From Dysgonomonas sp. HGC4 (lineage in GTDB: Bacteria; Bacteroidota; Bacteroidia; Bacteroidales; Dysgonomonadaceae), in the NCBI RefSeq assembly GCF_001261715.1, contig NZ_CVRU01000058.1:1-62246 (forward strand): 62,246 nt of DNA, read 5' to 3'. The translations under genes and the position numbers were made by a program. This document shows positions 1 to 62,246 of this stretch, in pieces; within the stretch, counting starts at the first letter, position 1, and every line of letters begins with the position of its first letter. Below the pieces are notes generated by a model. That model was given only the letters and a program-made list of their open reading frames with translations, made no database searches and was not told the DNA's origin.

Positions 1-25
1 AAGATACAATATTGTAATATTTATT

Positions 26-33
26 TACTTTTG
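26..33 (+). promoter_or_regulatory. Candidate -7 promoter box for the methyltransferase gene
   Basis: TACTTTTG matches the Bacteroidetes -7 consensus TAnnTTTG. The -33 element would fall at the window edge and cannot be judged. Transcription would start near position 38, leaving a leader of roughly 95 nt. Confidence 0.45.
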
Positions 34-134
34 AAAACGATCTTAAATTTTAAATATATAAGATATAGCTGTTCTTTTTTAGCTTATTATTACGGATACA
101 ACGACGATAAATATTTACTAAACTTCTACAAATT

Positions 135-971
135 ATGAATGAGGACCTTGTAACGACTTATGACTTTAATTCGGATGAACTAGTTGAATTATTAGATGAA
201 CTACCTTTTTGGGCTGCCCCATTTGGTATTAAACTACTCGAAAACATAAAAATAAAAAAGCACAGTACTATTCTTGATATTGGGTTTGGAGCAGGATTTC
301 CTCTTACCGAATTAGCCATGAGATTTGGTAATACAAGTAAAGTATACGGGATAGATCCTTGGGAAGCTGCAATTAAAAGGACTGAAAAGAAAATAGCTTT
401 TTATGGAATAAAAAATATAGAAATTATTCGTGGTGTAGCCGAAAATATACCTCTTAGCGATCATTCAGTTGATTTGATAACAAGTAATAATGGCTTAAAT
501 AATGTATCCGATTTAGATAAATCATTGAGTGAATGTTCGCGTATTATGAAGAGTGGGGGACAATTTATTCAAACTATGAATTTGAATAGAACCATGATTG
601 AGTTTTATGATATAATGGAAATTGTATTGAATAAATTGAATATGAAGCCAGAAATAAAGACTATGCGAGAGCAGATTTATACAATGCGAAAACCAGTGGA
701 CGAAATAACTCAACTAATTGAAAAACATGGCTTCTCGATAAATAGAATTATAGAAGATAAGTTTAGCTATACTTTTGCCGATGGAACAACTATGTTACAA
801 TACTACTTTATAAGATTAGCTTTTTTAGATAGTTGGAAAAGTATTATTCCCAAAGACAAACAAACTGAAGTTTTCGGAGCCATAGAAGAGCTAATAAATA
901 GAGAGGCAGAGCGTAAAGGCTATTTTGAGTTAACTGTGCCTTTTGTTGTAATTGATTCCATGAAAATATAA
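135..971 (+). CDS. Class I SAM-dependent methyltransferase
   Basis: A probable small-molecule methyltransferase of 278 residues. The Rossmann SAM-binding motif I is visible at about residues 45-60 (ILDIGFGAGFPL), followed by the acidic end of strand 2 (YGIDPW) and a motif IV-like stretch (DLITSNNGLNNV). The layout fits the Methyltransf_11/25 type, in which the C-terminal half binds the substrate. There is no signal peptide, so it should be cytosolic. It stands alone, with its own promoter box and a strong terminator just after the stop, so the context does not suggest a substrate. The family is secure and the substrate is unknown. Confidence 0.85.
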   Translation: MNEDLVTTYDFNSDELVELLDELPFWAAPFGIKLLENIKIKKHSTILDIGFGAGFPLTELAMRFGNTSKVYGIDPWEAAIKRTEKKIAFYGIKNIEIIRGVAENIPLSDHSVDLITSNNGLNNVSDLDKSLSECSRIMKSGGQFIQTMNLNRTMIEFYDIMEIVLNKLNMKPEIKTMREQIYTMRKPVDEITQLIEKHGFSINRIIEDKFSYTFADGTTMLQYYFIRLAFLDSWKSIIPKDKQTEVFGAIEELINREAERKGYFELTVPFVVIDSMKI

Positions 972-1028
972 GAATCTGCTCAATTGATTTTATAGTTTAT
1001 ATTAATCCTTAACTTTTAAGAGATAGAG

Positions 1029-1066
1029 TAGGGGGAAATAATTGTTTTTATAATTATTTCTCCCTA
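1029..1066 (+). terminator. Intrinsic terminator after the methyltransferase gene
   Basis: A 13-bp stem (GGGGGAAATAATT pairing with AATTATTTCTCCC, one G-U pair) closes an 8-nt T-rich loop and is followed by TATTTC. It lies 58 bp after the stop codon. Confidence 0.8.
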
Positions 1067-1193
1067 TTTCGTTAAATGAATTTTCGTTCTTGTTGATTTA
1101 TATTTTAAGTTTTATCTTTCGCTTACTTTATTATTTAAAGTATTTTATAATAGAACTTTATAACACACAGACATTTTACAAATCTAATTTATT

Positions 1194-1394
1194 ATGAAAC
1201 TTCAATACTTAATTTTATCCGTCATTTTATTTAGTTGCATTACTATTTTCTTTACTTCTTGTTCCGAAGATGAGATGGATCAAGGTGCTACTGCGGGGAT
1301 GAAAGATCCTGATAGTGCTGTTCGGTCAACTAAAAGCCAGTCATGGACAGAATTAAATGATACTATTACTCCCCCCGACTTTACTAAAGACTAA
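1194..1394 (+). CDS. Small lipoprotein of unknown function
   Basis: A 66-residue protein with a hydrophobic N-terminus and a lipobox (FFTSC, Cys at residue 23), so it is probably an exported lipoprotein with a mature chain of only about 44 residues. The mature part is acidic and low in complexity, with no domain I recognise. It lies 34 bp upstream of the TPR lipoprotein gene on the same strand, so the two are probably co-transcribed. I read the signal peptide as real because the Cys is followed by SEDE, a common Bacteroidetes lipoprotein start. Confidence 0.7.
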   Translation: MKLQYLILSVILFSCITIFFTSCSEDEMDQGATAGMKDPDSAVRSTKSQSWTELNDTITPPDFTKD

Positions 1395-1428
1395 TAAGAG
1401 ATTCTCTTTATAACCAAACTCTCTACTA

Positions 1429-2745
1429 ATGAAAATTTTAACAAGCTTTCTTATACTAGTTTTTTTGTGTCTATTTTTTTCTTGTAAACAAGACACTGCT
1501 TCCGTCAATTTATTAAGACAAGCCCAAAATATAGCCGAAAGTAGTCCTTACGATGCTTTAATTCTTCTTGATTCCATTCATAATCCTGAAAATATGGATA
1601 AGGATAATTATATGCAGTATATTGTAGCCTCTGTACAAGCAAAACAAAGAGCGAAGCAGGATATTACAAAAGATACTTTGATTTTTGACGCAAAACGATA
1701 TTTTGAGAAGAAAAATAATTCAGAACAATCAGCATTAGCTCATTATTATGCAGGTAGAATATATCGTACCCAAAATATACCTGATAAAGCTTTAAAATGC
1801 TTTTTACAAGCAACAACATATGCCAATCAATCGGGTAATAATACATTAGCAGGTAAAAGTTTACAAATTATGGGTAATTTATATTTTGAACAAGGAATTG
1901 TAGATACAGCTATTGTTTTTTATAAGAAAGCACTAGATTATTATAATAAAGAAGAAGAAACAGATATATATAAATTACAAGTTATTACTTCAATAGGAAT
2001 CTCTTATGATGAAATTAAAAATATAGATAGCTCTTATATTTATTTTAAAAAAGGACTTGAAGAAGCAAATAGACTTGGAAATAATGAATTTAAGGCGGAT
2101 TTATCCAATAACTTAGGATATACCTATTTTTTGAAGAAGGATTACGATAAAGCTTTATATTACTTGAATAGGTCACTGTTACAAACTTCAGATGTAAAGA
2201 CTTCTACCAAAGCATACCTTACTTTATCCTTCTTGTATAATTCTAAAAATCAATTAGATTCAGCTAAATATTATATTAATCTTTCAGAGAAACAATTGGC
2301 TGAAATAACAGATAACCAAACACTGAAATATTTTTATACTAATTTCTTTAATTATTTCAAAAAAGCAGGCGACTATAAGCAAGCATTACATTATAAAGAA
2401 CAGGAAGATTCAATTAAAGTACTGATTGCAAAAAATCAGCGCCCTTTATCCTTGTTAGATGCAGATAAAAACTTTTTTTTGGCACAGAAAGACAAAGAAT
2501 TCGATCAAATACGTGTAAAAAATTATTTATTTTTAGGAATAGGAGCTATTTTAATTGTTGCAATATTTATACTAGTAGGAGTATTACTTTTTAGAAGTAA
2601 TAAAAAAGACAAAGAGGAAATCAAATTGCAAGAAGCGAAATTCCGAAATATTAAAGATCAGCTTATTGCTATGGAATCAAGATACAAAGAAATAGAAGCC
2701 GAGATAGCTGCTATGCTGGAAGATGATGAAGACGACAATAAATAA
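1429..2745 (+). CDS. TPR-repeat lipoprotein with C-terminal membrane segment and coiled coil
   Basis: A 438-residue protein. It starts with a lipoprotein signal peptide (lipobox FFSC, Cys at residue 19). Tandem TPR-like helical pairs follow from about residue 100 to 330 (AHYYAGRIYRTQNIPDKALKCF is a typical unit). A single transmembrane helix lies near residues 366-388, and a charged, coiled-coil tail ends in an acidic run. This matches the sensor half of Bacteroidetes TPR-membrane proteins that usually end in a LuxR-type HTH or a kinase domain, but here no output domain follows the coiled coil. It may act as an envelope scaffold or through a partner. It pairs with the small lipoprotein upstream. 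The architecture is clear and the function is unknown. Confidence 0.8.
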   Translation: MKILTSFLILVFLCLFFSCKQDTASVNLLRQAQNIAESSPYDALILLDSIHNPENMDKDNYMQYIVASVQAKQRAKQDITKDTLIFDAKRYFEKKNNSEQSALAHYYAGRIYRTQNIPDKALKCFLQATTYANQSGNNTLAGKSLQIMGNLYFEQGIVDTAIVFYKKALDYYNKEEETDIYKLQVITSIGISYDEIKNIDSSYIYFKKGLEEANRLGNNEFKADLSNNLGYTYFLKKDYDKALYYLNRSLLQTSDVKTSTKAYLTLSFLYNSKNQLDSAKYYINLSEKQLAEITDNQTLKYFYTNFFNYFKKAGDYKQALHYKEQEDSIKVLIAKNQRPLSLLDADKNFFLAQKDKEFDQIRVKNYLFLGIGAILIVAIFILVGVLLFRSNKKDKEEIKLQEAKFRNIKDQLIAMESRYKEIEAEIAAMLEDDEDDNK

Positions 2746-2769
2746 CGACCAATAATTAATAAAAGATAG

Positions 2770-2802
2770 GGCATAGTTAATCATTTAATTATGCCTTATT
2801 TA
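2770..2802 (+). terminator. Intrinsic terminator after the TPR gene
   Basis: GGCATAGTTAA pairs with TTAATTATGCC (one G-U pair) around a 4-nt loop, followed by TTATTTATTTT. It begins 25 bp after the TPR stop codon. Confidence 0.85.
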
Positions 2803-3033
2803 TTTTAATAACTTGGTGATGATTTTATTTAGGAGTATGATTAAAAACACAGGTATCCGAATTTTTGTAATTCGAAATCAACTTTCTGAAATTGTTATTT
2901 ATGCAAAAGGGTAGGAGGTAGTATCTCCTTTGGAGTATTTGAAGAAAGAGAAGGAGATCTATTCTGATAATTTAAAACCTTAGCAACCTCTCTTAAGATT
3001 ATCGAATAGAGAACTTATCAGAGGATGTGTATT
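2803..3033. other. Non-coding stretch with several short inverted repeats
   Basis: No credible reading frame is present. Three short inverted repeats are visible: CGAATT/AATTCG near 2858-2874, AGGAG/CTCCT near 2914-2932, and GATAATTTAA with TTAAGATTATC across 2967-3003. The last one lies just downstream of the tetR stop on the minus strand and could end that transcript. Nothing else is recognisable. Confidence 0.4.
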
Positions 3034-3648
3034 TTATATAAATCCAGGTTTTTTAAGCATACTGTAAAACCGAAGATAAGCCGTTCGTAAATCCTTTGTA
3101 TTTATATTAATATAATTACTGAAAGCCGAAAAAACTCCCAATCCAAGTGGAATAGTCATAAAAGATTGTGCTACATAATCAAGATCAATATCCGATCTTA
3201 TTTCGCCTGTTCTCATAGCTAATTGAATACAATTTCGCCATCCATTGAATTCTTTTTCCGATAATACATTTATCTTTTCAGTAAAGTCTTTACAATGTTC
3301 CGAAGCCTGAAAAATAAATTTGAAGAAATAAAAATCGACCAACTTAAATGAAGTTACTTCTTTGAGTAGGTTTATATGGCTTTGGCGGCTTTTAATGGAT
3401 GCATATATCATATTTTGCAAAGACGATTTATCATCTTCCTGAATCATCGAATAGGTAGAAAATGCAGGTATAAGGTACTCGTTTACAATCTCTTCAAAAA
3501 TTTCTTCTTTACTCTTGAAATGATGATAAATTGCTCCTCGTGATACACCCGAGGCATTTTGTATTCGTTGCATTGATACGGAGCTGTAACTTTCGGTGAG
3601 AAAGAGGTTAAATGCATTCTCCAGTATTTTCTTTTTAGAGGGATTCAT
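3034..3648 (-). CDS. TetR/AcrR family transcriptional regulator
   Basis: A 204-residue one-component repressor. The N-terminal 50 residues carry the TetR HTH, with the recognition segment ASGVSRGAIYHHFKSKEEIF. The remaining helical part would form the ligand-binding and dimerisation domain. A 16-bp palindrome (TAGTGT-N4-ACACTA) lies 20 bp upstream of the start codon, directly after a -7 promoter box, which strongly suggests autorepression. No divergent efflux pump or enzyme is adjacent: the nearest gene, the lyase at 3846, is on the same strand upstream and has its own terminator between. The inducer and any other targets are unknown. Confidence 0.88.
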   Translation of the reverse strand: MNPSKKKILENAFNLFLTESYSSVSMQRIQNASGVSRGAIYHHFKSKEEIFEEIVNEYLIPAFSTYSMIQEDDKSSLQNMIYASIKSRQSHINLLKEVTSFKLVDFYFFKFIFQASEHCKDFTEKINVLSEKEFNGWRNCIQLAMRTGEIRSDIDLDYVAQSFMTIPLGLGVFSAFSNYININTKDLRTAYLRFYSMLKKPGFI

Positions 3649-3667
3649 TTATCAATTATGGGTTATA

Positions 3668-3683
3668 TAGTGTGTCTACACTA
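3668..3683. promoter_or_regulatory. Probable TetR operator
   Basis: The palindrome TAGTGTGTCTACACTA has perfect 6-bp arms around GTCT. It sits between the -7 box (3684-3691) and the regulator's start codon, covering the expected transcription start, which is the usual position for a self-repressing TetR protein. Confidence 0.6.
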
Positions 3684-3691
3684 CAAAAATA
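3684..3691 (-). promoter_or_regulatory. -7 promoter box for the tetR gene
   Basis: On the minus strand this reads TATTTTTG, matching TAnnTTTG. I find no good -33 TTTG at the usual distance. It abuts the operator palindrome. Confidence 0.5.
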
Positions 3692-3792
3692 AGAATTATT
3701 CAATAGAATACACCATATGTTAATTAAATCTGATTCATTAAAAATAGAATCAGGGCATTGATCGGATCTATAGTTTGAATGATAAAATAGAG

Positions 3793-3827
3793 AAAAGCAT
3801 ACCTTAAGTTGTGTAAGGCATGCTTTT
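3793..3827 (-). terminator. Intrinsic terminator after the lyase gene
   Basis: AAAAGCATACCTTA pairs with TAAGGCATGCTTTT (one G-U pair) over a 7-nt loop, with a T-run on the minus strand. It lies 19 bp after the stop codon. Confidence 0.85.
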
Positions 3828-3845
3828 AGGATATCTAATCTTCAA

Positions 3846-5306
3846 TTATAGACTATCTCCAAAGTCTTGCCTGAATTTTGCCATTAGTTGTTGGGGCCAA
3901 TCGTTGATAGGCTCGAGCCCTCCCATAAAGAAGCGGAGTACAGGTGGCTCATAAACAAATTTAAGTCCGCCTATTAAGTGACGGTTATCAAACAACCATG
4001 TGAGGCGATCTTCAACATATTTGATTTGCGACAGTGTAAATACTCGGCGAGGAACAGCCAAACGCAATAGTTCCATATCTGCATACGTTTCATTACCATA
4101 TTCGTCACGCTGATTGGACACGGATCCTCGTTCCATACCACGTACACCCGAAATGAGAAAGAATGCAGCGGCTAATGCTCCTGCCGGATATTGAGATTGA
4201 GGAATGTGCGCACATATTTGCATTGCATCTACGTGACAACCCAATACTCCTGGAGGGGTAACTACAGGAATACCTTTGCTTTCTAAAGCGTTCACTAGAT
4301 AAGCTATAAACTGTGGGCTTTGACAAATCATACTTTCGTCAAGCGTTTCGTATAATCCTACTGCAATAGCTTCTACTTCTCGTACCGACATACCTCCATA
4401 GGTAAGGAAGCCTTCGAAAAGAGGTACCAGGGGCTCTAATTCTCTATAAATAGCTTGGTTGTTGGTACAAATACCTCCACCTCGAGAAGAACTTAATTTA
4501 CGAGCCGAAAAATAGACCAAATCGGCAAGATCGGTCATGCAAAGTAAAATATCAGCCATCGAAGCTTCTTTAAATTCCTCCTCACGTTGTTTTACCAACC
4601 AAGCATTTTCTCCAATCAAACTGGCATCCAATACTAAAGGTATTCCATATTTGTCGGCAATAGCACGTACACCACGCAGGTTTTCTATTGAAAACGGTTG
4701 TCCTCCAATTAAGTTTGTAGAAGCCTCCATGCGAATATATGGAATTCTGGCAGCAGTATGTTTCAAGATACACTCTTCGAGTTTCTCAAGATTCATATTT
4801 CCTTTAAATGGATGCTTACTATTAATAACATAAGCTTCGTCGTACAAAAGCTCTTCAATACGTCCACCGTATTGAGTTATATGTGCCATAGCTGTTGTAA
4901 AGTGGTAATTCATAGGTACTACACTACCTTTCTTTACATAAGCATTGGATATTATATTTTCGGCAGCACGTCCCTGATGTACAGGTAGCAGGTATTTTTT
5001 TCCTAAGACATCCAATACTGCTTTTTGAAAACGGACAAAGCTTTGCGATCCTGCATACGCATCGTCAGCCATCATCATGGCTCCCAATTGACGGTCGCTC
5101 ATAGCATTGGTACCACTGTCGGTAAGCATATCCAAAAATACATCTTTAGTATCGAGTCTGAATGTATTGAATCCACCTTCATAAAGGGCTTCAAGACGGC
5201 GTTCGATAGGTACTAAATGCAGTTTTTGTACAATGCGTACTTTGTGCAGTTCAAGAGGAATATTTTCCCCACTATAAAATTTAATTTTCTCGTTTTCGTT
5301 TAGCAT
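3846..5306 (-). CDS. Tyrosine phenol-lyase/tryptophanase-family beta-eliminating lyase, divergent
   Basis: A PLP-dependent beta-eliminating lyase of 486 residues, the family that splits tyrosine to phenol or tryptophan to indole, each with pyruvate and ammonia. Visible family blocks are LLTDSGTNAMSD-like (about 60-71), DDAYAGS (81-87), PVHQGRAAEN (108-117), GGQP (201-204) and the PLP lysine in FSARK (Lys270). As I recall the families, FTT (136-138) and MERG (391-394) resemble the phenol-binding residues of tyrosine phenol-lyase rather than tryptophanase. Against this, the usual Asp-x-x-Arg that contacts PLP reads DASL (227-230), with Leu for Arg, and the SGKKD block reads SARKL. The N-terminus carries about 12 extra residues. 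It is monocistronic with its own terminator. The family is firm and the substrate open. Confidence 0.8.
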   Translation of the reverse strand: MLNENEKIKFYSGENIPLELHKVRIVQKLHLVPIERRLEALYEGGFNTFRLDTKDVFLDMLTDSGTNAMSDRQLGAMMMADDAYAGSQSFVRFQKAVLDVLGKKYLLPVHQGRAAENIISNAYVKKGSVVPMNYHFTTAMAHITQYGGRIEELLYDEAYVINSKHPFKGNMNLEKLEECILKHTAARIPYIRMEASTNLIGGQPFSIENLRGVRAIADKYGIPLVLDASLIGENAWLVKQREEEFKEASMADILLCMTDLADLVYFSARKLSSSRGGGICTNNQAIYRELEPLVPLFEGFLTYGGMSVREVEAIAVGLYETLDESMICQSPQFIAYLVNALESKGIPVVTPPGVLGCHVDAMQICAHIPQSQYPAGALAAAFFLISGVRGMERGSVSNQRDEYGNETYADMELLRLAVPRRVFTLSQIKYVEDRLTWLFDNRHLIGGLKFVYEPPVLRFFMGGLEPINDWPQQLMAKFRQDFGDSL

Positions 5307-5484
5307 AGTATTATCTTATTTGATTCTTAGAATTTAGGTTTCGTAAACTTAAAAATAATTTGTGAATTGACAAAAAAGATACTTCCTCTAACAAAAAGAA
5401 AACTAATTGTTTATGAATAGTATGCCAATTAAATTTTATGAATAGAAAGTAGAGTAGAAAAATATATAAAACGAAAGATTATTA

Positions 5485-5502
5485 TACCCTAATAATAGGG
5501 TA
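5485..5502. promoter_or_regulatory. Inverted repeat between tRNA-Pro and the lyase gene
   Basis: TACCCTA-ATAA-TAGGGTA has 7-bp arms. It lies 75 bp downstream of the tRNA and 179 bp upstream of the lyase start, so it could end the tRNA transcript or be an operator. It has no clear T-run, so the role is undecided. The rest of 5307-5576 shows nothing recognisable. Confidence 0.4.
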
Positions 5503-5576
5503 GCGTGTACGGTCTTTTTTTGTGTAGCAGATGTTGTTTTATGGTAAAGAAACCAATAAGAAAGTAGAAAATAGTG

Positions 5577-5649
5577 TCGGGATGAGACGACTCGAACGTC
5601 CGACCTCCACGTCCCGAACGTGGCGCGCTACCAACTGTGCTACATCCCG
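5577..5649 (-). tRNA. tRNA-Pro (anticodon CGG)
   Basis: A full cloverleaf on the minus strand. The acceptor stem CGGGATG pairs with CATCCCG and discriminator A follows. The anticodon stem CCACG/CGTGG encloses loop TTCGGGA (anticodon CGG, reading CCG). The T-arm is GGACG-TTCGAGT-CGTCT. The D-stem GCAC/GCGC has one A-C mismatch. CCA is not encoded. A copy of the dispersed palindrome lies 20 bp upstream of the 5' end. Confidence 0.95.
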
Positions 5650-5669
5650 AAATATTGTAATACAAAAGT

Positions 5670-5684
5670 AAGGTCTCAGACCTT
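5670..5684. repeat. Dispersed palindrome copy A, between def and tRNA-Pro
   Basis: AAGGTCTCAGACCTT, a perfect copy (7-bp arms around one base). It lies 73 bp after the def-like stop codon and 20 bp upstream of the tRNA 5' end. Confidence 0.85.
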
Positions 5685-5757
5685 TTACTATTTTGGTGAG
5701 TATAACAATTATAGATTACTAAAGTTTCAATCTATTTTATGTTTATGGAAGATCATA

Positions 5758-6372
5758 TTATTCTTTATCCTCAGGACAAAGCTTGTCTATAAAGAGAATC
5801 CCTTGTAGGTGATCAAATTCATGTTGAAAAATAATTGCTGTAAAATTACCTGTGCGCGAATATCCTTCTAGTCGTTCTTTTACCAGATTTCCGTTTTCGT
5901 CTGTGTATTCTACTTCAACCCACGGGTATCGGATCGAGTTTCCACTGATACCTGGAATAGATAAACAACCATCGCGCTCAAAACAGATAGTTTCTTCGGG
6001 ATGCTTTACTATTTTGGGGTTTATAGCTACTGTAACAGGATAATTAGGTTGATCGATACGGGTAAAAAGAAATACATTTCTTGCTATACCTACTTGCGGT
6101 GCAGCAATGCCTACTCCAGATTCAGAAGCCATAGTTGCTTTTAGGCGATCAATTAATAATTTAAGATCACCTACATTATCTGTATTTTCAATATCAGAAC
6201 ATTTTTGTCGCAGAAAAGTAGAATCTTGCTGATCTGTAATTTTTAAAACTCGAAATGGAGTTTCCGATGTTCCATCGTTTATCAAATCTTTTTCGTATTG
6301 TGTAAATTGCGCCATACTTCTTGATGAAAATAACGTAAAACCTATTAGTAATATAGTTGCGAATAATTTCAT
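5758..6372 (-). CDS. def: Peptide deformylase with an N-terminal signal peptide
   Basis: A 204-residue peptide deformylase, a metalloenzyme that removes the formyl group from N-terminal Met. All three catalytic motifs are present: GVGIAAPQ (86-93), DGCLS (134-138, metal ligand Cys136; the usual first residue is Glu, here Asp) and QHEFDH (183-188, ligands His184 and His188 with catalytic Glu185). Unusually, the first 21 residues look like a cleavable signal peptide (MKLFATILLIGFTLFSSRSM-A) and about 20 further residues precede the normal start of the fold, so the enzyme may be exported. It follows argB by 95 bp on the same strand. Whether a cytosolic deformylase exists elsewhere cannot be seen. 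Confidence 0.88.
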   Translation of the reverse strand: MKLFATILLIGFTLFSSRSMAQFTQYEKDLINDGTSETPFRVLKITDQQDSTFLRQKCSDIENTDNVGDLKLLIDRLKATMASESGVGIAAPQVGIARNVFLFTRIDQPNYPVTVAINPKIVKHPEETICFERDGCLSIPGISGNSIRYPWVEVEYTDENGNLVKERLEGYSRTGNFTAIIFQHEFDHLQGILFIDKLCPEDKE

Positions 6373-6457
6373 ATAGGTGGAGAGATTAGAATTTGATGTT
6401 GTGCCTTAGTAAAGTAATAACTAAATATGTTTGTTATACTTACACAAGCAATAGGAA

Positions 6458-6473
6458 ATCTAAAATTTTAGAT
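6458..6473 (-). terminator. Palindrome at the argB stop codon, possible terminator
   Basis: ATCTAAAATTTTAGAT is a perfect palindrome containing the argB TAA stop (6468-6470). The stem is A/T-rich with no separate loop, so terminator function is uncertain. It is unrelated in sequence to the AAGGTCT family but sits at the same kind of site. Confidence 0.35.
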
Positions 6474-7241
6474 AATAGTAGTTCCTTTTCCTTTTCCAAT
6501 TTCAGAAGCTTGTGTGATTACAACTTCACTTACGCCTTTTTCTATTGATCTGAAAGCATTCTCCAGCTTAGGAAGCATTCCTCCTTGGATAATTCCATCC
6601 TTCACATATTTTTGATAGCTAGCCTTGTCTAATTGTGGTATTACACTATTATCGTCGTGCTCATCCATCAATACACCTTTTTTCTCAAAGCAATATACCA
6701 AGCTTACATCATAGTATGCCGACATTGCTTGAGCTGTTTCGGCTGCCATAGTATCGGCATTAGTATTTAGCATATTACCTTGCCCATCGTGTGATAGAGG
6801 TGCTATAATAGGTACAATATTCTGGTCGATCAGTAGTTTCAAAACATCTGCCTTTACTTTCTTTACATCACCCACAAAGCCATAATCAATGTCTTTAACG
6901 GGGCGTTTTTCGGAACGGATTATATCCATATCAGCTCCTGTCAATCCCAAAGCATTTACTCCAAGAGATTGTAGGCCTGCTACAATATTTTTATTAACCA
7001 ATCCGCCATATACCATGGTAACCACTTGTAGAGTGTCACTATCGGTGATGCGCCTTCCATCTACCATTTTACTTTCTATGCCAAGACGTTCGGCTAATTT
7101 GGTCGCAGATCTGCCACCTCCGTGTACTAGTATTTTAGAGCCTTGTATTGTAGAAAAATCGTGAAGTAGTTGCTTAAGTGTATCTTCTTCTTCAACTATT
7201 TTACCACCAACTTTTATAATTGTAAGTTTATTTAATGACAT
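6468..7241 (-). CDS. argB: Acetylglutamate (or succinylglutamate) kinase
   Basis: This 257-residue amino-acid kinase phosphorylates N-acylglutamate in the second step of arginine synthesis, in the cytosol. Visible blocks are the N-terminal KVGGKIVEE, LVHGGGRSAT (phosphate-binding glycines), GLTGADMD and a C-terminal GGMLPKLENAF. In Bacteroides fragilis the arginine pathway is known to run through succinylated rather than acetylated intermediates, so the true substrate here may be N-succinylglutamate; that is inference from relatives. No other arg gene adjoins it. The stop codon lies inside a 16-bp palindrome at 6458-6473. Confidence 0.92.
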   Translation of the reverse strand: MSLNKLTIIKVGGKIVEEEDTLKQLLHDFSTIQGSKILVHGGGRSATKLAERLGIESKMVDGRRITDSDTLQVVTMVYGGLVNKNIVAGLQSLGVNALGLTGADMDIIRSEKRPVKDIDYGFVGDVKKVKADVLKLLIDQNIVPIIAPLSHDGQGNMLNTNADTMAAETAQAMSAYYDVSLVYCFEKKGVLMDEHDDNSVIPQLDKASYQKYVKDGIIQGGMLPKLENAFRSIEKGVSEVVITQASEIGKGKGTTII

Positions 7242-7320
7242 ATTTCGATGTATAAATTTATTTAAATAATGTATTCGTAAAGTTATGCCTAACTGCGTTT
7301 CTTTTATGCTAAAGCCGAGA

Positions 7321-7337
7321 AAGGTCTGATACTCTTA
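7321..7337. repeat. Dispersed palindrome copy B, at a lipoprotein stop codon
   Basis: AAGGTCTGATACTCTTA is a degenerate copy with one extra base in the right arm. It overlaps the TAA stop (7335-7337) of the minus-strand lipoprotein gene. Copy C lies in front of the same gene. Confidence 0.6.
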
Positions 7338-7943
7338 TCTTCTGATATTTACCATGTTGGTTTTAGGCAGTAATCCGTCCATAGCCTCAAAATAATCAAA
7401 AGTTCTTTTTATCCCTGTTTTAGTTTGCTCGCTTATGGTGAAAGAAGAGCCATCATTTAATATCACCTGACAGTTTTTCCCACTGCTAAGAGCTTGTAAG
7501 AATTTTAAATCTTTATTTTTCACATCATTGTCGTACCAACTTAATGATGCTCCTTCTACAAATCGGTTATCAGAACCTTTCGAGCGGTTTGCTTTATATG
7601 TGTATGATTCTCCGTCCACCGTGAATTTGTATATACTGGCATCCCCATATTGAATACGTACTCTTAGGTTTCTGGCAATATCGTCGGGTGCTTGAAAATA
7701 AACATATATACCTGCCTGATCGGCAGAAAGTGTATTTTTAATCTGAATCCATTCACCTTCTCTATCAAAGTAATTAGCTAATGATTCTTGTGATGGCTTG
7801 TCTATTGTTATTGTATCTTTTTTGTCCTCTACTGTTGAAAGTGAGTCTTTTCCCGACTCTGTTGTTGATATATCTTTAGTTTGAGCATTGTTACATGCAA
7901 ATCCTACTAATAATATGGCAAATGAAATGATAACCTTTTTCAT
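7335..7943 (-). CDS. Lipoprotein of unknown function
   Basis: A 202-residue protein with a lipoprotein signal (lipobox VGFAC, Cys at residue 17). A Ser/Thr/Asp/Lys-rich linker runs to about residue 55, then a compact domain follows with alternating beta-strand patterns (IYVYFQAPDDI, VRIQYGDASIYKFTVDG). I do not recognise the family. It lies 93 bp upstream of argB on the same strand. It is bracketed by the dispersed palindrome: copy C 11 bp before the start codon and copy B over the stop codon. Its promoter box at 8003-8010 would place copy C inside the 5' UTR. Confidence 0.75.
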   Translation of the reverse strand: MKKVIISFAILLVGFACNNAQTKDISTTESGKDSLSTVEDKKDTITIDKPSQESLANYFDREGEWIQIKNTLSADQAGIYVYFQAPDDIARNLRVRIQYGDASIYKFTVDGESYTYKANRSKGSDNRFVEGASLSWYDNDVKNKDLKFLQALSSGKNCQVILNDGSSFTISEQTKTGIKRTFDYFEAMDGLLPKTNMVNIRR

Positions 7944-7954
7944 AATGATATTTT

Positions 7955-7967
7955 AGGTCTTAGACCT
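7955..7967. repeat. Dispersed palindrome copy C, upstream of a lipoprotein gene
   Basis: AGGTCTTAGACCT, perfect 6-bp arms around one base. It ends 11 bp before the start codon at 7943, inside the predicted 5' UTR. Confidence 0.8.
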
Positions 7968-8002
7968 CCTTTTATTGTGATCGTAAATTCTTATTACACT
8001 TA

Positions 8003-8010
8003 CAAATATA
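8003..8010 (-). promoter_or_regulatory. -7 promoter box for the lipoprotein gene
   Basis: On the minus strand this reads TATATTTG, matching TAnnTTTG; no clear -33 box. The predicted leader is about 55 nt and contains palindrome copy C. Confidence 0.45.
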
Positions 8011-8097
8011 ATAAGTCAGTTTGTAACTTTAAAAATATAATTACAATTTAGGTTATAAAGGGTACAACAGCCAATATGATTTTCGCCTCTAAATGCA

Positions 8098-8129
8098 AAA
8101 AAGAGATCTCTTCACAGGGATCTCTTTTT
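8098..8129 (-). terminator. Intrinsic terminator after the NigD-like gene
   Basis: AAAAAGAGATC pairs with GATCTCTTTTT over a 10-nt loop, followed by a T-run on the minus strand. It lies 73 bp after the stop codon at 8203. Confidence 0.8.
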
Positions 8130-8202
8130 CAGGAAAATCAAAAAGTAATTATCAAAATACCTGTCTTATTTCATACAGATAAATTTGCAATTTGTTTCTT
8201 TC

Positions 8203-8892
8203 TTAATATTTATAAGTTATCGGGTACTCTTTAGTTTCACCACCGAAGTCTAATACTTTGATGATAAATTTTAGAGAGTCTTTGTTTTCTGTTCTAAAAG
8301 GTTTCAAATCGAAAGCAACGTAGTTGTTTACTCCGTATTTTTCGGGATCACCATTTTTATTATGTCTGAATTCTAAAGTAATCGTTCCGTCTTTAGATAC
8401 AGATGTCTCATCTAATTTATTTTTGACAAGATTAATAAAATGAGCTTTCTCTCCTCCCGTATTATATCCATAACGGATGTTTAAAAAGTTATCTCCAGTC
8501 CATAAAGACAAAACCTTTATGGGGTCATTACCTATTTCTTCTTTATTTTCGGGAGTTAAATCAACTACATTTTTAGTAAGTATATTCTGTATTTGATTTA
8601 TTCTCGCATAGTGGTCGTATTCTCCTATTTTATCAGATAATAAAGTGAAGTCTACAATAACTCTCTGATTATTTTTAGGTACAAAATACGAAGTCGAGCT
8701 AACGGGCCATAGAGTCTCGCCATTGTCTAATGTAAGATAATAAGTTCCGGCAACACTATCTATTGGAGTAACCGTAGCTATTTCTACCATGTATTTATCT
8801 AAACTATAACCATCGTCATTTGTACATGAGTTGAAGGCTAAAGTTGTAAATAAACCGACTAAAAAAACTAAACTATATTTTACTGTTTTCAT
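8203..8892 (-). CDS. NigD-like lipoprotein
   Basis: A 229-residue lipoprotein (lipobox AFNSC, Cys at residue 23). The mature part has the NigD-like layout: an N-terminal beta-barrel-like domain (YYLTLDNGETLWPV, then QRVIVDFTLL) followed by a larger beta domain (DNFLNIRYGYNTGG, ITLEFRHNKNGD). NigD was named for a bacteriocin-associated operon, but most family members are orphan envelope lipoproteins with unproven roles, and nothing nearby suggests immunity. It is a single gene with its own terminator. Confidence 0.8.
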   Translation of the reverse strand: MKTVKYSLVFLVGLFTTLAFNSCTNDDGYSLDKYMVEIATVTPIDSVAGTYYLTLDNGETLWPVSSTSYFVPKNNQRVIVDFTLLSDKIGEYDHYARINQIQNILTKNVVDLTPENKEEIGNDPIKVLSLWTGDNFLNIRYGYNTGGEKAHFINLVKNKLDETSVSKDGTITLEFRHNKNGDPEKYGVNNYVAFDLKPFRTENKDSLKFIIKVLDFGGETKEYPITYKY

Positions 8893-8991
8893 TATCTAAA
8901 ATCCTCCTTATTTTTCTTTTCTATTTTTTAGATGCATTTAATTATAGATTGTTGCATTCAATATATGTGAAAAACCTATAAAAATGTCAAT

Positions 8992-9456
8992 TTAGCTTAC
9001 TTTTTGCATAAGCATTATCATATGTTTGGCTTGAATACCATTTTCGAAAATGGGTTCGTTGTAATTCTCTATAAAAAAATCTCTTTTTATCTCATATATT
9101 TCAAAACCATTTTTTTGATAGAGTGATAGCTGACTTATACTACTATTGGCTGTTCCTATTATCAATTGTAAATAGCCTTTTAAAACAGTTTCTTTTTTAG
9201 CGTGGTGTAATAGAAGGGTTCCAATTCCTCTTTTATGAAAATCTTCTGAAACAGCTATGTTTTTTATTTCCATAGTTTGTTCGTCAACAGGGAAAAGAAC
9301 ATAAACACCTATTAATACGTTATTGATGTATGCTCCATATATCAACGATTTATAAAGATATTCATTGATATTGTTTTGTGATGGATCGGCAAGTAAAAGC
9401 AACGCAAATAAGTCTTCGGAATAGAGTGTGATAGCTTTTATAATTGGTTCATTCAT
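8992..9456 (-). CDS. GNAT family N-acetyltransferase
   Basis: A 154-residue GNAT-fold acetyltransferase. The acetyl-CoA pyrophosphate-binding motif A is clear at about residues 72-85 (VSEDFHKRGIGTLLLHHA). Motif B follows with LSLYQKNGFEIYEIKRDFF. The fold transfers acetyl from acetyl-CoA to an amine; the acceptor cannot be told from the sequence. It is divergent from the HerA-like ATPase gene. Confidence 0.87.
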   Translation of the reverse strand: MNEPIIKAITLYSEDLFALLLLADPSQNNINEYLYKSLIYGAYINNVLIGVYVLFPVDEQTMEIKNIAVSEDFHKRGIGTLLLHHAKKETVLKGYLQLIIGTANSSISQLSLYQKNGFEIYEIKRDFFIENYNEPIFENGIQAKHMIMLMQKVS

Positions 9457-9518
9457 GAATTTATTCAGAATATTTATTTAATTTGAATTCAGAATTTATA
9501 ACAAATTGCGACAAAGAT

Positions 9519-11024
9519 ATGTTTGATAATGATAAAAACGCGCTAATAGCTCTATCGGAAGGCAAAGAAATTATATTGAACTCTAAAATGGCTAACCGCC
9601 ATGGGTTGATTACGGGTGCAACGGGTACAGGTAAAACCGTAACACTCCAAAATCTGGCAGAAACATTCAGTAGAATGGGTGTTCCTGTTTTTGCTGCCGA
9701 TATTAAAGGAGATTTATCGGGAGTTTCAAAACCGGGAGGAAATAAAGAAAGTGTAGTAAAGAGAGTCGAATCTTATCATTTAAAAGAGAAAGGTTTCGAT
9801 TTTCAGGAATTTCCAGTTCAGTTTTGGGACGTATTCGGTGAACAGGGAGTGCCTGTTCGTGCAACTGTGTCTGATATGGGAGCACTTCTTTTTAGCCGTT
9901 TACTATCACTTAATGATACTCAGAGTGCCGTTTTAAGTCTTATTTTTAAAGTAGCTAAAGATGAATCTTTGGAGTTAATCGACTTAAAAGATTTACAGAA
10001 GATAATTGAATATGTTGGTAATAATAGCGCAGCCTTTACAACCAACTATGGTAATATATCAACAGCAAGCATAGGAGCCATACAAAGAGGCCTACTTCAA
10101 CTGGAACAAGATGGCGCAGATAAATTCTTTGGAGAACCTAATCTCAATTTAGATGATTTGATCCAAACCAACGGAAATAAAGGTGTCATTAATATACTTG
10201 CTGCCGATAAATTGATGAATGCACCTAAAGTATATTCAACTTTTTTACTTTGGATGATGACTAAATTATTTGAAGTTCTTCCCGAGATAGGGGATCCCGA
10301 GAAACCTAAATTGGTATTCTTTTTTGATGAAGCGCATCTGCTGTTTAGTGATTCTCCTAAAGCATTAGTGGATAAAGTGGAGCAAGTAGTAAGACTTATC
10401 CGTTCTAAAGGGGTAGGGGTGTACTTCGTTACCCAGAGTCCGGCAGATATACCCGATTCTATATTAGCTCAATTGGGTAATCGTATTCAACATGCCTTAA
10501 GGGCATACACACCAAAAGATCAAAAGGCTGTGAAGGTAGCAGCGCAGAGTTTTAGAGCTAATCCTAAATTTGATACAGAAAAAGTTATTTCGGAATTGGA
10601 AACCGGCGAAGCTCTCGTTTCTTTCCTTGATGAGAAAGGAGCACCACAACCTGTTGACAGAGCATTTATACTTCCTCCTGAAGGTCAGATAGGACCTATT
10701 ACTGCAGAGGAAAGAAAAGCGTTAGTAGAGGGGTCGCTATTATATCGTCACTATGGTGAGACAATTGATCGAGAATCTGCTTACGAAATACTTTTAGCTC
10801 GTCTTAATAGTGTTCAGCAGGAAAAAGATGCAAAAGAGCAGGCTAAAATAGATGAACAGGCTCGTAAAGAGCAAGAGAAGGCACAACGAGCTCAGGAAAA
10901 AGCCGATCAGCAGGCTTCTAAGCAGCGCTCTAAACTTTGGGGGGCATTGGCTACAACTTTGCTTGCACCTGTTGTAAGAGAGGTTGCTAAATCGTTATTT
11001 GGAGGAAAAAAAAGCAGGAAATAA
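9519..11024 (+). CDS. HerA-like ATPase (DUF853/YjgR family)
   Basis: A 501-residue RecA-fold ATPase related to the HerA/FtsK superfamily and to E. coli YjgR. It carries Walker A GATGTGKT followed by VTLQNLAE, and Walker [13 protein letters not shown]. An Arg-rich switch follows ([18 protein letters not shown]). The last 90 residues are a charged coiled coil ([20 protein letters not shown]) ending in a basic tail. HerA proteins pump DNA, but the role of the YjgR branch is not established. I use the ATG at 9519, which begins just before the conserved region; an in-frame TTG at 9483 would add 12 residues. No nuclease (NurA) adjoins. Confidence 0.85.
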
Positions 11025-11050
11025 TCGTAATAATAATTATAATTATATAA

Positions 11051-11086
11051 AGAAAAGCTACCTGAATATCATTGGGTAGCTTTTCT
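11051..11086 (+). terminator. Intrinsic terminator after the HerA-like gene
   Basis: AGAAAAGCTACC pairs with GGTAGCTTTTCT over a 12-nt loop, with T-rich tails on both strands. It could also serve the convergent gene at 11128. Confidence 0.85.
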
Positions 11087-11127
11087 TGTCATTAATTGAT
11101 ATATAAATAAAAAGTAGTAGTCGAAAA

Positions 11128-11439
11128 TTATATGAGATCTAATTCTCTAAGTAGATCTGAGAATATTTTTATCATTTTTTTGTCAGAGTATCCCGGTTGA
11201 GGAACCAAAAGAATCCTATAAACATCGTACTCCGAAGAATACCGTGTAAAATCAGAATCAACCTTTACTATACCCGTTGACTCTATACTATCAATCACAT
11301 CATAATCAGGCTTAAAAAATAATTCACAAGGGATAGGGTAGCCTTTTGCTGCACATCGGTGATCGAATGAGATAAAGGTCTTAGATGAGTCTACAATAGT
11401 AGATGCCTCATTGTATATGATTTGAATTTGAGATCTCAT
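11128..11439 (-). CDS. Small protein of unknown function
   Basis: A 103-residue soluble protein with no signal peptide, no membrane segment and no motif I know. The composition is normal for the region (acidic, mixed alpha/beta by eye). It is convergent with the HerA-like gene and lies upstream of a small phage-like regulatory pair, so it may belong to the same accessory patch. Coding status rests mainly on the intact frame and the absence of a longer alternative. Confidence 0.5.
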   Translation of the reverse strand: MRSQIQIIYNEASTIVDSSKTFISFDHRCAAKGYPIPCELFFKPDYDVIDSIESTGIVKVDSDFTRYSSEYDVYRILLVPQPGYSDKKMIKIFSDLLRELDLI

Positions 11440-11587
11440 AAAATAGTAGTTTTGTGTTTTAAGGATATTCCTTTAGCAATTTTTATCCTATATAGAGTGT
11501 TGAATATCATGTAAATAGTTAGCCATCTTATTGTACTTAAGTATAGCTATAGTATGTCTCTCAAATTTTAGAATGGATAGGTTAATC

Positions 11588-11833
11588 TCATTTCTCAGAA
11601 TCTTTTATTTCCCAGATTTTATGGAGGTCATTTATATTGTACTTGTTGAATATAAATTCGATCCCCTCTTTAATATGAGCAGGAATATTTATGTAACAAG
11701 CTCTTTTTCGGTAGTAGTCTTGTTTTGAACATCCTAAAAAATCAATAATCTCACCTTGAATCTTACTATAATCAGATTTTGATAGCAGTTCGAGTCCTGG
11801 AGTAAAAGAGTAGTATTTCTTTTCTATTGCCAT
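11588..11833 (-). CDS. Small Cro-like partner of the divergent repressor (putative)
   Basis: An 81-residue protein, starting at MAIEKKYYSF. The frame is open upstream to 11914, but the promoter boxes at 11884-11915 lie inside that extension, so the ATG at 11833 is the better start. A helical segment (KIQGEIIDFLGCSKQDYYRKRACYI) looks like a variant HTH in which the recognition helix carries YYRKR, as in small regulators of Bacteroidetes phages. It is transcribed divergently from the HTH repressor at 11945 with a palindrome between them, which suggests a Cro/CI-type switch. This role is inference. Confidence 0.55.
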   Translation of the reverse strand: MAIEKKYYSFTPGLELLSKSDYSKIQGEIIDFLGCSKQDYYRKRACYINIPAHIKEGIEFIFNKYNINDLHKIWEIKDSEK

Positions 11834-11849
11834 AATATTCACGAATTTG

Positions 11850-11863
11850 GTTACTTTTGTAAC
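11850..11863. promoter_or_regulatory. Palindromic operator in the divergent regulator pair
   Basis: GTTACTTTTGTAAC has perfect 5-bp arms. It contains the plus-strand -7 box TACTTTTG (11852-11859) and lies in the 5' UTR of the minus-strand gene, so a bound repressor could block both directions. Confidence 0.55.
11852..11859 (+). promoter_or_regulatory. -7 promoter box for the HTH repressor gene
   Basis: TACTTTTG matches TAnnTTTG. TTG at 11827-11829 could be a weak -33 element (22-bp spacing). The box is embedded in the operator palindrome. Confidence 0.5.
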
Positions 11864-11883
11864 ATGTAAAGTTAATGATAATG

Positions 11884-11915
11884 CAAATTTAGGAAAATTA
11901 CCACCAATAATCAAA
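11884..11915 (-). promoter_or_regulatory. Promoter for the Cro-like gene
   Basis: On the minus strand, TTTG (11915-11912) and TAAATTTG (11891-11884) are 20 bp apart, an exact fit to the Bacteroidetes consensus. Transcription would begin near 11880, about 45 nt before the ATG at 11833. Confidence 0.65.
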
Positions 11916-11944
11916 TAAAGTGAAAATTTTACGAAAATAATTTT

Positions 11945-12370
11945 ATGACATTTGGAGAAAGACTAAATTCTTTGATAATTGCTTTGGAAGCGAAAAATAT
12001 AACATCTTTTGAGGATCGGGTAGGAGTCTCAAGAAAGATCTTTTCGAAAGTAATTAAAGAAGGAACTGATACAGGTTGTAAAAATGTACTTAAAATATGG
12101 GAAAATTTTCCGAATGTAAATTTGCATTGGCTACTTACAGGTAGTGGTGATATGTTTATTGATGTATCGGATGCAACTAAGCCTTATCCTGAGAATGTGG
12201 CTACTCATTCGGTTGTTGCAGAAAGTGATTCTTCTGATTATTTTAGAGAAGAATATATCAAAGAATTGAAAAATCACATTAGTTCTCTTCAATCCGAAAA
12301 TAAAGATAAGCAGAGTATTATTGAAATGTTTAGAAATGGAGAGATTATCATGGCTCCCAGAGATAAATAA
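11945..12370 (+). CDS. Phage-type HTH repressor (CI/XRE-like)
   Basis: A 141-residue DNA-binding protein. The N-terminal 75 residues form an XRE/CI-like HTH: MTFGERLNSLIIALEAKNIT, then EDRVGVSRKIFSKVIKEG as the helix-turn-helix, then the NLHWLLTGSGDMF ending typical of Bacteroidetes phage repressors. A Ser/Asp/Glu-rich linker follows, and a C-terminal coiled coil (about 105-130, EEYIKELKNHISSLQSENK) probably oligomerises. There is no peptidase S24 domain, so a RecA-cleavage response is not expected. It is divergent from the 81-residue gene, with a palindromic operator over its -7 box. Confidence 0.8.
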   Translation: MTFGERLNSLIIALEAKNITSFEDRVGVSRKIFSKVIKEGTDTGCKNVLKIWENFPNVNLHWLLTGSGDMFIDVSDATKPYPENVATHSVVAESDSSDYFREEYIKELKNHISSLQSENKDKQSIIEMFRNGEIIMAPRDK

Positions 12371-12450
12371 TAATTCGATTATCTTTCTATACTTCTATTT
12401 GTATTGCAAATCAATTGCTTGTAGTTATCATTGAACAGAAAAATTGCAAA

Positions 12451-12470
12451 AAGGTATCGTACTACACCTT
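12451..12470. repeat. Dispersed palindrome copy D (long-loop variant), at the pseudophosphatase stop codon
   Basis: AAGGT and ACCTT arms are separated by 10 bases rather than the usual 5. It overlaps the TAA stop (12469-12471) of the minus-strand gene, which also has copy E upstream. It is the most divergent member and its membership is uncertain. Confidence 0.45.
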
Positions 12471-13530
12471 ACTTATAGAGTAATATGGCTCTTAATTTTT
12501 CTTTCTTAGCCTCTGTCAATCTAAGTTCTTGCTCCATATATTTATCTACAGAACCACTCTTATTTTCCATACACGATATTGCATATCTTAAGTAAGATAT
12601 ATCGGCTTTGCACACCACAGTAGCAGCTTCCTGCATTTGTTCGGGTAAGTATCTGGCTTCACCCATCACCATTTGTTCGCTGATATATAGATTCGACAAT
12701 AGGTAATCGTCTTCGTTCGCATCGTTAGGTATACCCAAAGCTCTTAGCAAAAAATAGCTGGCAAGCCCTGTGCGGTCTTTGCCTAAGAACCCATGATAAA
12801 GTATAGGGTAATTGTTTTTATCGCTAAGAACCTCAAAGAAACGTGCATATTCTTCCGAATACTTTTCTATCATAGTTCTATACATATCTTGAGTAAAGAG
12901 AATGGCATCTCCTCTATAAAAGGTTCCATCCAGAATTTTATCTCTTATATAAGCTCTGTTACCCGAAGCTATGGGAAAATGAATCATATTGGGAGCTGTA
13001 TATAAATCGGGCGAATTTTCATACTCCCCAATATCTCTGAAATCTATAATCGTTTTTATACCCAGAGATTCAATAATCTTGTAGTCCTTGTTTGTAATTT
13101 CAGCTAAATCTCCTGATCGGAATATTTTACCCCATCTAACTTGCTGCTTCTCGTTAGTAAAATATCCACCCAAATCACGCAGATTCTGCATATTATCCAT
13201 TCTAAAGACGTGATTAGAGATAATACCCGAAAATGTTTTATTTACTTTTAGACGGAAGAATTTTCTTGTTAATGAGTCTTGTACAGGTATATGTGCTACA
13301 TAATCGCTAACCATAGTTTCCATCACAGGAGGCTCCGAAAATACAGAATCGTTGTCCGACATGTATATCTTGATCTTATCTTCCGGTGAAGTTGGCGATA
13401 CCTCCCACTTTAAAACATAGTTACCTGCCCTATCCCTATCGCAATAGTAATAGATATCAGGATGTTTGGTACATCCTGTGGTAATTAGCAGGGAGCTAAA
13501 TATAAAAAATGAGGTTATATCTTTAATCAT
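12469..13530 (-). CDS. Lipoprotein of the tyrosine phosphatase family lacking the catalytic cysteine
   Basis: A 353-residue lipoprotein (lipobox LITTGC, Cys20). Residues 25-105 look like a small beta domain. Residues 112-350 form a dual-specificity/tyrosine phosphatase-like domain (NLRDLGGY, then WGKIFRSGDLA, TIIDFRD). The P-loop, usually HCxxGKDRTG in this group, reads HGFLGKDRTG at 246-255: the nucleophilic Cys is Gly247, encoded GGG. His, the GKDRTG block and its Arg are kept. As written it cannot form the phosphocysteine intermediate, so it is probably a pseudophosphatase that binds a phosphorylated ligand. The frame is otherwise intact and not decaying. Palindrome copies D and E bracket the gene. 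Confidence 0.82.
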   Translation of the reverse strand: MIKDITSFFIFSSLLITTGCTKHPDIYYYCDRDRAGNYVLKWEVSPTSPEDKIKIYMSDNDSVFSEPPVMETMVSDYVAHIPVQDSLTRKFFRLKVNKTFSGIISNHVFRMDNMQNLRDLGGYFTNEKQQVRWGKIFRSGDLAEITNKDYKIIESLGIKTIIDFRDIGEYENSPDLYTAPNMIHFPIASGNRAYIRDKILDGTFYRGDAILFTQDMYRTMIEKYSEEYARFFEVLSDKNNYPILYHGFLGKDRTGLASYFLLRALGIPNDANEDDYLLSNLYISEQMVMGEARYLPEQMQEAATVVCKADISYLRYAISCMENKSGSVDKYMEQELRLTEAKKEKLRAILLYK

Positions 13531-13550
13531 GCTTCTGTTTACTAACTCTA

Positions 13551-13563
13551 GGGTCTCAGACCC
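13551..13563. repeat. Dispersed palindrome copy E, upstream of the pseudophosphatase gene
   Basis: GGGTCTCAGACCC, perfect 6-bp arms around one base. The outer pair has changed together from A-T to G-C, which keeps the pairing. It ends 20 bp before the start codon at 13530. Confidence 0.75.
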
Positions 13564-13668
13564 GTTTTATTCTCTATCCAAGGGTAAAAGCGACTATCAG
13601 CTAGTTTCTGAAAGGCGGCATTTCATACTTTCCGTTATCTACTAGGATGCCAATTTATTAAAAAATAG

Positions 13669-13702
13669 AGAAGGATGAAAGCTTAATGACCTTCATCCTT
13701 CT
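13669..13702 (-). terminator. Intrinsic terminator after the transglutaminase-fold gene
   Basis: AGAAGGATGAA pairs with TTCATCCTTCT over a 12-nt loop. It lies 44 bp after the stop codon of the minus-strand gene at 13747. Confidence 0.75.
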
Positions 13703-13746
13703 TATTTTATGATTATTTAAAACAACGCTGTGCTTTTCTATAAATC

Positions 13747-16407
13747 TTATGGATTTTTAGTGGCTGCTTCAGCATTTATTGTTTTCAATATATTCTCCGG
13801 AATGCCAATTTGATAGCCTTCGGAAGAATATAAAATACCTCCTATGTCGGATAAATAAATTGTTAAAGGGAAATTGTTCGAAAACTCTATTTGTAAGGCA
13901 TTTGTTGTAGCATTTAACAATCCACGATTGTTATCAACGCCCCAAACCGATTGGTTGGGTAAATTCTTGAATACCGATGCATCAAAAGCTTTACTAACCT
14001 TATCATCGGGTACTATGAAGAGTATTCCTCCGCCCCATTCGTTCAATTCAGCTTGTTGATTAGGAATGTCTTGAAGAACGTGCTTGGTTGGTTCTTTATC
14101 GGGGTCTGCAAAACAGATGATGATACCTTTGCCATTAGCTATGTCTTTCAGAGATGTTTCGATTCCGTTTGCAAGCGTTATGCGGCTGTTCATGTCTACA
14201 ATACCTTGTACCTGAATGCGACCTTCTGTTTTTGGCAAAACTATGTCTAATGCTTTTGTTTCACCTTCATTCAATGAGAAGTATTTAGTTTCTACTGTAA
14301 CCGATCCGTCATTGGCACGGCTACCTACTATTAAGCGATAATATCCTGCGTCGATAGTAACTTGTCCCGGAAGAGTTTTAAGAGCTGCATCACCTTCAAA
14401 ATCGAGTGTTACAAAATCTCCATCTACAAATTTGGCTATTGTATAATGGGTAGAATAAGCAGGTTTAACGATGTTAGACGCTGCATTATTAAATATTACT
14501 GTCCCTTTTGGATATTGTGCTTCAGAGTCGTCATTTAAGTTTACATTGATCCATTCTCCGTTAGTATAATATTGAGGACGTGATGTTGCTGATTCTATAC
14601 GGGCAGCAATACCTTCTGCACGGCAGATAGCCACAAATAATGCATTGCGTGAGTCTTTATCAGCACGACCTAGTTCAACAGCTCCTTTAGGAGAAATAGG
14701 GCATTTGTAATAGTTCTGAATATCATCAAGAGTAACATTGCTGTTAATGTAATTGATAATTTGGTCAATAGTAGCTCTTTCTTCTTTAGAATATTGAGCA
14801 TCCATTTTTAATTTTAAGAAAACTCTCCAAGGTCTTATTAGTTCTCTTGATATGCGTGGTGAAAATACCGAACCTGCTACCATATCCTGAGGTATAGTTG
14901 ACTCAAAGCCTCCTTTTTCTCCAAAGCTCAAGTGGTTTATAAGGTATTTGTAAGGGGTATCGCGTAAATCTTTTGCTGTAAGCGAAGCCAGATAGGGGAA
15001 CAAATAAGTACTGTTCTTTTCTTGTTGCATGAAATCTTTCACATCGCGCCAGTTACCTTGCGACATTTCCAGATATTTCCATGTATCATCTGGATTTAGA
15101 CCATTGTCAGCAGCAAATTTACGAGCATCTACTTCGTTTATGAAAGTTTTCATGTAAGCGTTTCTCACTGAATCCTCATAAGCAAGGCGGATAGCATTGG
15201 CTGCTATTTTTTCAGGAGAAAGTTCTTTTATTTTTTGAGGAACAGGAGGATTCATTACGAATGTTTCTTCATAAGTTTTGCCTGCTGTTTTATCCAGTAC
15301 AATTGTTAATTCGGGGCTGTTAGCTTCCGATTTTACATAACCGTAATTAGTTCCGTCGGTTGCCCATACAAATACATCTCCCTTTCCGGTGATAACCGAT
15401 GCTTTACCATCGGCTGTAGTTTTAGATGAGGTTATCGGGTAAAATTCTGCATAGTTATATACATTAAACTTAACAGTTGCATTTTCTACCGCTTTGCCAT
15501 TCTTGTTAACTACTTTTACTGTAGCTGTGCGGGTATCTGTATAATTAGATAAAAGGTTGATGATAGAATAAAGGTCTGTTTGAAGATTTTTTTCTTCTTT
15601 CCCATTATATACTCCAAATACATTGGTATGTACCATCATGGCTCTTTTGGCAGGTCCGCTAAACCATCCTACATTCAATTCGGGTTCGGGTTCGCAAGCA
15701 CCCAGATAGTTCCACTTACCATCTATCCATACTTCTACCCAAGCGTGATTATCATCGGTATGTGCCCAACGTGGGGTATAACATTGGCGGGCAGGAATAC
15801 CTACCGAACGCATTGCCATGGTAGTGAAAGTAGATTCTTCACCACAACGTCCCCATGCTGTGCGTACCAGAGCGAGTGGGGCAGAGGTGCGTCCGTCTGT
15901 TGCACGATAGTTTACTTTCTCGTGACACCAGTGGTTTACTTCCAAGGCAGCTTGCTCCATAGTCATGCCTTTAACTCTATCTTTCAGCTCATCGAAGAAT
16001 ACTTCACGAGCGTTATCTAAATCTTCGTTGTTTACTCGGTATACCAATACAAAGTGGCGAAATACGTCTTCGGGTATAGTTTTACCCCAATCGAAATAAT
16101 CGCGAGCTTTAAATGCTGTGCGTACCTGATTTAAGTAAAACTCGCCATCGTAATCAGCCAGATCCGATAATGGCATATATGCATATAAAAACTCGAGAGC
16201 TTCTTTTTCCTGAGAAGTGAGTTTTTGATTGAATACATCAAATAAAGCCTGATTGCGGCTTGCAGCTAATTTCTTTCTTGCTAAAAACTGTTTGTGTACT
16301 TGCTGAGAATACGCAGGGTCGGATGTTTTATCATTTGTTGTTTGACTAAATGATGAACAGACCAATGCAAAGCTTAAAGCAAGTGCACTAAAAATTCTTT
16401 TCTTCAT
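13747..16407 (-). CDS. Secreted transglutaminase-fold protein
   Basis: An 886-residue exported protein with a type I signal peptide (cleavage near residue 22, SSFSQ). The transglutaminase/papain-like core covers about residues 150-245: Cys188 in WGRCGEES, His221 in DDNHAW and an acidic third position near Glu239 (GACEPEPE). An Ig-like or carboxypeptidase-regulatory-like beta domain follows at about 295-375 (ATVKVVNKNGKAVENATVKF), then a long mixed region and a C-terminal redox-like/beta domain (IIICFADPDKEPTKHVLQDI). Relatives with this core are peptidases or amidases rather than crosslinkers. No C-terminal T9SS sorting domain is evident, so I place it in the periplasm. A 20-bp palindrome lies upstream. 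Confidence 0.8.
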   Translation of the reverse strand: MKKRIFSALALSFALVCSSFSQTTNDKTSDPAYSQQVHKQFLARKKLAASRNQALFDVFNQKLTSQEKEALEFLYAYMPLSDLADYDGEFYLNQVRTAFKARDYFDWGKTIPEDVFRHFVLVYRVNNEDLDNAREVFFDELKDRVKGMTMEQAALEVNHWCHEKVNYRATDGRTSAPLALVRTAWGRCGEESTFTTMAMRSVGIPARQCYTPRWAHTDDNHAWVEVWIDGKWNYLGACEPEPELNVGWFSGPAKRAMMVHTNVFGVYNGKEEKNLQTDLYSIINLLSNYTDTRTATVKVVNKNGKAVENATVKFNVYNYAEFYPITSSKTTADGKASVITGKGDVFVWATDGTNYGYVKSEANSPELTIVLDKTAGKTYEETFVMNPPVPQKIKELSPEKIAANAIRLAYEDSVRNAYMKTFINEVDARKFAADNGLNPDDTWKYLEMSQGNWRDVKDFMQQEKNSTYLFPYLASLTAKDLRDTPYKYLINHLSFGEKGGFESTIPQDMVAGSVFSPRISRELIRPWRVFLKLKMDAQYSKEERATIDQIINYINSNVTLDDIQNYYKCPISPKGAVELGRADKDSRNALFVAICRAEGIAARIESATSRPQYYTNGEWINVNLNDDSEAQYPKGTVIFNNAASNIVKPAYSTHYTIAKFVDGDFVTLDFEGDAALKTLPGQVTIDAGYYRLIVGSRANDGSVTVETKYFSLNEGETKALDIVLPKTEGRIQVQGIVDMNSRITLANGIETSLKDIANGKGIIICFADPDKEPTKHVLQDIPNQQAELNEWGGGILFIVPDDKVSKAFDASVFKNLPNQSVWGVDNNRGLLNATTNALQIEFSNNFPLTIYLSDIGGILYSSEGYQIGIPENILKTINAEAATKNP

Positions 16408-16490
16408 GAGTATCTATATTGAGATGAATAAGTTAACTTTTCGGATTCTATAGAGAGTCTATTTAAGAATCACTTTCATTTATTGGCAAA

Positions 16491-16510
16491 GGGTGTATAA
16501 TTATACACCC
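16491..16510. terminator. Perfect 20-bp palindrome, terminator or operator
   Basis: GGGTGTATAATTATACACCC is perfectly palindromic. It lies 31 bp downstream of the fkpA-like stop and 83 bp upstream of the transglutaminase-fold start. There is no strong T-run (TTTGCC on the minus strand), so it could equally be an operator. Confidence 0.45.
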
Positions 16511-16528
16511 CTTACTAAAGCTATAAAA

Positions 16529-16543
16529 AAGGTCTGAGACCTT
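16529..16543. repeat. Dispersed palindrome copy F, at the FKBP stop codon
   Basis: AAGGTCTGAGACCTT, a perfect copy. Its last two bases are the first two (on the plus strand) of the TAA stop complement (16542-16544). On the minus strand it is followed by TTTT, so here it could also act as a terminator. Confidence 0.9.
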
Positions 16544-17555
16544 ATTTTTCTATACCAAGAAGTTCTACTTCAAATATCAGATTCGAGTATGCAGGTATAG
16601 GTCCTCCATCTCTGTCTCCGTAAGCAAGGTCGTAAGGAATATAAAGCATCCATTTAGAACCTACAGGCATCATTTGTAGAGCTTGGGTCCATCCCGGAAT
16701 TACTTGTGTAACACCAAATGTGATAGGTTCGCCACGATCTACACTGCTGTCGAATACTGTTCCGTCAGTTAAAGTTCCGTGATAGTGTACTTTAACTTTG
16801 TCTTCGGCAGTAGGAATAGCTCCTGTACCTTGTGTGATTACTTTATATTGAAGTCCATCAGGCAGAGTTACAACACCATCTTTGGTTGAGTTTTCAGCCA
16901 TAAATTTCTCTCCTGCTGCAATTTTTTCTGCGTTTACTTGTTTCTTTTCTTCTTGCTCTTTTTGTTGTAGAGCATTTATTCTGTTTTGAACCATTTCGTT
17001 GCTATTAGCAATAAGTATAGGTTCTTTTTTAATAGCATTTGTTAAACCTAGCAGAATTGCTTGTTTATTTAGTTCTACCGATTCGTCATTACCCAATACT
17101 TGTTTCGAAAATTCGGCAGTCATTCTATTTAGTTGATCACCAACTTCCAGACCTTTGCCATATGCGAAGTTTTGTTCTGCTGCTTGAAGACGTTCTCCGA
17201 TACCTTTAAGAAGCATTTCTATGTTTTGAGTATTGCTAACAAGAGCAGAATCTAATTTAGAACTCAATTCGTTATTTAACCTTACTTTTTCTTCAGGAGT
17301 AGCAGCATTAGCTATCAAGGCATTGTACTTTGAGCTTATTGCTGTAGTATCAGTTATTACGTTCAATTGTACCAGATATTGTTCAAGACCTTGCTCGGCA
17401 AGGCTTACTCCATAAGCATATAAAATAGAGTCGTTTGCTGTTTGTAAAGAAACCGGGTTTATTTGTTTAACCGCTTCTTTTTTGTTTTTTTTCGCATACA
17501 CTACAGAAGTGCTTATAGATGCTAGTAGTAAAGCTGATAGAAAGATCTTTTTCAT
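16542..17555 (-). CDS. FKBP-type peptidyl-prolyl cis-trans isomerase
   Basis: A 337-residue periplasmic folding factor of the FkpA/Mip type. It has a signal peptide (cut near residue 21, VVYA-KK), an N-terminal helical dimerisation region (about 30-215, with a coiled-coil segment NALQQKEQEEKKQVNAEKIA) and a C-terminal FKBP domain (about 230-337). FKBP residues visible include VKVHYHGTLTDGTVFDSS, VIPGWTQALQMMPVGSKW and the closing LIFEVELLGIEK. The helical part is longer than in E. coli FkpA and may hold two related segments. The gene is monocistronic; palindrome copy F covers its stop codon. Confidence 0.9.
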   Translation of the reverse strand: MKKIFLSALLLASISTSVVYAKKNKKEAVKQINPVSLQTANDSILYAYGVSLAEQGLEQYLVQLNVITDTTAISSKYNALIANAATPEEKVRLNNELSSKLDSALVSNTQNIEMLLKGIGERLQAAEQNFAYGKGLEVGDQLNRMTAEFSKQVLGNDESVELNKQAILLGLTNAIKKEPILIANSNEMVQNRINALQQKEQEEKKQVNAEKIAAGEKFMAENSTKDGVVTLPDGLQYKVITQGTGAIPTAEDKVKVHYHGTLTDGTVFDSSVDRGEPITFGVTQVIPGWTQALQMMPVGSKWMLYIPYDLAYGDRDGGPIPAYSNLIFEVELLGIEK

Positions 17556-17746
17556 TTTGAATGATTGAGTAAAGTATAACTATTTATTGTTAAATTATTT
17601 AATTATAATGTGCTTCGCCGAATGTAGAGACGAACCATTTTTAATTTAGAAAATAAAAATAGATATTTTTTATCAACTATTCTATTTATTAGTTCAAAAT
17701 AAGGTATTCTTAAGATTGTAAAGCTCTTTTGTTATGTAGATAAATC

Positions 17747-17779
17747 TTATAGGCACATAATATTATTGCATGCCTATAA
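17747..17779 (-). terminator. Probable terminator after ada
   Basis: TTATAGGCA pairs with TGCCTATAA (9 bp) over a 15-nt loop. It lies 26 bp beyond the ada stop. The tail on the minus strand is only weakly T-rich. Confidence 0.5.
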
Positions 17780-17805
17780 ATATAATGATGAATGTTTTTA
17801 TTCTC

Positions 17806-18852
17806 TTATTGGGGCGACGAGCTTTTAGTCTCCAAATCCAATAACCTTTTCTTGCGCCACAAGCCTCCTCCATATCCTGTTAGAGAGCCATCTGTACCTA
17901 TTACTCTATGACAGGGGATAATGATAGAAATCTTATTCATACCATTTGCATTAGCAACAGCTCTTACAGCTGCGGGTTTGCCAATGGCTTGTGCTTGTTG
18001 CTGGTAAGATACTGTACTTGCATAAGGTATTTTCATAAGCATTTGCCAAACCTCTTTCTGAAAGTCGGTTCCTACTGGATCAAGAGGAATGGTAAACTCT
18101 TTTAGGTTTCCTTCAAAATATTTGGCTAACTCTTCTTTCAGTAATTCAAAATGTTGGTTGTGTCCTTGTACGATAGTTGCATTTAAAGATTTTGCCAAAT
18201 GTTTTAGTTCTGTTTCTAGCATTTTCCGGTCGGTAAATTCTAGGAGACAGATGCCCTTATCGGTGGCACAAGCAACCATTGTTCCCAATGGAGTCTCAAT
18301 TCGCATTATATCAACAATACTTTGACTCTTACTTTTTGAAGGAGATACTCCAAATACTTTTTTGAAAGACTCATTAAATCCGCTTAGCGACTCGTACCCT
18401 GAATCGAAAGCTGTATCTGTAACACTTGTTCCGGTTTGGAATTTTTTAAATGCTGTATTTAGTTTATGCAACCTTTGATAAGCATGGAAAGTAATCTGAT
18501 GATTTTTCTGAAACCATCGACGAATGGTACTTGGTTCTATTCCCATCTGTCTCAAATCATAATCCTTTAGTTTGATGGATGGATTTTTATCAAGCATTTC
18601 CATAATCTCATTTATGTATTCGGGGGTGTCTCCTAAGTTTTCCATCGGGTGGCATACTTTGCAAGGTCTGTATCCTTTTAAGATGGCGTCTTTGGTTGTA
18701 GCAAAGAATTCTACATTTTCTTGTTTAGGTTTACGGGCGGTGCAAGTAGGTCGGCAAAATATTCCGGTTGTCTTTACTCCGACAATAAATATTCCTTCGA
18801 AAGATTTATCTTTCTCGATTAGAGCTTTATAGTATATATTATCATTGTTCAT
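17806..18852 (-). CDS. ada: Bifunctional DNA repair methyltransferase and transcriptional regulator Ada
   Basis: A 348-residue Ada that repairs alkylated DNA and activates its regulon. The N-terminal zinc domain has Cys33, Cys37, Cys64 and Cys67 (FCRPTC and CKVCHP), the first being the phosphotriester acceptor. An AraC-type HTH follows (about 85-180, IEPSTIRRWFQKNHQITFHAYQ). The C-terminal O6-methylguanine methyltransferase domain has its acceptor Cys314 in IPCHRVIG. The frame extends upstream to 18918, but a consensus promoter at 18873-18903 lies within that extension, so I take the ATG at 18852. No alkA or alkB is adjacent. Confidence 0.93.
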   Translation of the reverse strand: MNNDNIYYKALIEKDKSFEGIFIVGVKTTGIFCRPTCTARKPKQENVEFFATTKDAILKGYRPCKVCHPMENLGDTPEYINEIMEMLDKNPSIKLKDYDLRQMGIEPSTIRRWFQKNHQITFHAYQRLHKLNTAFKKFQTGTSVTDTAFDSGYESLSGFNESFKKVFGVSPSKSKSQSIVDIMRIETPLGTMVACATDKGICLLEFTDRKMLETELKHLAKSLNATIVQGHNQHFELLKEELAKYFEGNLKEFTIPLDPVGTDFQKEVWQMLMKIPYASTVSYQQQAQAIGKPAAVRAVANANGMNKISIIIPCHRVIGTDGSLTGYGGGLWRKKRLLDLETKSSSPQ

Positions 18853-18872
18853 TGTTGCTATTTTTTCTTGTT

Positions 18873-18903
18873 CAAAAATATAATTAGAAAATGAAGCAGG
18901 CAA
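18873..18903 (-). promoter_or_regulatory. Promoter for ada
   Basis: On the minus strand, TTG (18903-18901) and TATTTTTG (18880-18873) are 20 bp apart. The leader is about 17-20 nt. Between here and the helicase promoter at 19074 I see nothing else. Confidence 0.65.
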
Positions 18904-19073
18904 CCGAAAAATTGACAACTATTTTTCAGTCGCAGATCTTTTTATTGATCTGGTAGTTATAGCATGGGTGATTATATGTCATTATAAAGAATATCATTTT
19001 TCATCCTATAACTTATTTTAGGAGTCTGTATACGATTATATATCAAAGTTATGCGTAAATCAAAATAAATTAC

Positions 19074-19081
19074 TACCTTTG
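19074..19081 (+). promoter_or_regulatory. -7 promoter box for the DEAD-box helicase
   Basis: TACCTTTG matches TAnnTTTG; the -33 position has only GTTA. Transcription would begin near 19086, leaving a leader of about 270 nt. Confidence 0.55.
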
Positions 19082-19085
19082 CAGC

Positions 19086-19354
19086 GTTTTAGACGAATAA
19101 AGATTCTTTCAATTTACTACAAAGAGAATCGTAAAACAAAATTATCTATCACAAAGATAACAGGGCTAAGGGTCTATATTCCGTTAAGAACGTAATTGAA
19201 GGAAAATTTAAACTTGTGAGAGTGGATGGCTTTCCTGATAGGAATATGAATTAAAACATGGGGATCAATTATTTCTCTCTTTTCTTAGTCGTATGTAAAA
19301 TGGTGGCAGAGGACAGAATAATTGCTTCCACAGCAAATTTTCTAAAAATATTTA
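19086..19354 (+). promoter_or_regulatory. Long structured 5' leader of the DEAD-box helicase mRNA
   Basis: About 270 nt of untranslated leader. Two hairpins are visible: GATTCTTT with AAAGAGAATC (19102-19130, one bulge) and TTATCT with AGATAA (19142-19160). A 36-codon frame starts at ATG 19258 and ends at TGA 19366-19368, overlapping the helicase start in another frame; a 7-codon frame begins at 19225. Long leaders of this kind control cold-shock and RNA-helicase genes in many bacteria; no known RNA family is recognised here. Confidence 0.5.
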
Positions 19355-21187
19355 ATGAAGACATTTGAAGAATTAGGTGTTGCTCCGGAAATCCGTAGAG
19401 CGATCGAAGAAATGGGTTATGAAAGTCCAATGCCCGTACAAGAGGAAGTGATTCCTTATTTATTGGACGAGGTTAGAGATGTTATAGCATTGGCGCAAAC
19501 AGGAACAGGTAAAACAGCCGCTTTTGGGCTTCCTCTCCTACAAAAAGTAGATGTAAAGAAAAATGTACCACAAGCATTGATATTAGCTCCTACTCGTGAA
19601 CTTTGTTTGCAGATAGCGGGTGATCTTGCTGATTATTCTAAATATATTGACAACTTGAGAGTACTTCCTGTATATGGAGGTTCAAGTATTGACAGCCAAA
19701 TTAAGACATTGAGACGTGGCGTACAAGTTATTGTTGCGACTCCGGGTCGTCTTATCGACTTGATTAACAGAAGAACTGTTGATCTTGAAAACATCAAATA
19801 TGTAGTATTGGATGAGGCTGACGAAATGTTGAATATGGGATTCACCGAAAGTATCGACGAGATTCTTTCTAAAGTTCCGGACACTCGTTCTATGTTGCTT
19901 TTCTCGGCTACTATGCCTAATGAAATTGCAAAAATTACGAAAAAATACATGCGCGAACCTAAAGATATTACGATTGGTCGTAAGAACGAAGGTTCGGTCA
20001 ATGTAAAGCATATGTATTACATGGTACATGCGAAAGATAAATATCTTGCATTGAAACGTATTGCCGATTATAATCCAAGTATATATGGTATCGTTTTCTG
20101 TCGTACTCGTCGCGAGACTCAAGAAATTGCAGACAAATTGATCCAAGACGGTTATAGTGCAGATTCATTACACGGAGATCTTTCTCAATCACAACGTGAT
20201 TATGTAATGCAAAAATTCCGTATGCATAACATCCAATTATTGATTGCAACAGACGTTGCAGCTCGTGGTTTGGATGTGGATAGCTTGACTCACGTAATCA
20301 ATTATGGTTTACCTGACGATATCGAATCTTATAACCACCGTAGTGGTCGTACAGGTCGTGCCGGAAAAACAGGTATATCGATTGCGATTGCACACGTAAA
20401 AGAAAAAGGAAAAATTCGTGAGATCGAAAAAATAATGAACAAGAAGTTTGAAGCAGCTACAGTTCCTTCGGGAGATGAGATCTGCGAAAAACAATTGTTA
20501 AGCTTTGCTGATAAGATCGAAAAAGTAAAAGTAAACGAGGACGAAATTGCTCGCCTTTTACCTTCAATATATCGTCGTTTAGAATGGCTTGAAAAAGAAG
20601 ATATTATCAAACGTGTTGTTTCAATGGAATTTAATCGTTTGATCGATTATTACCGTGAAGCAGACGAAATAGAAGCTCCATCTGACAGATATAACAGTCG
20701 TGATGATAGAGGTATGTCTCGCAATAGCAGAAGAGGAGAAGATCGTTTCGAATCAAGAGGCAATGGCGGATCTCGTTCAGCTGAAAAAGGATATGCTCGT
20801 TTATTCATCAATTTAGGACGCATGGATAATGCTAATCCTGCAACATTGATGGGCTTGATTAACGATTTTGTTCCTGGAAAAGTTAGAATCGGTCGTATCG
20901 ATTTACTTCCAAACTTCTCATTCTTTGAAGTACCAGAAGGTGATGCTCAACGAGTAATCAGCGGATTGAAAGGCCAAGAGCAAAACGGACGCCGTATTTC
21001 GGTAGAAGAGGCTCAAGGTGGTGCTCCAGCAGAACGTCGTGAAGGTAGCAGAAGACCTTCTTTCGGTGGCAGTGGCGGAGACAGAGCTCCGAAGAGACGC
21101 GAAGGTGGTAACCCTTCTTATGGAAGTGGTGGTGATGCAGGTAAAAGAGAACATCGTAAAGGTGGTCGCAAACCTAAATTTTCGTAA
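19355..21187 (+). CDS. deaD: DEAD-box ATP-dependent RNA helicase (DeaD/CsdA type)
   Basis: A 610-residue RNA helicase likely to act in ribosome assembly or mRNA decay. The Q-motif region is followed by Walker A AQTGTGKTAA, the PTRELC motif, VLDEADEML, LLFSATMP and HRSGRTGRAGKTG, in order. After the two RecA domains (about 1-370) comes a linker, an RGG-like stretch (460-490), a DbpA-type RNA-binding domain (about 483-555, ARLFINLGRMDNANPATLMGL-like with VRIGRIDLLPNFSFFEVP) and a Gly/Arg/Ser-rich basic tail. This order matches DeaD rather than RhlE. The long leader suggests cold or autoregulation. Confidence 0.92.
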   Translation: MKTFEELGVAPEIRRAIEEMGYESPMPVQEEVIPYLLDEVRDVIALAQTGTGKTAAFGLPLLQKVDVKKNVPQALILAPTRELCLQIAGDLADYSKYIDNLRVLPVYGGSSIDSQIKTLRRGVQVIVATPGRLIDLINRRTVDLENIKYVVLDEADEMLNMGFTESIDEILSKVPDTRSMLLFSATMPNEIAKITKKYMREPKDITIGRKNEGSVNVKHMYYMVHAKDKYLALKRIADYNPSIYGIVFCRTRRETQEIADKLIQDGYSADSLHGDLSQSQRDYVMQKFRMHNIQLLIATDVAARGLDVDSLTHVINYGLPDDIESYNHRSGRTGRAGKTGISIAIAHVKEKGKIREIEKIMNKKFEAATVPSGDEICEKQLLSFADKIEKVKVNEDEIARLLPSIYRRLEWLEKEDIIKRVVSMEFNRLIDYYREADEIEAPSDRYNSRDDRGMSRNSRRGEDRFESRGNGGSRSAEKGYARLFINLGRMDNANPATLMGLINDFVPGKVRIGRIDLLPNFSFFEVPEGDAQRVISGLKGQEQNGRRISVEEAQGGAPAERREGSRRPSFGGSGGDRAPKRREGGNPSYGSGGDAGKREHRKGGRKPKFS

Positions 21188-21210
21188 CTAGAAAATAGAA
21201 ATCATATATA

Positions 21211-21244
21211 AAAACAGGTTGTCATGTAAATGGCAACCTGTTTT
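21211..21244 (+). terminator. Intrinsic terminator after the helicase gene
   Basis: AAAACAGGTTGTCAT pairs with ATGGCAACCTGTTTT (one G-U) over a 4-nt loop, followed by G-TTTT. It begins 23 bp after the stop codon. Confidence 0.9.
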
Positions 21245-21369
21245 GTTTTGATGCAAATTATATATCATTCTTAGTGAACATAGGGGATAAATTGTTGTAT
21301 CCTATGTTTTTATTTTAGTCTTAAACGCAGAGATCTTAATAACTTTTAGAGAGAAGAGATAAAATCTCT

Positions 21370-22053
21370 TTAGTCGAAACTTAAATAAGCAGATAATCGT
21401 TCGATATCTCTAGAACTGAAATTTTCGTTGTCAGATAAAGCTGAGATATCTTTAATCTTATTGACTTTTCTTAAGTCGATAATCGTTTGTATCTGTTTTT
21501 CTTCAAAGTAGGGGTGACTGATAAGCTGCTCTTCCGGAATTTTGTTTATCCGGATCAGTTTATGTTTCTTTTGCATTACTAAGTAAGGTAATACCTTGCT
21601 GAATTTGTTAATTGTAAAGCCTTTTATCTCGTATAATTGCTCAAGAGAAGTAAATCCTCCCAAGGAGTTGCGATATTCGATTATACGCTCTGCAAATGTA
21701 TTTCCTATTGTGGGGATTCGCATAAGGGTGGTTGCAGATGCTGAGTTAATATCTATAGTTTGACCTAGCTCTAGTTTCTGTTTATTAGTTTTTGGAGACT
21801 TTGTGGGAGTGTGCATTCTATTTTCATCTGATCTTTCCTCTTCAATAGCTGGAATCCGCTCCATATCATTTTCGAATTGTACAAAATCCTTTTGCATTTC
21901 TTCGTTCTGATCTTGGTAGACGGCATCAGTAAAAGTAAGTTTATTCATGTATATAAAAATACCTCCACTAATAACTATCAAATTTAAAAGGAGTATAATG
22001 GCAATTCTGTCGCCTTTCGAAAAATAAAAGAAATCCTTCTTCCATTTCCACAT
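21370..22053 (-). CDS. Membrane-anchored helix-hairpin-helix protein (ComEA-like)
   Basis: A 227-residue protein with one N-terminal membrane segment (about 17-36, IAIILLLNLIVISGGIFIYM), a charged linker and ComEA-type HhH repeats. The first is at about 98-150: IDINSASATTLMRIPTIGNTFAERIIEYRN with GGFTSLEQLYEIKGF. A weaker second set continues to the C-terminus (HPYFEEKQIQTIIDLRK and IKDISALSD). HhH motifs bind DNA without sequence preference; in ComEA this takes up DNA, but in Bacteroidetes these orphan proteins have no proven role. It lies 63 bp downstream of rdgB on the same strand and may be co-transcribed. Confidence 0.82.
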   Translation of the reverse strand: MWKWKKDFFYFSKGDRIAIILLLNLIVISGGIFIYMNKLTFTDAVYQDQNEEMQKDFVQFENDMERIPAIEEERSDENRMHTPTKSPKTNKQKLELGQTIDINSASATTLMRIPTIGNTFAERIIEYRNSLGGFTSLEQLYEIKGFTINKFSKVLPYLVMQKKHKLIRINKIPEEQLISHPYFEEKQIQTIIDLRKVNKIKDISALSDNENFSSRDIERLSAYLSFD

Positions 22054-22103
22054 ACAAGTTTGTGTTAGGTAGTAAATTGGTTGCTATCCTTAATAGATAA
22101 CAA

Positions 22104-22118
22104 AAGGTCTGAGACTTT
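22104..22118. repeat. Dispersed palindrome copy G, at the rdgB stop codon
   Basis: AAGGTCTGAGACTTT, one mismatch in the right arm. It overlaps the TAA stop of rdgB (22117-22119). With copy H it brackets the overlapping gldN-rdgB pair. Confidence 0.8.
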
Positions 22119-22701
22119 ATTTTCTCAGAAATAAAACCAATTGTTCTACGGCTTTAGCTCTATGGCTTATTCTGTTTTTATCTTCAAGGGTTAATTCTGC
22201 AAAAGTTTTATCGTATCCGTTGGCTTGAAAAACAGGGTCATATCCAAAGCCGGATGTTCCTTTTGGTGATGTTGTAATGACTCCTTCTATTGTACCCTCG
22301 AAAAGATAACGCTTTCCATCTAAAATGAGAGCAATTACGGTTCTAAATCGTGCCTTCCGATTGTCCTTACCTTCTAATTCTTTAAGAAGTTTCTCTACAT
22401 TATCTTCCGAGCTTTTGTGTTCACCGGCATATCTTGCAGAATATACTCCTGGAGCATTATCCAAAGCTTCTACTTCTAAGCCTGTATCGTCAGCAAAACA
22501 GTTCTTGTGATAAGTATTCCACAAATAGTCTGCCTTTATCATGGCATTTTCTTCCAATGTATCGCCTGTTTCTGGAACATCGGCATCGTCGCCAAGATCT
22601 TTTAGACTTAATATATCGTAGTACTTGCCTAGTTTGGCTCTTACCTCTTCGAGTTTATGCTCGTTATTTGTCGAAAATATAAGTGTCTTTATTCTTTTCA
22701 T
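22117..22701 (-). CDS. rdgB: Non-canonical purine NTP pyrophosphatase (RdgB/HAM1)
   Basis: A 194-residue housecleaning enzyme that hydrolyses (d)ITP and XTP to the monophosphates, keeping these bases out of DNA and RNA. The family signature is clear: [15 protein letters not shown] near the N-terminus, [25 protein letters not shown]-type block in the middle (Asp catalytic pair), SGFGYDPVF and SHRAKA near the end. Its start codon overlaps the last base of gldN, so it is translated from the end of the T9SS operon, although its job is unrelated to secretion. Confidence 0.93.
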
Positions 22702-23759
22702 TAGTTTCTCTTTCTGTTTCTCATACTACGTGAAGGAGCCGATTGAGATTTTGCCTCTTTCTGAACAGTTGCTCTGGTAGTACTTGTTGTGCTGTTGGCT
22801 GTTGGAGCATTCTTTATGCTTGGACCTTTGCCTTTGTTGTTAGCTTGGGTGGCAGCATTATTTGCTGCAATAGAATCATTATACACCCACAGATTATCAT
22901 TAAATTCTTTCAGCTGAGCTTCGATTTTCTTTTGTGCTTCTTTTCTTTTTGCTTCATCCGGATATTGCTGAGCCAAAGTTAGATCACGCACATTAGTAGT
23001 TTTCTCGATAGTCCCATCAAATAGGTGTTTGATGAAGTAATCGTTGATAGTCATGGTTGTTGCATTATTCAGACTCGATAGCATGATAGGCATACGTGAT
23101 GTATAGGGTCTTATGTTTTCATAAGGAATCCAGAACATCGGATAACGACTTCTATCAACACCAAAATCATCTTGTCTGACAATTACAGGGCATATAGCCA
23201 GTGTTTTTATATCTACAATAGAATTATTTTTGTCGAAATACCAAGCTTCTTTTACATAATAACCCAATACTTCGTTGCTAGGCACATCTACATCTTCCAC
23301 AAGATACTTTCCGTTTTCTTGTTGATGCATTATTTCGAAACGTTCTAATACATCTTTAAAAGTTTCCCTATTTTCTTCATCGAAAACTTCAGTACCATAT
23401 GGTTGATATTTATAGACAGAGATGTCTCCATCTTGAAGGTGTCTGAATATCAAAGTAAATAGATTGGTACGCTCTCCAATAGGTGTTACAGGATAATAAA
23501 GAGTTGCATTTTTTTCTTTTTCTAAGTCGATAAATCGATAAATCTCACGTATCCAAGGAGCATTATCTATCTCCTGAGTTTGCGATTCGTTCATTATTTG
23601 GGCTCTGACAGTCAATGGAGGTTTCCCCGAATTGTTCTGCTGATTTTGTCGCTTGGCAATACGCTCACGCAACGACGACTCCTGCTCTTGTGCAGAAAGT
23701 GTCTGAGTGATTAGCAAACCACATAGCCCTATAGTAATTGTTAGAAATAATCTTTTCAT
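22701..23759 (-). CDS. gldN: T9SS ring protein GldN/PorN
   Basis: A 352-residue periplasmic component of the type IX secretion system that forms a ring with lipoprotein GldK under the outer membrane. It has a signal peptide (cleavage near residue 23, LSAQE) and a GldN-type core: [41 protein letters not shown], and [12 protein letters not shown]-like segments. The C-terminal 50 residues are a Ser/Thr/Asn-rich basic tail absent from the core fold. It is the last T9SS gene of the operon, with palindrome copies I and H in the 114-bp gap between gldM and gldN. Confidence 0.93.
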
Positions 23760-23790
23760 ATATTTTTGTTCTAATCGAATTCCTGTCTTT

Positions 23791-23805
23791 AAGGTCTGCG
23801 ACCTT
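23791..23805. repeat. Dispersed palindrome copy H, upstream of gldN
   Basis: AAGGTCTGCGACCTT, one central mismatch. It ends 31 bp before the gldN start codon, inside the T9SS operon and 55 bp from copy I. Confidence 0.85.
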
Positions 23806-23860
23806 CTTGTATAAATAAAATTTCGCTAATTCTGGTTATTATATCCAGCCGAAACAATAA

Positions 23861-23875
23861 AAGGTTTGCAACTTT
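23861..23875. repeat. Dispersed palindrome copy I, at the gldM stop codon
   Basis: AAGGTTTGCAACTTT, a degenerate copy (the outer pairing AAxGTT/AACxTT is kept). It overlaps the gldM TAA stop (23874-23876). Confidence 0.65.
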
Positions 23876-25412
23876 AGTTAATCCTTACCTCAATAGCTGT
23901 GAGGTCTCTTTCTACACCGTCTTTTCCTCTTACTTTTACCTCAGTTATAAAAAAGGTTTTTCCTCTCGCCAATTGTCTGATCTGAGTTTTTTGTCTTTCA
24001 GAGAAATTACTTCCATCAGATACTTCACGGACAGCATTTCCCATGGCATCAATAAGTACAGTAGTAAATTTCAACACGGCAAATTGTCTGTCCAATAATC
24101 CGTCATCAATAGATGCTTTTACTCCGGTAGCATTTACGATAACCGATTTAGAGATTCTACCTCCTTTATATCTTTTCATGTTTCCATCAGCATCGGCATA
24201 TTCTATGTACGGAGTAGGGTCGGGTAGGAGACGTACTCTGAATTCCTGATCACTTACAAAAGTACTTCCGTTAAATACTGATATTTTCATATTGGTTCCG
24301 GCTTTTGCAGGCTTTGCAATCCAGTTCTGTCCCGATTTAGTAATCGCTCCGTTAGTTGCTGTAACACGTAACTGATCGTTTGACATACCCGGAACGGATA
24401 TCGTGAGCTTATTATCTTCTCCCTGATACAATACATTCGCCTCGGCTACTTGTATAGTAGTCATACGTGGTACAACGTGGTATTCGCTTTTAAACGGACG
24501 GGTAATAACCTCTCCATCGGGTGTACTGAGCGTAACCATCCCTGAGAATACTTTATTGATACCAACGCCTCCTGCTCCAATTTTAAATTCACCATTCGCA
24601 TTAATCGAGGGTAAACTGAATGTTGGACGTTTGGTAGTATCTATTGCAGTAAGTACTACACGACCTTCGTATGTTCCTCCCTCCATTATGAATTCCGATT
24701 TGGGAACAACTTCTGCTTGTAAACTATTTACACGAAAATCTTTTGCTCCTATCTGATTATAAAGGTCAGCTAATACTTCGCCTTGTGTGGCGCGTATATC
24801 GCTTTGTATTTTAGTTAGCATAGTAACTGTAACTGAAGTAGGCATTTGTTCGAATAATGCTTCTTCCCAGTTTTTATTGTCCAGATTACCCCTTTTCGGA
24901 TTATCTGTGTTAAGTCTGCTTTTTATAATGTCTTTTCTGGATGTTCCAGTGATTAGATTGATAGCTTGCTCACGATATAGATCTATTGATGATTTCAGCT
25001 TTTTAGCCTCATTATCTATACCTACCAGCATGATATCGGTTGAGGCATCAATATTTTCTCGGTTGATTATATTATTCAAATCCCCTTTTTCTCCGTCAGC
25101 TTTTTTTACAATACGGGTCTTTAAGTCTTGAATATGGTTATATAATAGATCTGATTGTTGAGAAAATTGAGCAGCAGGAAGATACCATTGTTCTGCTTTT
25201 ACGGGATTCTGGTTGTTTATATCTGTGAGGCTATTAAAAACGAGTTGGTTTTGAGCCTCCGAACTTTTTATAGTTTGGTTCAATCCTTCGTCTACCATGT
25301 CGAAGCCATCAAGTACCTCTTCGGGTAAGTTGATAGCAAGCATAGCGATAAAAACCAGATACATCAGGTTTATCATTTTTTGTCTTGGAGACCTTGGATT
25401 AGTTGAAGCCAT
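23874..25412 (-). CDS. gldM: T9SS motor shaft protein GldM/PorM
   Basis: A 512-residue inner-membrane protein with a single N-terminal transmembrane helix (about 14-33, LMYLVFIAMLAINLP) and a long periplasmic part. It is the rotary shaft that couples the GldL proton channel to the GldKN ring. The N-terminal MASTNPRSPRQKMINLMYLV is typical, as is the order of four periplasmic domains, a helical D1 followed by beta-rich D2-D4 (for example GTYEGRVVLTAIDTTKRPTF, then KYKGGRISKSVIVN). Full length. Copies I and J of the dispersed palindrome flank it. Confidence 0.95.
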   Translation of the reverse strand: MASTNPRSPRQKMINLMYLVFIAMLAINLPEEVLDGFDMVDEGLNQTIKSSEAQNQLVFNSLTDINNQNPVKAEQWYLPAAQFSQQSDLLYNHIQDLKTRIVKKADGEKGDLNNIINRENIDASTDIMLVGIDNEAKKLKSSIDLYREQAINLITGTSRKDIIKSRLNTDNPKRGNLDNKNWEEALFEQMPTSVTVTMLTKIQSDIRATQGEVLADLYNQIGAKDFRVNSLQAEVVPKSEFIMEGGTYEGRVVLTAIDTTKRPTFSLPSINANGEFKIGAGGVGINKVFSGMVTLSTPDGEVITRPFKSEYHVVPRMTTIQVAEANVLYQGEDNKLTISVPGMSNDQLRVTATNGAITKSGQNWIAKPAKAGTNMKISVFNGSTFVSDQEFRVRLLPDPTPYIEYADADGNMKRYKGGRISKSVIVNATGVKASIDDGLLDRQFAVLKFTTVLIDAMGNAVREVSDGSNFSERQKTQIRQLARGKTFFITEVKVRGKDGVERDLTAIEVRIN

Positions 25413-25459
25413 ATAATATTGTTATAGAACGAATATTCTTTGTTGTGTGAAATATAAAT

Positions 25460-25474
25460 AAGGTCTTAGACCTT
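25460..25474. repeat. Dispersed palindrome copy J, upstream of gldM
   Basis: AAGGTCTTAGACCTT, a perfect copy in the 137-bp gldL-gldM gap. It ends 47 bp before the gldM start codon. Confidence 0.9.
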
Positions 25475-25549
25475 TTTATTGCTTTGTTTTGCTCTGATTA
25501 CCTGAGATAATCAAAGCCATAAAATGTTGCAATAATGTTGTTGACATTA

Positions 25550-26722
25550 TCAAGGTTGAGGATCGTTACCTATTGTATTAGGATTAAAGCCTCCGCCCAT
25601 ATTCATGTTACTAGTCATAGCTTGCAGCAAACGTGCATATACCTTGTTCAGTTCGGTAAGTTGCTGAGCCATTTTTTCTGTTTCGTTTTTAAATATAGAG
25701 CTATCTACAAGTGATCCTCCATATAATTTTTTGATACGGTCTAAGCCTGCATTAATCTCTTCGATTGTATGAATCTGACCACTTACTCCCTTCAACTGTA
25801 TTTCGTATATAGTATTTAATCCCGAAATATTACGATTGAGAGTTTCCATTTGAGTAACATATCCTTGAGTATTTGTTCCGATGCCATCCGAATTATCTAT
25901 AATGGTTTGGAATGAACCTAACAGAGACTCAGATATTTTACCCAACGACTCGGTTACTTGTGCAAACTTAGCCATGTTATCAGACATGTGAGACATTTGA
26001 TCAACATACTTTGCAGAAGCTTCCACAACATTGGCTCCATCAAGAACCACAGCCCCACCAGTAACTATTGTACCGCCGGATACTGATCCTCCGCCCGTGC
26101 TTGAACCTGCTGGTGCATATTGATTTCCTCCGGATACGTTTGAAGAAGTTCCCGAAGAAACAGTACCGTCACCACCTATTATAGTTGTGCCGCCACCTGA
26201 GTTTCCTCCTCCATAGTTATTATTTCCACCACTATTTCCACCGCCACTATTACCACTTTGAGGCATATTGTTGTTACCGGTGTTATTGTTGTTATTATTA
26301 TTAACAGAATTACCCGAGTTTACAGCATTACTTCTGCCACTATTGTTAGTAGAGCCTCCGTTGCCTCCTTGTTGTGAAGGTGTAGATGTTTGTTGTATGG
26401 CTGGTCCACTTTGTTGTTGTATTTGTGCTCTTTCGGCTTTTGGGATAAAACCCTCTTCATCCACCAAAGCAGGATACACTTCTTCCCATTTGTATTCCTT
26501 AGCAGGTTTTTCGAATGCCGACAATAAGAATACAATAGCCTCGGTTATCATACCGAACATAAGCATCTGATTACCGAAAGGAAGGTGAAGAATCTTGAAC
26601 ATCGCACCCAGAATAACGATAGCAGCACCTACACTATAAACGACATTGAAGAAGCGTTTACCGTTGTTACTGTCTAAATATTTTTCAAGAAAGTTTTTAT
26701 ATCGTCTGTACTTTTTACCCAT
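25550..26722 (-). CDS. gldL: T9SS proton-channel protein GldL/PorL with a long low-complexity linker
   Basis: A 390-residue stator-like protein that with GldM turns proton flow into motion. Two membrane helices lie at about 24-45 and 53-70. Glu61 in the second (ITEAIVFLLSAF) probably corresponds to the essential transmembrane Glu of GldL. Residues about 100-215 are a Gly/Asn/Ser-rich low-complexity run (poly-N and GGG clusters), then a helical C-terminus (about 220-365). Flavobacterium GldL is much shorter and I know of no comparable insert there. I start at MGKKYRRYKNFLEKYL, the conserved beginning, not at the upstream ATG at 26743. Confidence 0.93.
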   Translation of the reverse strand: MGKKYRRYKNFLEKYLDSNNGKRFFNVVYSVGAAIVILGAMFKILHLPFGNQMLMFGMITEAIVFLLSAFEKPAKEYKWEEVYPALVDEEGFIPKAERAQIQQQSGPAIQQTSTPSQQGGNGGSTNNSGRSNAVNSGNSVNNNNNNNTGNNNMPQSGNSGGGNSGGNNNYGGGNSGGGTTIIGGDGTVSSGTSSNVSGGNQYAPAGSSTGGGSVSGGTIVTGGAVVLDGANVVEASAKYVDQMSHMSDNMAKFAQVTESLGKISESLLGSFQTIIDNSDGIGTNTQGYVTQMETLNRNISGLNTIYEIQLKGVSGQIHTIEEINAGLDRIKKLYGGSLVDSSIFKNETEKMAQQLTELNKVYARLLQAMTSNMNMGGGFNPNTIGNDPQP

Positions 26723-26812
26723 GGTTGTACTGTTTTTAAGCAAAAGAAAGTATTTAGTTATGTATTTAAATTATAACAGTTTATTTCTGTTATAGTTGAT
26801 CAAGTAATAAAC

Positions 26813-26826
26813 AGGTATGAAACCTT
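26813..26826. repeat. Dispersed palindrome copy K, after the gldK stop codon
   Basis: AGGTATGAAACCTT, a degenerate copy (AGGT/ACCT arms). It abuts the tandem TAA TAA at the gldK end (stop at 26828-26830). Confidence 0.65.
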
Positions 26827-26827
26827 A

Positions 26828-28252
26828 TTATCTTTTTGATCTGGCAAATCCTATTTGAGTTCTCACACAGCGGAATCCGATGTAGGAACGAGGCTGATTC
26901 TGAAATTCAGAATCTCTCATATCACCACGAATAAACCTACCTACATCTTTCCATGAACCTCCTTTTATAACCTTTTTCTTAGCGGCATAAGGGTCTTCTA
27001 TGGCTGCGTTATATCTATATTGAGGATTAAGATCATTCATTACTTTACTTCCGGCTTCGTTATAAGTTGTAGATGTCCATTCAGAGACATTTCCAGCCAT
27101 ATCGTACAAACCAAATGCATTGGGTGAATAGCTACCCACGCGAGAGGTTATAAGATTACCGTCTTTAGTATAATTACCCTCTCCCGGTTTGAAGTTGGCC
27201 ATAAAGCATCCTTTTTCGGATTGAGTACTTTCGGAATCCCAAGGATACTTGTTTTCTGATTTTCCACTTCTGGCTGCAAATTCCCATTCACCTTCGGTCG
27301 GTAATCTATAAGGTTCTATACTACGTCCTCTGGTTCCCATTCCCATTTTAAAGAACATGGTTCTCCATTCGCAAAATGCCGTAGCCTGCTCCCAAGTTAC
27401 ACCTACTACCGGATAGTCGTTATAACCCGAATGAGAGAAATACATACGCATATAAGGCTCGTTATACGCATTGTTAAAATCGTTCACCCAAACAGTTGTA
27501 TCGGGGTAAATGTTAACGATTTTGGTATTTAGGAAATCGAATAACGAACTAAGGGGACGGTTGATTGTCATATTAACAGGTTTTCCGTTTTCATCAAGAA
27601 AAGCAGTATCCTTAGAAATCATAATCATTTCATTCGGATCAACCTGTATATCAGTATTCAAAACACGTTGAGCAGGGTTTAATCTATTGCGGCGTTTTGC
27701 AGCCTCTGTATGATCAAACCATTCGTATCTGAAATTAAATTGTTCGGGATCAAGACCTCTTTCTCCTGTGATAGGATTTACTTCGGTCAAACTCAATATC
27801 GCACGTTCTTCGTCTTCATTAGGACGTTTAGGGATTGGTCTTTTCCAATTGAGGTATGGCTTTACAGGGTCTCCATAACGATCTTCTGTAATTTTGTAAG
27901 TTTCATCACCTCCGAATGCAGGGTCAGCCAAACGTTCGCGAAGAATGGAGTCACGTACCCAATATACAAACTGACGGTATTCGGAGTTCGTTATCTCTGT
28001 GTCGTCCATCCAGAAAGCATCAACCGATACTCCTTTGGCGTTGGCAGTTATACCCCATAAAGAGTCACTGTCGGCAGGTCCCATAGCAATAGAACCACGT
28101 GAAACCAGAACCATTCCATAAGGACTGGATTCTGCCCATGATGAACTTCCGATGCCTACCAGTTCACCTCCTACGCTTCCCGCACCTCCCGGTTTCCCGC
28201 AAGAGGTTGTAAGCATCAGGACGGCGATAGATGCAAAAAGTAAATTCTTCAT
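26828..28252 (-). CDS. gldK: T9SS lipoprotein GldK/PorK
   Basis: A 474-residue outer-membrane lipoprotein that anchors the periplasmic GldKN ring of the T9SS. The signal peptide has lipobox TTSC (Cys18 of the protein from the ATG at 28252; an in-frame ATG 11 codons upstream is less likely because the signal peptide would be buried). The body is a formylglycine-generating-enzyme/sulfatase-modifying fold: DAFWMDDTEITNSEYRQFV, YPVVGVTWEQATAFCEWR, RLPTEGEWEFAARSG, FGLYDMAGNVSEWT and VIKGGSWKD. This fold is structural here, as in other GldK. It ends in tandem TAA TAA. Confidence 0.94.
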   Translation of the reverse strand: MKNLLFASIAVLMLTTSCGKPGGAGSVGGELVGIGSSSWAESSPYGMVLVSRGSIAMGPADSDSLWGITANAKGVSVDAFWMDDTEITNSEYRQFVYWVRDSILRERLADPAFGGDETYKITEDRYGDPVKPYLNWKRPIPKRPNEDEERAILSLTEVNPITGERGLDPEQFNFRYEWFDHTEAAKRRNRLNPAQRVLNTDIQVDPNEMIMISKDTAFLDENGKPVNMTINRPLSSLFDFLNTKIVNIYPDTTVWVNDFNNAYNEPYMRMYFSHSGYNDYPVVGVTWEQATAFCEWRTMFFKMGMGTRGRSIEPYRLPTEGEWEFAARSGKSENKYPWDSESTQSEKGCFMANFKPGEGNYTKDGNLITSRVGSYSPNAFGLYDMAGNVSEWTSTTYNEAGSKVMNDLNPQYRYNAAIEDPYAAKKKVIKGGSWKDVGRFIRGDMRDSEFQNQPRSYIGFRCVRTQIGFARSKR

Positions 28253-28316
28253 ATAATTTATTGAGAGTCCGGATCTCTTTGTCATAAAAGTCTTGTTTCT
28301 GTATTAGTTATAATCA

Positions 28317-29264
28317 CTAAAGTATTCTCACACTTTTGTGACTGTTTTGTCCACTTTTTGTAAGTTTGATAGGCATGGCATAACGAACAAAAAACTCATG
28401 ACTTCCTCCACTGGCTTTCGCTATATCGGAATTTGAAAGGTCATAAGCATATCCTGCATCTATACCAAAGATATTTATTCCCAGCAAAAATACAAAACCA
28501 TCGTCTTTTCTCCAAGTTACGCCTCCGTTAAACATCTTATTGTATACAACTCGTGCTGTTACATCATATTTTACAACTACATTATCGGTTTTTACCAATA
28601 CCGAAGGTTGCAGTTCATACATCGGATTGCGTAATCTTATATTATATCCTGCTGTAAAATAGTATATTCTAGCGATGGATGTCGCGCCACCTTCATCAAT
28701 TTCAAAACTAGGTTCGGTGATGTGTGTTGACGACACTCCTATATAATACTTGGGTGCCACCCACGCCAGTCCGATGTTGCCATCAAAAACCTTTGTCTGC
28801 TCTGTAGCCGAAGGTATATCTCCCATCTCGCCTTTTTGACCCTCAGGAATACGTATTCCTGAGGCATCGAAGCCAATACTTGTAAATCCTACTTGTACAC
28901 CTACATTAAGGACATTTTTCTTCCAACGTTTTTTATATACGTACTGTCCGCCTACCGATGCATTCTTAAATAGACCGACCGATTCTGTCATTGCCAATAT
29001 TCCTACACCATGCTTCCGTCCTAAAAAATTGAGAGGCATGTCTGCCGACATTATAAATGTTTTGGGAGCGTGTTCTACTCCTACCCATTGCTGACGGTGC
29101 ATAAGGGTTGCTTGTATCGAATCTTTTTCGGCGGCAAAGGCAGGATTAAAAAAAGTTTTAACTTTCCAATATTGACTTACTTGTCCATCCCATTGAGCTT
29201 TTAGATCCAAAGAGAAGCAAAAACTAATAAGTAACGCCAGTAAGATATAACCAAATTTCATCAA
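28317..29264 (-). CDS. porP: T9SS outer-membrane protein PorP/SprF family
   Basis: A 315-residue outer-membrane beta-barrel of the PorP/SprF family, which links T9SS to its cargo or surface adhesins. It has a signal peptide (about 23 residues, LDLKA-QW) and the family N-terminus QYWKVKTFFNPAFAAEKDS, HRQQWVGVEHAPKTF and a series of alternating beta strands. The ATG at 29264 is followed by a second ATG, so the true start could be 29261. It is the first gene of the operon; its promoter lies 30 bp upstream. Confidence 0.92.
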   Translation of the reverse strand: MMKFGYILLALLISFCFSLDLKAQWDGQVSQYWKVKTFFNPAFAAEKDSIQATLMHRQQWVGVEHAPKTFIMSADMPLNFLGRKHGVGILAMTESVGLFKNASVGGQYVYKKRWKKNVLNVGVQVGFTSIGFDASGIRIPEGQKGEMGDIPSATEQTKVFDGNIGLAWVAPKYYIGVSSTHITEPSFEIDEGGATSIARIYYFTAGYNIRLRNPMYELQPSVLVKTDNVVVKYDVTARVVYNKMFNGGVTWRKDDGFVFLLGINIFGIDAGYAYDLSNSDIAKASGGSHEFFVRYAMPIKLTKSGQNSHKSVRIL

Positions 29265-29294
29265 TACCTTTTATAAATCAAATATTTAGCTCGG

Positions 29295-29327
29295 CAAAAG
29301 TACATTTATTATTTAGTATGCCCCAAA
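29295..29327 (-). promoter_or_regulatory. Promoter of the porP-gldKLMN-rdgB operon
   Basis: On the minus strand, TTTG (29327-29324) and TACTTTTG (29302-29295) are 21 bp apart, an excellent match. The leader is about 27 nt. It drives at least porP and probably the whole T9SS set. Confidence 0.75.
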
Positions 29328-29410
29328 AATATGAATAAATCTTAATTCTTTTTCACAATATGCGTGTTAAATAATCACATATAATAAAACACAAATTAAA
29401 AATAATTTAC

Positions 29411-31267
29411 TTAAGCCTCGGTTTCTTCGGGTTCTACCCAGTCTCCATGAGATTTGATCAGTTCTACTAATCTTTCTACAGCTTGCTCCGAAGGAATATT
29501 TTTCTCTATGAGATCTTGTCTTTTATAGAGTGATATTTTTCCTTTTTCAGCACCTACATATCCATAATCGGCATCAGCCATTTCACCGGGACCATTAACA
29601 ATACAGCCCATTACTCCAATCTTTAGGTGTTTGAGGTGAGAGGTCGACTCCTTTACTCGTGCAACAGTAGATTGCAGATCAAATAATGTACGTCCACAAC
29701 TAGGGCATGAGATATATTCGGTTTTGGTTGTACGAACACGTGCTGCTTGCAATACTCCGAAAGTATAGGCGTCGATGTTTTTCTGAGGAATAGTTCCTTC
29801 ATTTTCTATCATAGCACCATTTCCAAATCCATCAAGAAGTATAGCTCCAAAGTCAATACCTGCTTTTATCTGTATATCTTCTTCTTGATTTTCGTTGTAT
29901 TTGCGATTGAGTACTATGGGTGTTTTACAATCGTTATTCATCAAAGTATGGATGAATGCACGCTGTTCTCCCACTCCATTTTTATGGTCTGTGGTTATAA
30001 TAACAACAATACTTTGATCTGCCTTCAAAATAGATATAACCTCGTCCGATAAATCGGGGTAACCTAGTTGAAGAAATTTAATTGCTGCCTTATTATCTTT
30101 TATTTTATTGAAATTATCTCTATTGAATAGAGGATAAGTATTCTTTTCTTCTTTCCAACCATCAACATCTATAATTACAGAAATAGATCTTGGAGCTTCG
30201 GCTGGCAACTCTTTACCTACATATATATAATCGGGTAAGAAATGAACATTAAACTCGAAATTGCCATTCGACCTATTCGAAATCACAATAGGTAATTTGT
30301 CTCCTCCTATATTTTCTACACTATAAGTTTTACGTTTTAAAGTAGAGAATGGTGAGAAATCAGGATTAACAGTTGCTTTTATTTCGGGATGATTGGCACG
30401 TTCTAAAACATAATTTACCATCTTTTTGGCAACGGGAACTTCAAATTCGGGGTCTTCACTTAATGATACACGTACCGTATCACCAATGCCGTCCGAAAGT
30501 AATGCGCCAATACCAACAGCCGATTTTATACGTCCGTCTTCACCGTCTCCGGCCTCAGTTACTCCTAAGTGTAGAGGGAAAGCCAAACCTTCTTCGTTCA
30601 TTTTCTGCACCAATAGGCGCACCGCTTTAGTCATCACAATGGTATTGGATGCTTTCATCGATATAGCTATATCAGTAAAATTCTGTTCGAGGCAGATACG
30701 AAGAAATTCCATGCACGACTCTACCATACCTTCGGGAGTATCTCCATAGCGAGTTAGAATACGATCTGATAATGACCCGTGATTCACTCCAATGCGAACA
30801 GCTGTGTTGTGCTCTTTGCAGATGTTGAGGAATGAGGTTAATTTAGTTCGTATCTTTTCTATTTCGATAGCATACTCTTCGTCGGTAAATTCTTTACCTT
30901 CAAAAACTTTTGCTCCATCTACAAAATTACCGGGATTGATACGTACTTTTTCTACGTGTTTTGCTGCAGCTTCCGCTGCACGGGGGTTAAAGTGAATATC
31001 TGCAATAAGGGGAGTATTGTATCCTCTTTTGCGGATTTCGTCTTTTATGTTTTTTAGATTTTCGGCTTCGCGGACTCCTTGAGCCGTTAGGCGTACATAA
31101 TCTGCTCCTGCTTCAATGATGCGAATGGTTTGTTCTACACTATTTTCAGTATCATTGGTGTTGGTGCTTGTCATCGATTGTATTCTGATCGGATTATCGC
31201 CACCCAGAGGGGTATTCCCTATTTTTGCTATAGACGATACACGTCTTTTATAATTGAAAAAATCCAT
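29411..31267 (-). CDS. ispG: 4-hydroxy-3-methylbut-2-enyl diphosphate synthase (long form)
   Basis: A 618-residue iron-sulfur enzyme of the MEP isoprenoid pathway, converting MEcPP to HMBPP. The N-terminal TIM barrel opens with IGNTPLGGDNPIRIQSMTST. An extra central domain (about 300-500), found in plants and Bacteroidetes but not E. coli, separates it from the C-terminal Fe-S domain. The [4Fe-4S] ligands are Cys521, Cys524 and Cys555 with Glu562 (SCPSC and MGCIVNGPGEM). The product chain feeds undecaprenyl synthesis, linking it loosely to uppS in this window. Confidence 0.95.
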   Translation of the reverse strand: MDFFNYKRRVSSIAKIGNTPLGGDNPIRIQSMTSTNTNDTENSVEQTIRIIEAGADYVRLTAQGVREAENLKNIKDEIRKRGYNTPLIADIHFNPRAAEAAAKHVEKVRINPGNFVDGAKVFEGKEFTDEEYAIEIEKIRTKLTSFLNICKEHNTAVRIGVNHGSLSDRILTRYGDTPEGMVESCMEFLRICLEQNFTDIAISMKASNTIVMTKAVRLLVQKMNEEGLAFPLHLGVTEAGDGEDGRIKSAVGIGALLSDGIGDTVRVSLSEDPEFEVPVAKKMVNYVLERANHPEIKATVNPDFSPFSTLKRKTYSVENIGGDKLPIVISNRSNGNFEFNVHFLPDYIYVGKELPAEAPRSISVIIDVDGWKEEKNTYPLFNRDNFNKIKDNKAAIKFLQLGYPDLSDEVISILKADQSIVVIITTDHKNGVGEQRAFIHTLMNNDCKTPIVLNRKYNENQEEDIQIKAGIDFGAILLDGFGNGAMIENEGTIPQKNIDAYTFGVLQAARVRTTKTEYISCPSCGRTLFDLQSTVARVKESTSHLKHLKIGVMGCIVNGPGEMADADYGYVGAEKGKISLYKRQDLIEKNIPSEQAVERLVELIKSHGDWVEPEETEA

Positions 31268-31299
31268 TTGAAGTTTTAATTAGTTGAATTAAACTTTAA

Positions 31300-31307
31300 C
31301 AAAGGTA
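31300..31307 (-). promoter_or_regulatory. -7 promoter box for ispG
   Basis: Minus strand TACCTTTG, 32 bp upstream of the ispG start; no -33 TTTG at the right distance. Confidence 0.45.
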
Positions 31308-31559
31308 GATATTTTTTGTTCTCTCTATTTTATATCTAATGCTAAATAAATGATTCTCTTTTTCTAAAACACTATTGCATACTCTATTGTTGTATATTAC
31401 AGTGATAAATATATCAAAAATAGTAATAAAGAAACCGTATATATGAATAAACCTTATTTATTGATGCTATTAGGTTGATTCTTATTTGTCTAGATTTTCA
31501 GTTTAAAGAGTGTAGCGAGGTTCTTTAATGCTCCGAATTTCTAGATATCCGAATTTAAT

Positions 31560-31567
31560 TATATTTG
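31560..31567 (+). promoter_or_regulatory. -7 promoter box for the MscS-like channel gene
   Basis: TATATTTG matches TAnnTTTG; no good -33 box. The leader would be about 83 nt. The 386-bp gap 31268-31653 holds this box, the ispG box at 31300 and a direct CCGAATTT repeat near 31533-31557; nothing else is recognised. Confidence 0.5.
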
Positions 31568-31653
31568 TATGCTAAGTATTGGCTAATCTTTATTCAGATT
31601 ATGCGATTTACTGAGTAGAATAACAAAACTTTGTCCTTTATATTTTACAAAAT

Positions 31654-33318
31654 ATGCATAAAAGATATTCAATCTCGTACCGCTTAGTCTTTTTGCTGGC
31701 ATTGATCGTATGCGGAACCTCTGTATTTGCTCAAAAAAAGAATACCAATAAGAAAAAAGCTGTTGAAGTAGTTACCATAGATACTATTCAGATAGCCAAA
31801 TTGTTTCCGAGAAAAGCTCCGGTAGTGCCTTTCCGCGATACTATATTCTATATATATGGTAGCATGGGATCTTTTACTTCAGAACAAAGAGCCAATGCAA
31901 TAAGTGAAAGAATAAGAGCCTTATATGACGATCCTCGTTTTGATGACGATTCTATAAAGTTGATAGATATTGATGATAATATCAAGCTTGTATATAAAAA
32001 TGAGTTGATTGTTAGTGTAGATACTTTGCAGGCTGCATTGGGAGAGAAAACAAAAATAGCACTGGCACAATCCTTTAGAGAGAAGATTATAGCATCTATT
32101 CATAAACATCAGGAGGAAAATAGTTTAAGGCGGATTGCTATTCAAGCAGGATGGGTAGGATTAATATTGCTGGTAATGTTTTTCCTGCTAAGAGGTATTT
32201 TCTTTGTATATCGTAGGGCTAAAATATTTATAAGGCTGCAAAGAGGAAAACGGATAAAGGGAATCTTTGGGCTTATAGATGCTGATAGGGAGGTACATCT
32301 CTTTATCTTTTTGCTTAAACTTCTACGGTTCGTTTTGATAATTATGTCTCTTTATTTGGGTATTTGGGCATTGTTCAAAGTATTTCCTAATACAACAGAT
32401 CTTTCGGACCGATTATTGGACTATGTTCTTTCTCCTTTAAAATCGATAGCTCGTAGTGTGATCGATTATTTGCCAGAGTTCTTTACAATTCTGGTGATTA
32501 TGGTTATATTTATGTATATCCGTAAATCTTTCCGCTTTGTTGCCCAACAGATTAGTACGGGTAAGATAACTATCAAGGGCTTTTATCCCGATTGGGCTAC
32601 TCCTACATATAATATCCTGAATGTGATATTGTATATCTTTATGTTTATACTCATATTCCCTTATTTACCAAAGTCGGATTCTACAGTTTTTCAAGGAGTA
32701 TCGGTATTTGCGGGTATTATGCTTTCGCTTGGGTCAACCTCTATAATAGGAAATCTTGTTGCCGGATTGGTTATAACGTATATGCGTCCTTTCAAAATAG
32801 GAGATCGTATTAAGATGGACGATTGCTTGGGGGATGTTGTCGAAAAAACTGCACTTGTAACACGGGTAAGAACTCTCAAGAATGAGATTATAACAATACC
32901 CAATTCGAATGTGATGAACACTAAGACCCTTAACTATTCGGCTTCTGCACGTGAATATGGTTTGATTTTATATATACATGTAACAGTTGGTTACGAAGTT
33001 CCATGGGAGCAGGTGCAAGAACTGCTTTTAACCGCTGCTTCGAATACTGATAATCTGATGAAGAAGCAGAAACCCTTTATATTACAAACTTCATTGGATG
33101 AATTCAATATAGAGTATCAGTTGAATGTATATACAAAAGAGGCTGGAAAGATGAGTGCAATATATTCTGATTTACGAAAACATGTGCAAGATGCATTTAG
33201 AGAAGCAGGTATAAATCTTGTTTCGCCTCATTATATTATAAATCAGAATTTCGATGGGGATAAAAATCAGACGGAAAATGTAGTTGAACCTACTCCTTCT
33301 AAACCTTCAGATAAGTAA
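31654..33318 (+). CDS. Mechanosensitive ion channel of the MscS family
   Basis: A 554-residue small-conductance mechanosensitive channel that opens under osmotic downshock. It has a signal peptide (about 26 residues), a periplasmic N-terminal domain (27-160), then membrane helices at about 163-186, 215-240, 273-289, 322-338 and 345-377. The last is the glycine/alanine-rich pore helix (FAGIMLSLGSTSIIGNLVAGLVITYMRPF). The MscS beta domain follows, RIKMDDCLGDVVEKTALVTRV and NSNVMNTKTLNYS. The extra N-terminal domain makes it longer than E. coli MscS, as in larger MscS relatives. It is monocistronic. Confidence 0.9.
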   Translation: MHKRYSISYRLVFLLALIVCGTSVFAQKKNTNKKKAVEVVTIDTIQIAKLFPRKAPVVPFRDTIFYIYGSMGSFTSEQRANAISERIRALYDDPRFDDDSIKLIDIDDNIKLVYKNELIVSVDTLQAALGEKTKIALAQSFREKIIASIHKHQEENSLRRIAIQAGWVGLILLVMFFLLRGIFFVYRRAKIFIRLQRGKRIKGIFGLIDADREVHLFIFLLKLLRFVLIIMSLYLGIWALFKVFPNTTDLSDRLLDYVLSPLKSIARSVIDYLPEFFTILVIMVIFMYIRKSFRFVAQQISTGKITIKGFYPDWATPTYNILNVILYIFMFILIFPYLPKSDSTVFQGVSVFAGIMLSLGSTSIIGNLVAGLVITYMRPFKIGDRIKMDDCLGDVVEKTALVTRVRTLKNEIITIPNSNVMNTKTLNYSASAREYGLILYIHVTVGYEVPWEQVQELLLTAASNTDNLMKKQKPFILQTSLDEFNIEYQLNVYTKEAGKMSAIYSDLRKHVQDAFREAGINLVSPHYIINQNFDGDKNQTENVVEPTPSKPSDK

Positions 33319-33374
33319 GGGGCTATTATTAAATATTTCTCTAAAATAAGTCGTAAACCACTGATTTAATAAAT

Positions 33375-33388
33375 AAGTTTGTGACATT
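33375..33388. repeat. Dispersed palindrome copy L (degenerate), at an SGNH stop codon
   Basis: AAGTTTGTGACATT, a degenerate copy recognised mainly by position. It overlaps the TAA stop (33387-33389) of the minus-strand gene. Confidence 0.4.
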
Positions 33389-34286
33389 ACTTTATACTAT
33401 CCATTTGCTCTTTAAAAAAGAGGCTATACTTTTCAGCGGACGTTCCATCCAGATGAAGACCGTCTGTTGTAGTATATCCGTTACAATCGGGCATATCAAT
33501 ATACTGATACTGATCTCGAGAAAATGTTTTGTAAAATTGATTGCGTATAGCTGTCGGTTTATTCAATCCGCATAATTCATGTTGAATAGGCATTTCAAAA
33601 AATACCACAGTTGCGTTGTTTCTTTCAAGAATGTCAACATAATGTTTGAGAAGTTGAATATCTTTCTCCAAGTCTGAGGCATTGGGGATTTGTGATTCTT
33701 CTTCTAACAATCGTGGTAAAATTTTAGCAAGCATATCTACTTCTTCTGTTCCATTCTGTTCTCTAGTAACTATTTTTCCTGCAATGGTGTGTAGTATGGT
33801 TTGGGAAATATATAATCCATAAGCCGTAACCTTTTCGCCATAGGGTATTGCTATGAATCCCATAGGCTGTTTGCCATCGCGAATAGGCATAAAATACTTA
33901 CGGAGAAAAGTCATTACTGGATTATTCAACGAAGTGGTAAAGTCAACAGAGGCTTTCCTATCGACCTTATTCATTTCAATAAAAACCTTTTCGGGGTACA
34001 CTCCTTTTTTAGTTATGGTTTGCAATCCGTCAAAAATACCAAGCCCTCCCATAGATAGATTGTAGACATCGGGTAGATAGCCAATAATAAGTCTGTCTGC
34101 TAATGACGATCCTACAATAATATTTTCAACCGAATCGGTATTTGAGTATAGATATTCTTGAGCTTTTATCTGATTATCCTGCCATTGGTGTTCCGATACA
34201 AATCGATGAGGATCTGCTACATATGTTACTATAACTGTATAAGCTATAAATATAAGGAGGAATGATAGTAAGGTTTTTTTTACCAT
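33387..34286 (-). CDS. SGNH-like membrane-anchored acyl-transfer partner (putative)
   Basis: A 299-residue protein with an N-terminal signal anchor (about 4-22). The rest is a SGNH-hydrolase-like domain of the AlgJ/AlgX type: a nucleophile-like Ser in IIVGSSLADRL (about 58-68) and a distal Asp-x-x-His pair in DGLHLD (about 276-281). It lies 101 bp downstream of an MBOAT acyltransferase gene on the same strand, which is the usual pairing for O-acetylation of an exported polysaccharide or a surface glycan: MBOAT passes the acyl group across the membrane, and the SGNH domain attaches it. The glycan acceptor is not known. Confidence 0.72.
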   Translation of the reverse strand: MVKKTLLSFLLIFIAYTVIVTYVADPHRFVSEHQWQDNQIKAQEYLYSNTDSVENIIVGSSLADRLIIGYLPDVYNLSMGGLGIFDGLQTITKKGVYPEKVFIEMNKVDRKASVDFTTSLNNPVMTFLRKYFMPIRDGKQPMGFIAIPYGEKVTAYGLYISQTILHTIAGKIVTREQNGTEEVDMLAKILPRLLEEESQIPNASDLEKDIQLLKHYVDILERNNATVVFFEMPIQHELCGLNKPTAIRNQFYKTFSRDQYQYIDMPDCNGYTTTDGLHLDGTSAEKYSLFFKEQMDSIK

Positions 34287-34375
34287 AATCCCGATATTTT
34301 AAGAAAATAAAAGTACTTGATAATATATTCTAGAGTCATAACAGTCTATCGTTTTGTACCTGATAAGTATAAAAT

Positions 34376-34389
34376 AGGTATGAGACCTT
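34376..34389. repeat. Dispersed palindrome copy M, at the MBOAT stop codon
   Basis: AGGTATGAGACCTT, one mismatch (A for C in the left arm). It overlaps the TAA stop of the MBOAT gene (34388-34390). Confidence 0.75.
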
Positions 34390-35800
34390 AAAATTGAAAA
34401 TAAATAAATGAACCACTCGTTCCTGAATTTGTAATTACAAAAAATAAAAGAATTGCATAAAGTATATATTCTTTCTTTTTTAAGATGAACCAAAATTTAC
34501 TATCTCTATATAAATACAACATATGGTAAATGATAACAGGAATTGAATATAAAATAATATACATATTCAGTTTTACATTACTTTGTATAAAGACATTGTT
34601 TGCCATCGACTCAAAGTATTTGATAACATGGCTAAAGTCGGGTAATTTAAATAGTAGCCAAGCCAATGTAACCATCGTAAATACAAAGAATCCTTTAATT
34701 ACAAGAAGAAATCGGGGGAGCTTTATTTTGATATTGTCGTTTGTAAGTCTTTCTATTGCTAACATTCCTCCATGGAATGCACCCCAAGTAGCGTAGCTCC
34801 AACCTGCACCGTGCCAAAGTCCGCCAAGTATCATGGTAAGTAATAGATTGAAATAAGTTCGCCATTTTCCTTTGCGATTACCACCCAAAGGGAAATATAA
34901 ATATTCCATCAAGAAAGTAGAAAGAGAAATATGCCATCGTTTCCAAAACTCCTTGAAAGATGTAGATATATAGGGGAAGTTAAAGTTCGTTTGAAAATCG
35001 TATCCGAATAGTTTAGCCAAGCCTATTGCAATTAATGAATAGCCTGCAAAATCGGCAAAGATCTGGATAGAATATCCAAATAACATTGTAGATAGATCGA
35101 TTGTAGAATATTTTTCAAAGAAAGGATAACTGATCCAAAAAGTAAAATTCTTAAGATTATCTGCAACAACCATCTTTAAGAAGTATCCAACGATGAGGTT
35201 TTTAACCGCACTTTCCCAATTTATCTCTTTGAAGCGTTTATCCATTATTTGAGGATAAAAATCATGAGCCTTCAAAATAGGACCTGCTATAAGGTGTGGA
35301 AAGAATGAAATGAAAAACAAAGTTCGCTGAGCGTGTTGTAGTAGCGATGAAGGGATGAATGTTTTAGACTTTTCATTCGCATCTTTATCTCTCCATACAT
35401 CTATCAATAAGCTTATTCCCTCGAAAGTAAAGAATGAAATACCTATAGGAAGCGGAATCATAAGTAGGAAATGTCCTACTGAGCTATCGGGGGTGAAAAG
35501 CGTGGCTGATATTAATGGGCTATACTTGAAGAAAGCCAATCCGAGAACATTAAGAATAACACCTGTTGTAGCAACTACTTTTCTTTTCTGTGGATTACCA
35601 TATACTACATAATAGCTGGTAGCAATATTCAGTCCCGCAGAAAAAAGTAAAAGGAGTGTAAACCAGGGTTGATCGTATGCATAAAAGATCAAACTGGAAA
35701 TCACCAATATAGATACCTGATGTTTAGATACCTTGGGTAAATAATACAGGATAAAAGTTATAAGGAATAGAATGAGAAAAGGTACACTTGTAAATAACAT
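34388..35800 (-). CDS. MBOAT family O-acyltransferase (AlgI/DltB-like)
   Basis: A 470-residue polytopic membrane protein, about 11 helices. Family marks include an FPHLIAGPIL motif (about 167-176, the substrate-tunnel block), FADFAGYSLIAIGLAKLFGYDF, FWKRWHISLSTFLMEYLYFPLGGNRKG and GLWHGAGW with the conserved histidine. MBOAT proteins of this branch take an acyl group from a cytosolic donor and pass it to an extracytoplasmic acceptor. With the SGNH-like gene downstream it probably forms a two-protein O-acetylation machine. Confidence 0.9.
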   Translation of the reverse strand: MLFTSVPFLILFLITFILYYLPKVSKHQVSILVISSLIFYAYDQPWFTLLLLFSAGLNIATSYYVVYGNPQKRKVVATTGVILNVLGLAFFKYSPLISATLFTPDSSVGHFLLMIPLPIGISFFTFEGISLLIDVWRDKDANEKSKTFIPSSLLQHAQRTLFFISFFPHLIAGPILKAHDFYPQIMDKRFKEINWESAVKNLIVGYFLKMVVADNLKNFTFWISYPFFEKYSTIDLSTMLFGYSIQIFADFAGYSLIAIGLAKLFGYDFQTNFNFPYISTSFKEFWKRWHISLSTFLMEYLYFPLGGNRKGKWRTYFNLLLTMILGGLWHGAGWSYATWGAFHGGMLAIERLTNDNIKIKLPRFLLVIKGFFVFTMVTLAWLLFKLPDFSHVIKYFESMANNVFIQSNVKLNMYIILYSIPVIIYHMLYLYRDSKFWFILKKKEYILYAILLFFVITNSGTSGSFIYFQF

Positions 35801-35879
35801 TTATAGCGATTGATAAATGATTGGGGTGTAAGTCAACTAAAATATAATAGGCTGTAGTGTGAGTATACTATTAAAGAAA

Positions 35880-35914
35880 AAAAGTTACTACTCAATTGCT
35901 GAGGAGTAACTTTT
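35880..35914 (-). terminator. Intrinsic terminator after rpsO
   Basis: AAAAGTTACT pairs with AGTAACTTTT, and an inner CTCA/TGAG stem lies within. It is 18 bp after the rpsO stop codon and followed by a T-run on the minus strand. Confidence 0.85.
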
Positions 35915-35932
35915 ATGCTTTTGGAAAAGATT

Positions 35933-36202
35933 TTATTTTCTGATTCCAAGCTCTTTGATGATAGCACGATATCTGTTGATATCTACTTCAATTAGGTAAT
36001 CTAATAAACGACGACGTTTACCTACCAACATTTTAAGAGCACGTTCAGTGTTATAATCTTTGTGATTTGACTTTAAGTGACCAGTCAAATGCGAAATACG
36101 GTACGAAAACAATGCAATCTGCGCTTCAGGTGAGCCAGTATCAGTGTTAGACTTTCCGTATTTAGCGAAGATTTCTTCTTTCTTTTGCGAATCTAAATAC
36201 AT
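35933..36202 (-). CDS. rpsO: 30S ribosomal protein S15
   Basis: An 89-residue primary-binding ribosomal protein that docks on 16S rRNA and the S6-S18 platform. It matches the family at full length: MYLDSQKKEEIFAKYGKS, DTGSPEAQIALFSYRISHLTGHL, KDYNTERALKMLVGKRRRLLDYL. The ATG at 36202 is chosen over one at 36238 because it is the conserved start and the promoter -7 box covers 36236-36243. A single gene with its own promoter and terminator. Confidence 0.97.
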   Translation of the reverse strand: MYLDSQKKEEIFAKYGKSNTDTGSPEAQIALFSYRISHLTGHLKSNHKDYNTERALKMLVGKRRRLLDYLIEVDINRYRAIIKELGIRK

Positions 36203-36235
36203 AATTCGTTTTTTATTTTGATTAAAAATTCGGTG

Positions 36236-36266
36236 CAAAGATAGTAGTTATTTTCTGTCAAACAAA
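36236..36266 (-). promoter_or_regulatory. Promoter for rpsO
   Basis: On the minus strand, TTTG (36266-36263) and TATCTTTG (36243-36236) are 19 bp apart. The 343-bp gap 36203-36545 holds this promoter and that of pta; the stretch between them shows nothing else. Confidence 0.7.
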
Positions 36267-36446
36267 TGTTTATGATATTTTTTGCCCCAATAAAGACTGT
36301 TTAGAAGAGAGTTTTTATATTTAGTTGGGCTGTGGGAATGAGATATATTCATCAGTTTACTCAACTTTCAAAGCAAAACATTTAATGTTTATTAAATAGA
36401 GAATAATTTTGTTGTTTAAAATTGTAAAGTCCATGTTACAATTCAC

Positions 36447-36454
36447 TATATTTG
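36447..36454 (+). promoter_or_regulatory. -7 promoter box for pta
   Basis: TATATTTG matches TAnnTTTG; TTG at 36422-36424 is a possible -33 element at 22 bp. The leader would be about 85 nt. Confidence 0.55.
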
Positions 36455-36545
36455 TGTTAACAAAAAAACTAAATAAAAAGATTGATGTTATAACATTCAA
36501 AATTAAGTTGTATTCAATCTTTTAAAGACTAATATATAGTAGACT

Positions 36546-37556
36546 ATGGATCTTATTAATGAAATCATTGCCAGAGCAAAAGCAAACAAACAACGCATTG
36601 TTTTGCCCGAAGGAACAGAAGAAAGAACAATAAAAGCAGCAGATCAATTGCTTGCTGATGGTGTTGCCGAAATTATTCTGATAGGAAATCCTACCGAAAT
36701 AAAAAATCTGGCTGTAAAATTTAATTTAACTCATATTGATAAGGCTCAGATAGTTGATCCTAAAGATAATGCAAAGAAGCAAGAGTATGCCGATTTACTT
36801 TTCGAATTACGTAAGGCTAAAGGTATGACTCCAGAGCAAGCAGTGACATTGGCAGAAGATCCATTGTATTTGGCTTGTTTGATGATTAAGAATGGCGATG
36901 CTGATGGCGAAATTGCAGGAGCTCAAAATACAACCGGAAATGTATTACGTCCGGCATTACAAATTATAAAAACTGCACCAGGAATAAGTGTTGTTTCGGG
37001 AGCATTTATGATGTTTGTAAAAGACAACGAATATGTACCTAGTGGAGTATTGGTATTTGCAGACTGCGCTGTAACACCAAACCCAACAGCACCTCAATTA
37101 GCAGAAATTGCAATAGCATCAGCACATACAGCAAGAGCTCTTGTTGGTGAAGAGCCACGAGTAGCTATGTTGAGTTTCTCAACAAAAGGAAGTGCAAAAG
37201 ATCCTATGGTAGACAAAGTAGTTGAAGCTACGGCTTTGGCGAAAAAAATAGACCCAACTGTAGAAATTGACGGAGAGTTACAAGCTGATGCGGCATTAGT
37301 TCCATCGGTAGGAAACAGTAAAGCTCCCGGAAGCTTGGTTGCAGGTAAAGCGAATGTGCTTGTATTCCCTACATTGGAGGTAGGTAATATCAGTTATAAG
37401 TTGGTACAGCGATTGGCTGGAGCCGAAGCTGTAGGTCCTGTTTTACAAGGTATGGCTGCTCCTGTTAACGATTTATCAAGAGGATGCTCGGTAGACGATA
37501 TTTATAAAATGGTAGCTGTAACTGCTAATCAGGCAATAGCTGCGAAAAAGAAATAA
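36546..37556 (+). CDS. pta: Phosphate acetyltransferase
   Basis: A 336-residue short-form enzyme that interconverts acetyl-CoA and acetyl phosphate. It has the PTA family start MDLINEIIARAKANKQRIVLPEGTEERT and the later block GELQADAALVPS, GKANVLVFPTLEVGNISYKLVQRL. It pairs with ackA downstream to make acetate and ATP, but a 3-hydroxyacyl-CoA dehydrogenase gene is placed between them in one apparent operon (43- and 10-bp gaps). Confidence 0.95.
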   Translation: MDLINEIIARAKANKQRIVLPEGTEERTIKAADQLLADGVAEIILIGNPTEIKNLAVKFNLTHIDKAQIVDPKDNAKKQEYADLLFELRKAKGMTPEQAVTLAEDPLYLACLMIKNGDADGEIAGAQNTTGNVLRPALQIIKTAPGISVVSGAFMMFVKDNEYVPSGVLVFADCAVTPNPTAPQLAEIAIASAHTARALVGEEPRVAMLSFSTKGSAKDPMVDKVVEATALAKKIDPTVEIDGELQADAALVPSVGNSKAPGSLVAGKANVLVFPTLEVGNISYKLVQRLAGAEAVGPVLQGMAAPVNDLSRGCSVDDIYKMVAVTANQAIAAKKK

Positions 37557-37599
37557 AAAGTACATACCCTTAATTATTGAAGTTTAAATAACACTAAAT

Positions 37600-38565
37600 A
37601 TGGCTGAAATAGTAGAACCGATAGAAGGTTACGGATTAAGTAAAAAGGATCAGGAGAGAGCATTATTCTCGAAGATAGGTGTTGTCGGTTGCGGTCGTGA
37701 TGGACGCAGTATCGTTAATCTGACGGCGCAATCGGGTATGGAGGTAGTATTTATCGAAATATCAGAAGACAAAATACAAGATGCTTTAAGAGAAATAGAG
37801 CATAGTTTAGATACAAAAATAGAAAACTGGGGACTGACTCAAACCGAGAAACGTGGTACAATGGGACGTATCACTGGTTCTTTGGATTATTCAGACCTTA
37901 GAGATTGCGATTTTGTAATAGAGTGTATTCGTTACGAAGCAAATGGCGAACGTAGTACAACACTGCGTAAAGAAGTATTCAAGAAACTGGAAGAAGTTCT
38001 TTCGCCCGATGCTATTATTGCAACCAATGCAACCACAGTTATTATCAGTGAGCTTTCGGCTGACTTGAAATATAAAGAGCGTTGCGTGAGTTTGCATTTT
38101 CCTATTCCTCACAGCGATGCAAGATTGCTCGAAATTGTAAAAGGAACGTTTACTTCTCCGGAAGTAGTAGAAAAAGTAATTCGTTTCTCAAACCTAATCA
38201 AACACCTGCCAATAGAAGTTCGCGAGAGTAGCGGCTTGGTTAGTATGCGTTTGATGACGGTTATGTTGAATGAGGCGTGTCATATATTAATGGAGAATTT
38301 GACTTCGATGGAAGATATCGACAAAGAATTCACTGTTATTTATGGACAACGTTACGGTATATTCGAATTAGCAGATCTTTTGGGTATTGAAAAAATTGTT
38401 ATGTTGATGGAAGACATGTTCAATGAATATGGAGATCGTAAGTACAAAGCATCGCCAATTTTGTGGAGATTGTATCATTCTAAACAATATGGTGTGCAAA
38501 CAGGAAGAGGTTTCTATATTTATGATGAAGCCGATAAACGAGTGTCACCTAACAATTTAATTTAA
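37600..38565 (+). CDS. 3-hydroxyacyl-CoA dehydrogenase family protein
   Basis: A 321-residue NAD-dependent dehydrogenase. The N-terminal Rossmann fold has a nucleotide loop of the GxGxxG type (GVVGCGRDGRSIV) followed by VVFIEIS, and later the family blocks ATNATTVIISELS, HFPIPHSDARLLEIVKG, SGLVSMRLM and GIFELADLLGIEK. It reduces or oxidises a short-chain 3-hydroxyacyl-CoA, most likely 3-hydroxybutyryl-CoA, in the cytosol. The histidine usually found in HFFNPV is kept as HFPIPH. It lies between pta and ackA, 43 bp after pta and 10 bp before ackA, so acetyl-CoA routes meet here. A butyrate or other product is inference. Confidence 0.85.
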   Translation: MAEIVEPIEGYGLSKKDQERALFSKIGVVGCGRDGRSIVNLTAQSGMEVVFIEISEDKIQDALREIEHSLDTKIENWGLTQTEKRGTMGRITGSLDYSDLRDCDFVIECIRYEANGERSTTLRKEVFKKLEEVLSPDAIIATNATTVIISELSADLKYKERCVSLHFPIPHSDARLLEIVKGTFTSPEVVEKVIRFSNLIKHLPIEVRESSGLVSMRLMTVMLNEACHILMENLTSMEDIDKEFTVIYGQRYGIFELADLLGIEKIVMLMEDMFNEYGDRKYKASPILWRLYHSKQYGVQTGRGFYIYDEADKRVSPNNLI

Positions 38566-38575
38566 GCAAAAGATC

Positions 38576-39772
38576 ATGAAAATATTAGTACTGAACTGTG
38601 GAAGTTCGTCCATAAAATACAAGCTTTTCGATATGGAAAGCAAAGAAGTAGTTGCTCAGGGAGCTATTGAGAAAATAGGATTAAAAGGTTCTTTCTTGAA
38701 GTTTCCTTTCAAAAATGACAAAGTTATACTCGAAGGTGAGATTTTGGAACACAAATCGGGTATAGAATATATATTAGGAGTATTGACCAGTGAAAAATAT
38801 GGCTGTATTAAATCTTTAAGTGAGATTGAGGCAGTAGGTCATCGTGTAGTACATGGTGGTGAAAAGTTCAACAAAAGTGTGCTTATCACTGATGATGTAA
38901 TGGCGAAAGTGGTAGAGTGTATAGATATTGCACCTCTTCATAATCCACCAAATTTAGCTGGTATTAATGCTGTTAAAGACTTGATGGGTGATATCCCTCA
39001 AGTAGCGGTATTCGATACAGCATTCCATCAAACAATGCCTTCAAAAGCATATATGTATGGTTTACCTTATTCGTTGTACGAAAAATATGCAATTCGTCGC
39101 TATGGTTTCCATGGTACAAGCCATAGATATGTAACCCGTCGAGCATGCGAATTTTTAGGAGTTCCCTACGAAAGCCAAAAAATAGTATCGGCACACATTG
39201 GTAACGGAGGTTCTTTGGCTGCTGTTACAGAAGGAAAATCTGTTGACACAAGTATGGGAATGACTCCCGTTGAAGGTCTATTGATGGGAACTCGTTCGGG
39301 TGATGTTGATGCAGGCGTTTTGTCTTTCATCATGGAAAAGGAAAATGTAGGACCTCAAACCATGTCTACTATCGTTAATAAATTTAGCGGTTTGTTGGGT
39401 ATTTCAGGATTGTCATCTGATATGAGAGATATACGTGCCGGGGTAGATAAAGGCGATAAGAGAGCCGAGCTTGCATTCGATATGTTCACTTATCGTATAA
39501 AGAAGTATGTAGGAGCTTATGCTGCCGCTTTAGGTGGTATGGATATACTTATATTCACTGGAGGTATTGGCGAAAACCACTCTATAACAAGAGAGATAGT
39601 ATGTAAAGATCTCGAATTTATGGGAGTTAAATTAGATTTTGATAAAAACAACGAGATTCATGGGGATGAAGCTGTTATTAGCGCTCCTGATTCGAAAGTT
39701 AAGATTGTAGTAATTCCTACAGATGAGGAATTTATGATTGCTTCCGATACAATGGAAATCGTAAGTGCTTAA
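38576..39772 (+). CDS. ackA: Acetate kinase
   Basis: A 398-residue kinase that converts acetyl phosphate and ADP to acetate and ATP, the main ATP-yielding acetate step in this organism. It has the full set of family blocks: MKILVLNCGSSSIKYKLF, EAVGHRVVHGG, FHGTSHRYV, HIGNGGSLAAV, LMGTRSGDVD and the late TGGIGENHSITR. It is the third gene of the pta operon, 10 bp after the dehydrogenase gene, and ends before a perfect terminator at 39830. Confidence 0.97.
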   Translation: MKILVLNCGSSSIKYKLFDMESKEVVAQGAIEKIGLKGSFLKFPFKNDKVILEGEILEHKSGIEYILGVLTSEKYGCIKSLSEIEAVGHRVVHGGEKFNKSVLITDDVMAKVVECIDIAPLHNPPNLAGINAVKDLMGDIPQVAVFDTAFHQTMPSKAYMYGLPYSLYEKYAIRRYGFHGTSHRYVTRRACEFLGVPYESQKIVSAHIGNGGSLAAVTEGKSVDTSMGMTPVEGLLMGTRSGDVDAGVLSFIMEKENVGPQTMSTIVNKFSGLLGISGLSSDMRDIRAGVDKGDKRAELAFDMFTYRIKKYVGAYAAALGGMDILIFTGGIGENHSITREIVCKDLEFMGVKLDFDKNNEIHGDEAVISAPDSKVKIVVIPTDEEFMIASDTMEIVSA

Positions 39773-39829
39773 TATGATACTTTCTTATATATAGAGATGC
39801 TATGAACTGAATAAGTTAAGTAAAACTTA

Positions 39830-39867
39830 AAACAAGCCACAATTAAATATTTAATTGTGGCTTGTTT
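39830..39867 (+). terminator. Strong terminator after ackA
   Basis: An 18-bp perfect stem (AAACAAGCCACAATTAAA with its complement) and a 2-nt loop, 57 bp after the ackA stop. Its right arm overlaps the -33 box of the next promoter (39865-39868). Confidence 0.9.
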
Positions 39868-39897
39868 GCATAAGATGCTGCAAAATATGTAATTTTG
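39865..39897 (+). promoter_or_regulatory. Promoter for aguA-aguB
   Basis: TTTG (39865-39868) and TAATTTTG (39890-39897) are 21 bp apart. The leader is about 105 nt and carries palindrome copy N just before the start codon. Confidence 0.7.
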
Positions 39898-39984
39898 CAT
39901 CTCAAATCTAAGTAAACAAAGGTAATTACTGAGATGTTTAAATACATAACAGTTTATCATTGTTATGCTTGTCAAAATTTTAAA

Positions 39985-39999
39985 TAGGTCTGAGACCTT
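39985..39999. repeat. Dispersed palindrome copy N, upstream of aguA
   Basis: TAGGTCTGAGACCTT, one outer mismatch. It ends only 6 bp before the aguA ATG, inside the predicted ribosome landing region. Confidence 0.85.
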
Positions 40000-40005
40000 A
40001 GGATA

Positions 40006-41052
40006 ATGAAAAAAGAGAAAGAAAAATCATACACTTTGCCCGCAGAGTGGCATCCCCAAAGTGCAATTCAGTTAACATGGCCTCACTATGGAACAGATTG
40101 GGATTATATGCTCGAAGAAATAACTACATGCTATATAAACTTAGCACGGATAATTCTTCAATACGAAAAACTAATTATTGTTTGTCGTGATGATGCGGCT
40201 GTAAAATTGAGATTGAATGTTGACGAAAGTCTTCTTCAAAATCTTATTTTGGTAGAACTACCAACAAATGATACTTGGGCGCGCGATCATGCAGGGATTT
40301 CGGTTTTTGACGAAAACAATAAAAAATACGTATTAGATTTTACATTTAATGGTTGGGGACTTAAGTTTCCATCTAATTATGATAATCAGATAAACAGAGG
40401 TTTGTTTGTTACTAAAACTTTTCAATCTGATGTAAAATACGTCAATAAAAAAGACTTTGTACTAGAGGGAGGAGCTTTGGAATCGGATGGAAAAGGCACA
40501 TTGTTGACAACTTCCGAATGTTTATTATCTCCCAATAGAAACTCAGCCTTCACCAAAGCTGAAATCGAAAATTATTTGATTGATATTTTTGGTCTAGAGA
40601 GAGTGTTGTGGCTGGATCATGGATATTTAGCAGGAGATGATACAGATAGCCATATCGATACATTAGCCCGTTTGTGCGATGAGCATACCATTGCTTATGT
40701 AAAATGTGAGGATCAGGCTGATGAACATTATGATGCTCTTTTAAAAATGGAGAAGCAGATTAAGAAGTTTCGTGATCTTGAAGGGAATCCTTACAAGTTA
40801 ATTACATTACCTATGGCTAATAAAGTTATTGTAGATGGACAACGTCTCCCTGCAACATATGCCAATTTCTTAATAATGAATGAGATTGTACTTCTTCCAT
40901 TCTACAATACAGACAAAGATGTAGTGGCTCTAGAGCAATTGCAAAAGGCTTTCCCAAATCGAAAAGTAATAGGGGTAGATTGCTCTGCTATCATCAAACA
41001 GCATGGGTCATTGCATTGCATTACTATGCAGTATCCTGAAGGTTTTGTGTAA
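40006..41052 (+). CDS. aguA: Agmatine deiminase
   Basis: A 348-residue deiminase that turns agmatine into N-carbamoylputrescine and ammonia. The catalytic Cys338 lies in HGSLHCITMQYP. Other family blocks are PAEWHPQSAIQLTWPH, TNDTWARDHAGISV (Asp pair), VLEGGALESDGKGTLLTT and LDHGYLAGDDTDSHIDTLAR. With aguB downstream (18-bp gap) it forms the two-step agmatine-to-putrescine route. Copy N of the dispersed palindrome sits directly before the start codon, where it could hide the ribosome site if folded. Confidence 0.95.
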   Translation: MKKEKEKSYTLPAEWHPQSAIQLTWPHYGTDWDYMLEEITTCYINLARIILQYEKLIIVCRDDAAVKLRLNVDESLLQNLILVELPTNDTWARDHAGISVFDENNKKYVLDFTFNGWGLKFPSNYDNQINRGLFVTKTFQSDVKYVNKKDFVLEGGALESDGKGTLLTTSECLLSPNRNSAFTKAEIENYLIDIFGLERVLWLDHGYLAGDDTDSHIDTLARLCDEHTIAYVKCEDQADEHYDALLKMEKQIKKFRDLEGNPYKLITLPMANKVIVDGQRLPATYANFLIMNEIVLLPFYNTDKDVVALEQLQKAFPNRKVIGVDCSAIIKQHGSLHCITMQYPEGFV

Positions 41053-41070
41053 TCTTAAATAATACGAAAA

Positions 41071-41946
41071 ATGAAAATAGGAATAATACAACAATCGAAT
41101 ACTTCGGATATAGAAGTTAATATAGATAAACTAAAAAATAATATTAGAGATCTTGCTGTAAAAGGTGCTGAACTGATAGTATTGCAAGAATTACATAACT
41201 CACTTTATTTTTGTCAAACAGAGAATACAGATGTTTTTGATCTGGCAGAAACTATACCAGGTGCATCGACTGATCAGTTTGGATTGTTGGCTAAAGAATT
41301 AGGTGTTGTATTAGTTCTTTCTTTATTCGAGAAAAGAGCTCCCGGGTTATATCACAATACAGCGGTAGTTATAGAAAAAGATGGTTCGATTGCAGGTAAA
41401 TATCGTAAGATGCATATACCGGACGATCCTGCATATTATGAGAAATTTTATTTTACTCCTGGAGATTTAGGGTTTCAACCTATTGAAACGTCTTTAGGTA
41501 AATTGGGTGTTCTTGTTTGTTGGGATCAATGGTATCCTGAAGCTGCACGTTTAATGGCATTAGCAGGGGCAGATCTCCTTATTTATCCGACAGCTATTGG
41601 TTGGGAGTCAACAGATTCAGACGACGAAAAAAACAGACAAAGAGATGCATGGGCTATCTCTCAACGCGGACATGCTGTTGCAAACGGTTTGCACGTGGTT
41701 TCTGTGAACAGGGTAGGACACGAACCCGATCCGTCAAATCAAACAAATGGCATTCAATTTTGGGGAAGCAGTTTTGTTGCAGGTCCTCAAGGTGAGATAC
41801 TTTGGAGAGGATCAGATGATAAAGAAGAGAATCAGCTTATAGAGATAGATATAAAAAAATCGGAAGATGTACGACGCATTTGGCCTTTTTTTAGAGACCG
41901 TCGTATAGATGCGTTTTCAGAGATCACAAAAAGATTTATTGACTAA
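41071..41946 (+). CDS. aguB: N-carbamoylputrescine amidase
   Basis: A 291-residue carbon-nitrogen hydrolase that finishes the agmatine pathway, giving putrescine, CO2 and ammonia. The catalytic triad is Glu40 (LQELHNSLY), Lys113 (YRKMHIP) and Cys150 (VLVCWDQWYPE). Length and the DQWYPEAARL block match AguB rather than a general nitrilase. It is translated 18 bp after aguA. Putrescine is needed for growth and, in Bacteroidetes, often comes through this arginine route, so agmatine from a decarboxylase elsewhere is implied. Confidence 0.95.
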   Translation: MKIGIIQQSNTSDIEVNIDKLKNNIRDLAVKGAELIVLQELHNSLYFCQTENTDVFDLAETIPGASTDQFGLLAKELGVVLVLSLFEKRAPGLYHNTAVVIEKDGSIAGKYRKMHIPDDPAYYEKFYFTPGDLGFQPIETSLGKLGVLVCWDQWYPEAARLMALAGADLLIYPTAIGWESTDSDDEKNRQRDAWAISQRGHAVANGLHVVSVNRVGHEPDPSNQTNGIQFWGSSFVAGPQGEILWRGSDDKEENQLIEIDIKKSEDVRRIWPFFRDRRIDAFSEITKRFID

Positions 41947-42013
41947 ATCAACACCAGATTACAATATTTGCAAGATCTGCGCGTTTTTCTTTTGCAGAGC
42001 TTAATATCATGTC

Positions 42014-43168
42014 ATGGAAGAAATAAAACTATATAATATCGTAATCATAGTAATTGCGTGTGTAATTGCGATTATCATCGAAATGATGTTATTACCCAGA
42101 GTAATTTATATTGCTAAGAAGAAACGTTTATTCGATTTACCTGATAAGAGGAAAAAACATAGTTGTCCAATACCTCGTTTAGGAGGAATTACATTTACTC
42201 CCGTAATTCTTTTAGTGGCTTTATTTTCTCTTTTCTTACGATTTAGATTTCAAATTTGGGACGAAGAGCTGTTCTTTTATAGAATACCCGAAATATTACT
42301 TCTTGTCTGTGGTTTGCTAGTCATATACTTATTAGGTGCTAAAGACGATTTAGTGGGTGTTGGCTTTAAGAAGAAATTTGCAATACAGTTTGTAGCTTCC
42401 CTTTGTATAGTTGGTAGCGGTGTCTATATTGATAATCTATATGGCTTGTTAGGTATATATGAAATTCCAGATATTATAGGAGTTTTATTAAGTATCGGGC
42501 TAATCATGTTCACCACGAATGCTATAAATTTAATTGATGGAGCCGATGGTTTAGCTTCAGGAGTGAGCCTTGTTGCTTTAGTTATGTATGGCATATTGTT
42601 TGGTCTCTATGGTATGTGGACATATGCAGGCATAGCCTTTATAATGATAGGACTATTGATGCCTTTCTTTTATTATAATTTTTTCCATCCCACTCGTAAA
42701 ATATTTATGGGAGATACTGGCTCGCTAACATTGGGCTATATGCTTGCTTTTATGATATTGAGATTGGTTAAGTATCCTCCAAGTGTAGATGTTGTGCCAT
42801 CCGGTTTATTGTTGTTGGTTTTGGTTGCTTTGTTTATTCCATTGTTCGATGCTTTAAAGGTGATGTTTGTTCGTATATCTATGGGTAGAGCTCCTTTTTC
42901 TCCTGATAGGAATCATATACATCATAAATTGATTGATCTGGGGATTTCTAAAAAGAGAACTGTATTTGTGATTGTTTTAACTAGTACCTTTCTTATAGTG
43001 AGTAATTGGGTTTTACTCAGTTATCTGAACTGTAATATTGTTCTTGTACTCGATTTGGGCTTAGGTCTATTGATAAATATGTTTATTTATAGACGTACCA
43101 GACAGATGCAGCAAGTAAAGGGAGACGTGGTTGAGATTGAAGCAGAACAAGTGCTTGAAAAAGAGTAA
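42014..43168 (+). CDS. Undecaprenyl-phosphate sugar-1-phosphate transferase (WecA/TagO type)
   Basis: A 384-residue polytopic membrane enzyme, about 11 helices, that starts lipid-linked glycan synthesis by moving a sugar 1-phosphate from UDP-sugar to undecaprenyl phosphate. The active-site blocks are [39 protein letters not shown] and [14 protein letters not shown]; the last is the HIHH loop typical of the WecA rather than the MraY branch. It lies 67 bp after aguB and ends back to back with comF (TAA and TTA abut at 43168/43169). UDP-GlcNAc is the usual donor; not proven here. Confidence 0.92.
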
Positions 43169-43861
43169 TTATACAGCAAACCCGACAGTAAATATACTTA
43201 TTTTAGCCTCTGGACATGATGTGATTAGTTTTGCACACACCTCTAATGTTGATCCAGTTGTGATGACATCATCAATGAGTAGGATGTGTTTATCCTTAAA
43301 TTGATCTTCGTCTTTTATTCCAAATATACCTTCTGTATTTTTCCATCTTTCGAATTTTGAATTCTTAGTCTGAGACGGATTGTCTATAATACGAATCAAA
43401 TTATCTGTGTTTACGGGAATATTTGTTTGTTTTGATATTCCATTTGCAAGCATTAGAGCCTGATTATACCCTCTGGTTTTTAATCTGTTTTTGTGTAAAG
43501 GTATAGGAACTATAAAGTCTACATCTTCAAAATAACTACTTTTTAGAATCTCTCTCCCACATATTTCACCTACATACACAGCTAAGTGAGGATTGTTTTT
43601 GTATTTGATTTCGTGAATAATTTTTTGGATATCTCCTCCTTTTACAAAATAAGCGAATGAAACTATACGGACAAAAGGGAAACGTCCGGCAAAAAATACT
43701 TCTAATTTGTTATCGGCACTTGTAAGATGGTTTGTCTTGGGTAGTTTGTGTAGACAATTCAAACATATAAATTTTTCACTACTAACAAGCCTTTCTTCAC
43801 AACAAACGCATAGACGAGGAGAAAAGAGTTCAAAGAAATGATTCAAAATAGTCTTCACCAT
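43169..43861 (-). CDS. ComF family phosphoribosyltransferase-like protein
   Basis: A 230-residue ComF/GntX-type protein. The N-terminus has a Cys-rich zinc-binding knob (Cys18, Cys20, Cys21, Cys33 and Cys36), and the C-terminal half is a type I phosphoribosyltransferase fold with the PRPP loop ILLIDDVITTGSTL. ComF aids uptake or processing of transforming DNA in competent bacteria, but in most species its substrate is unknown. Its start overlaps the recX end by 32 bp, so the two are translationally coupled. Confidence 0.88.
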   Translation of the reverse strand: MVKTILNHFFELFSPRLCVCCEERLVSSEKFICLNCLHKLPKTNHLTSADNKLEVFFAGRFPFVRIVSFAYFVKGGDIQKIIHEIKYKNNPHLAVYVGEICGREILKSSYFEDVDFIVPIPLHKNRLKTRGYNQALMLANGISKQTNIPVNTDNLIRIIDNPSQTKNSKFERWKNTEGIFGIKDEDQFKDKHILLIDDVITTGSTLEVCAKLITSCPEAKISIFTVGFAV

Positions 43862-44324
43862 CGGTATCCAATATTTTTGATAAACATTTCTTTATTTGAT
43901 CGAAAGAATAGCCTCTGCCCATTGCGAAACGGACTAGTTTAGTCCATTTTTCATAATCGTTAGAAGCCTTTACACTTTTGGTTTTGGTGATGAGTATTTT
44001 CATAAGAGGAGTCTCAAAATCTGAACCTTCTATCTCTTCGAAGCAGGTATTGATTGTAGATTCTGAAATACGTTTTTTCTTCAACTCAAATACAATTTTC
44101 ACCTTGCCCCATTTATTAAATTGTATCTTATCTTTTATGAAACTTCTGCAATAACGTTCTTCGTTCAGAAAGTTTTCTTTTTTTAATCGAGCTACAATTC
44201 TTTCACAACTCTCTTCTTCTAATTCCCATCCTTGAAGTTTTTTACGGACATCAGATTCTGCTCTTTCAGCTTTCGAGCAGTAAGCAGCAATCTTGGGTAA
44301 AGCTTGGGTTTCGGAGTATCTCAT
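43830..44324 (-). CDS. recX: RecX family recombination regulator
   Basis: A 164-residue helical protein of the RecX family, which binds RecA filaments and limits recombination. The family pattern of three-helix repeats is visible: LPKIAAYCSKAERAESDVRKKL, IVARLKKENFLNEERYCRSFIKDK and WTKLVRFAMGRGYSFDQIKKCL. recA itself is not in view. It overlaps prmC by 4 bp (ATGA) upstream and comF by 32 bp downstream, so the three form one transcription unit. Confidence 0.85.
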   Translation of the reverse strand: MRYSETQALPKIAAYCSKAERAESDVRKKLQGWELEEESCERIVARLKKENFLNEERYCRSFIKDKIQFNKWGKVKIVFELKKKRISESTINTCFEEIEGSDFETPLMKILITKTKSVKASNDYEKWTKLVRFAMGRGYSFDQIKKCLSKILDTDGEDYFESFL

Positions 44325-45169
44325 TCTACTTTATGATATTCCGCTTTTACAATGCGGTTGTTACCTGAAATATCCTTAATCAGTTGGGTATTAGAGAAGC
44401 CCCTGTCTTCAAGCATTTTTACTGTTTCTTGTCCTTTCATTCTATTTATTTCAAAATAGAGTTTACCGCCATTTGTTAGTAGTTGTGTAGCCACATCAGC
44501 TATCCGATTATAAAATACCAAGGGGTTGTTGTCTGCTACAAAAAGAGCTGTATGAGGCTCGTATTTCAATACATTAGTATGCATTTCAGATTTTTCTGAA
44601 TCCAATACATAGGGAGGATTACTTACAATTATATCAAAAGTTCGTTGATTGGGATATTCGCCAAGTATATCAACTTGAGTAAATAGGACGTTAGCAGAAT
44701 TGTTTTTGCTATTTAAATTAGCGACTTCTAGCGCTCCTTTTGAAATGTCCCATCCTTCGATAATACTCTTAAGGAGATATTTCTTTAGAGATATTGCAAT
44801 ACAGCCACTTCCTGTTCCTATATCCAGAATTCGGGGTTGATCTGTTTTATTTTCTTTCAGAATAAGTTCAACAAGTTCTTCCGTTTCGGGACGGGGAATA
44901 AGTACATTTTCATTTACGACAAAAGGTAATCCGTAGAATTCAGTTTCTCCCAATATGTACTGTATCGGTTCAAAATTTTGTAGACGTTCTACAATCTTGT
45001 CTATTTTTAGAAGCTCCTCTTCTGTTATTTTCTTACTTTTGTCTGATAAAAGAGCTGGAATTGATGATTTAGTTACATTTTCGATCAATAGTCGGATAAG
45101 TCCTGAAATTTCAGTATCAGGATAAAAATCGGATAGTGATTTTCGGATATTTAGGATTATATCTTGCAT
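44321..45169 (-). CDS. prmC: Peptide chain release factor N5-glutamine methyltransferase
   Basis: A 282-residue SAM methyltransferase that modifies the Gln of the GGQ motif in release factors RF1/RF2. It has motif I ILDIGTGSGCIAI and the signature NPPY (IVSNPPYVLDSE), plus the family start QDIILNIRKSLSDF. The frame is open a long way upstream (to 45505), but that stretch runs into ribD on the other strand and has no family likeness; the ATG at 45169 fits. The promoter -7 box ends at 45175, only a few bases before the ATG, so the mRNA may be almost leaderless. Confidence 0.92.
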   Translation of the reverse strand: MQDIILNIRKSLSDFYPDTEISGLIRLLIENVTKSSIPALLSDKSKKITEEELLKIDKIVERLQNFEPIQYILGETEFYGLPFVVNENVLIPRPETEELVELILKENKTDQPRILDIGTGSGCIAISLKKYLLKSIIEGWDISKGALEVANLNSKNNSANVLFTQVDILGEYPNQRTFDIIVSNPPYVLDSEKSEMHTNVLKYEPHTALFVADNNPLVFYNRIADVATQLLTNGGKLYFEINRMKGQETVKMLEDRGFSNTQLIKDISGNNRIVKAEYHKVE

Positions 45170-45174
45170 AACGG

Positions 45175-45204
45175 CAAAATTATATAATTTAGAGTAAAAG
45201 GCAA
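45175..45204 (-). promoter_or_regulatory. Promoter for prmC-recX-comF
   Basis: On the minus strand, TTG (45204-45202) and TAATTTTG (45182-45175) are 19 bp apart. The box is 5 bp from the prmC ATG, so a normal start site would leave almost no leader. Confidence 0.55.
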
Positions 45205-45352
45205 GTTTACTTGATGGCTTTCTTATATTAAGGAAATAAAAAATATAAAGAGAGTCATTTAAAGTTGGAGGAGGATATAATGGTTTACTTGCTAATGTAT
45301 TATATAGGCTTGCAGTTCTAAATAGTATTGGATTTCTAGAAATAATAAAGAG

Positions 45353-46414
45353 ATGTTTACAGACGACAAATATATGAAACGATGCTTGCAGTTGGCTTCC
45401 TGCGGAAAAGGGTATGTTGCTCCTAATCCGATGGTTGGCGCTGTGGTTGTACATAATAACAAAATAATAGGAGAAGGCTATCATCGTCAATATGGAAAGG
45501 CGCATGCTGAGGTCAATGCTATTAATGCAGTCGAAGACAAAAGCTTATTAAAAGAATCGACCATTTATGTGTCTTTAGAGCCTTGTTCGCATTATGGTAA
45601 AACTCCTCCATGCTCACAGTTGATTATAGACTCGGGTATTCCACGTGTTGTAATAGCAACTCTCGATCCATATCACAAGGTATCGGGTAGAGGAGTGAAG
45701 ATGCTGGAAGAAGCAGGCATTGAAGTTGTAATAGGAGTGTTAGAAAAAGAGGCTCAATATTTAAACAGGGCATTTTTTGTTTCGCAAACTCAAAACAGAC
45801 CATATATATACTTAAAATGGGCACAGACTAAGGATGGTTTTATTGATAAAAAGAGAGAAGATGGAGTAGTGGCAGAGCCAACCCCAATTTCTAATAACTT
45901 AACAAAGACTCTTGTGCATAAATTGCGATCGGAGGTTTCGGCTATTATGATTGCAACAAATACAGCGGTAAACGACAACCCTTCGCTTACAACACGTTTG
46001 TGGTTTGGTAAAAATCCTGAAAGAATAGTTCTGGACAGAACCGGACGAATTCCTCGAAATTATCATCTTTTTGATAACAAAGTAAATACAATCGTTTTTA
46101 CGGAAGGATCAGAAATTGTGCATGATAAAACAAACTTTGTACATGTTTTGTTCGATCGAGATCTCATCCCATCCGTCTTGAAAGAGTTAAATAAAAGAAA
46201 AATAGACTCTCTACTTGTTGAAGGGGGAGCCTCTCTATTACAAAGCTTTATTGATAGCGGAGCTTGGGACGAAGCCTATGTAGAAGTTGCTGACAAACGC
46301 TTTGTGGAGGGAACAAAAGCTCCCAATATACAAGGTGAAATAGTTGATGATCGAAAAATCATAGACTCCCATGCTATACATTTGATGAACACTCAGAATT
46401 ATAAAATATTATAA
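45353..46414 (+). CDS. ribD: Bifunctional riboflavin deaminase/reductase
   Basis: A 353-residue enzyme for steps two and three of riboflavin synthesis. The N-terminal deaminase domain (1-145) has its zinc ligands in HAEVNAI and PCSHYGKTPPC, with catalytic Glu in the first. The C-terminal reductase domain (about 148-353) carries YLKWAQTKDGFID and LLVEGGASLLQSFIDSG. It is divergent from prmC across 183 bp. No FMN riboswitch or other rib gene is seen around it. Confidence 0.94.
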   Translation: MFTDDKYMKRCLQLASCGKGYVAPNPMVGAVVVHNNKIIGEGYHRQYGKAHAEVNAINAVEDKSLLKESTIYVSLEPCSHYGKTPPCSQLIIDSGIPRVVIATLDPYHKVSGRGVKMLEEAGIEVVIGVLEKEAQYLNRAFFVSQTQNRPYIYLKWAQTKDGFIDKKREDGVVAEPTPISNNLTKTLVHKLRSEVSAIMIATNTAVNDNPSLTTRLWFGKNPERIVLDRTGRIPRNYHLFDNKVNTIVFTEGSEIVHDKTNFVHVLFDRDLIPSVLKELNKRKIDSLLVEGGASLLQSFIDSGAWDEAYVEVADKRFVEGTKAPNIQGEIVDDRKIIDSHAIHLMNTQNYKIL

Positions 46415-46451
46415 ATATTATGTTTCTTCGAGTTTTAGTGGAAAATCTTTC

Positions 46452-46459
46452 TATTTTTG
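46452..46459 (+). promoter_or_regulatory. -7 promoter box for the DUF6242-type gene
   Basis: TATTTTTG matches TAnnTTTG; no -33 TTTG at the right spacing. Leader of about 30 nt. Confidence 0.45.
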
Positions 46460-46492
46460 CACACTGATACTGTATAAAACCGTATAAACAAA

Positions 46493-47890
46493 ATGAATAT
46501 AAAGTATATAACTTATCTATTTTCGGGTTTACTCCTTTTTTTATTATTTCCCTCTTGTAGTGATAACGACACCACCACAGACTATACTTCTTCTGGATCG
46601 AAAGACGCTCAAATTTATTCTTTTTCGATAACAGCAATTGCTCCTATAAGTAAAGATTCTGTTCAAAGAGCACAAGATTCTATTCGTTTTATACGAGTTG
46701 GGAAAACTAAATTTGCTATTGACCAAGTAGCTGGAGTTATTTATAATCCGGATTCATTGCTTTATGGTACAGTACTCGATTCGGTAAAAGTTGCTATAAC
46801 ATTTAACCCAAGTTATCAGCCAAGTAAGGTCTTAGTGACTACTCCCGACTCAATCAATGGTTATGTTTGGAACTTGACAGACTCTATAAGTTTTGCTAAA
46901 CTGCCTGTTACATTTACTGTTACATCGCCAAGTGGAAATCTAAAAACTTATGATATTGATATTCGCACTCATAAGATCGATCCTGATACTATGTTGTGGC
47001 AGAAAATGACCTCATACCCAAGTGTTTTTGGAGAATCAAAAACTTTATTAAAAGATAATAGTTTTTACACCTATGCAATCAGCGGCAATTCGACTCTATT
47101 GTATTCGAGTGATAAATCTTCGACTTTAAGTTGGGCAAAACAAACTTTATCAGGATTTCCAGCTAATGTGAAACCTGAAAGTATTTTTCTGTTGAATGGA
47201 GTTTTTTATGCTTTAGATCAAACAGGAAATTCTTATAAGTCGGCTAATGGTAAAGATTGGACAAAGCTAACGAGCGGAAAAGTGTTAACTTCAATTTTGG
47301 GAGTTTTACCGGCAGATGACAGAGCGAATGACCAATTATTGGTTACCTATTATAGAGGGGATGGGTATTATTTTGGAAAGACTAAGGATTTAATCACTAT
47401 ATCAGAGGTGGCAAATATTAGTGTATCTCCTTATGATAATAAAGTTCCATCTAATTTTCCTTTACAAAAAGCCGCTTCTTATACCAGTTTTACAACCAAT
47501 AAGAATAAGAGAATGCTAATCTTAACCGGTGGTGCAAGCATTACTGGTACAGAGTTGGCTTATACTTGGCTTATTAAAGACTCGAATGATGGATTGGAGA
47601 TGTCTCCATTTATAAAGAATACTCTTTTTAAAGGAGCGGGTCTTTCTAATTTTGTTTATGGAGATAATTTATACGCATTGAGCAATAACCAGTTTTATAT
47701 ATCTGCTTTATGGGGCGAATCGTGGGTGATAGCTCCCAATAAACAGAAATTTGATTCGGCTATTACAGCACGAACAGGACAAACGGCTATTGTTGATAGC
47801 AATAACTTTATCTGGGTATTCGGAGGAGTATCAGCGAACAAAGGAGTATCAGATGTCTGGAGAGGACGTCTAAATAGCCTTATACGTTAA
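46493..47890 (+). CDS. DUF6242-type lipoprotein with a predicted beta-propeller
   Basis: A 465-residue lipoprotein (lipobox FPSC, Cys at residue 22). An N-terminal Ig-like pair of domains (about 35-165: IYSFSITAIAPISKDSVQ, DSVKVAITFNPSYQPSKV, FTVTSPSGNLKTYDIDIRTH) is followed by a long run of about 50-residue blade-like units to the end, each with a W-x-K or FYAL-type strand (LTSGKVLTSILGV, VYGDNLYALSNNQFYISALWGESW). This matches a DUF6242/Kelch-like propeller. It stands 58 bp before the porG gene; shared transcription is possible. Ligand and job unknown. Confidence 0.78.
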   Translation: MNIKYITYLFSGLLLFLLFPSCSDNDTTTDYTSSGSKDAQIYSFSITAIAPISKDSVQRAQDSIRFIRVGKTKFAIDQVAGVIYNPDSLLYGTVLDSVKVAITFNPSYQPSKVLVTTPDSINGYVWNLTDSISFAKLPVTFTVTSPSGNLKTYDIDIRTHKIDPDTMLWQKMTSYPSVFGESKTLLKDNSFYTYAISGNSTLLYSSDKSSTLSWAKQTLSGFPANVKPESIFLLNGVFYALDQTGNSYKSANGKDWTKLTSGKVLTSILGVLPADDRANDQLLVTYYRGDGYYFGKTKDLITISEVANISVSPYDNKVPSNFPLQKAASYTSFTTNKNKRMLILTGGASITGTELAYTWLIKDSNDGLEMSPFIKNTLFKGAGLSNFVYGDNLYALSNNQFYISALWGESWVIAPNKQKFDSAITARTGQTAIVDSNNFIWVFGGVSANKGVSDVWRGRLNSLIR

Positions 47891-47948
47891 ATGTAAGCTG
47901 CCTTAAAGAAAATAGAGTTATTCACATATTTATGTAGAACAAGATTAT

Positions 47949-48674
47949 TTGATGAGAAGACGTAAGCATGAAGATAGAAGCAAGATATATATTCTCCTGT
48001 TAGTTTTCATGGGACTGATTTCTTCTGCGAATAGCTTTTCTCAAGAGTATCAATACGAAATAGGAGGTATGACCGGAATATCTTCGTATATGGGAGATGC
48101 AAATAAGACTAACCCATTTCAGAATCCTAATTTTGCACTTGGAGCAGTATTGAGATATAATAAAAACTTCAGATGGGCTTACAAGGGGAATATTCTGATT
48201 GGCGGCGTTTCTGGTGATACCCGTAAATCGGGCAATGTTTTTCCGAATCAGCAAAATACTTCGTTTAAAAGAACGTTTTATGAAGTAGGAGGGCAGATCG
48301 AATACAACTTCTTCCATTATAGTGATAAATATCAGTATCTTGGAACGAGGCGGTTTTCTCCTTATATTTTTACAGGATTGGGACTTACGGTTGGTTCGGG
48401 AGACGAAACTTTTTTGGGGATGAATTTGCCATTGGGCATGGGCCTTAAATATAAATGGAAAGATCGCTTAAATCTAGGATTTGAATTTTCGTTCCGAAAA
48501 CTATTTGGTGACTCGTTTGATGTAACTTCTAAAGATGGAGGTTTATCTTTAGATGATCCGTATAATATAAAGAGTAGCTTTTTCAAGAATAAAGACTGGT
48601 ATATTTTGACTATGTTCTCAGTCACTTGGGATTTTGGTGTACGTAGCAAATCGTGCGTAGATAGTTTATATTAA
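47949..48674 (+). CDS. porG: T9SS outer-membrane protein PorG (DUF6089)
   Basis: A 241-residue outer-membrane beta-barrel. It has a signal peptide (cleavage near 31, SFSQ-EYQYEIGG) and eight alternating strand segments, the DUF6089 pattern: GGMTGISSYMGDANKT, NPNFALGAVLRYNKNFRW, RRFSPYIFTGLGLTVGSG and the closing VTWDFGVRSK. In Porphyromonas gingivalis PorG is needed for T9SS and is followed by uppS, bamA and two ompH genes; the same order occurs here, which is the main support. The start could be the next ATG at 47952. Confidence 0.85.
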   Translation: MMRRRKHEDRSKIYILLLVFMGLISSANSFSQEYQYEIGGMTGISSYMGDANKTNPFQNPNFALGAVLRYNKNFRWAYKGNILIGGVSGDTRKSGNVFPNQQNTSFKRTFYEVGGQIEYNFFHYSDKYQYLGTRRFSPYIFTGLGLTVGSGDETFLGMNLPLGMGLKYKWKDRLNLGFEFSFRKLFGDSFDVTSKDGGLSLDDPYNIKSSFFKNKDWYILTMFSVTWDFGVRSKSCVDSLY

Positions 48675-48736
48675 GTATTTAACGGTACTATTACTTAATA
48701 CAGCTAAGGGGGCGAATTACTAATAAAAGCATTAAA

Positions 48737-48751
48737 AAGGTTTAAGACCTT
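48737..48751. repeat. Dispersed palindrome copy O, upstream of uppS
   Basis: AAGGTTTAAGACCTT, one internal change (T for C). It ends 25 bp before the uppS start codon, in the gap between porG and uppS. Confidence 0.8.
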
Positions 48752-48776
48752 AATTCATATATAAAGAGAAAAATAG

Positions 48777-49514
48777 ATGTCGCTTTTAGAGAAAATAAAT
48801 AAAGATCGATTACCACAACACGTAGCCATCATTATGGATGGTAACGGACGTTGGGCGAAGCAACGCAACCTTGATAGAACATTTGGGCACAAAGAAGGAG
48901 CTGTATCAGTTCGAAAAGTGATAGAAACAGCAGCAAAACTAGGTATCTCATATATTACATTATATACATTTTCGACCGAGAACTGGAATAGACCTGCCGA
49001 AGAGGTGGAAGCTCTTATGTCTCTTTTGATTGAATCGGTATCAAGAGAAACACCTGATCTTCTTAAAAATAATATAAGACTACAAGCTATCGGAGATTTA
49101 GATCGATTACCGGCTCAAACTCGTGCAGCTCTCGATGGCAGTATTAAAGAAACATCTGTAAGTACTGGTCTTACGCTAGTATTAGCTTTGAGCTATTCTG
49201 CGCGATGGGAAATAACAGAAGCTACAAAAAAGATAGCTGCGGCTATAAATTCAGGGGAATTAACTGATGTTGATGAATCTACAATTAGTGATTTTTTGAC
49301 AACAAAAGGTATTCCCGATCCCGATTTGTTGATTCGTACGGGAGGAGAACTCCGAATAAGCAACTTCCTACTATGGCAGGCGGCTTATTCTGAATTCCAT
49401 TTTACAGAGACTCTATGGCCCGACTTCCGCGAAGAGGCATTATATGAGGCAGTAGTAGATTATCAATGCCGTGAAAGACGTTTTGGTAAAACAAGTGAAC
49501 AAATCAACAGTTAA
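48777..49514 (+). CDS. uppS: Undecaprenyl pyrophosphate synthase
   Basis: A 245-residue cis-prenyltransferase that builds the C55 lipid carrier for cell-wall and surface glycans. It has the diagnostic start [18 protein letters not shown] (catalytic Asp), [27 protein letters not shown] and [20 protein letters not shown]. Its product supplies the WecA-type transferase in this window. It leads a bamA-ompH-ompH series, joined to bamA by a 22-bp gap. Confidence 0.96.
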
Positions 49515-49536
49515 TAGAATTAAACAAAAAAAGAAT

Positions 49537-52203
49537 ATGCTCAAAAGAGGTTTATTTGCTTTATTATTATCATCTTTTATTTTTAAAATTGACGCACAAG
49601 TCCAACAAACGGATAGTGTGGCAATAAAAGCTGTGAATGAAGCAATAGCGAATTCAACTAGTTCTGTTGATAATGGTCCACTTCCTGTAATAACTTATAG
49701 TCTTACTCCCAAAAAGTATCAGATAGCAGATATAACAGTGTCGGGTGTTAAGAATTCGATGTATGAAGATTTTGTACTTATAGGGTTTTCCGGATTATCA
49801 GTTGGTGATAACATTGAGATACCCGGTTCTGAAATAACAAATGCTGTAAGACGTTTTTGGAAACAAGGACTTTTTTCGGAAATTAAAATTACTGCCACTA
49901 AAATAGTTGGTGATAAAATATGGTTAAATCTTGAATTAAAAGATCGTCCTCGTATTTCTGATATCTCTTATGAAGGAATAAAGAAAGGCGAAAGAGAAGA
50001 TATTGAAAGCAAGCTGGGCATGGTGAAGGGTAATCAGATTACTCCTAATATGGTAGACGGCGCCAAGAAGATAATCAAAAGATACTTTGATGATAAAGGA
50101 TTTAATAATGCTGTTATTACTATAACACAAGTTGAAGATTTATCGAAAGAGAATCAGATTATTCTGAAAATTACGGTAGATAAGAAAGAGAAAATTAAAG
50201 TATATGATGTTACCATAGATGGTAATACTGAGGTTTCTGATGAAACGCTCGAAAAGGCGATGAAGAAAACGAGACATAAACATACTATGTCTGCTAAGGT
50301 TCGAAACTTCCTTCGTTCAACAAATTATGTACCCGAAAATTATGAAGCAGATAAACAAAATCTGATTGCTAAATATAACGAATTAGGATATCGTGATGCT
50401 CGTATTCTATGGGATACAGTATATAAGTATAACGATAAAAAAGTCCAAATAGATATTAAGCTTGACGAAGGGCAACAATATTTCTTACGTAATATAAATT
50501 GGGTTGGTAATACAGAATTCTCAACAGATCAATTGAATGCGGTATTGAATATGAAACCCGGAGACACGTATAATCAAAAGAAATTATCGGCTCGTTTAAC
50601 AGGAGATGATGATGCTGTGGGTAATTATTACTATTACAACAATGGTTATATATTCTATCAGGCAGATCCAGTAGAGATAAATATTGATAAAGACTCGGTT
50701 GACCTTGAAATACGTATTTTTGAAGGACCTAAGGCTACAATACGAAAAGTAATGATTTCAGGCAATGATCGTCTATATGAAGATATTGTTAGACGTGAGC
50801 TTAGAACTAAACCGGGAGCATTATTTAGCCGTGAAGACTTGATGCGTTCGTTACGTGAGGTTGCCCAAATGGGACACTTTGACCCTGAAAAGATACAACC
50901 GGATGTTCAGCCAGATAGAGAGTCGGGAACTGTGGATATAGCTTATCCGTTGGTTTCTAAAGCCAATGACCAAGTTGAGTTTTCAGCAGGATGGGGACAA
51001 ACAGGTATATTAGGTCGTCTGAGCTTGAAGTTTACAAACTTCTCTTTGAAGAATTTATTAAATCCAGGATCGTATAAAGGTATTATACCTCAAGGAGAGG
51101 GACAAACCTTACAATTGAGTGGACAAACGAATGGTAAGTACTACCAATCTTATTCGGTATCATTTACCGACCCTTGGTTTGGAGGTAAGCGTCCTAACTT
51201 CCTTTCAGTTGGAGCATACTATTCTATCCAAACAGGTGTAAACAGTAGTTTCTTCAACAATAGTTATTTGAATAATTATTATAATAACCAATATAACTCA
51301 GGATTTTCGGAGTCGTATCTGAATAACTCTCTTGACCCTGATAAGTCTATTAAAACCTTTGGTATATCTGTTGGTTACGGAAAACGTTTAAATTGGCCGG
51401 ATGACTACTTCCAATTAGAAGGAGGTTTATCATACCAATTATACAGTATGAAAAACTGGGATTATTTCTTGGTTCGTAATGGACAAAGTCACAATATTAG
51501 TGCATCTGTAACACTGTCTCGTAACTCTATCGATAACCCTATATATACTCGTAGAGGTACTCAGTTTTCGTTAAGTGTACAAGCAACTCCTCCTTATTCT
51601 GCATGGAATGGAGTAGATTATGCTGCCATGGGTAATGATGTTGAAGGGGTTGATGCAGGAGAGAAATACAGATGGGTAGAGTATCATAAATGGAAATTTA
51701 AATCTAAGACATTTACATCTTTGATGCCTTCTATACAAAAGACTCCAGTATTGATGACTCGTGCTGAATATGGTTTGGTTGGATATTATAACAAACACAA
51801 GAAATCTCCTTTCGAAACATTCTATATGGGGGGTGATGGTATGTCTGGAGCTTCTTCAGGATATGCGACTGAAATCGTTGGACTTCGTGGATACGAAAAT
51901 GGATCTATCGGATATTATGCAAGTGCATATACTCGTTTAGCTCTAGAGCTTCGTTACCCATTGATTCTTGAGCCATCATCAACAATCTATATCTTGTCAT
52001 TTGTGGAAGCAGGTAATGCTTGGAGTGATATTAAAGATTTCAATCCATTTGATCTTAAACGTTCAGCAGGATTTGGAGCACGTATCATGTTACCTATGAT
52101 CGGACTTATCGGTATCGATTGGGCTTATGGATTTGATAAAGTCAACAATAGCCGTCAGTATGGAGGAAGCCAATTCCACTTTATTATCGGTCAAGAGTTT
52201 TAA
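49537..52203 (+). CDS. bamA: Outer membrane protein assembly factor BamA
   Basis: An 888-residue Omp85 protein, the core of the outer-membrane beta-barrel insertion machine. The signal peptide (cut near residue 21, FKIDA-QV) is followed by five POTRA domains (about 40-450; for example YQIADITVSGVKNSMYEDFV, YFLRNINWVGNTEFSTDQL and PKATIRKVMISGNDRLYED) and a C-terminal 16-stranded barrel that ends in Phe (IIGQEF). The open frame begins upstream inside uppS, but the ATG at 49537 fits the signal peptide and leaves a 22-bp gap. T9SS and other outer-membrane proteins of this window depend on it. Confidence 0.95.
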   Translation: MLKRGLFALLLSSFIFKIDAQVQQTDSVAIKAVNEAIANSTSSVDNGPLPVITYSLTPKKYQIADITVSGVKNSMYEDFVLIGFSGLSVGDNIEIPGSEITNAVRRFWKQGLFSEIKITATKIVGDKIWLNLELKDRPRISDISYEGIKKGEREDIESKLGMVKGNQITPNMVDGAKKIIKRYFDDKGFNNAVITITQVEDLSKENQIILKITVDKKEKIKVYDVTIDGNTEVSDETLEKAMKKTRHKHTMSAKVRNFLRSTNYVPENYEADKQNLIAKYNELGYRDARILWDTVYKYNDKKVQIDIKLDEGQQYFLRNINWVGNTEFSTDQLNAVLNMKPGDTYNQKKLSARLTGDDDAVGNYYYYNNGYIFYQADPVEINIDKDSVDLEIRIFEGPKATIRKVMISGNDRLYEDIVRRELRTKPGALFSREDLMRSLREVAQMGHFDPEKIQPDVQPDRESGTVDIAYPLVSKANDQVEFSAGWGQTGILGRLSLKFTNFSLKNLLNPGSYKGIIPQGEGQTLQLSGQTNGKYYQSYSVSFTDPWFGGKRPNFLSVGAYYSIQTGVNSSFFNNSYLNNYYNNQYNSGFSESYLNNSLDPDKSIKTFGISVGYGKRLNWPDDYFQLEGGLSYQLYSMKNWDYFLVRNGQSHNISASVTLSRNSIDNPIYTRRGTQFSLSVQATPPYSAWNGVDYAAMGNDVEGVDAGEKYRWVEYHKWKFKSKTFTSLMPSIQKTPVLMTRAEYGLVGYYNKHKKSPFETFYMGGDGMSGASSGYATEIVGLRGYENGSIGYYASAYTRLALELRYPLILEPSSTIYILSFVEAGNAWSDIKDFNPFDLKRSAGFGARIMLPMIGLIGIDWAYGFDKVNNSRQYGGSQFHFIIGQEF

Positions 52204-52297
52204 TAAATGTTGATTTTAACACTATTTACGTGTTGTGCAGTAAACTAATTAGAGAAATAGTTGTCTTATATATGTATGAAATAAATTTTGAGACATT

Positions 52298-52813
52298 ATG
52301 AAGAAATTTATTTTATTATTCGGATTATTTATTGCGTTTGCAGCAAGTGGCTATTCGCAAAAGTTTGCACTTATTGATATGGAGTATATATTGAAAAATA
52401 TAAGTAGCTACGAAACGGCCAATCAACAATTGGAAGCTATATCAAAAAAATGGCAAACAGAAGTGGAGACCTCTCAGCAAGAAGTACAGAATATGTATAA
52501 GACTTATCAGTCAGAAATAGTATTCTTATCAGCAGATCAAAAAACGAAGAGAGAGAACGAAATTGTTGAAAAAGAGAAAGCCGTACAAGAACTTAAACGA
52601 AAATACTTTGGTCCCGAGGGCGAAGTTTTCAAAAGACGTGAGGCTCTGATTAAACCTATACAGGATGATATTTATAATGCAGTAAAAGAAATCTCAGATA
52701 CTAAGGGATATCAATTGGTATTGGACAGAGCATCAGCCACTAGTATTATTTTTGCCTCTCCACGTATAGATATCAGTAATGAAGTTTTATCTAAACTCGG
52801 ATATTCAAAATAA
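52298..52813 (+). CDS. OmpH/Skp family periplasmic chaperone (first copy)
   Basis: A 171-residue periplasmic chaperone that holds unfolded outer-membrane proteins on their way to BamA. It has a signal peptide (SGYSQ, about 20 residues) and the OmpH pattern: FALIDMEYILKNISSYETANQQLE, a long coiled-coil tentacle (about 45-115, VEKEKAVQELKRKYFGPEG) and the ending KGYQLVLDRASATSIIFASPRIDI. It lies 94 bp after bamA, and a diverged second copy follows. Confidence 0.92.
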   Translation: MKKFILLFGLFIAFAASGYSQKFALIDMEYILKNISSYETANQQLEAISKKWQTEVETSQQEVQNMYKTYQSEIVFLSADQKTKRENEIVEKEKAVQELKRKYFGPEGEVFKRREALIKPIQDDIYNAVKEISDTKGYQLVLDRASATSIIFASPRIDISNEVLSKLGYSK

Positions 52814-52874
52814 ATTATATACATTTGCGATCAAAGAATTAAAAAAACAATAAAAACAAAGAAACCGAAGCATT

Positions 52875-53372
52875 ATGTTTAAAAAATTAGTAATCCTTTT
52901 TCTTATTGTTGCTCCAGTAGGAGTGTACGCACAAGATAAACTAGCCTATATTAATACTCAGGAAGTATTTACTCAAATGCCTGAGATTAAAGATGTAGAG
53001 ACAAAATTGTCTGCTAAACAAGAAGAAATTCAAAAGAATTTGGCTGCTATACAAGCTGAGTATGATAAAAAACTGGAAGAATTTAAAGCTTCTACTGCAG
53101 AAGTAACAGAAGCAGTTCTTACAGATCGTCAAAAACAAATTCAACAAATCCAAGAAAGATATGAAACTTATCACGAAAACAGTGAAAAAGAGTTTCAAGA
53201 TCTACGTCAACAACAATTGGCTCCTGTTCAACAAAAGTTGCAACAAGCAATCAAATCTGTAGGAGACAAAAACGGATTTACATATATTATCGAAGTAGGA
53301 GCAGTTCCTTACGTTTCTACTAGTGCAGTAGATGCAGGTAAATTAGTAAAAGCAGAATTAGGTATCAAATAA
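52875..53372 (+). CDS. OmpH/Skp family periplasmic chaperone (second copy)
   Basis: A 165-residue relative of the gene before it, with a signal peptide (about 20 residues, GVYAQ), KLAYINTQEVFTQMPEIKDVETKL, coiled-coil arms (about 42-115) and the typical closing GDKNGFTYIIEVGAVPYVS. The two genes share the fold but little sequence outside the ends, so the duplication is old. The same tandem pair follows bamA in P. gingivalis. A terminator after this gene closes the block. Confidence 0.93.
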   Translation: MFKKLVILFLIVAPVGVYAQDKLAYINTQEVFTQMPEIKDVETKLSAKQEEIQKNLAAIQAEYDKKLEEFKASTAEVTEAVLTDRQKQIQQIQERYETYHENSEKEFQDLRQQQLAPVQQKLQQAIKSVGDKNGFTYIIEVGAVPYVSTSAVDAGKLVKAELGIK

Positions 53373-53400
53373 TTAGATACTGATTGTCTCAAAATATAGG

Positions 53401-53430
53401 AAGGATGGCTTATCAATTATGCCATCCTTT
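53401..53430 (+). terminator. Intrinsic terminator after the second ompH gene
   Basis: AAGGATGGC pairs with GCCATCCTT over an 11-nt loop, followed by TCGTGTCTTT. It begins 28 bp after the stop codon. Confidence 0.75.
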
Positions 53431-53477
53431 CGTGTCTTTAATTTAAGAGATTATTTTTTATAAATTATAAATATACA

Positions 53478-55097
53478 ATGACTAGTAAGAATGTATTTTT
53501 TGCTGTTTTAATGACTTTGTTCATCTTCACCTCATGTAGCGATTCTAAAGATCCGATAGATGCTATTCCGGCTGGTGCAAATTATGTGGTTTGTGTAGAT
53601 GCTAAAGCATTGGTAACAAAATCGGAATACGATATTTTTGCCAACCCAATGGTTCAACAGGTTATTGGAATGTATAAGGTTACATTGAAAGATGAATCTG
53701 CTGTAAAATTATTGGATAGCTTTCTGAGCGATGCCAATTCTTTAGGAATAAACCTTAAGAACGATTTGTATTTCTATACAGACTATAAAGTTTATGGAGT
53801 TGTAGTAGGTGTGAACAATGCTGAAAAAGTAAAAGAAGCACTGGTGAAATTTTCTTTGGTGCAAGAAGAGGATATTAAGAAAGATGGAGGCGTATATACT
53901 GTTGCCCCTGAATCTCAAACCTGCTTGGCTTGGAACGGTAATAAGCTATTGTTGTTAGTTGACATTGCTTCGGCATACGGTAATGGTAATGAAGCTGGGG
54001 AACCTCTTAATTTAGCTGAACTAGCTAAAGAGCAATTGAAGCAAGGAGCTGATAAGAGTATTAATTCGAATGCAGCTTTTACTGAGTTTTTGAAAAGCAA
54101 AAAAGATATTTCTACTTTCTTTTCAATGAAAGGTCTTGATAAATCTCTACCTGATTTAGCAGGTTTAGCTAAAGCAACAGAAGTGACTATTCCATTTAAG
54201 AAATTTTTGGCTGATATAGATGGTGTGTCTACAGGCATATATACTTCTTTCGAAAAGGGAGAAGTGAAATTTGAGAATAAGTATTTCTATGATAATGCTG
54301 AGGCTGAAAAGAAGTTTAAAGACCTACTGTCTCAGTTGAGTGGTAATATAAAAGGAGATCAATTAAAATACATTTCTAGCGACCCATTATTCTTAGCATC
54401 GGCAAATGTAAAAGGAGAAGGTGCTTATTCGTACTTGGAGAAATTAGGGTTTATCGAACTGTTAACGAAAGAACTTCCTGAGAGTGTAGAGCCTGACGAA
54501 ATCCAAAAGATATTAAAAGATTTGAATGGTGATATAACTCTTGCTATCACATCTAAAACTGCAACTAAAAAGCAAGACGATATTTTTAGCGATATGGGAG
54601 CTCCAACTCCTGAGTTTGTTTTCTTTGCAGATATTTCTAATCCTACGGAGGTGATCGATTTTATTAAGCTGCAATTGGCTGGTGGTGAACTTAAGTATAC
54701 TGAACTATCTCCATCAAACTTTAAGATAAGTAGTAATAATGTAGATGTTTATTGGGGTGCAAATGGTAATACATTCTTCTTCACCAATAATGAGGTTGTG
54801 TATAATAACATGAAGGCTTCGAATCTTGCTAATAACTATTCGGAGATCATCAAAGATAAATCTATCGTGATGTTTGGCGATTTGCAGGTTCTGCAATCTT
54901 ACACGGCAAATAACATTGCGTTCCAATCTTTTGGACCATTCTTAAGTGAGTTTGGTAAATATGAATTTGCAAGTGCAAGTGATCTAACTGGAGTTGGTAA
55001 ACTAGAGTTGGCTACAAAAGACCAAAATAGTTTGGCTGTTATTTGCAAACAACTAGATCAGTTAATCTCCAGCTTTGGAGGACTATTTGTTAGATGA
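53478..55097 (+). CDS. DUF4836 family lipoprotein
   Basis: A 539-residue lipoprotein (lipobox FTSC, Cys at residue 20). The start of the mature chain, IDAIPAGANYVVCVDAKAL, and the repeated pairs of alpha/beta units (LYFYTDYKVYGVVVGVNNAEKVKEAL, FVFFADISNPTEVIDFIKLQL) match DUF4836, an envelope family of unknown function limited to Bacteroidetes. It is the first gene of a three-gene unit with an ABC transporter, whose ATPase starts 1 bp after the stop, so the lipoprotein may work with the transporter. Confidence 0.82.
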   Translation: MTSKNVFFAVLMTLFIFTSCSDSKDPIDAIPAGANYVVCVDAKALVTKSEYDIFANPMVQQVIGMYKVTLKDESAVKLLDSFLSDANSLGINLKNDLYFYTDYKVYGVVVGVNNAEKVKEALVKFSLVQEEDIKKDGGVYTVAPESQTCLAWNGNKLLLLVDIASAYGNGNEAGEPLNLAELAKEQLKQGADKSINSNAAFTEFLKSKKDISTFFSMKGLDKSLPDLAGLAKATEVTIPFKKFLADIDGVSTGIYTSFEKGEVKFENKYFYDNAEAEKKFKDLLSQLSGNIKGDQLKYISSDPLFLASANVKGEGAYSYLEKLGFIELLTKELPESVEPDEIQKILKDLNGDITLAITSKTATKKQDDIFSDMGAPTPEFVFFADISNPTEVIDFIKLQLAGGELKYTELSPSNFKISSNNVDVYWGANGNTFFFTNNEVVYNNMKASNLANNYSEIIKDKSIVMFGDLQVLQSYTANNIAFQSFGPFLSEFGKYEFASASDLTGVGKLELATKDQNSLAVICKQLDQLISSFGGLFVR

Positions 55098-55098
55098 G

Positions 55099-55743
55099 AT
55101 GAATAAAATAACTTTCCGGAATACACTTCCCCTTATTTTTGCTGGCGAAAGAGACTTACAATCGGATATCTGGTTGCAGGATTTTAGTTTGGAAAAAGGC
55201 AACAATTATTTGATAGAAGCCAATTCGGGTACAGGAAAAAGCTCGCTCTGTAGTTATATCTATGGCTACAGAGACGATTATTCGGGAGATATTATATTCA
55301 ACAATGTAAATATCCGCAGATTTAAAGCAAGGCATTGGGATAAAGTGAGGAATACCGAAATAAGTCTCTTATTTCAGGAGCTTTGCCTCTTTCCCGAATT
55401 AACAGCTTTTGAAAATGTGTTATTGAAAAATAATCTGACTCGCTACAAAGAGAACAGACAAATTCATGAGATGTTCGATTTATTGGGAATTGGTAATAAA
55501 AAAGATTCTTTAGTCGAAAAAATGTCGTGGGGGCAGCAACAGCGTGTAGCTCTTATTCGTTGTTTGTGTCAGCCATTTGACTTTTTAGTGCTTGATGAGC
55601 CCATTAGCCACCTTGATGATGAAAATGCTTCTATTGCCGCTGTATTGCTTCAGAGAGAGGCTTCTCAGCAAGGTGCAGGTATTATTGCCACATCTATTGG
55701 AAAAGAACTGCCATTGGAGTACACAAAAACATTTGCTCTATGA
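55099..55743 (+). CDS. ABC transporter ATP-binding protein (LolD/FtsE/MacB type)
   Basis: A 214-residue ATPase. Walker A is ANSGTGKSS (Lys47), the Q-loop is LLFQELCLFPE and Walker B is DFLVLDEPISHLDD (Asp166, Glu167). The ABC signature, normally LSGGQ, reads MSWGQ (142-146), with Trp at the first Gly: an unusual change that may weaken ATP contact. It starts 1 bp after the DUF4836 stop and overlaps the permease by 4 bp, so the three are tightly coupled. An envelope-remodelling or lipoprotein-release role is inferred from the MacB-like partner. Confidence 0.85.
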   Translation: MNKITFRNTLPLIFAGERDLQSDIWLQDFSLEKGNNYLIEANSGTGKSSLCSYIYGYRDDYSGDIIFNNVNIRRFKARHWDKVRNTEISLLFQELCLFPELTAFENVLLKNNLTRYKENRQIHEMFDLLGIGNKKDSLVEKMSWGQQQRVALIRCLCQPFDFLVLDEPISHLDDENASIAAVLLQREASQQGAGIIATSIGKELPLEYTKTFAL

Positions 55744-56921
55744 AACTGATCTGGAAATTATTGCGTGAAAATATAAGTAAATCACAACTGATTGGTTTTT
55801 CTATTACGAGTTTGATCGGGATGAGTATTGTTTTACTGGCATTCCAGTTTTACTTCGATATTAATCCGATTTTCTCAGGTAAGGACAAACTGTTAAAGGA
55901 AGATTATTTAACCATAACTAAAAAGGTCGGGCTATTAAGTGGGCTTTCATCTAAATCGAATGGCTTTAGCCAAAGCGAAATAGATGAGTTGAAGAGTCAG
56001 CCTTTTATAAAACATGTAGGAGCTTTTACTCCTTCTCAATTTAATGTGTTTGGAGGCTTCAATAGTCAAAAGCTGGGTATTGCATTTAATACAGAGATGT
56101 TTTTTGAGTCGGTACCCGATGAGTTTATAGATGTAGTATCTAATAGTTGGAGATTCTCTCCAGTGGATAATACTGTACCTATCATTCTTCCTAAAAATTA
56201 TCTGGATTTGTATAACTTTGGTTTTGCAGGAGCTAGCTCAATGCCGCAGATTTCGGAACAATTGATTGGGTTGATTAATCTGGATATAACTATAACTGCA
56301 AAGAATGGCGAACGTCAGCAAATGAAAGGCCGTATTGTAGGCTTTTCTAACCGACTAAATTCGATACTTGTGCCTGAGCCTTTTATGGAATGGGCAAATC
56401 AGCAATTTGGAGGAGGATCAACGCAACCTTCACGGTTGATTGTTGAGGTGTCTAATATAGCCGATCCTAATCTTTCAGGATACTTTAAAGACCGAGGGTT
56501 CGAGATTAGTGGAGATAATACTACTGCCAGCAGGATTTCTTTTTTTCTAAAGATTATAATAGGGATAGTTATTTCTGTTGGGGTTGTAATCTGTATCTTG
56601 TCTTTCTTTATCTTGATATTGAGTATCTATTTGCTGTTAGAGAAGAACATGAACAAATTGCGTACTCTGCGGTTGATTGGTTATCCAAAATCTGCAGTGG
56701 TAAAGCCTTATGAATGGCTCATTGTTAGTCTCAATCTGATTATTCTGCTTATATCTTTATTGATAACTTTTGTCGCAAGAACAAAATATCAGGAGTTTAT
56801 AGGTAAAATGTTTCCTATAAACGAGGCTACTTTTTCTATATATACAATTCTAATAGGAGTAGGCATATTTCTGTTCCTATCGGTATTAAATATTGCCATT
56901 ATAAGAAAGAAAGTAAAGTAG
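55740..56921 (+). CDS. FtsX/MacB-like ABC transporter permease
   Basis: A 393-residue permease. A membrane helix near the N-terminus (about 17-36) is followed by a large extracytoplasmic domain (about 40-265), then three helices near 270-300, 325-345 and 365-388. This is the FtsX/MacB arrangement of one helix, a periplasmic core and three helices. The ending RRKKVK is basic. It works with the ATPase just upstream (4-bp overlap). Such pairs act as mechanotransmitters rather than true importers; the cargo is unknown. It ends convergent with corA at a shared terminator. Confidence 0.82.
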   Translation: MKLIWKLLRENISKSQLIGFSITSLIGMSIVLLAFQFYFDINPIFSGKDKLLKEDYLTITKKVGLLSGLSSKSNGFSQSEIDELKSQPFIKHVGAFTPSQFNVFGGFNSQKLGIAFNTEMFFESVPDEFIDVVSNSWRFSPVDNTVPIILPKNYLDLYNFGFAGASSMPQISEQLIGLINLDITITAKNGERQQMKGRIVGFSNRLNSILVPEPFMEWANQQFGGGSTQPSRLIVEVSNIADPNLSGYFKDRGFEISGDNTTASRISFFLKIIIGIVISVGVVICILSFFILILSIYLLLEKNMNKLRTLRLIGYPKSAVVKPYEWLIVSLNLIILLISLLITFVARTKYQEFIGKMFPINEATFSIYTILIGVGIFLFLSVLNIAIIRKKVK

Positions 56922-56947
56922 CAATTGTATGTATTGCTTCGAAAATA

Positions 56948-56986
56948 AAAAAGGGCTTTGGTTAAATTTCAACCAAAGCCCTTTTT
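56948..56986. terminator. Shared bidirectional terminator (permease/corA)
   Basis: AAAAAGGGCTTTGGTT pairs perfectly with AACCAAAGCCCTTTTT over a 7-nt loop. It sits between convergent genes and has T-runs on both strands. Confidence 0.92.
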
Positions 56987-57043
56987 CTGTATATATTAGC
57001 GTATATGGGTAGACGCTTTTTCACGCAATTTAATTATAGAGCG

Positions 57044-57988
57044 TTATAGCCACCTTTTTCTCTTGAAGTATACAAGTATACCTCCCGAAGAGGCTAACAT
57101 GAATACAATAGCTACAATATAGCCATATTCCCATTGCAATTCGGGCATGATAGCAAAGTTCATCCCATAGATGCTTGCAATAAGGGTAGGGGGCATAAAG
57201 ATGACCGATATAATGGTAAATATCTTAATGATCTTATTCTGTTCGATATTAACAAACCCGAGGAATGTATCTTGTAAATAGTCAAGTCTGTCGAAACTAA
57301 ATTTGATGTGTTCGAGTAGCGAATTTATATCTTTTACAATGATGGTAAGTTTGCCATGTAGCTCTCTGTTGATTAATTCGCTTTTCAACATACTTGATAC
57401 GGCTCGTTGCTTTTCAATAATATTTTCACGAAGCATCATCGTCTTTTCCTGAAGGTCTTTGATTTCCATCAAAAGCTCTTCATCGGCTTCCTCCATGGTA
57501 AGGGTATTACTTAAGGTGGTAATCTTTTGAGTCATTTCCTCAATCATGTCAGCATCTACTTCAACACGTGTTTCCAACAGGGCAACAAATACATGGTAGC
57601 CTGTAGGATAATTGCGCGGATTGGCTGATATTTTTTTTACAGTCTCCTGAAATGAAGTTAGATCCTCGTCACGTACAGTAATAAGAATATTATTCTTAAG
57701 AATAAATGAAACCAGTTCTTTGTCAAAATTGGGGCGTAAGAAGTTGAAATTGACTACCAGCGAATCGTACGTTTCGATGTATCGGGATGACATCTCGATC
57801 TCGATCATCTCTTCTTCTTCCTGAATATATATTTTCAGATAGTCTTCTAATTCGTTTTCTATTTCTTCATCAACATTGTTTAAGTCTATCCATAAAAAAT
57901 TCTTTATAGGATTAGTCTTTAAAAACTCGATGCTGCGACTTATACGAATTACGTTGTCTTTGTGATAGAACAATCTTACTTCAGACAT
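57044..57988 (-). CDS. corA: CorA family magnesium/cobalt transporter
   Basis: A 314-residue Mg2+ channel. A long cytosolic helical funnel (1-245) is followed by two C-terminal helices; the first ends with the GMN selectivity motif (IYGMNFAIMPELQW) that caps the pore. The last residues KRKRWL are basic and cytosolic. Lengths and motif match CorA and the motif is intact. It lies 48 bp upstream of rsmA on the same strand and probably shares its transcript. Confidence 0.95.
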   Translation of the reverse strand: MSEVRLFYHKDNVIRISRSIEFLKTNPIKNFLWIDLNNVDEEIENELEDYLKIYIQEEEEMIEIEMSSRYIETYDSLVVNFNFLRPNFDKELVSFILKNNILITVRDEDLTSFQETVKKISANPRNYPTGYHVFVALLETRVEVDADMIEEMTQKITTLSNTLTMEEADEELLMEIKDLQEKTMMLRENIIEKQRAVSSMLKSELINRELHGKLTIIVKDINSLLEHIKFSFDRLDYLQDTFLGFVNIEQNKIIKIFTIISVIFMPPTLIASIYGMNFAIMPELQWEYGYIVAIVFMLASSGGILVYFKRKRWL

Positions 57989-58023
57989 AATAAGTATTTA
58001 GTTATGAGTTACTGGTTACAAGT

Positions 58024-58038
58024 AAGGTCACAGACCTT
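58024..58038. repeat. Dispersed palindrome copy P, at the rsmA stop codon
   Basis: AAGGTCACAGACCTT, one mismatched pair next to the centre. It overlaps the TAA stop of rsmA (58037-58039), between rsmA and corA. Confidence 0.85.
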
Positions 58039-58852
58039 ATTCTTTTCGCTGGATGCCTGCGTCTTCTGCACCTTGTGGCATGTGTTCTCGTGTGAGATTC
58101 GTCAAATATACAAACTCCTCTACTGACAATTGTTCGGGACGTTTATCAAAAATAGGATCAGCATATATATTGTTATCTTTACCCAACAGCGGTTTCATCG
58201 AATTACGCAATGTTTTGCGACGTTGGTTGAAAGATGTTTTAATAACGGTTTTGAATAATTTTTCATCACAGCCTAAACTTTCGCGGTTATTACGCACCAG
58301 TCGTATTACGGCGGATTTGACACGGGGAGGCGGATCGAATACGACTTCACTCACCGTGAATAGGTATTCAATATCATACCATGCTTGAAGAAGTACACTT
58401 AGTATTCCATATGCCTTTTTTCCAGGTTTAGATGCAATACGTTCGGCAACTTCTTTTTGAAGCATACCCGAACAGCAGGGGATGTGTTCTTTATAATCGA
58501 GTACCTTGAAGAATATCTGAGACGAAATATTATAAGGGTAGTTACCTATAATACAAAATTGATCGGGATAAATATCAGTAGGATTCAATTGAAGAAAATC
58601 TCCTTCAATAATATGATCTTTAAGTGTAGGAAAATGTTCGTTTAGATAAGGAACCGACTCTCTGTCGATCTCAATAACTGTAAGATCTCGGTTTTTTTCG
58701 AGTAAGTATTGGGTGAGAACACCCATCCCCGGACCAACTTCTATAATGGGAGTATCCGGAAAATTATCTAACGTATCGGCTATTTGCTTTGCTATTTGCA
58801 AATCCTTCAAAAAGTGTTGTCCTAGAAATTTTTTTGCTCTTACATCTCCCAT
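58037..58852 (-). CDS. rsmA: 16S rRNA dimethyladenosine transferase
   Basis: A 271-residue methyltransferase (KsgA) that adds four methyl groups to two adjacent adenines near the 3' end of 16S rRNA, a late check in 30S assembly. Motif I is [15 protein letters not shown] and the catalytic NLPY-type block is [12 protein letters not shown]. The C-terminal helical domain ends in the basic GIQRKE. The start is just inside [13 protein letters not shown], the usual beginning. Palindrome copies P and Q bracket the gene. Confidence 0.95.
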
Positions 58853-58862
58853 CTATATCCTT

Positions 58863-58877
58863 AAAGTTTCCGACCTA
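58863..58877. repeat. Dispersed palindrome copy Q (degenerate), upstream of rsmA
   Basis: AAAGTTTCCGACCTA, a degenerate copy recognised with the help of its site, 10 bp before the rsmA start codon. Confidence 0.45.
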
Positions 58878-58968
58878 TTTATTGCTTTAGTTGTTGTAGC
58901 AACCAGAGCATGTTAATATTAAAAAATACAGCAACAAATATTTTACTTTACATATTATTAATATATCC

Positions 58969-58976
58969 TTATATTT
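58969..58976 (+). promoter_or_regulatory. -7 promoter box for the flippase-like gene
   Basis: TATATTTG matches TAnnTTTG; TTTA at 58946-58949 is a weak -33 candidate. The leader would be about 75 nt. Confidence 0.5.
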
Positions 58977-59052
58977 GCAACGAACAAAGTTAATGAATTT
59001 ATCATTGGAATACTCATCAATGCCATTCATTTCCACCGAATAAGTAAACATA

Positions 59053-60066
59053 ATGGATATTAATCAAACCGAAGAACCTCAGAAAGAAGGGTCAGTAATA
59101 AGTAAATTTCTGAAAGTACTTATCCCGTTAGCCTTGGGGGTAGTTGTGTTATGGCTTTTGTACCGTGATACCGATTTTGGTAAAATGTGGATCACAATCA
59201 AAGATGCCAACTTTGCTATACTGCTGTTCTCTCTGATTTTTGGAGCACTGGGTAATGTTATCCGTGGTCTCAGATGGAAGCTTTTGATAGAGCCACTTGG
59301 ATACAATCCTCCTGCGTCGAGTTTAATATATGCCGTATTGGGTAGTTATGCTGTAAATATTGCAATCCCTCGTGGAGGAGAAGTGTGGAGATGTGCCGTA
59401 GTTGCTAAGGATGAGAAGATTCCTTTTGCTAAACTTTTTGGTACTATGATTCTTGATAGGGTTAGCGATACGGTTACCGTAGCCTGCATTATTTTATTGG
59501 CTTGCTGCTTTAATGTTGAGTTCTTTCTTTCTTATATAAAAGAGAATGCTGCTTTATCTAATTCTCTTACTAATATTTTTTCATCAGGCTGGATGATCGG
59601 TGGAGTAATTGCTGCAATTGTTTTGGTTGTTGTAATTTATAAGTTATTTAAAAATACAACTCCTATAATAAAGCTTACCAATCTTTTTAAAGGACTGGGT
59701 CGCGATATGCAGACCGTATTCAAAATGAAGAGAAAGGGACGCTTTTTGCTATATACAATTGGTATCTGGTTCTCCTATTTTTTATATTTTTATATAACAT
59801 TCTATGCTTTTGACTTCACTAAAGATTTAGGGCTTACTGCTGGTCTGATAGCTTTTGCTTTGAGCAGCTTAAGTATGGCTATCCCAACCAATGGAGGAAT
59901 GGGTGTTTGGCATGCTGCAGTAGTACTATCGTTGGGCTTGTATGGTGTAACTAAAGATTCGGGAGAAGCATTTGCATTTGCCGTATTTGCTATACAATCG
60001 TTGTGGATTGTGTTGTGTGGATTATTCAGCATGGGAGCATTGACCATTAAAAATAGAAATAAATAA
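59053..60066 (+). CDS. Lysylphosphatidylglycerol synthase/UPF0104-type membrane protein
   Basis: A 337-residue protein with about eight membrane helices and the UPF0104/LPG_synthase_TM pattern: FGALGNVIRGLRWKLLIEPL, AVNIAIPRGGEVWRCAVVAK and a late SSLSMAIPTNGGMGVWHAAV. Related domains in MprF flip aminoacylated lipids, but this protein lacks the cytosolic synthetase half, so at most the flippase function is implied. Such stand-alone forms are common in Bacteroidetes and of unknown cargo. It has its own promoter. Confidence 0.83.
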   Translation: MDINQTEEPQKEGSVISKFLKVLIPLALGVVVLWLLYRDTDFGKMWITIKDANFAILLFSLIFGALGNVIRGLRWKLLIEPLGYNPPASSLIYAVLGSYAVNIAIPRGGEVWRCAVVAKDEKIPFAKLFGTMILDRVSDTVTVACIILLACCFNVEFFLSYIKENAALSNSLTNIFSSGWMIGGVIAAIVLVVVIYKLFKNTTPIIKLTNLFKGLGRDMQTVFKMKRKGRFLLYTIGIWFSYFLYFYITFYAFDFTKDLGLTAGLIAFALSSLSMAIPTNGGMGVWHAAVVLSLGLYGVTKDSGEAFAFAVFAIQSLWIVLCGLFSMGALTIKNRNK

Positions 60067-60076
60067 TCTGCTGAAA

Positions 60077-60084
60077 TATCTTTG
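60077..60084 (+). promoter_or_regulatory. -7 promoter box for the small exported protein
   Basis: TATCTTTG matches TAnnTTTG; no -33 element seen. Leader about 70 nt; it probably also drives pepD. Confidence 0.45.
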
Positions 60085-60157
60085 TAAATAGTCTCGTTAA
60101 TTATTCCTTGTAATGTCTATTTTATGAGTACCTTTAATTCTTAAAAATAGACATATA

Positions 60158-60694
60158 ATGAAAAGAGTATTATTTATAATCCTAAGCTTAGGATTTGTTT
60201 TATCTTCATACACACAACCTATTGAAGGTAAAAGTATCAGTTCAAATACAACTAAAGAAGAGCAAGGTAACGACAATCAAATATTGGTAGATGATGATTT
60301 TATTCAGGCTTGGGAACAGAGCAGTCTCGATAAACAGTTTGCTGATAAAGATTTATATAAACTCGAAGCTTTTACCCGATTGAAAGGCGGAGAAGATCAA
60401 TTCTCATATTATATTCTCAAAGAGCTAAGCTGGGGAGATTCATTCAAGTCGTATCTGATATACGAAGAGTACGAATCGGAAAATGCTATCTGGTTGGCTA
60501 ATTATACAAAAGATCATACCCTTATTGATGCGGTTGAAGTGTACTATGACAATGCAGAAGGTGCTTGGTCAACTACTTCTATCATTAATCTTAAGGAGCA
60601 TTCGCTAGAACTTACCAAGTATGATGCTTATGCAGATCCTGATAAAACTCTACAGAGAGTTAAAATTACATCCAACGGAAAAATTGAAAAATAA
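60158..60694 (+). CDS. Small exported protein of unknown function
   Basis: A 178-residue protein with a signal peptide (about 20 residues, SSYTQ), a short Ser/Thr/Asn-rich linker and a compact alpha/beta region of about 120 residues (KDLYKLEAFTRLKGGEDQFSYYILKEL, KSYLIYEEYESENAIWLAN). I recognise no family. The gene is 12 bp upstream of pepD on the same strand, so the two are co-transcribed, though a peptidase link is not otherwise suggested. Confidence 0.65.
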   Translation: MKRVLFIILSLGFVLSSYTQPIEGKSISSNTTKEEQGNDNQILVDDDFIQAWEQSSLDKQFADKDLYKLEAFTRLKGGEDQFSYYILKELSWGDSFKSYLIYEEYESENAIWLANYTKDHTLIDAVEVYYDNAEGAWSTTSIINLKEHSLELTKYDAYADPDKTLQRVKITSNGKIEK

Positions 60695-60706
60695 AATACA
60701 ATTATT

Positions 60707-62161
60707 ATGGCAAAAGAAATATTAAACCTGAAACCAGAAAGTGTTTGGAAACATTTTTATGAGTTGACTCAGATACCTCGTCCAACAGGACATACAAAGG
60801 CTGTAGAGAAATATGTAGTTGATTTTGCAAAATCGCTCAATATAGATGTTAAGCAAGATAAAGTAGGTAATGTACTTGTTACAAAACCAGCTTCGAAAGG
60901 TATGGAGAATGCTCCTACTGTAATTTTGCAAGCACACTTAGATATGGTTCCTCAAAAGAATTCGGATGTAAAACACGATTTTCTGAAAGATCCGATTGAT
61001 GCATATATTGCAGGAGATAAGGTGAAAGCCCGTTCTACCACTTTAGGTGCAGACAATGGTATAGGAGCTGCTGCTATTTTAGCCATCCTAGAGGACAGTA
61101 GCCTTAAGCATGGAAAGATAGAAGGACTATTTACGATTGACGAAGAAGAAGGCATGGTAGGTGCTTTTGGTCTTGAATCGGGATTCTTAACAGGTAGTAT
61201 TCTATTGAATCTGGATACAGAAGAAGAAGGAGAGCTTTGTGTAGGTTGTGCAGGAGGTATTGACGAAAACGTATCTTGGCAATTTAAAGAAGTAGAAGTT
61301 CCTGCAGGTGATGTTGCTTTGAAAATAAACCTTACTGGACTTAGAGGTGGACACTCGGGTGGAGAAATACATCTAGGTCGTGGTAATGCTAATAAGTTGA
61401 TGTTCCGTTTCCTTAAACAAGCAGTAGCTGAAGTAGAAGCTCGTTTATCGTTCATTGATGGAGGTTCGCTTCGCAATGCAATACCTAGAGAAGCATTTGC
61501 AATAGTAACAGTTCCTGCTGAAAATGTAGATGATTTGTTAGACTTAGTAGATGAATATCAAGAAATCTACAGCGAAGAGTATAGAAGTATTGAGAACAAC
61601 TTATCTCTTAAAGCTGAGAAAACCGATTTGCCAAAATCGTTGATTCCTGAAGAAATTCAAGATGATTTGATTAATGCTGTTGAAGCATGTCCTAATGGAG
61701 TTATCAGTATGTTGCAGGATTTTCCGGGTATTGTAGAATCATCTACAAACATTGCTTCTGTAAAATCGACTGAAGGATTGGTAGAGATAAAATTCCTTAC
61801 ACGTAGTTCTTCTGAAACAAAAAAATATGCCCTTGATTCAAGTATTAATAGTTTATTCTCTTTGGCAGATGCCAAAGTTGAGGCTGTAAATGCTTATCCG
61901 GGTTGGCAACCAAATGCAAATTCTGCCGCTTTGGAGGTAATGAAGGATATATATATCAGAAAATTTGGTAAAGATCCTGTTGTACAAGTTGTACACGCAG
62001 GTTTGGAATGTGGTATCATTCTAGATAGTACTCCAGGCTTAGATATAGTATCTTTTGGCCCAACTATTATGAATCCCCATTCACCAGATGAGTTTGTAGA
62101 AATAGATACTGTAGAAAGATTCTATGATTATCTGATAACTATTCTTGAAGAATTGAAATAA
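60707..62161 (+). CDS. pepD: Aminoacyl-histidine dipeptidase
   Basis: A 484-residue M20 zinc peptidase that splits Xaa-His and other dipeptides, used by Bacteroidales that feed on peptides. Metal-site blocks are LQAHLDMVP (His and Asp), LGADNGIGAA (Asp) and FTIDEEEGMVGAFG (Glu-Glu pair), and the tail has AGLECGIIL and FGPTIMNPHSPDEF (His). The lid domain (about 195-380) opens with LRGGHSGGEIHLGRGNANK. No signal peptide, so cytosolic. It is followed by a terminator. Confidence 0.95.
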   Translation: MAKEILNLKPESVWKHFYELTQIPRPTGHTKAVEKYVVDFAKSLNIDVKQDKVGNVLVTKPASKGMENAPTVILQAHLDMVPQKNSDVKHDFLKDPIDAYIAGDKVKARSTTLGADNGIGAAAILAILEDSSLKHGKIEGLFTIDEEEGMVGAFGLESGFLTGSILLNLDTEEEGELCVGCAGGIDENVSWQFKEVEVPAGDVALKINLTGLRGGHSGGEIHLGRGNANKLMFRFLKQAVAEVEARLSFIDGGSLRNAIPREAFAIVTVPAENVDDLLDLVDEYQEIYSEEYRSIENNLSLKAEKTDLPKSLIPEEIQDDLINAVEACPNGVISMLQDFPGIVESSTNIASVKSTEGLVEIKFLTRSSSETKKYALDSSINSLFSLADAKVEAVNAYPGWQPNANSAALEVMKDIYIRKFGKDPVVQVVHAGLECGIILDSTPGLDIVSFGPTIMNPHSPDEFVEIDTVERFYDYLITILEELK

Positions 62162-62187
62162 AGTTCCATTAAAAGAACTGAAAGCTT

Positions 62188-62227
62188 AATATCCGTGAAG
62201 AAATATTTTTTTACGGATATTTTTTTG
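62188..62227 (+). terminator. Intrinsic terminator after pepD
   Basis: AATATCCGT pairs with ACGGATATT over a 16-nt loop, followed by TTTTTT. It begins 26 bp after the stop codon. Confidence 0.85.
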
Positions 62228-62246
62228 TCCAAATTCGATCTTTACT

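Follow-up and report, generated by a model that had tools for sequence, protein, structure and literature searches.

A palindrome repeated at gene borders in Dysgonomonas is very probably the terminal hairpin of a ~95-bp mobile element

The window, a 62,246-nucleotide stretch of Dysgonomonas sp. HGC4, contains the type IX secretion operon porKLMN, a tRNA-Pro gene and a palindrome dispersed among its genes, for which a sequence-only reading had listed 17 sites. With as many as 3 mismatches allowed, the pattern AAGGTCTNAGACCTT matched the window 16 times, compared to a mean of 3.2 and a largest count of 10 in 100 dinucleotide shuffles. Perfect palindromes were found at 5670, 16529 and 25460. With no more than 2 mismatches, the genome as a whole contained 378 palindromes versus 32 for a reversed control, and with no more than 1 mismatch 193 versus 3, confirming a dispersed palindrome above chance. 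Most of the listed coordinates stood, although 7955, 12451, 13551, 26813 and 34376 were each one base too high. At ten of the 17 sites the palindrome formed the 5' end of a larger repeat that could be recognised, whereas 7321, 12451 and 33375 were weak, had no element match and were indistinguishable from chance.

All 17 listed sites were intergenic by our own gene calls, which came from a simple codon-usage caller, in agreement with the earlier observation that none lay in a coding body. A comparison of the kind proposed by the sequence-only reading, gene borders against gene interiors, gave a strong intergenic excess in a larger sample: in 2.175 Mb from two Dysgonomonas genomes (78% coding by the same calls), 293/304 palindromes at up to 2 mismatches were intergenic, and 17/18 reversed control palindromes fell within genes. 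Three further window matches with 3 mismatches, unlisted before (18663, 35358 and 51077), were inside ORFs, two of the three in genes according to the codon-usage caller; this is about the number predicted by chance. Within the 2.175 Mb sample, 232 of the 304 palindromes and 70 of the 73 perfect ones were embedded in a repeat, while 63 of the 304 were intergenic without a recognisable body.

Sequences flanking the palindromes aligned into a single ~95-bp unit, TA[AGGTCTNAGACCTTTTTATTGCTTTGGYAAGTATAAYAAC...GTTATA...AAAATATAGCATTAAATATTTTCTATTACT]TA. The palindrome is its 5' hairpin (H1), with a 6-bp stem, a 3-base loop and a T-rich tail behind. Borders of the unit were sharp, as conservation ended at TA on both sides (left TA in 154, right TA in 144 and both in 116 of 188 copies), and the two ends had only TAAG/CTTA in common. 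Copies occurred in both orientations, and all 187 that could be placed relative to genes were intergenic, one of the 188 not being placed.

Four full-length elements were identified in the window. That on the plus strand at 58861..58957 (E 9.6e-14) has an orthologue 97% identical and covers site 58863, which had been considered weak. The others are on the minus strand: 26734..26828 in the porK-porL gap (E 5.6e-10), common to D. alginatilytica; 34297..34392 (E 2.5e-8), whose TA is the stop-codon TA of an MBOAT gene; and 39906..40002 (E 1.7e-12), with its H1 end 6 bp ahead of the start of a PAD_porph gene (40006-41052). The porL-porM gap holds a plus-strand element, opposite in orientation to the operon, at 25456..25558 (E 1.3e-10 for 25456-25535, with the extent given by alignment); it was not found in the same gap of D. 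alginatilytica, D. macrotermitis or D. capnocytophagoides. Upstream of tRNA-Pro, a 5' end and body lay at 5666..5729 on the plus strand (E 3.9e-8, model 4-68 of 107; H1 at 5670-5684), with the 3' part unrecognised. At 16510..16547 on the minus strand (E 4.6e-5) just the 5' end was present, consisting of H1 and the T-rich tail, and its TA is the stop-codon TA of the minus-strand gene 16542-17555.

Diverged copies were seen at 13548..13645 (plus strand, E 6.3e-5, model 6-103), which carries the H1 variant GGGTCTCAGACCC, at 48668..48756 (minus strand, E 0.00039, model 3-93), and, as a weak 5' part at the porM stop, at 23826..23879 (minus strand, E 0.0097). Two weak matches that the sequence-only reading did not list may be decayed elements: 18929..18997 (plus strand, E 0.01) and 6390..6453 (minus strand, E 0.025), the latter a body with its 5' end unrecognised. 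Four other sites were orphan H1-like palindromes. Those at 7954..7968 (2 mismatches), 22104..22118 (at the stop of a Ham1-family gene, 22117-22701) and 58024..58038 (at the stop of an RrnaAD-family gene, with the same stem in D. alginatilytica) had no element match; that at 23791..23805, in the porM-porN gap, differs from its D. alginatilytica orthologue in the loop only.

A profile search of the 2.175 Mb returned 346 matches: 208 full-length, 121 5'-only, 15 3'-only and 2 with neither end. The ratio of 5'-only to 3'-only copies was 8:1, whereas simulated decay at 10-40% mutation gave about 1-2:1, and in a half-randomising control on the 188 copies, 151 of the 5' halves were detected compared to 108 of the 3' halves. 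The excess of 5'-only copies thus goes beyond simulated decay and calls for a further cause, mosaic copies or retention of H1. Composite copies with a different insert also recurred; a pair of these had 95% identity across 87 bp, and four composites carried both ends of the inserted repeat.

Presence of the element differed between species. Among syntenic full-length copies, 15/30 from genome G000 were without a counterpart in D. alginatilytica (G002), as were 23/41 from G002 in G000; absence here means no profile match, so that a copy decayed past detection would count as absent. Twenty-seven empty sites were tested and 13 were resolved. In 8 of the 13, the best reconstruction of the empty allele came from removing the element and one TA with a shift of exactly zero. 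The other five fit better at shifts of -1, 2, 3, 3 and 7, which we read as later indels, and 14 sites were unresolved. Recent-looking copies were seen in D. alginatilytica, where 21/106 have a relative at at least 90% identity; the G000 sample contained no copy pair at 85% identity or more. The element is like a miniature inverted-repeat transposable element (MITE) in being a short, non-coding, dispersed unit in many copies, with insertion polymorphism and duplication of a TA target; the terminal inverted repeats of a MITE are missing, as its ends match only at TAAG/CTTA.

The conserved unit, the TA-TA borders, the presence/absence differences, the empty sites, the two orientations and the exclusion from genes together indicate, with high confidence, that the palindrome forms the hairpin at the 5' terminus of a ~95-bp non-autonomous mobile element that inserts at TA, duplicates it and has spread intergenically in Dysgonomonas. 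The palindrome had been described as an element in itself; it is one end of this repeat. We infer that an enzyme acting in trans would recognise both ends (5' TA-AGGTC-NNN-GACC, 3' TTACT-TA). The mobile source would need the palindrome, which would preserve it across the copies, and single copies, once landed, would decay freely. Where a copy lands within a TAA stop codon, the TAA would stay whole, making stop codons tolerated targets.

The sequence-only reading had suggested that pairing in the palindrome is under selection. In 16 copies common with D. alginatilytica, the H1 stem changed at 0.138 per site and the remainder of the element at 0.139. Of 17 stem pairs that changed, none was compensated from one Watson-Crick pair to another. 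These results argue against selection on the stem at each site, a reading that we reject. These 16 pairs were at least 75% identical; 8 of 24 'shared' pairs were dropped, and some of the 24 were unlike insertions in one gap. Paired H1 variants do exist, such as GGGTCTCAGACCC and AAGCTCNNNGAGCTT, and would fit subfamilies of a mobile source. Pairs changed on both sides numbered 12 and 11, barely above the shuffled values of 10.4 and 9.8, although the covariation score exceeded all 500 shuffles. RNAalifold predicted no pairs, and Rfam covariance models matched one tRNA only in the window at gathering score and nothing in L055 at E up to 1. G.T versus A.C counts were 41 vs 44 in H1, 143 vs 65 in H2 and 43 vs 79 in H3. 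A strand-specific structured RNA of four hairpins was rejected, as these three hairpins favoured no consistent strand.

The association with stop codons bears on whether H1 instead acts as an intrinsic terminator or RNA hairpin kept by selection at gene ends, the remainder of the unit being ordinary 3' UTR. Once each end had been moved to the closest TA no more than 3 bases away, the 5' end met a neighbour's stop in 27/68 cases compared to 11.2 expected, and the 3' end in 6/51 compared to 6.4; without this adjustment, all ends together gave 19 versus 12.1. Since each end starts TA-AG, TAA is restored when the element inserts into a TAA stop, which accounts for many of the stop-codon overlaps. 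The additional excess at the H1 end possibly reflects H1 and its T-rich tail as a predicted weak terminator; by sequence shape, these scored as terminator-like on both strands at 16529 and 25460. The surplus of 5'-only copies also fits a terminator, yet these copies had no after-stop bias (of 121, 57 were start>stop and 39 stop>start). The 188 copies were mixed in orientation (84 stop>start, 58 start>stop, 35 start>start, 9 stop>stop, 1 edge and 1 inside), and convergent gaps, expected to be richest in terminators, held 9/187 copies despite being 13% of gap DNA. H1 changed as fast as the body, its G.T and A.C counts lacked a transcribed-strand signature, and it is the entire ~95-bp unit that repeats and differs in presence between species. 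Selection for termination is therefore an unlikely origin of the palindrome. A role as double-stranded operator, bound by a nucleoid protein or a global DNA-binding protein, would explain the two-fold symmetry, the hundreds of copies and the lack of strand bias in H1 stem mismatches, but leaves the one-sided conserved 80 bp, the TA duplication and the presence/absence differences unexplained, and about half of the copies are not kept at orthologous places; we regard it as highly improbable. Marking of gene borders as a function is not supported either: insertions are excluded from gene bodies, and stop codons can accommodate ends that read TA-AG. The recurring palindrome is an end of mobile DNA and no dedicated gene-border signal.

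As to how the mobile element moves, no mobilising enzyme was found and no transposase was tied to it, and the sampled sequence (2.175 Mb, genomes partly sampled) contained no autonomous copy. In the same sample, half-pairs within 5 kb numbered four; the sole long one (G002 C1 268068-268869) was rejected as an autonomous copy, since it encloses what looks like an ordinary gene. One query copy had no match in either phage or plasmid collections, and spread on phages or plasmids was rejected on this basis. A MITE of an IS630/Tc1-mariner transposon is a possible, though doubtful, source. The TA target duplication agrees with it, and RUP was tied to IS630-Spn1 partly through TA targets, as outlined in PMC2229807. 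Long terminal inverted repeats are missing, however, and DDE_3 (PF13358, IS630-type) was found in 0/6 genus genomes, although a partner may have been lost or have diverged beyond what the profile detects. Movement of a REP/REPIN-type element by a RAYT (Y1 tyrosine transposase) appears unlikely, and slightly less so than the terminator. The hairpin end, intergenic location and high copy number are as expected; a single Y1 gene is present in G002, where copies look recent, and none in G000, whose sample lacks a pair at 85% or more; and 6/7 other carriers have Y1 genes. Against this, no GTAG or CGTC tag lies beside the stem, the consensus ending in TAAG. Y1 occurred in 3/6 genus genomes, none of the three loci having a full-length copy within 1.5 kb (L145 had one partial body match). 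G005 and G107, with 364 and 171 palindromes, had no Y1 match, and Y1 was equally common in genomes without the element (17/23). To our knowledge, an enzyme of this class would not be expected to duplicate TA. GTAGGGG motifs at the Y1 genes of L143 and L145 sit within the Y1 ORFs themselves and form no neighbouring repeat, which leaves the RAYT reading slightly more probable than it would otherwise be.

The mobile element is frequent in Dysgonomonas and rarer in its kin, with sister elements in other families of Bacteroidales. Full-length copies per Mb of sample numbered 77 in G000, 120 in G002 and 72 in G005, the G000 density leaning high because the samples are contigs known to hold a perfect palindrome; such densities would extrapolate to some hundreds of copies per genome. 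Two distant, palindrome-rich genomes, G040 and G107, were rejected as carriers of the same motif, as exact copies were few (4 and 2) and model R1 was unmatched; they carry sister elements with other loops. We tentatively consider, at no better than modest odds, an order-wide superfamily in Bacteroidales, with one conserved terminal hairpin TA-AGGTC-NNN-GACCTT, a short opposite end ...ACTTA and swapped central segments as cargo, moved by a candidate, so far unrecognised TA-specific enzyme for which a hairpin at a single end would suffice.

No description of the palindrome or the element was found in the literature searched, consistent with the claim that the sequence was undescribed. It resembles MITEs with TA ends (ERIC, RUP and CIR), minus long terminal inverted repeats (TIRs). 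ERIC (IRU/RU-1) of enterobacteria, 127 bp, is likewise short, non-autonomous and intergenic, with TA termini and a target site duplication (TSD) as summarised in PMC2229807, and reaches hundreds of copies in some hosts according to PMC10969869. It belongs to another phylum and has a 7-bp TIR, whereas the Dysgonomonas element has one short terminal hairpin and TAAG/CTTA only; the two are set apart by description. RUP of Streptococcus pneumoniae (107 bp) is similar in size, TA target and intergenic site, but is described in PMC2229807 with 9-bp TIRs similar to those of IS630-Spn1; the Dysgonomonas element is without such a partner. The same source gives Caulobacter CIR as having TA termini, no TIR and 5' and 3' parts that fold separately. 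CIR differs, again by description, in an exposed GANTC motif and a TSD listed there as unknown, which is shown for the present element. REP/REPINs with RAYT, as presented in PMC3733652, share the hairpin end, high copy number and extragenic location, and bear the GTAG/CGTC tag defined there. They measure 20-40 bp; our element is ~95 bp and untagged, with no linked RAYT seen. In the same phylum, the BrickBuilt MITEs of Porphyromonas gingivalis are strictly intergenic as reported in PMC10969869, but contain a minisatellite as noted in PMC4596501, and are likened to the element by description only.

These results caution that palindromes at gene borders can be ends of mobile DNA and no regulatory mark. 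If TA-specific mobilisation with one hairpin were true, the missing enzyme would be a concrete target. The element is a counterpart, in Dysgonomonas and its kin, of ERIC, RUP and Correia repeats, and, lying as it does at stop codons and within the porKLMN operon for type IX secretion, it can alter 3' UTRs and operon spacing.

The 15-bp palindrome AAGGTCTNAGACCTT matched the window at 16 places when up to three mismatches were allowed; 100 shuffled sequences averaged 3.2 matches, and none had more than 10. Across the Dysgonomonas sp. HGC4 genome, 378 palindromes were found at up to two mismatches and 193 at up to one, compared to 32 and 3 for a reversed control palindrome, which shows that the repeat is not a product of chance. 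At up to one mismatch there were 465, 65 and 364 palindromes in genomes that are probably those of D. alginatilytica (G002), D. macrotermitis (G004) and D. capnocytophagoides (G005), and 210 in another genus genome (G001); a 62%-complete genome (G003) had none. The window protein PorK was closest to that of D. alginatilytica (98% identity), placing the window in Dysgonomonas. The sequence-only reading listed 17 sites and proposed that the palindrome marks gene borders and avoids coding bodies. All 17 were intergenic, and most positions stand, with five coordinates one base off and the sites at 7321, 12451 and 33375 too weak to count. Intergenic placement was also seen in 2.175 Mb sampled from HGC4 and its close relative D. 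alginatilytica, 78% of which is coding by our own gene calls: 293 of 304 palindromes (up to two mismatches) were intergenic, while 17 of 18 reversed control palindromes lay within genes.

Alignment of the palindrome flanks revealed similarity confined to one side. A profile search, together with an alignment of 52 copies, defined a unit of ~95 bp that starts with TAAGGTC and ends with TTACTTA. The palindrome had been read as a unit by itself; it is one end of this repeat, the 5' terminal hairpin (H1), and 10 of the 17 window sites and 232 of the 304 sampled palindromes (70 of 73 perfect ones) fell inside element profile hits. A further 63 intergenic palindromes had no recognisable element body. 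The rebuilt profile gave 346 hits in the 2.175 Mb at E ≤0.1, of which 208 spanned the full length, 121 had just the 5' end, 15 just the 3' end and 2 neither end. Among 188 copies, conservation ended sharply at a TA on left and right. Both TAs were kept in 116; in these, the base preceding the left TA tended mildly to be T (66%) and the one following the right TA to be A (52%). An Rfam search of the window matched only a tRNA, and a search of one 20-kb stretch of D. alginatilytica at E up to 1 gave no match.

The element resembles ERIC, RUP, Correia and CIR in its size, its TA termini and duplication, and its location between genes (PMC2229807, PMC10969869). A MITE is defined by longer terminal inverted repeats, which this element lacks, and we therefore call it MITE-like. 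It is not a REP of the GTAG or CGTC type (PMC3733652). Searches of the open PMC literature, with most subscription papers and preprints outside their scope, turned up no description of the element in Dysgonomonas or Bacteroidales, in agreement with the earlier statement that no described Bacteroidetes element with this palindrome was known to the reader.

Of 188 full-length copies (E ≤1e-4), 187 were placed in a gap and none inside a gene; under a looser placement rule one copy was inside a gene and another at the edge of a sequence. Of the 187 copies, 9 were in convergent gaps, even though these account for 13% of gap DNA, and 35 were in divergent gaps. Copies occurred in mixed orientation: 84 were stop>start, 58 start>stop, 35 start>start and 9 stop>stop. 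Because both element ends read TA-AG, insertion at the TA of a TAA stop restores TAA. Among 68 cases with the 5' end facing a stop, its TA was that of the stop codon in 27, whereas the count of TAs in the gap predicts 11.2; at the 3' end the figures were 6 of 51 and 6.4. H1 and its T-rich tail fit a terminator pattern, and since only the 5' end shows the stop-codon excess, they may be tolerated, or of use, immediately downstream of a gene.

The type IX secretion operon porN-porM-porL-porK-porP (window 22701-29264) has copies or fragments in three gaps, varying between species. Its porM-porN gap (window 23791-23875) contains two H1-like palindromes 55 bp apart, and a similar pair occurs in the D. 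alginatilytica gap. Short tandem tracts, such as GTTACAAGTTAATAGTTACAAG or TAACTGATAACTG, were frequent in gaps of D. alginatilytica and of locus L068, for example porL-porM. These tracts differ between species and are a third kind of intergenic turnover.

To the sequence-only reading, a paired change in the stem suggested selection on pairing. Sixteen copies common to HGC4 and D. alginatilytica at ≥75% identity were compared (8 others were dropped), and selection at each site was not borne out: the five inner H1 stem pairs had differences at 22 of 159 positions (0.138), compared to 173 of 1245 (0.139) elsewhere in the element, and none of 17 changed pairs went from one Watson-Crick pair to another. 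The element flanks, much of them probably coding, differed by 0.054 and 0.058. G.T and A.C mismatches were equal in H1 (41 vs 44), with opposite leanings in the further hairpins H2 and H3. The copies show genuine but modest covariation, which would fit subfamilies of the source. Six orphan palindromes of HGC4, too few to judge, were aligned to D. alginatilytica: three had an unchanged stem, two were changed yet partly palindromic and one was missing. Copies with only the 5' end outnumbered those with only the 3' end 8:1. Simulated decay gave about 1-2 to 1 at mutation levels of 10-40%, and 5 to 1 at a level of 5%, where only 6 copies were partial. Part of the 5' excess is explained by mosaic copies whose bodies have been swapped, and retention of H1 may contribute.

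The element profile (R1) found copies in five of six genus genomes, with up to 150 scored in each, in family kin (21, 9 and 5 copies in G019, G023 and G010) and in a Dysgonomonas metagenome-assembled genome (G417, 2 copies). G183, a genome of another family, gave 13 weak matches (E 8e-5 to 9e-4), two of which align along nearly the full element length. Among 393 genomes drawn evenly from the order, the palindrome stood out outside the genus in G107 (171), G040 (107), G093 (22) and G183 (21), with ≤9 in each remaining outside-genus genome. R1 found no copy in G040, G107, G093 or G423. By-eye comparison of G040, G107 and G093, from three other families (loci L206-L214, L225-L236), revealed sister elements that keep the AAGGTC/GACCTT end with other loops and a TTGCTTACGCA body: TAAGGTC-(mostly TTC, TTA, TAA or TTT)-GACCTT-TTTAATGTTGCTTACGCA..., often ending ...AACTTTTGTA...ACTTA. 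One query copy had no match in phage and plasmid collections, and one exact pattern had none in viral contigs.

IS630-type DDE_3 was absent from all six genus genomes, and Y1/RAYT genes were present in three. No full-length element lay within 1.5 kb of these genes at three genus loci, one of which had a partial body hit. In another 30 genomes from the order, 6 of 7 element carriers and 17 of 23 others had Y1 genes. Inverted GTAGGGG / CCCCTAC words lie within the Y1 (RAYT-like) reading frames of D. macrotermitis and G001 (L143, ~1393-1583; L145, ~1393-1589).

In four D. alginatilytica copies the element middle was replaced by a different repeat bounded GTAGGGG...CCCCTAC, and two more copies, one in HGC4, keep only the first end of the inserted repeat. 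This second repeat (TGTAGGGG...CCCCTAC) lies in D. alginatilytica at C1 252824 and 254827, C2 3028 and 41924 and C3 88605, and in HGC4 on C71 (L197). Two composites at separate loci share 95% identity over 87 bp, which suggests that the element ends suffice for movement.

Presence of the element differed between the two species. In syntenic stretches, 14 of 30 full-length HGC4 copies were shared with D. alginatilytica, 15 were absent and one was in the other orientation; in the reverse comparison 17 of 41 were shared, 23 absent and one in the other orientation. Partial copies were shared in 10 cases and absent in 8 on the HGC4 side (n=18), and shared in 7, absent in 15 and in the other orientation in one on the D. 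alginatilytica side (n=23). Absence here means a matching gap without a profile hit, and sharing takes in some unlike insertions. The insertion point was visible in alleles without the element. In silico deletion of the element and one TA, tried at every shift from -8 to +8 bases, resolved 13 of the 27 cases that could be tested (identity ≥78%); the best fit was exactly zero shift in 8, and -1, 2, 3, 3 and 7 in the others.

The draft HGC4 assembly breaks (contig ends C23 at 23052 and C8 at 1) at the place of a D. alginatilytica copy (C1 213802-213904), and the copy count of the draft may therefore be too low. Within the sample, 21 of 106 D. alginatilytica copies had a relative at ≥90% identity, 9 of them at ≥95%, while none of 100 HGC4 copies had one at 85%. 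In the D. capnocytophagoides sample 5 of 29 copies reached 85%, but none 90%. Judged by these near-identical copies, the element family appears to have been active of late in D. alginatilytica but to be quiet in HGC4.
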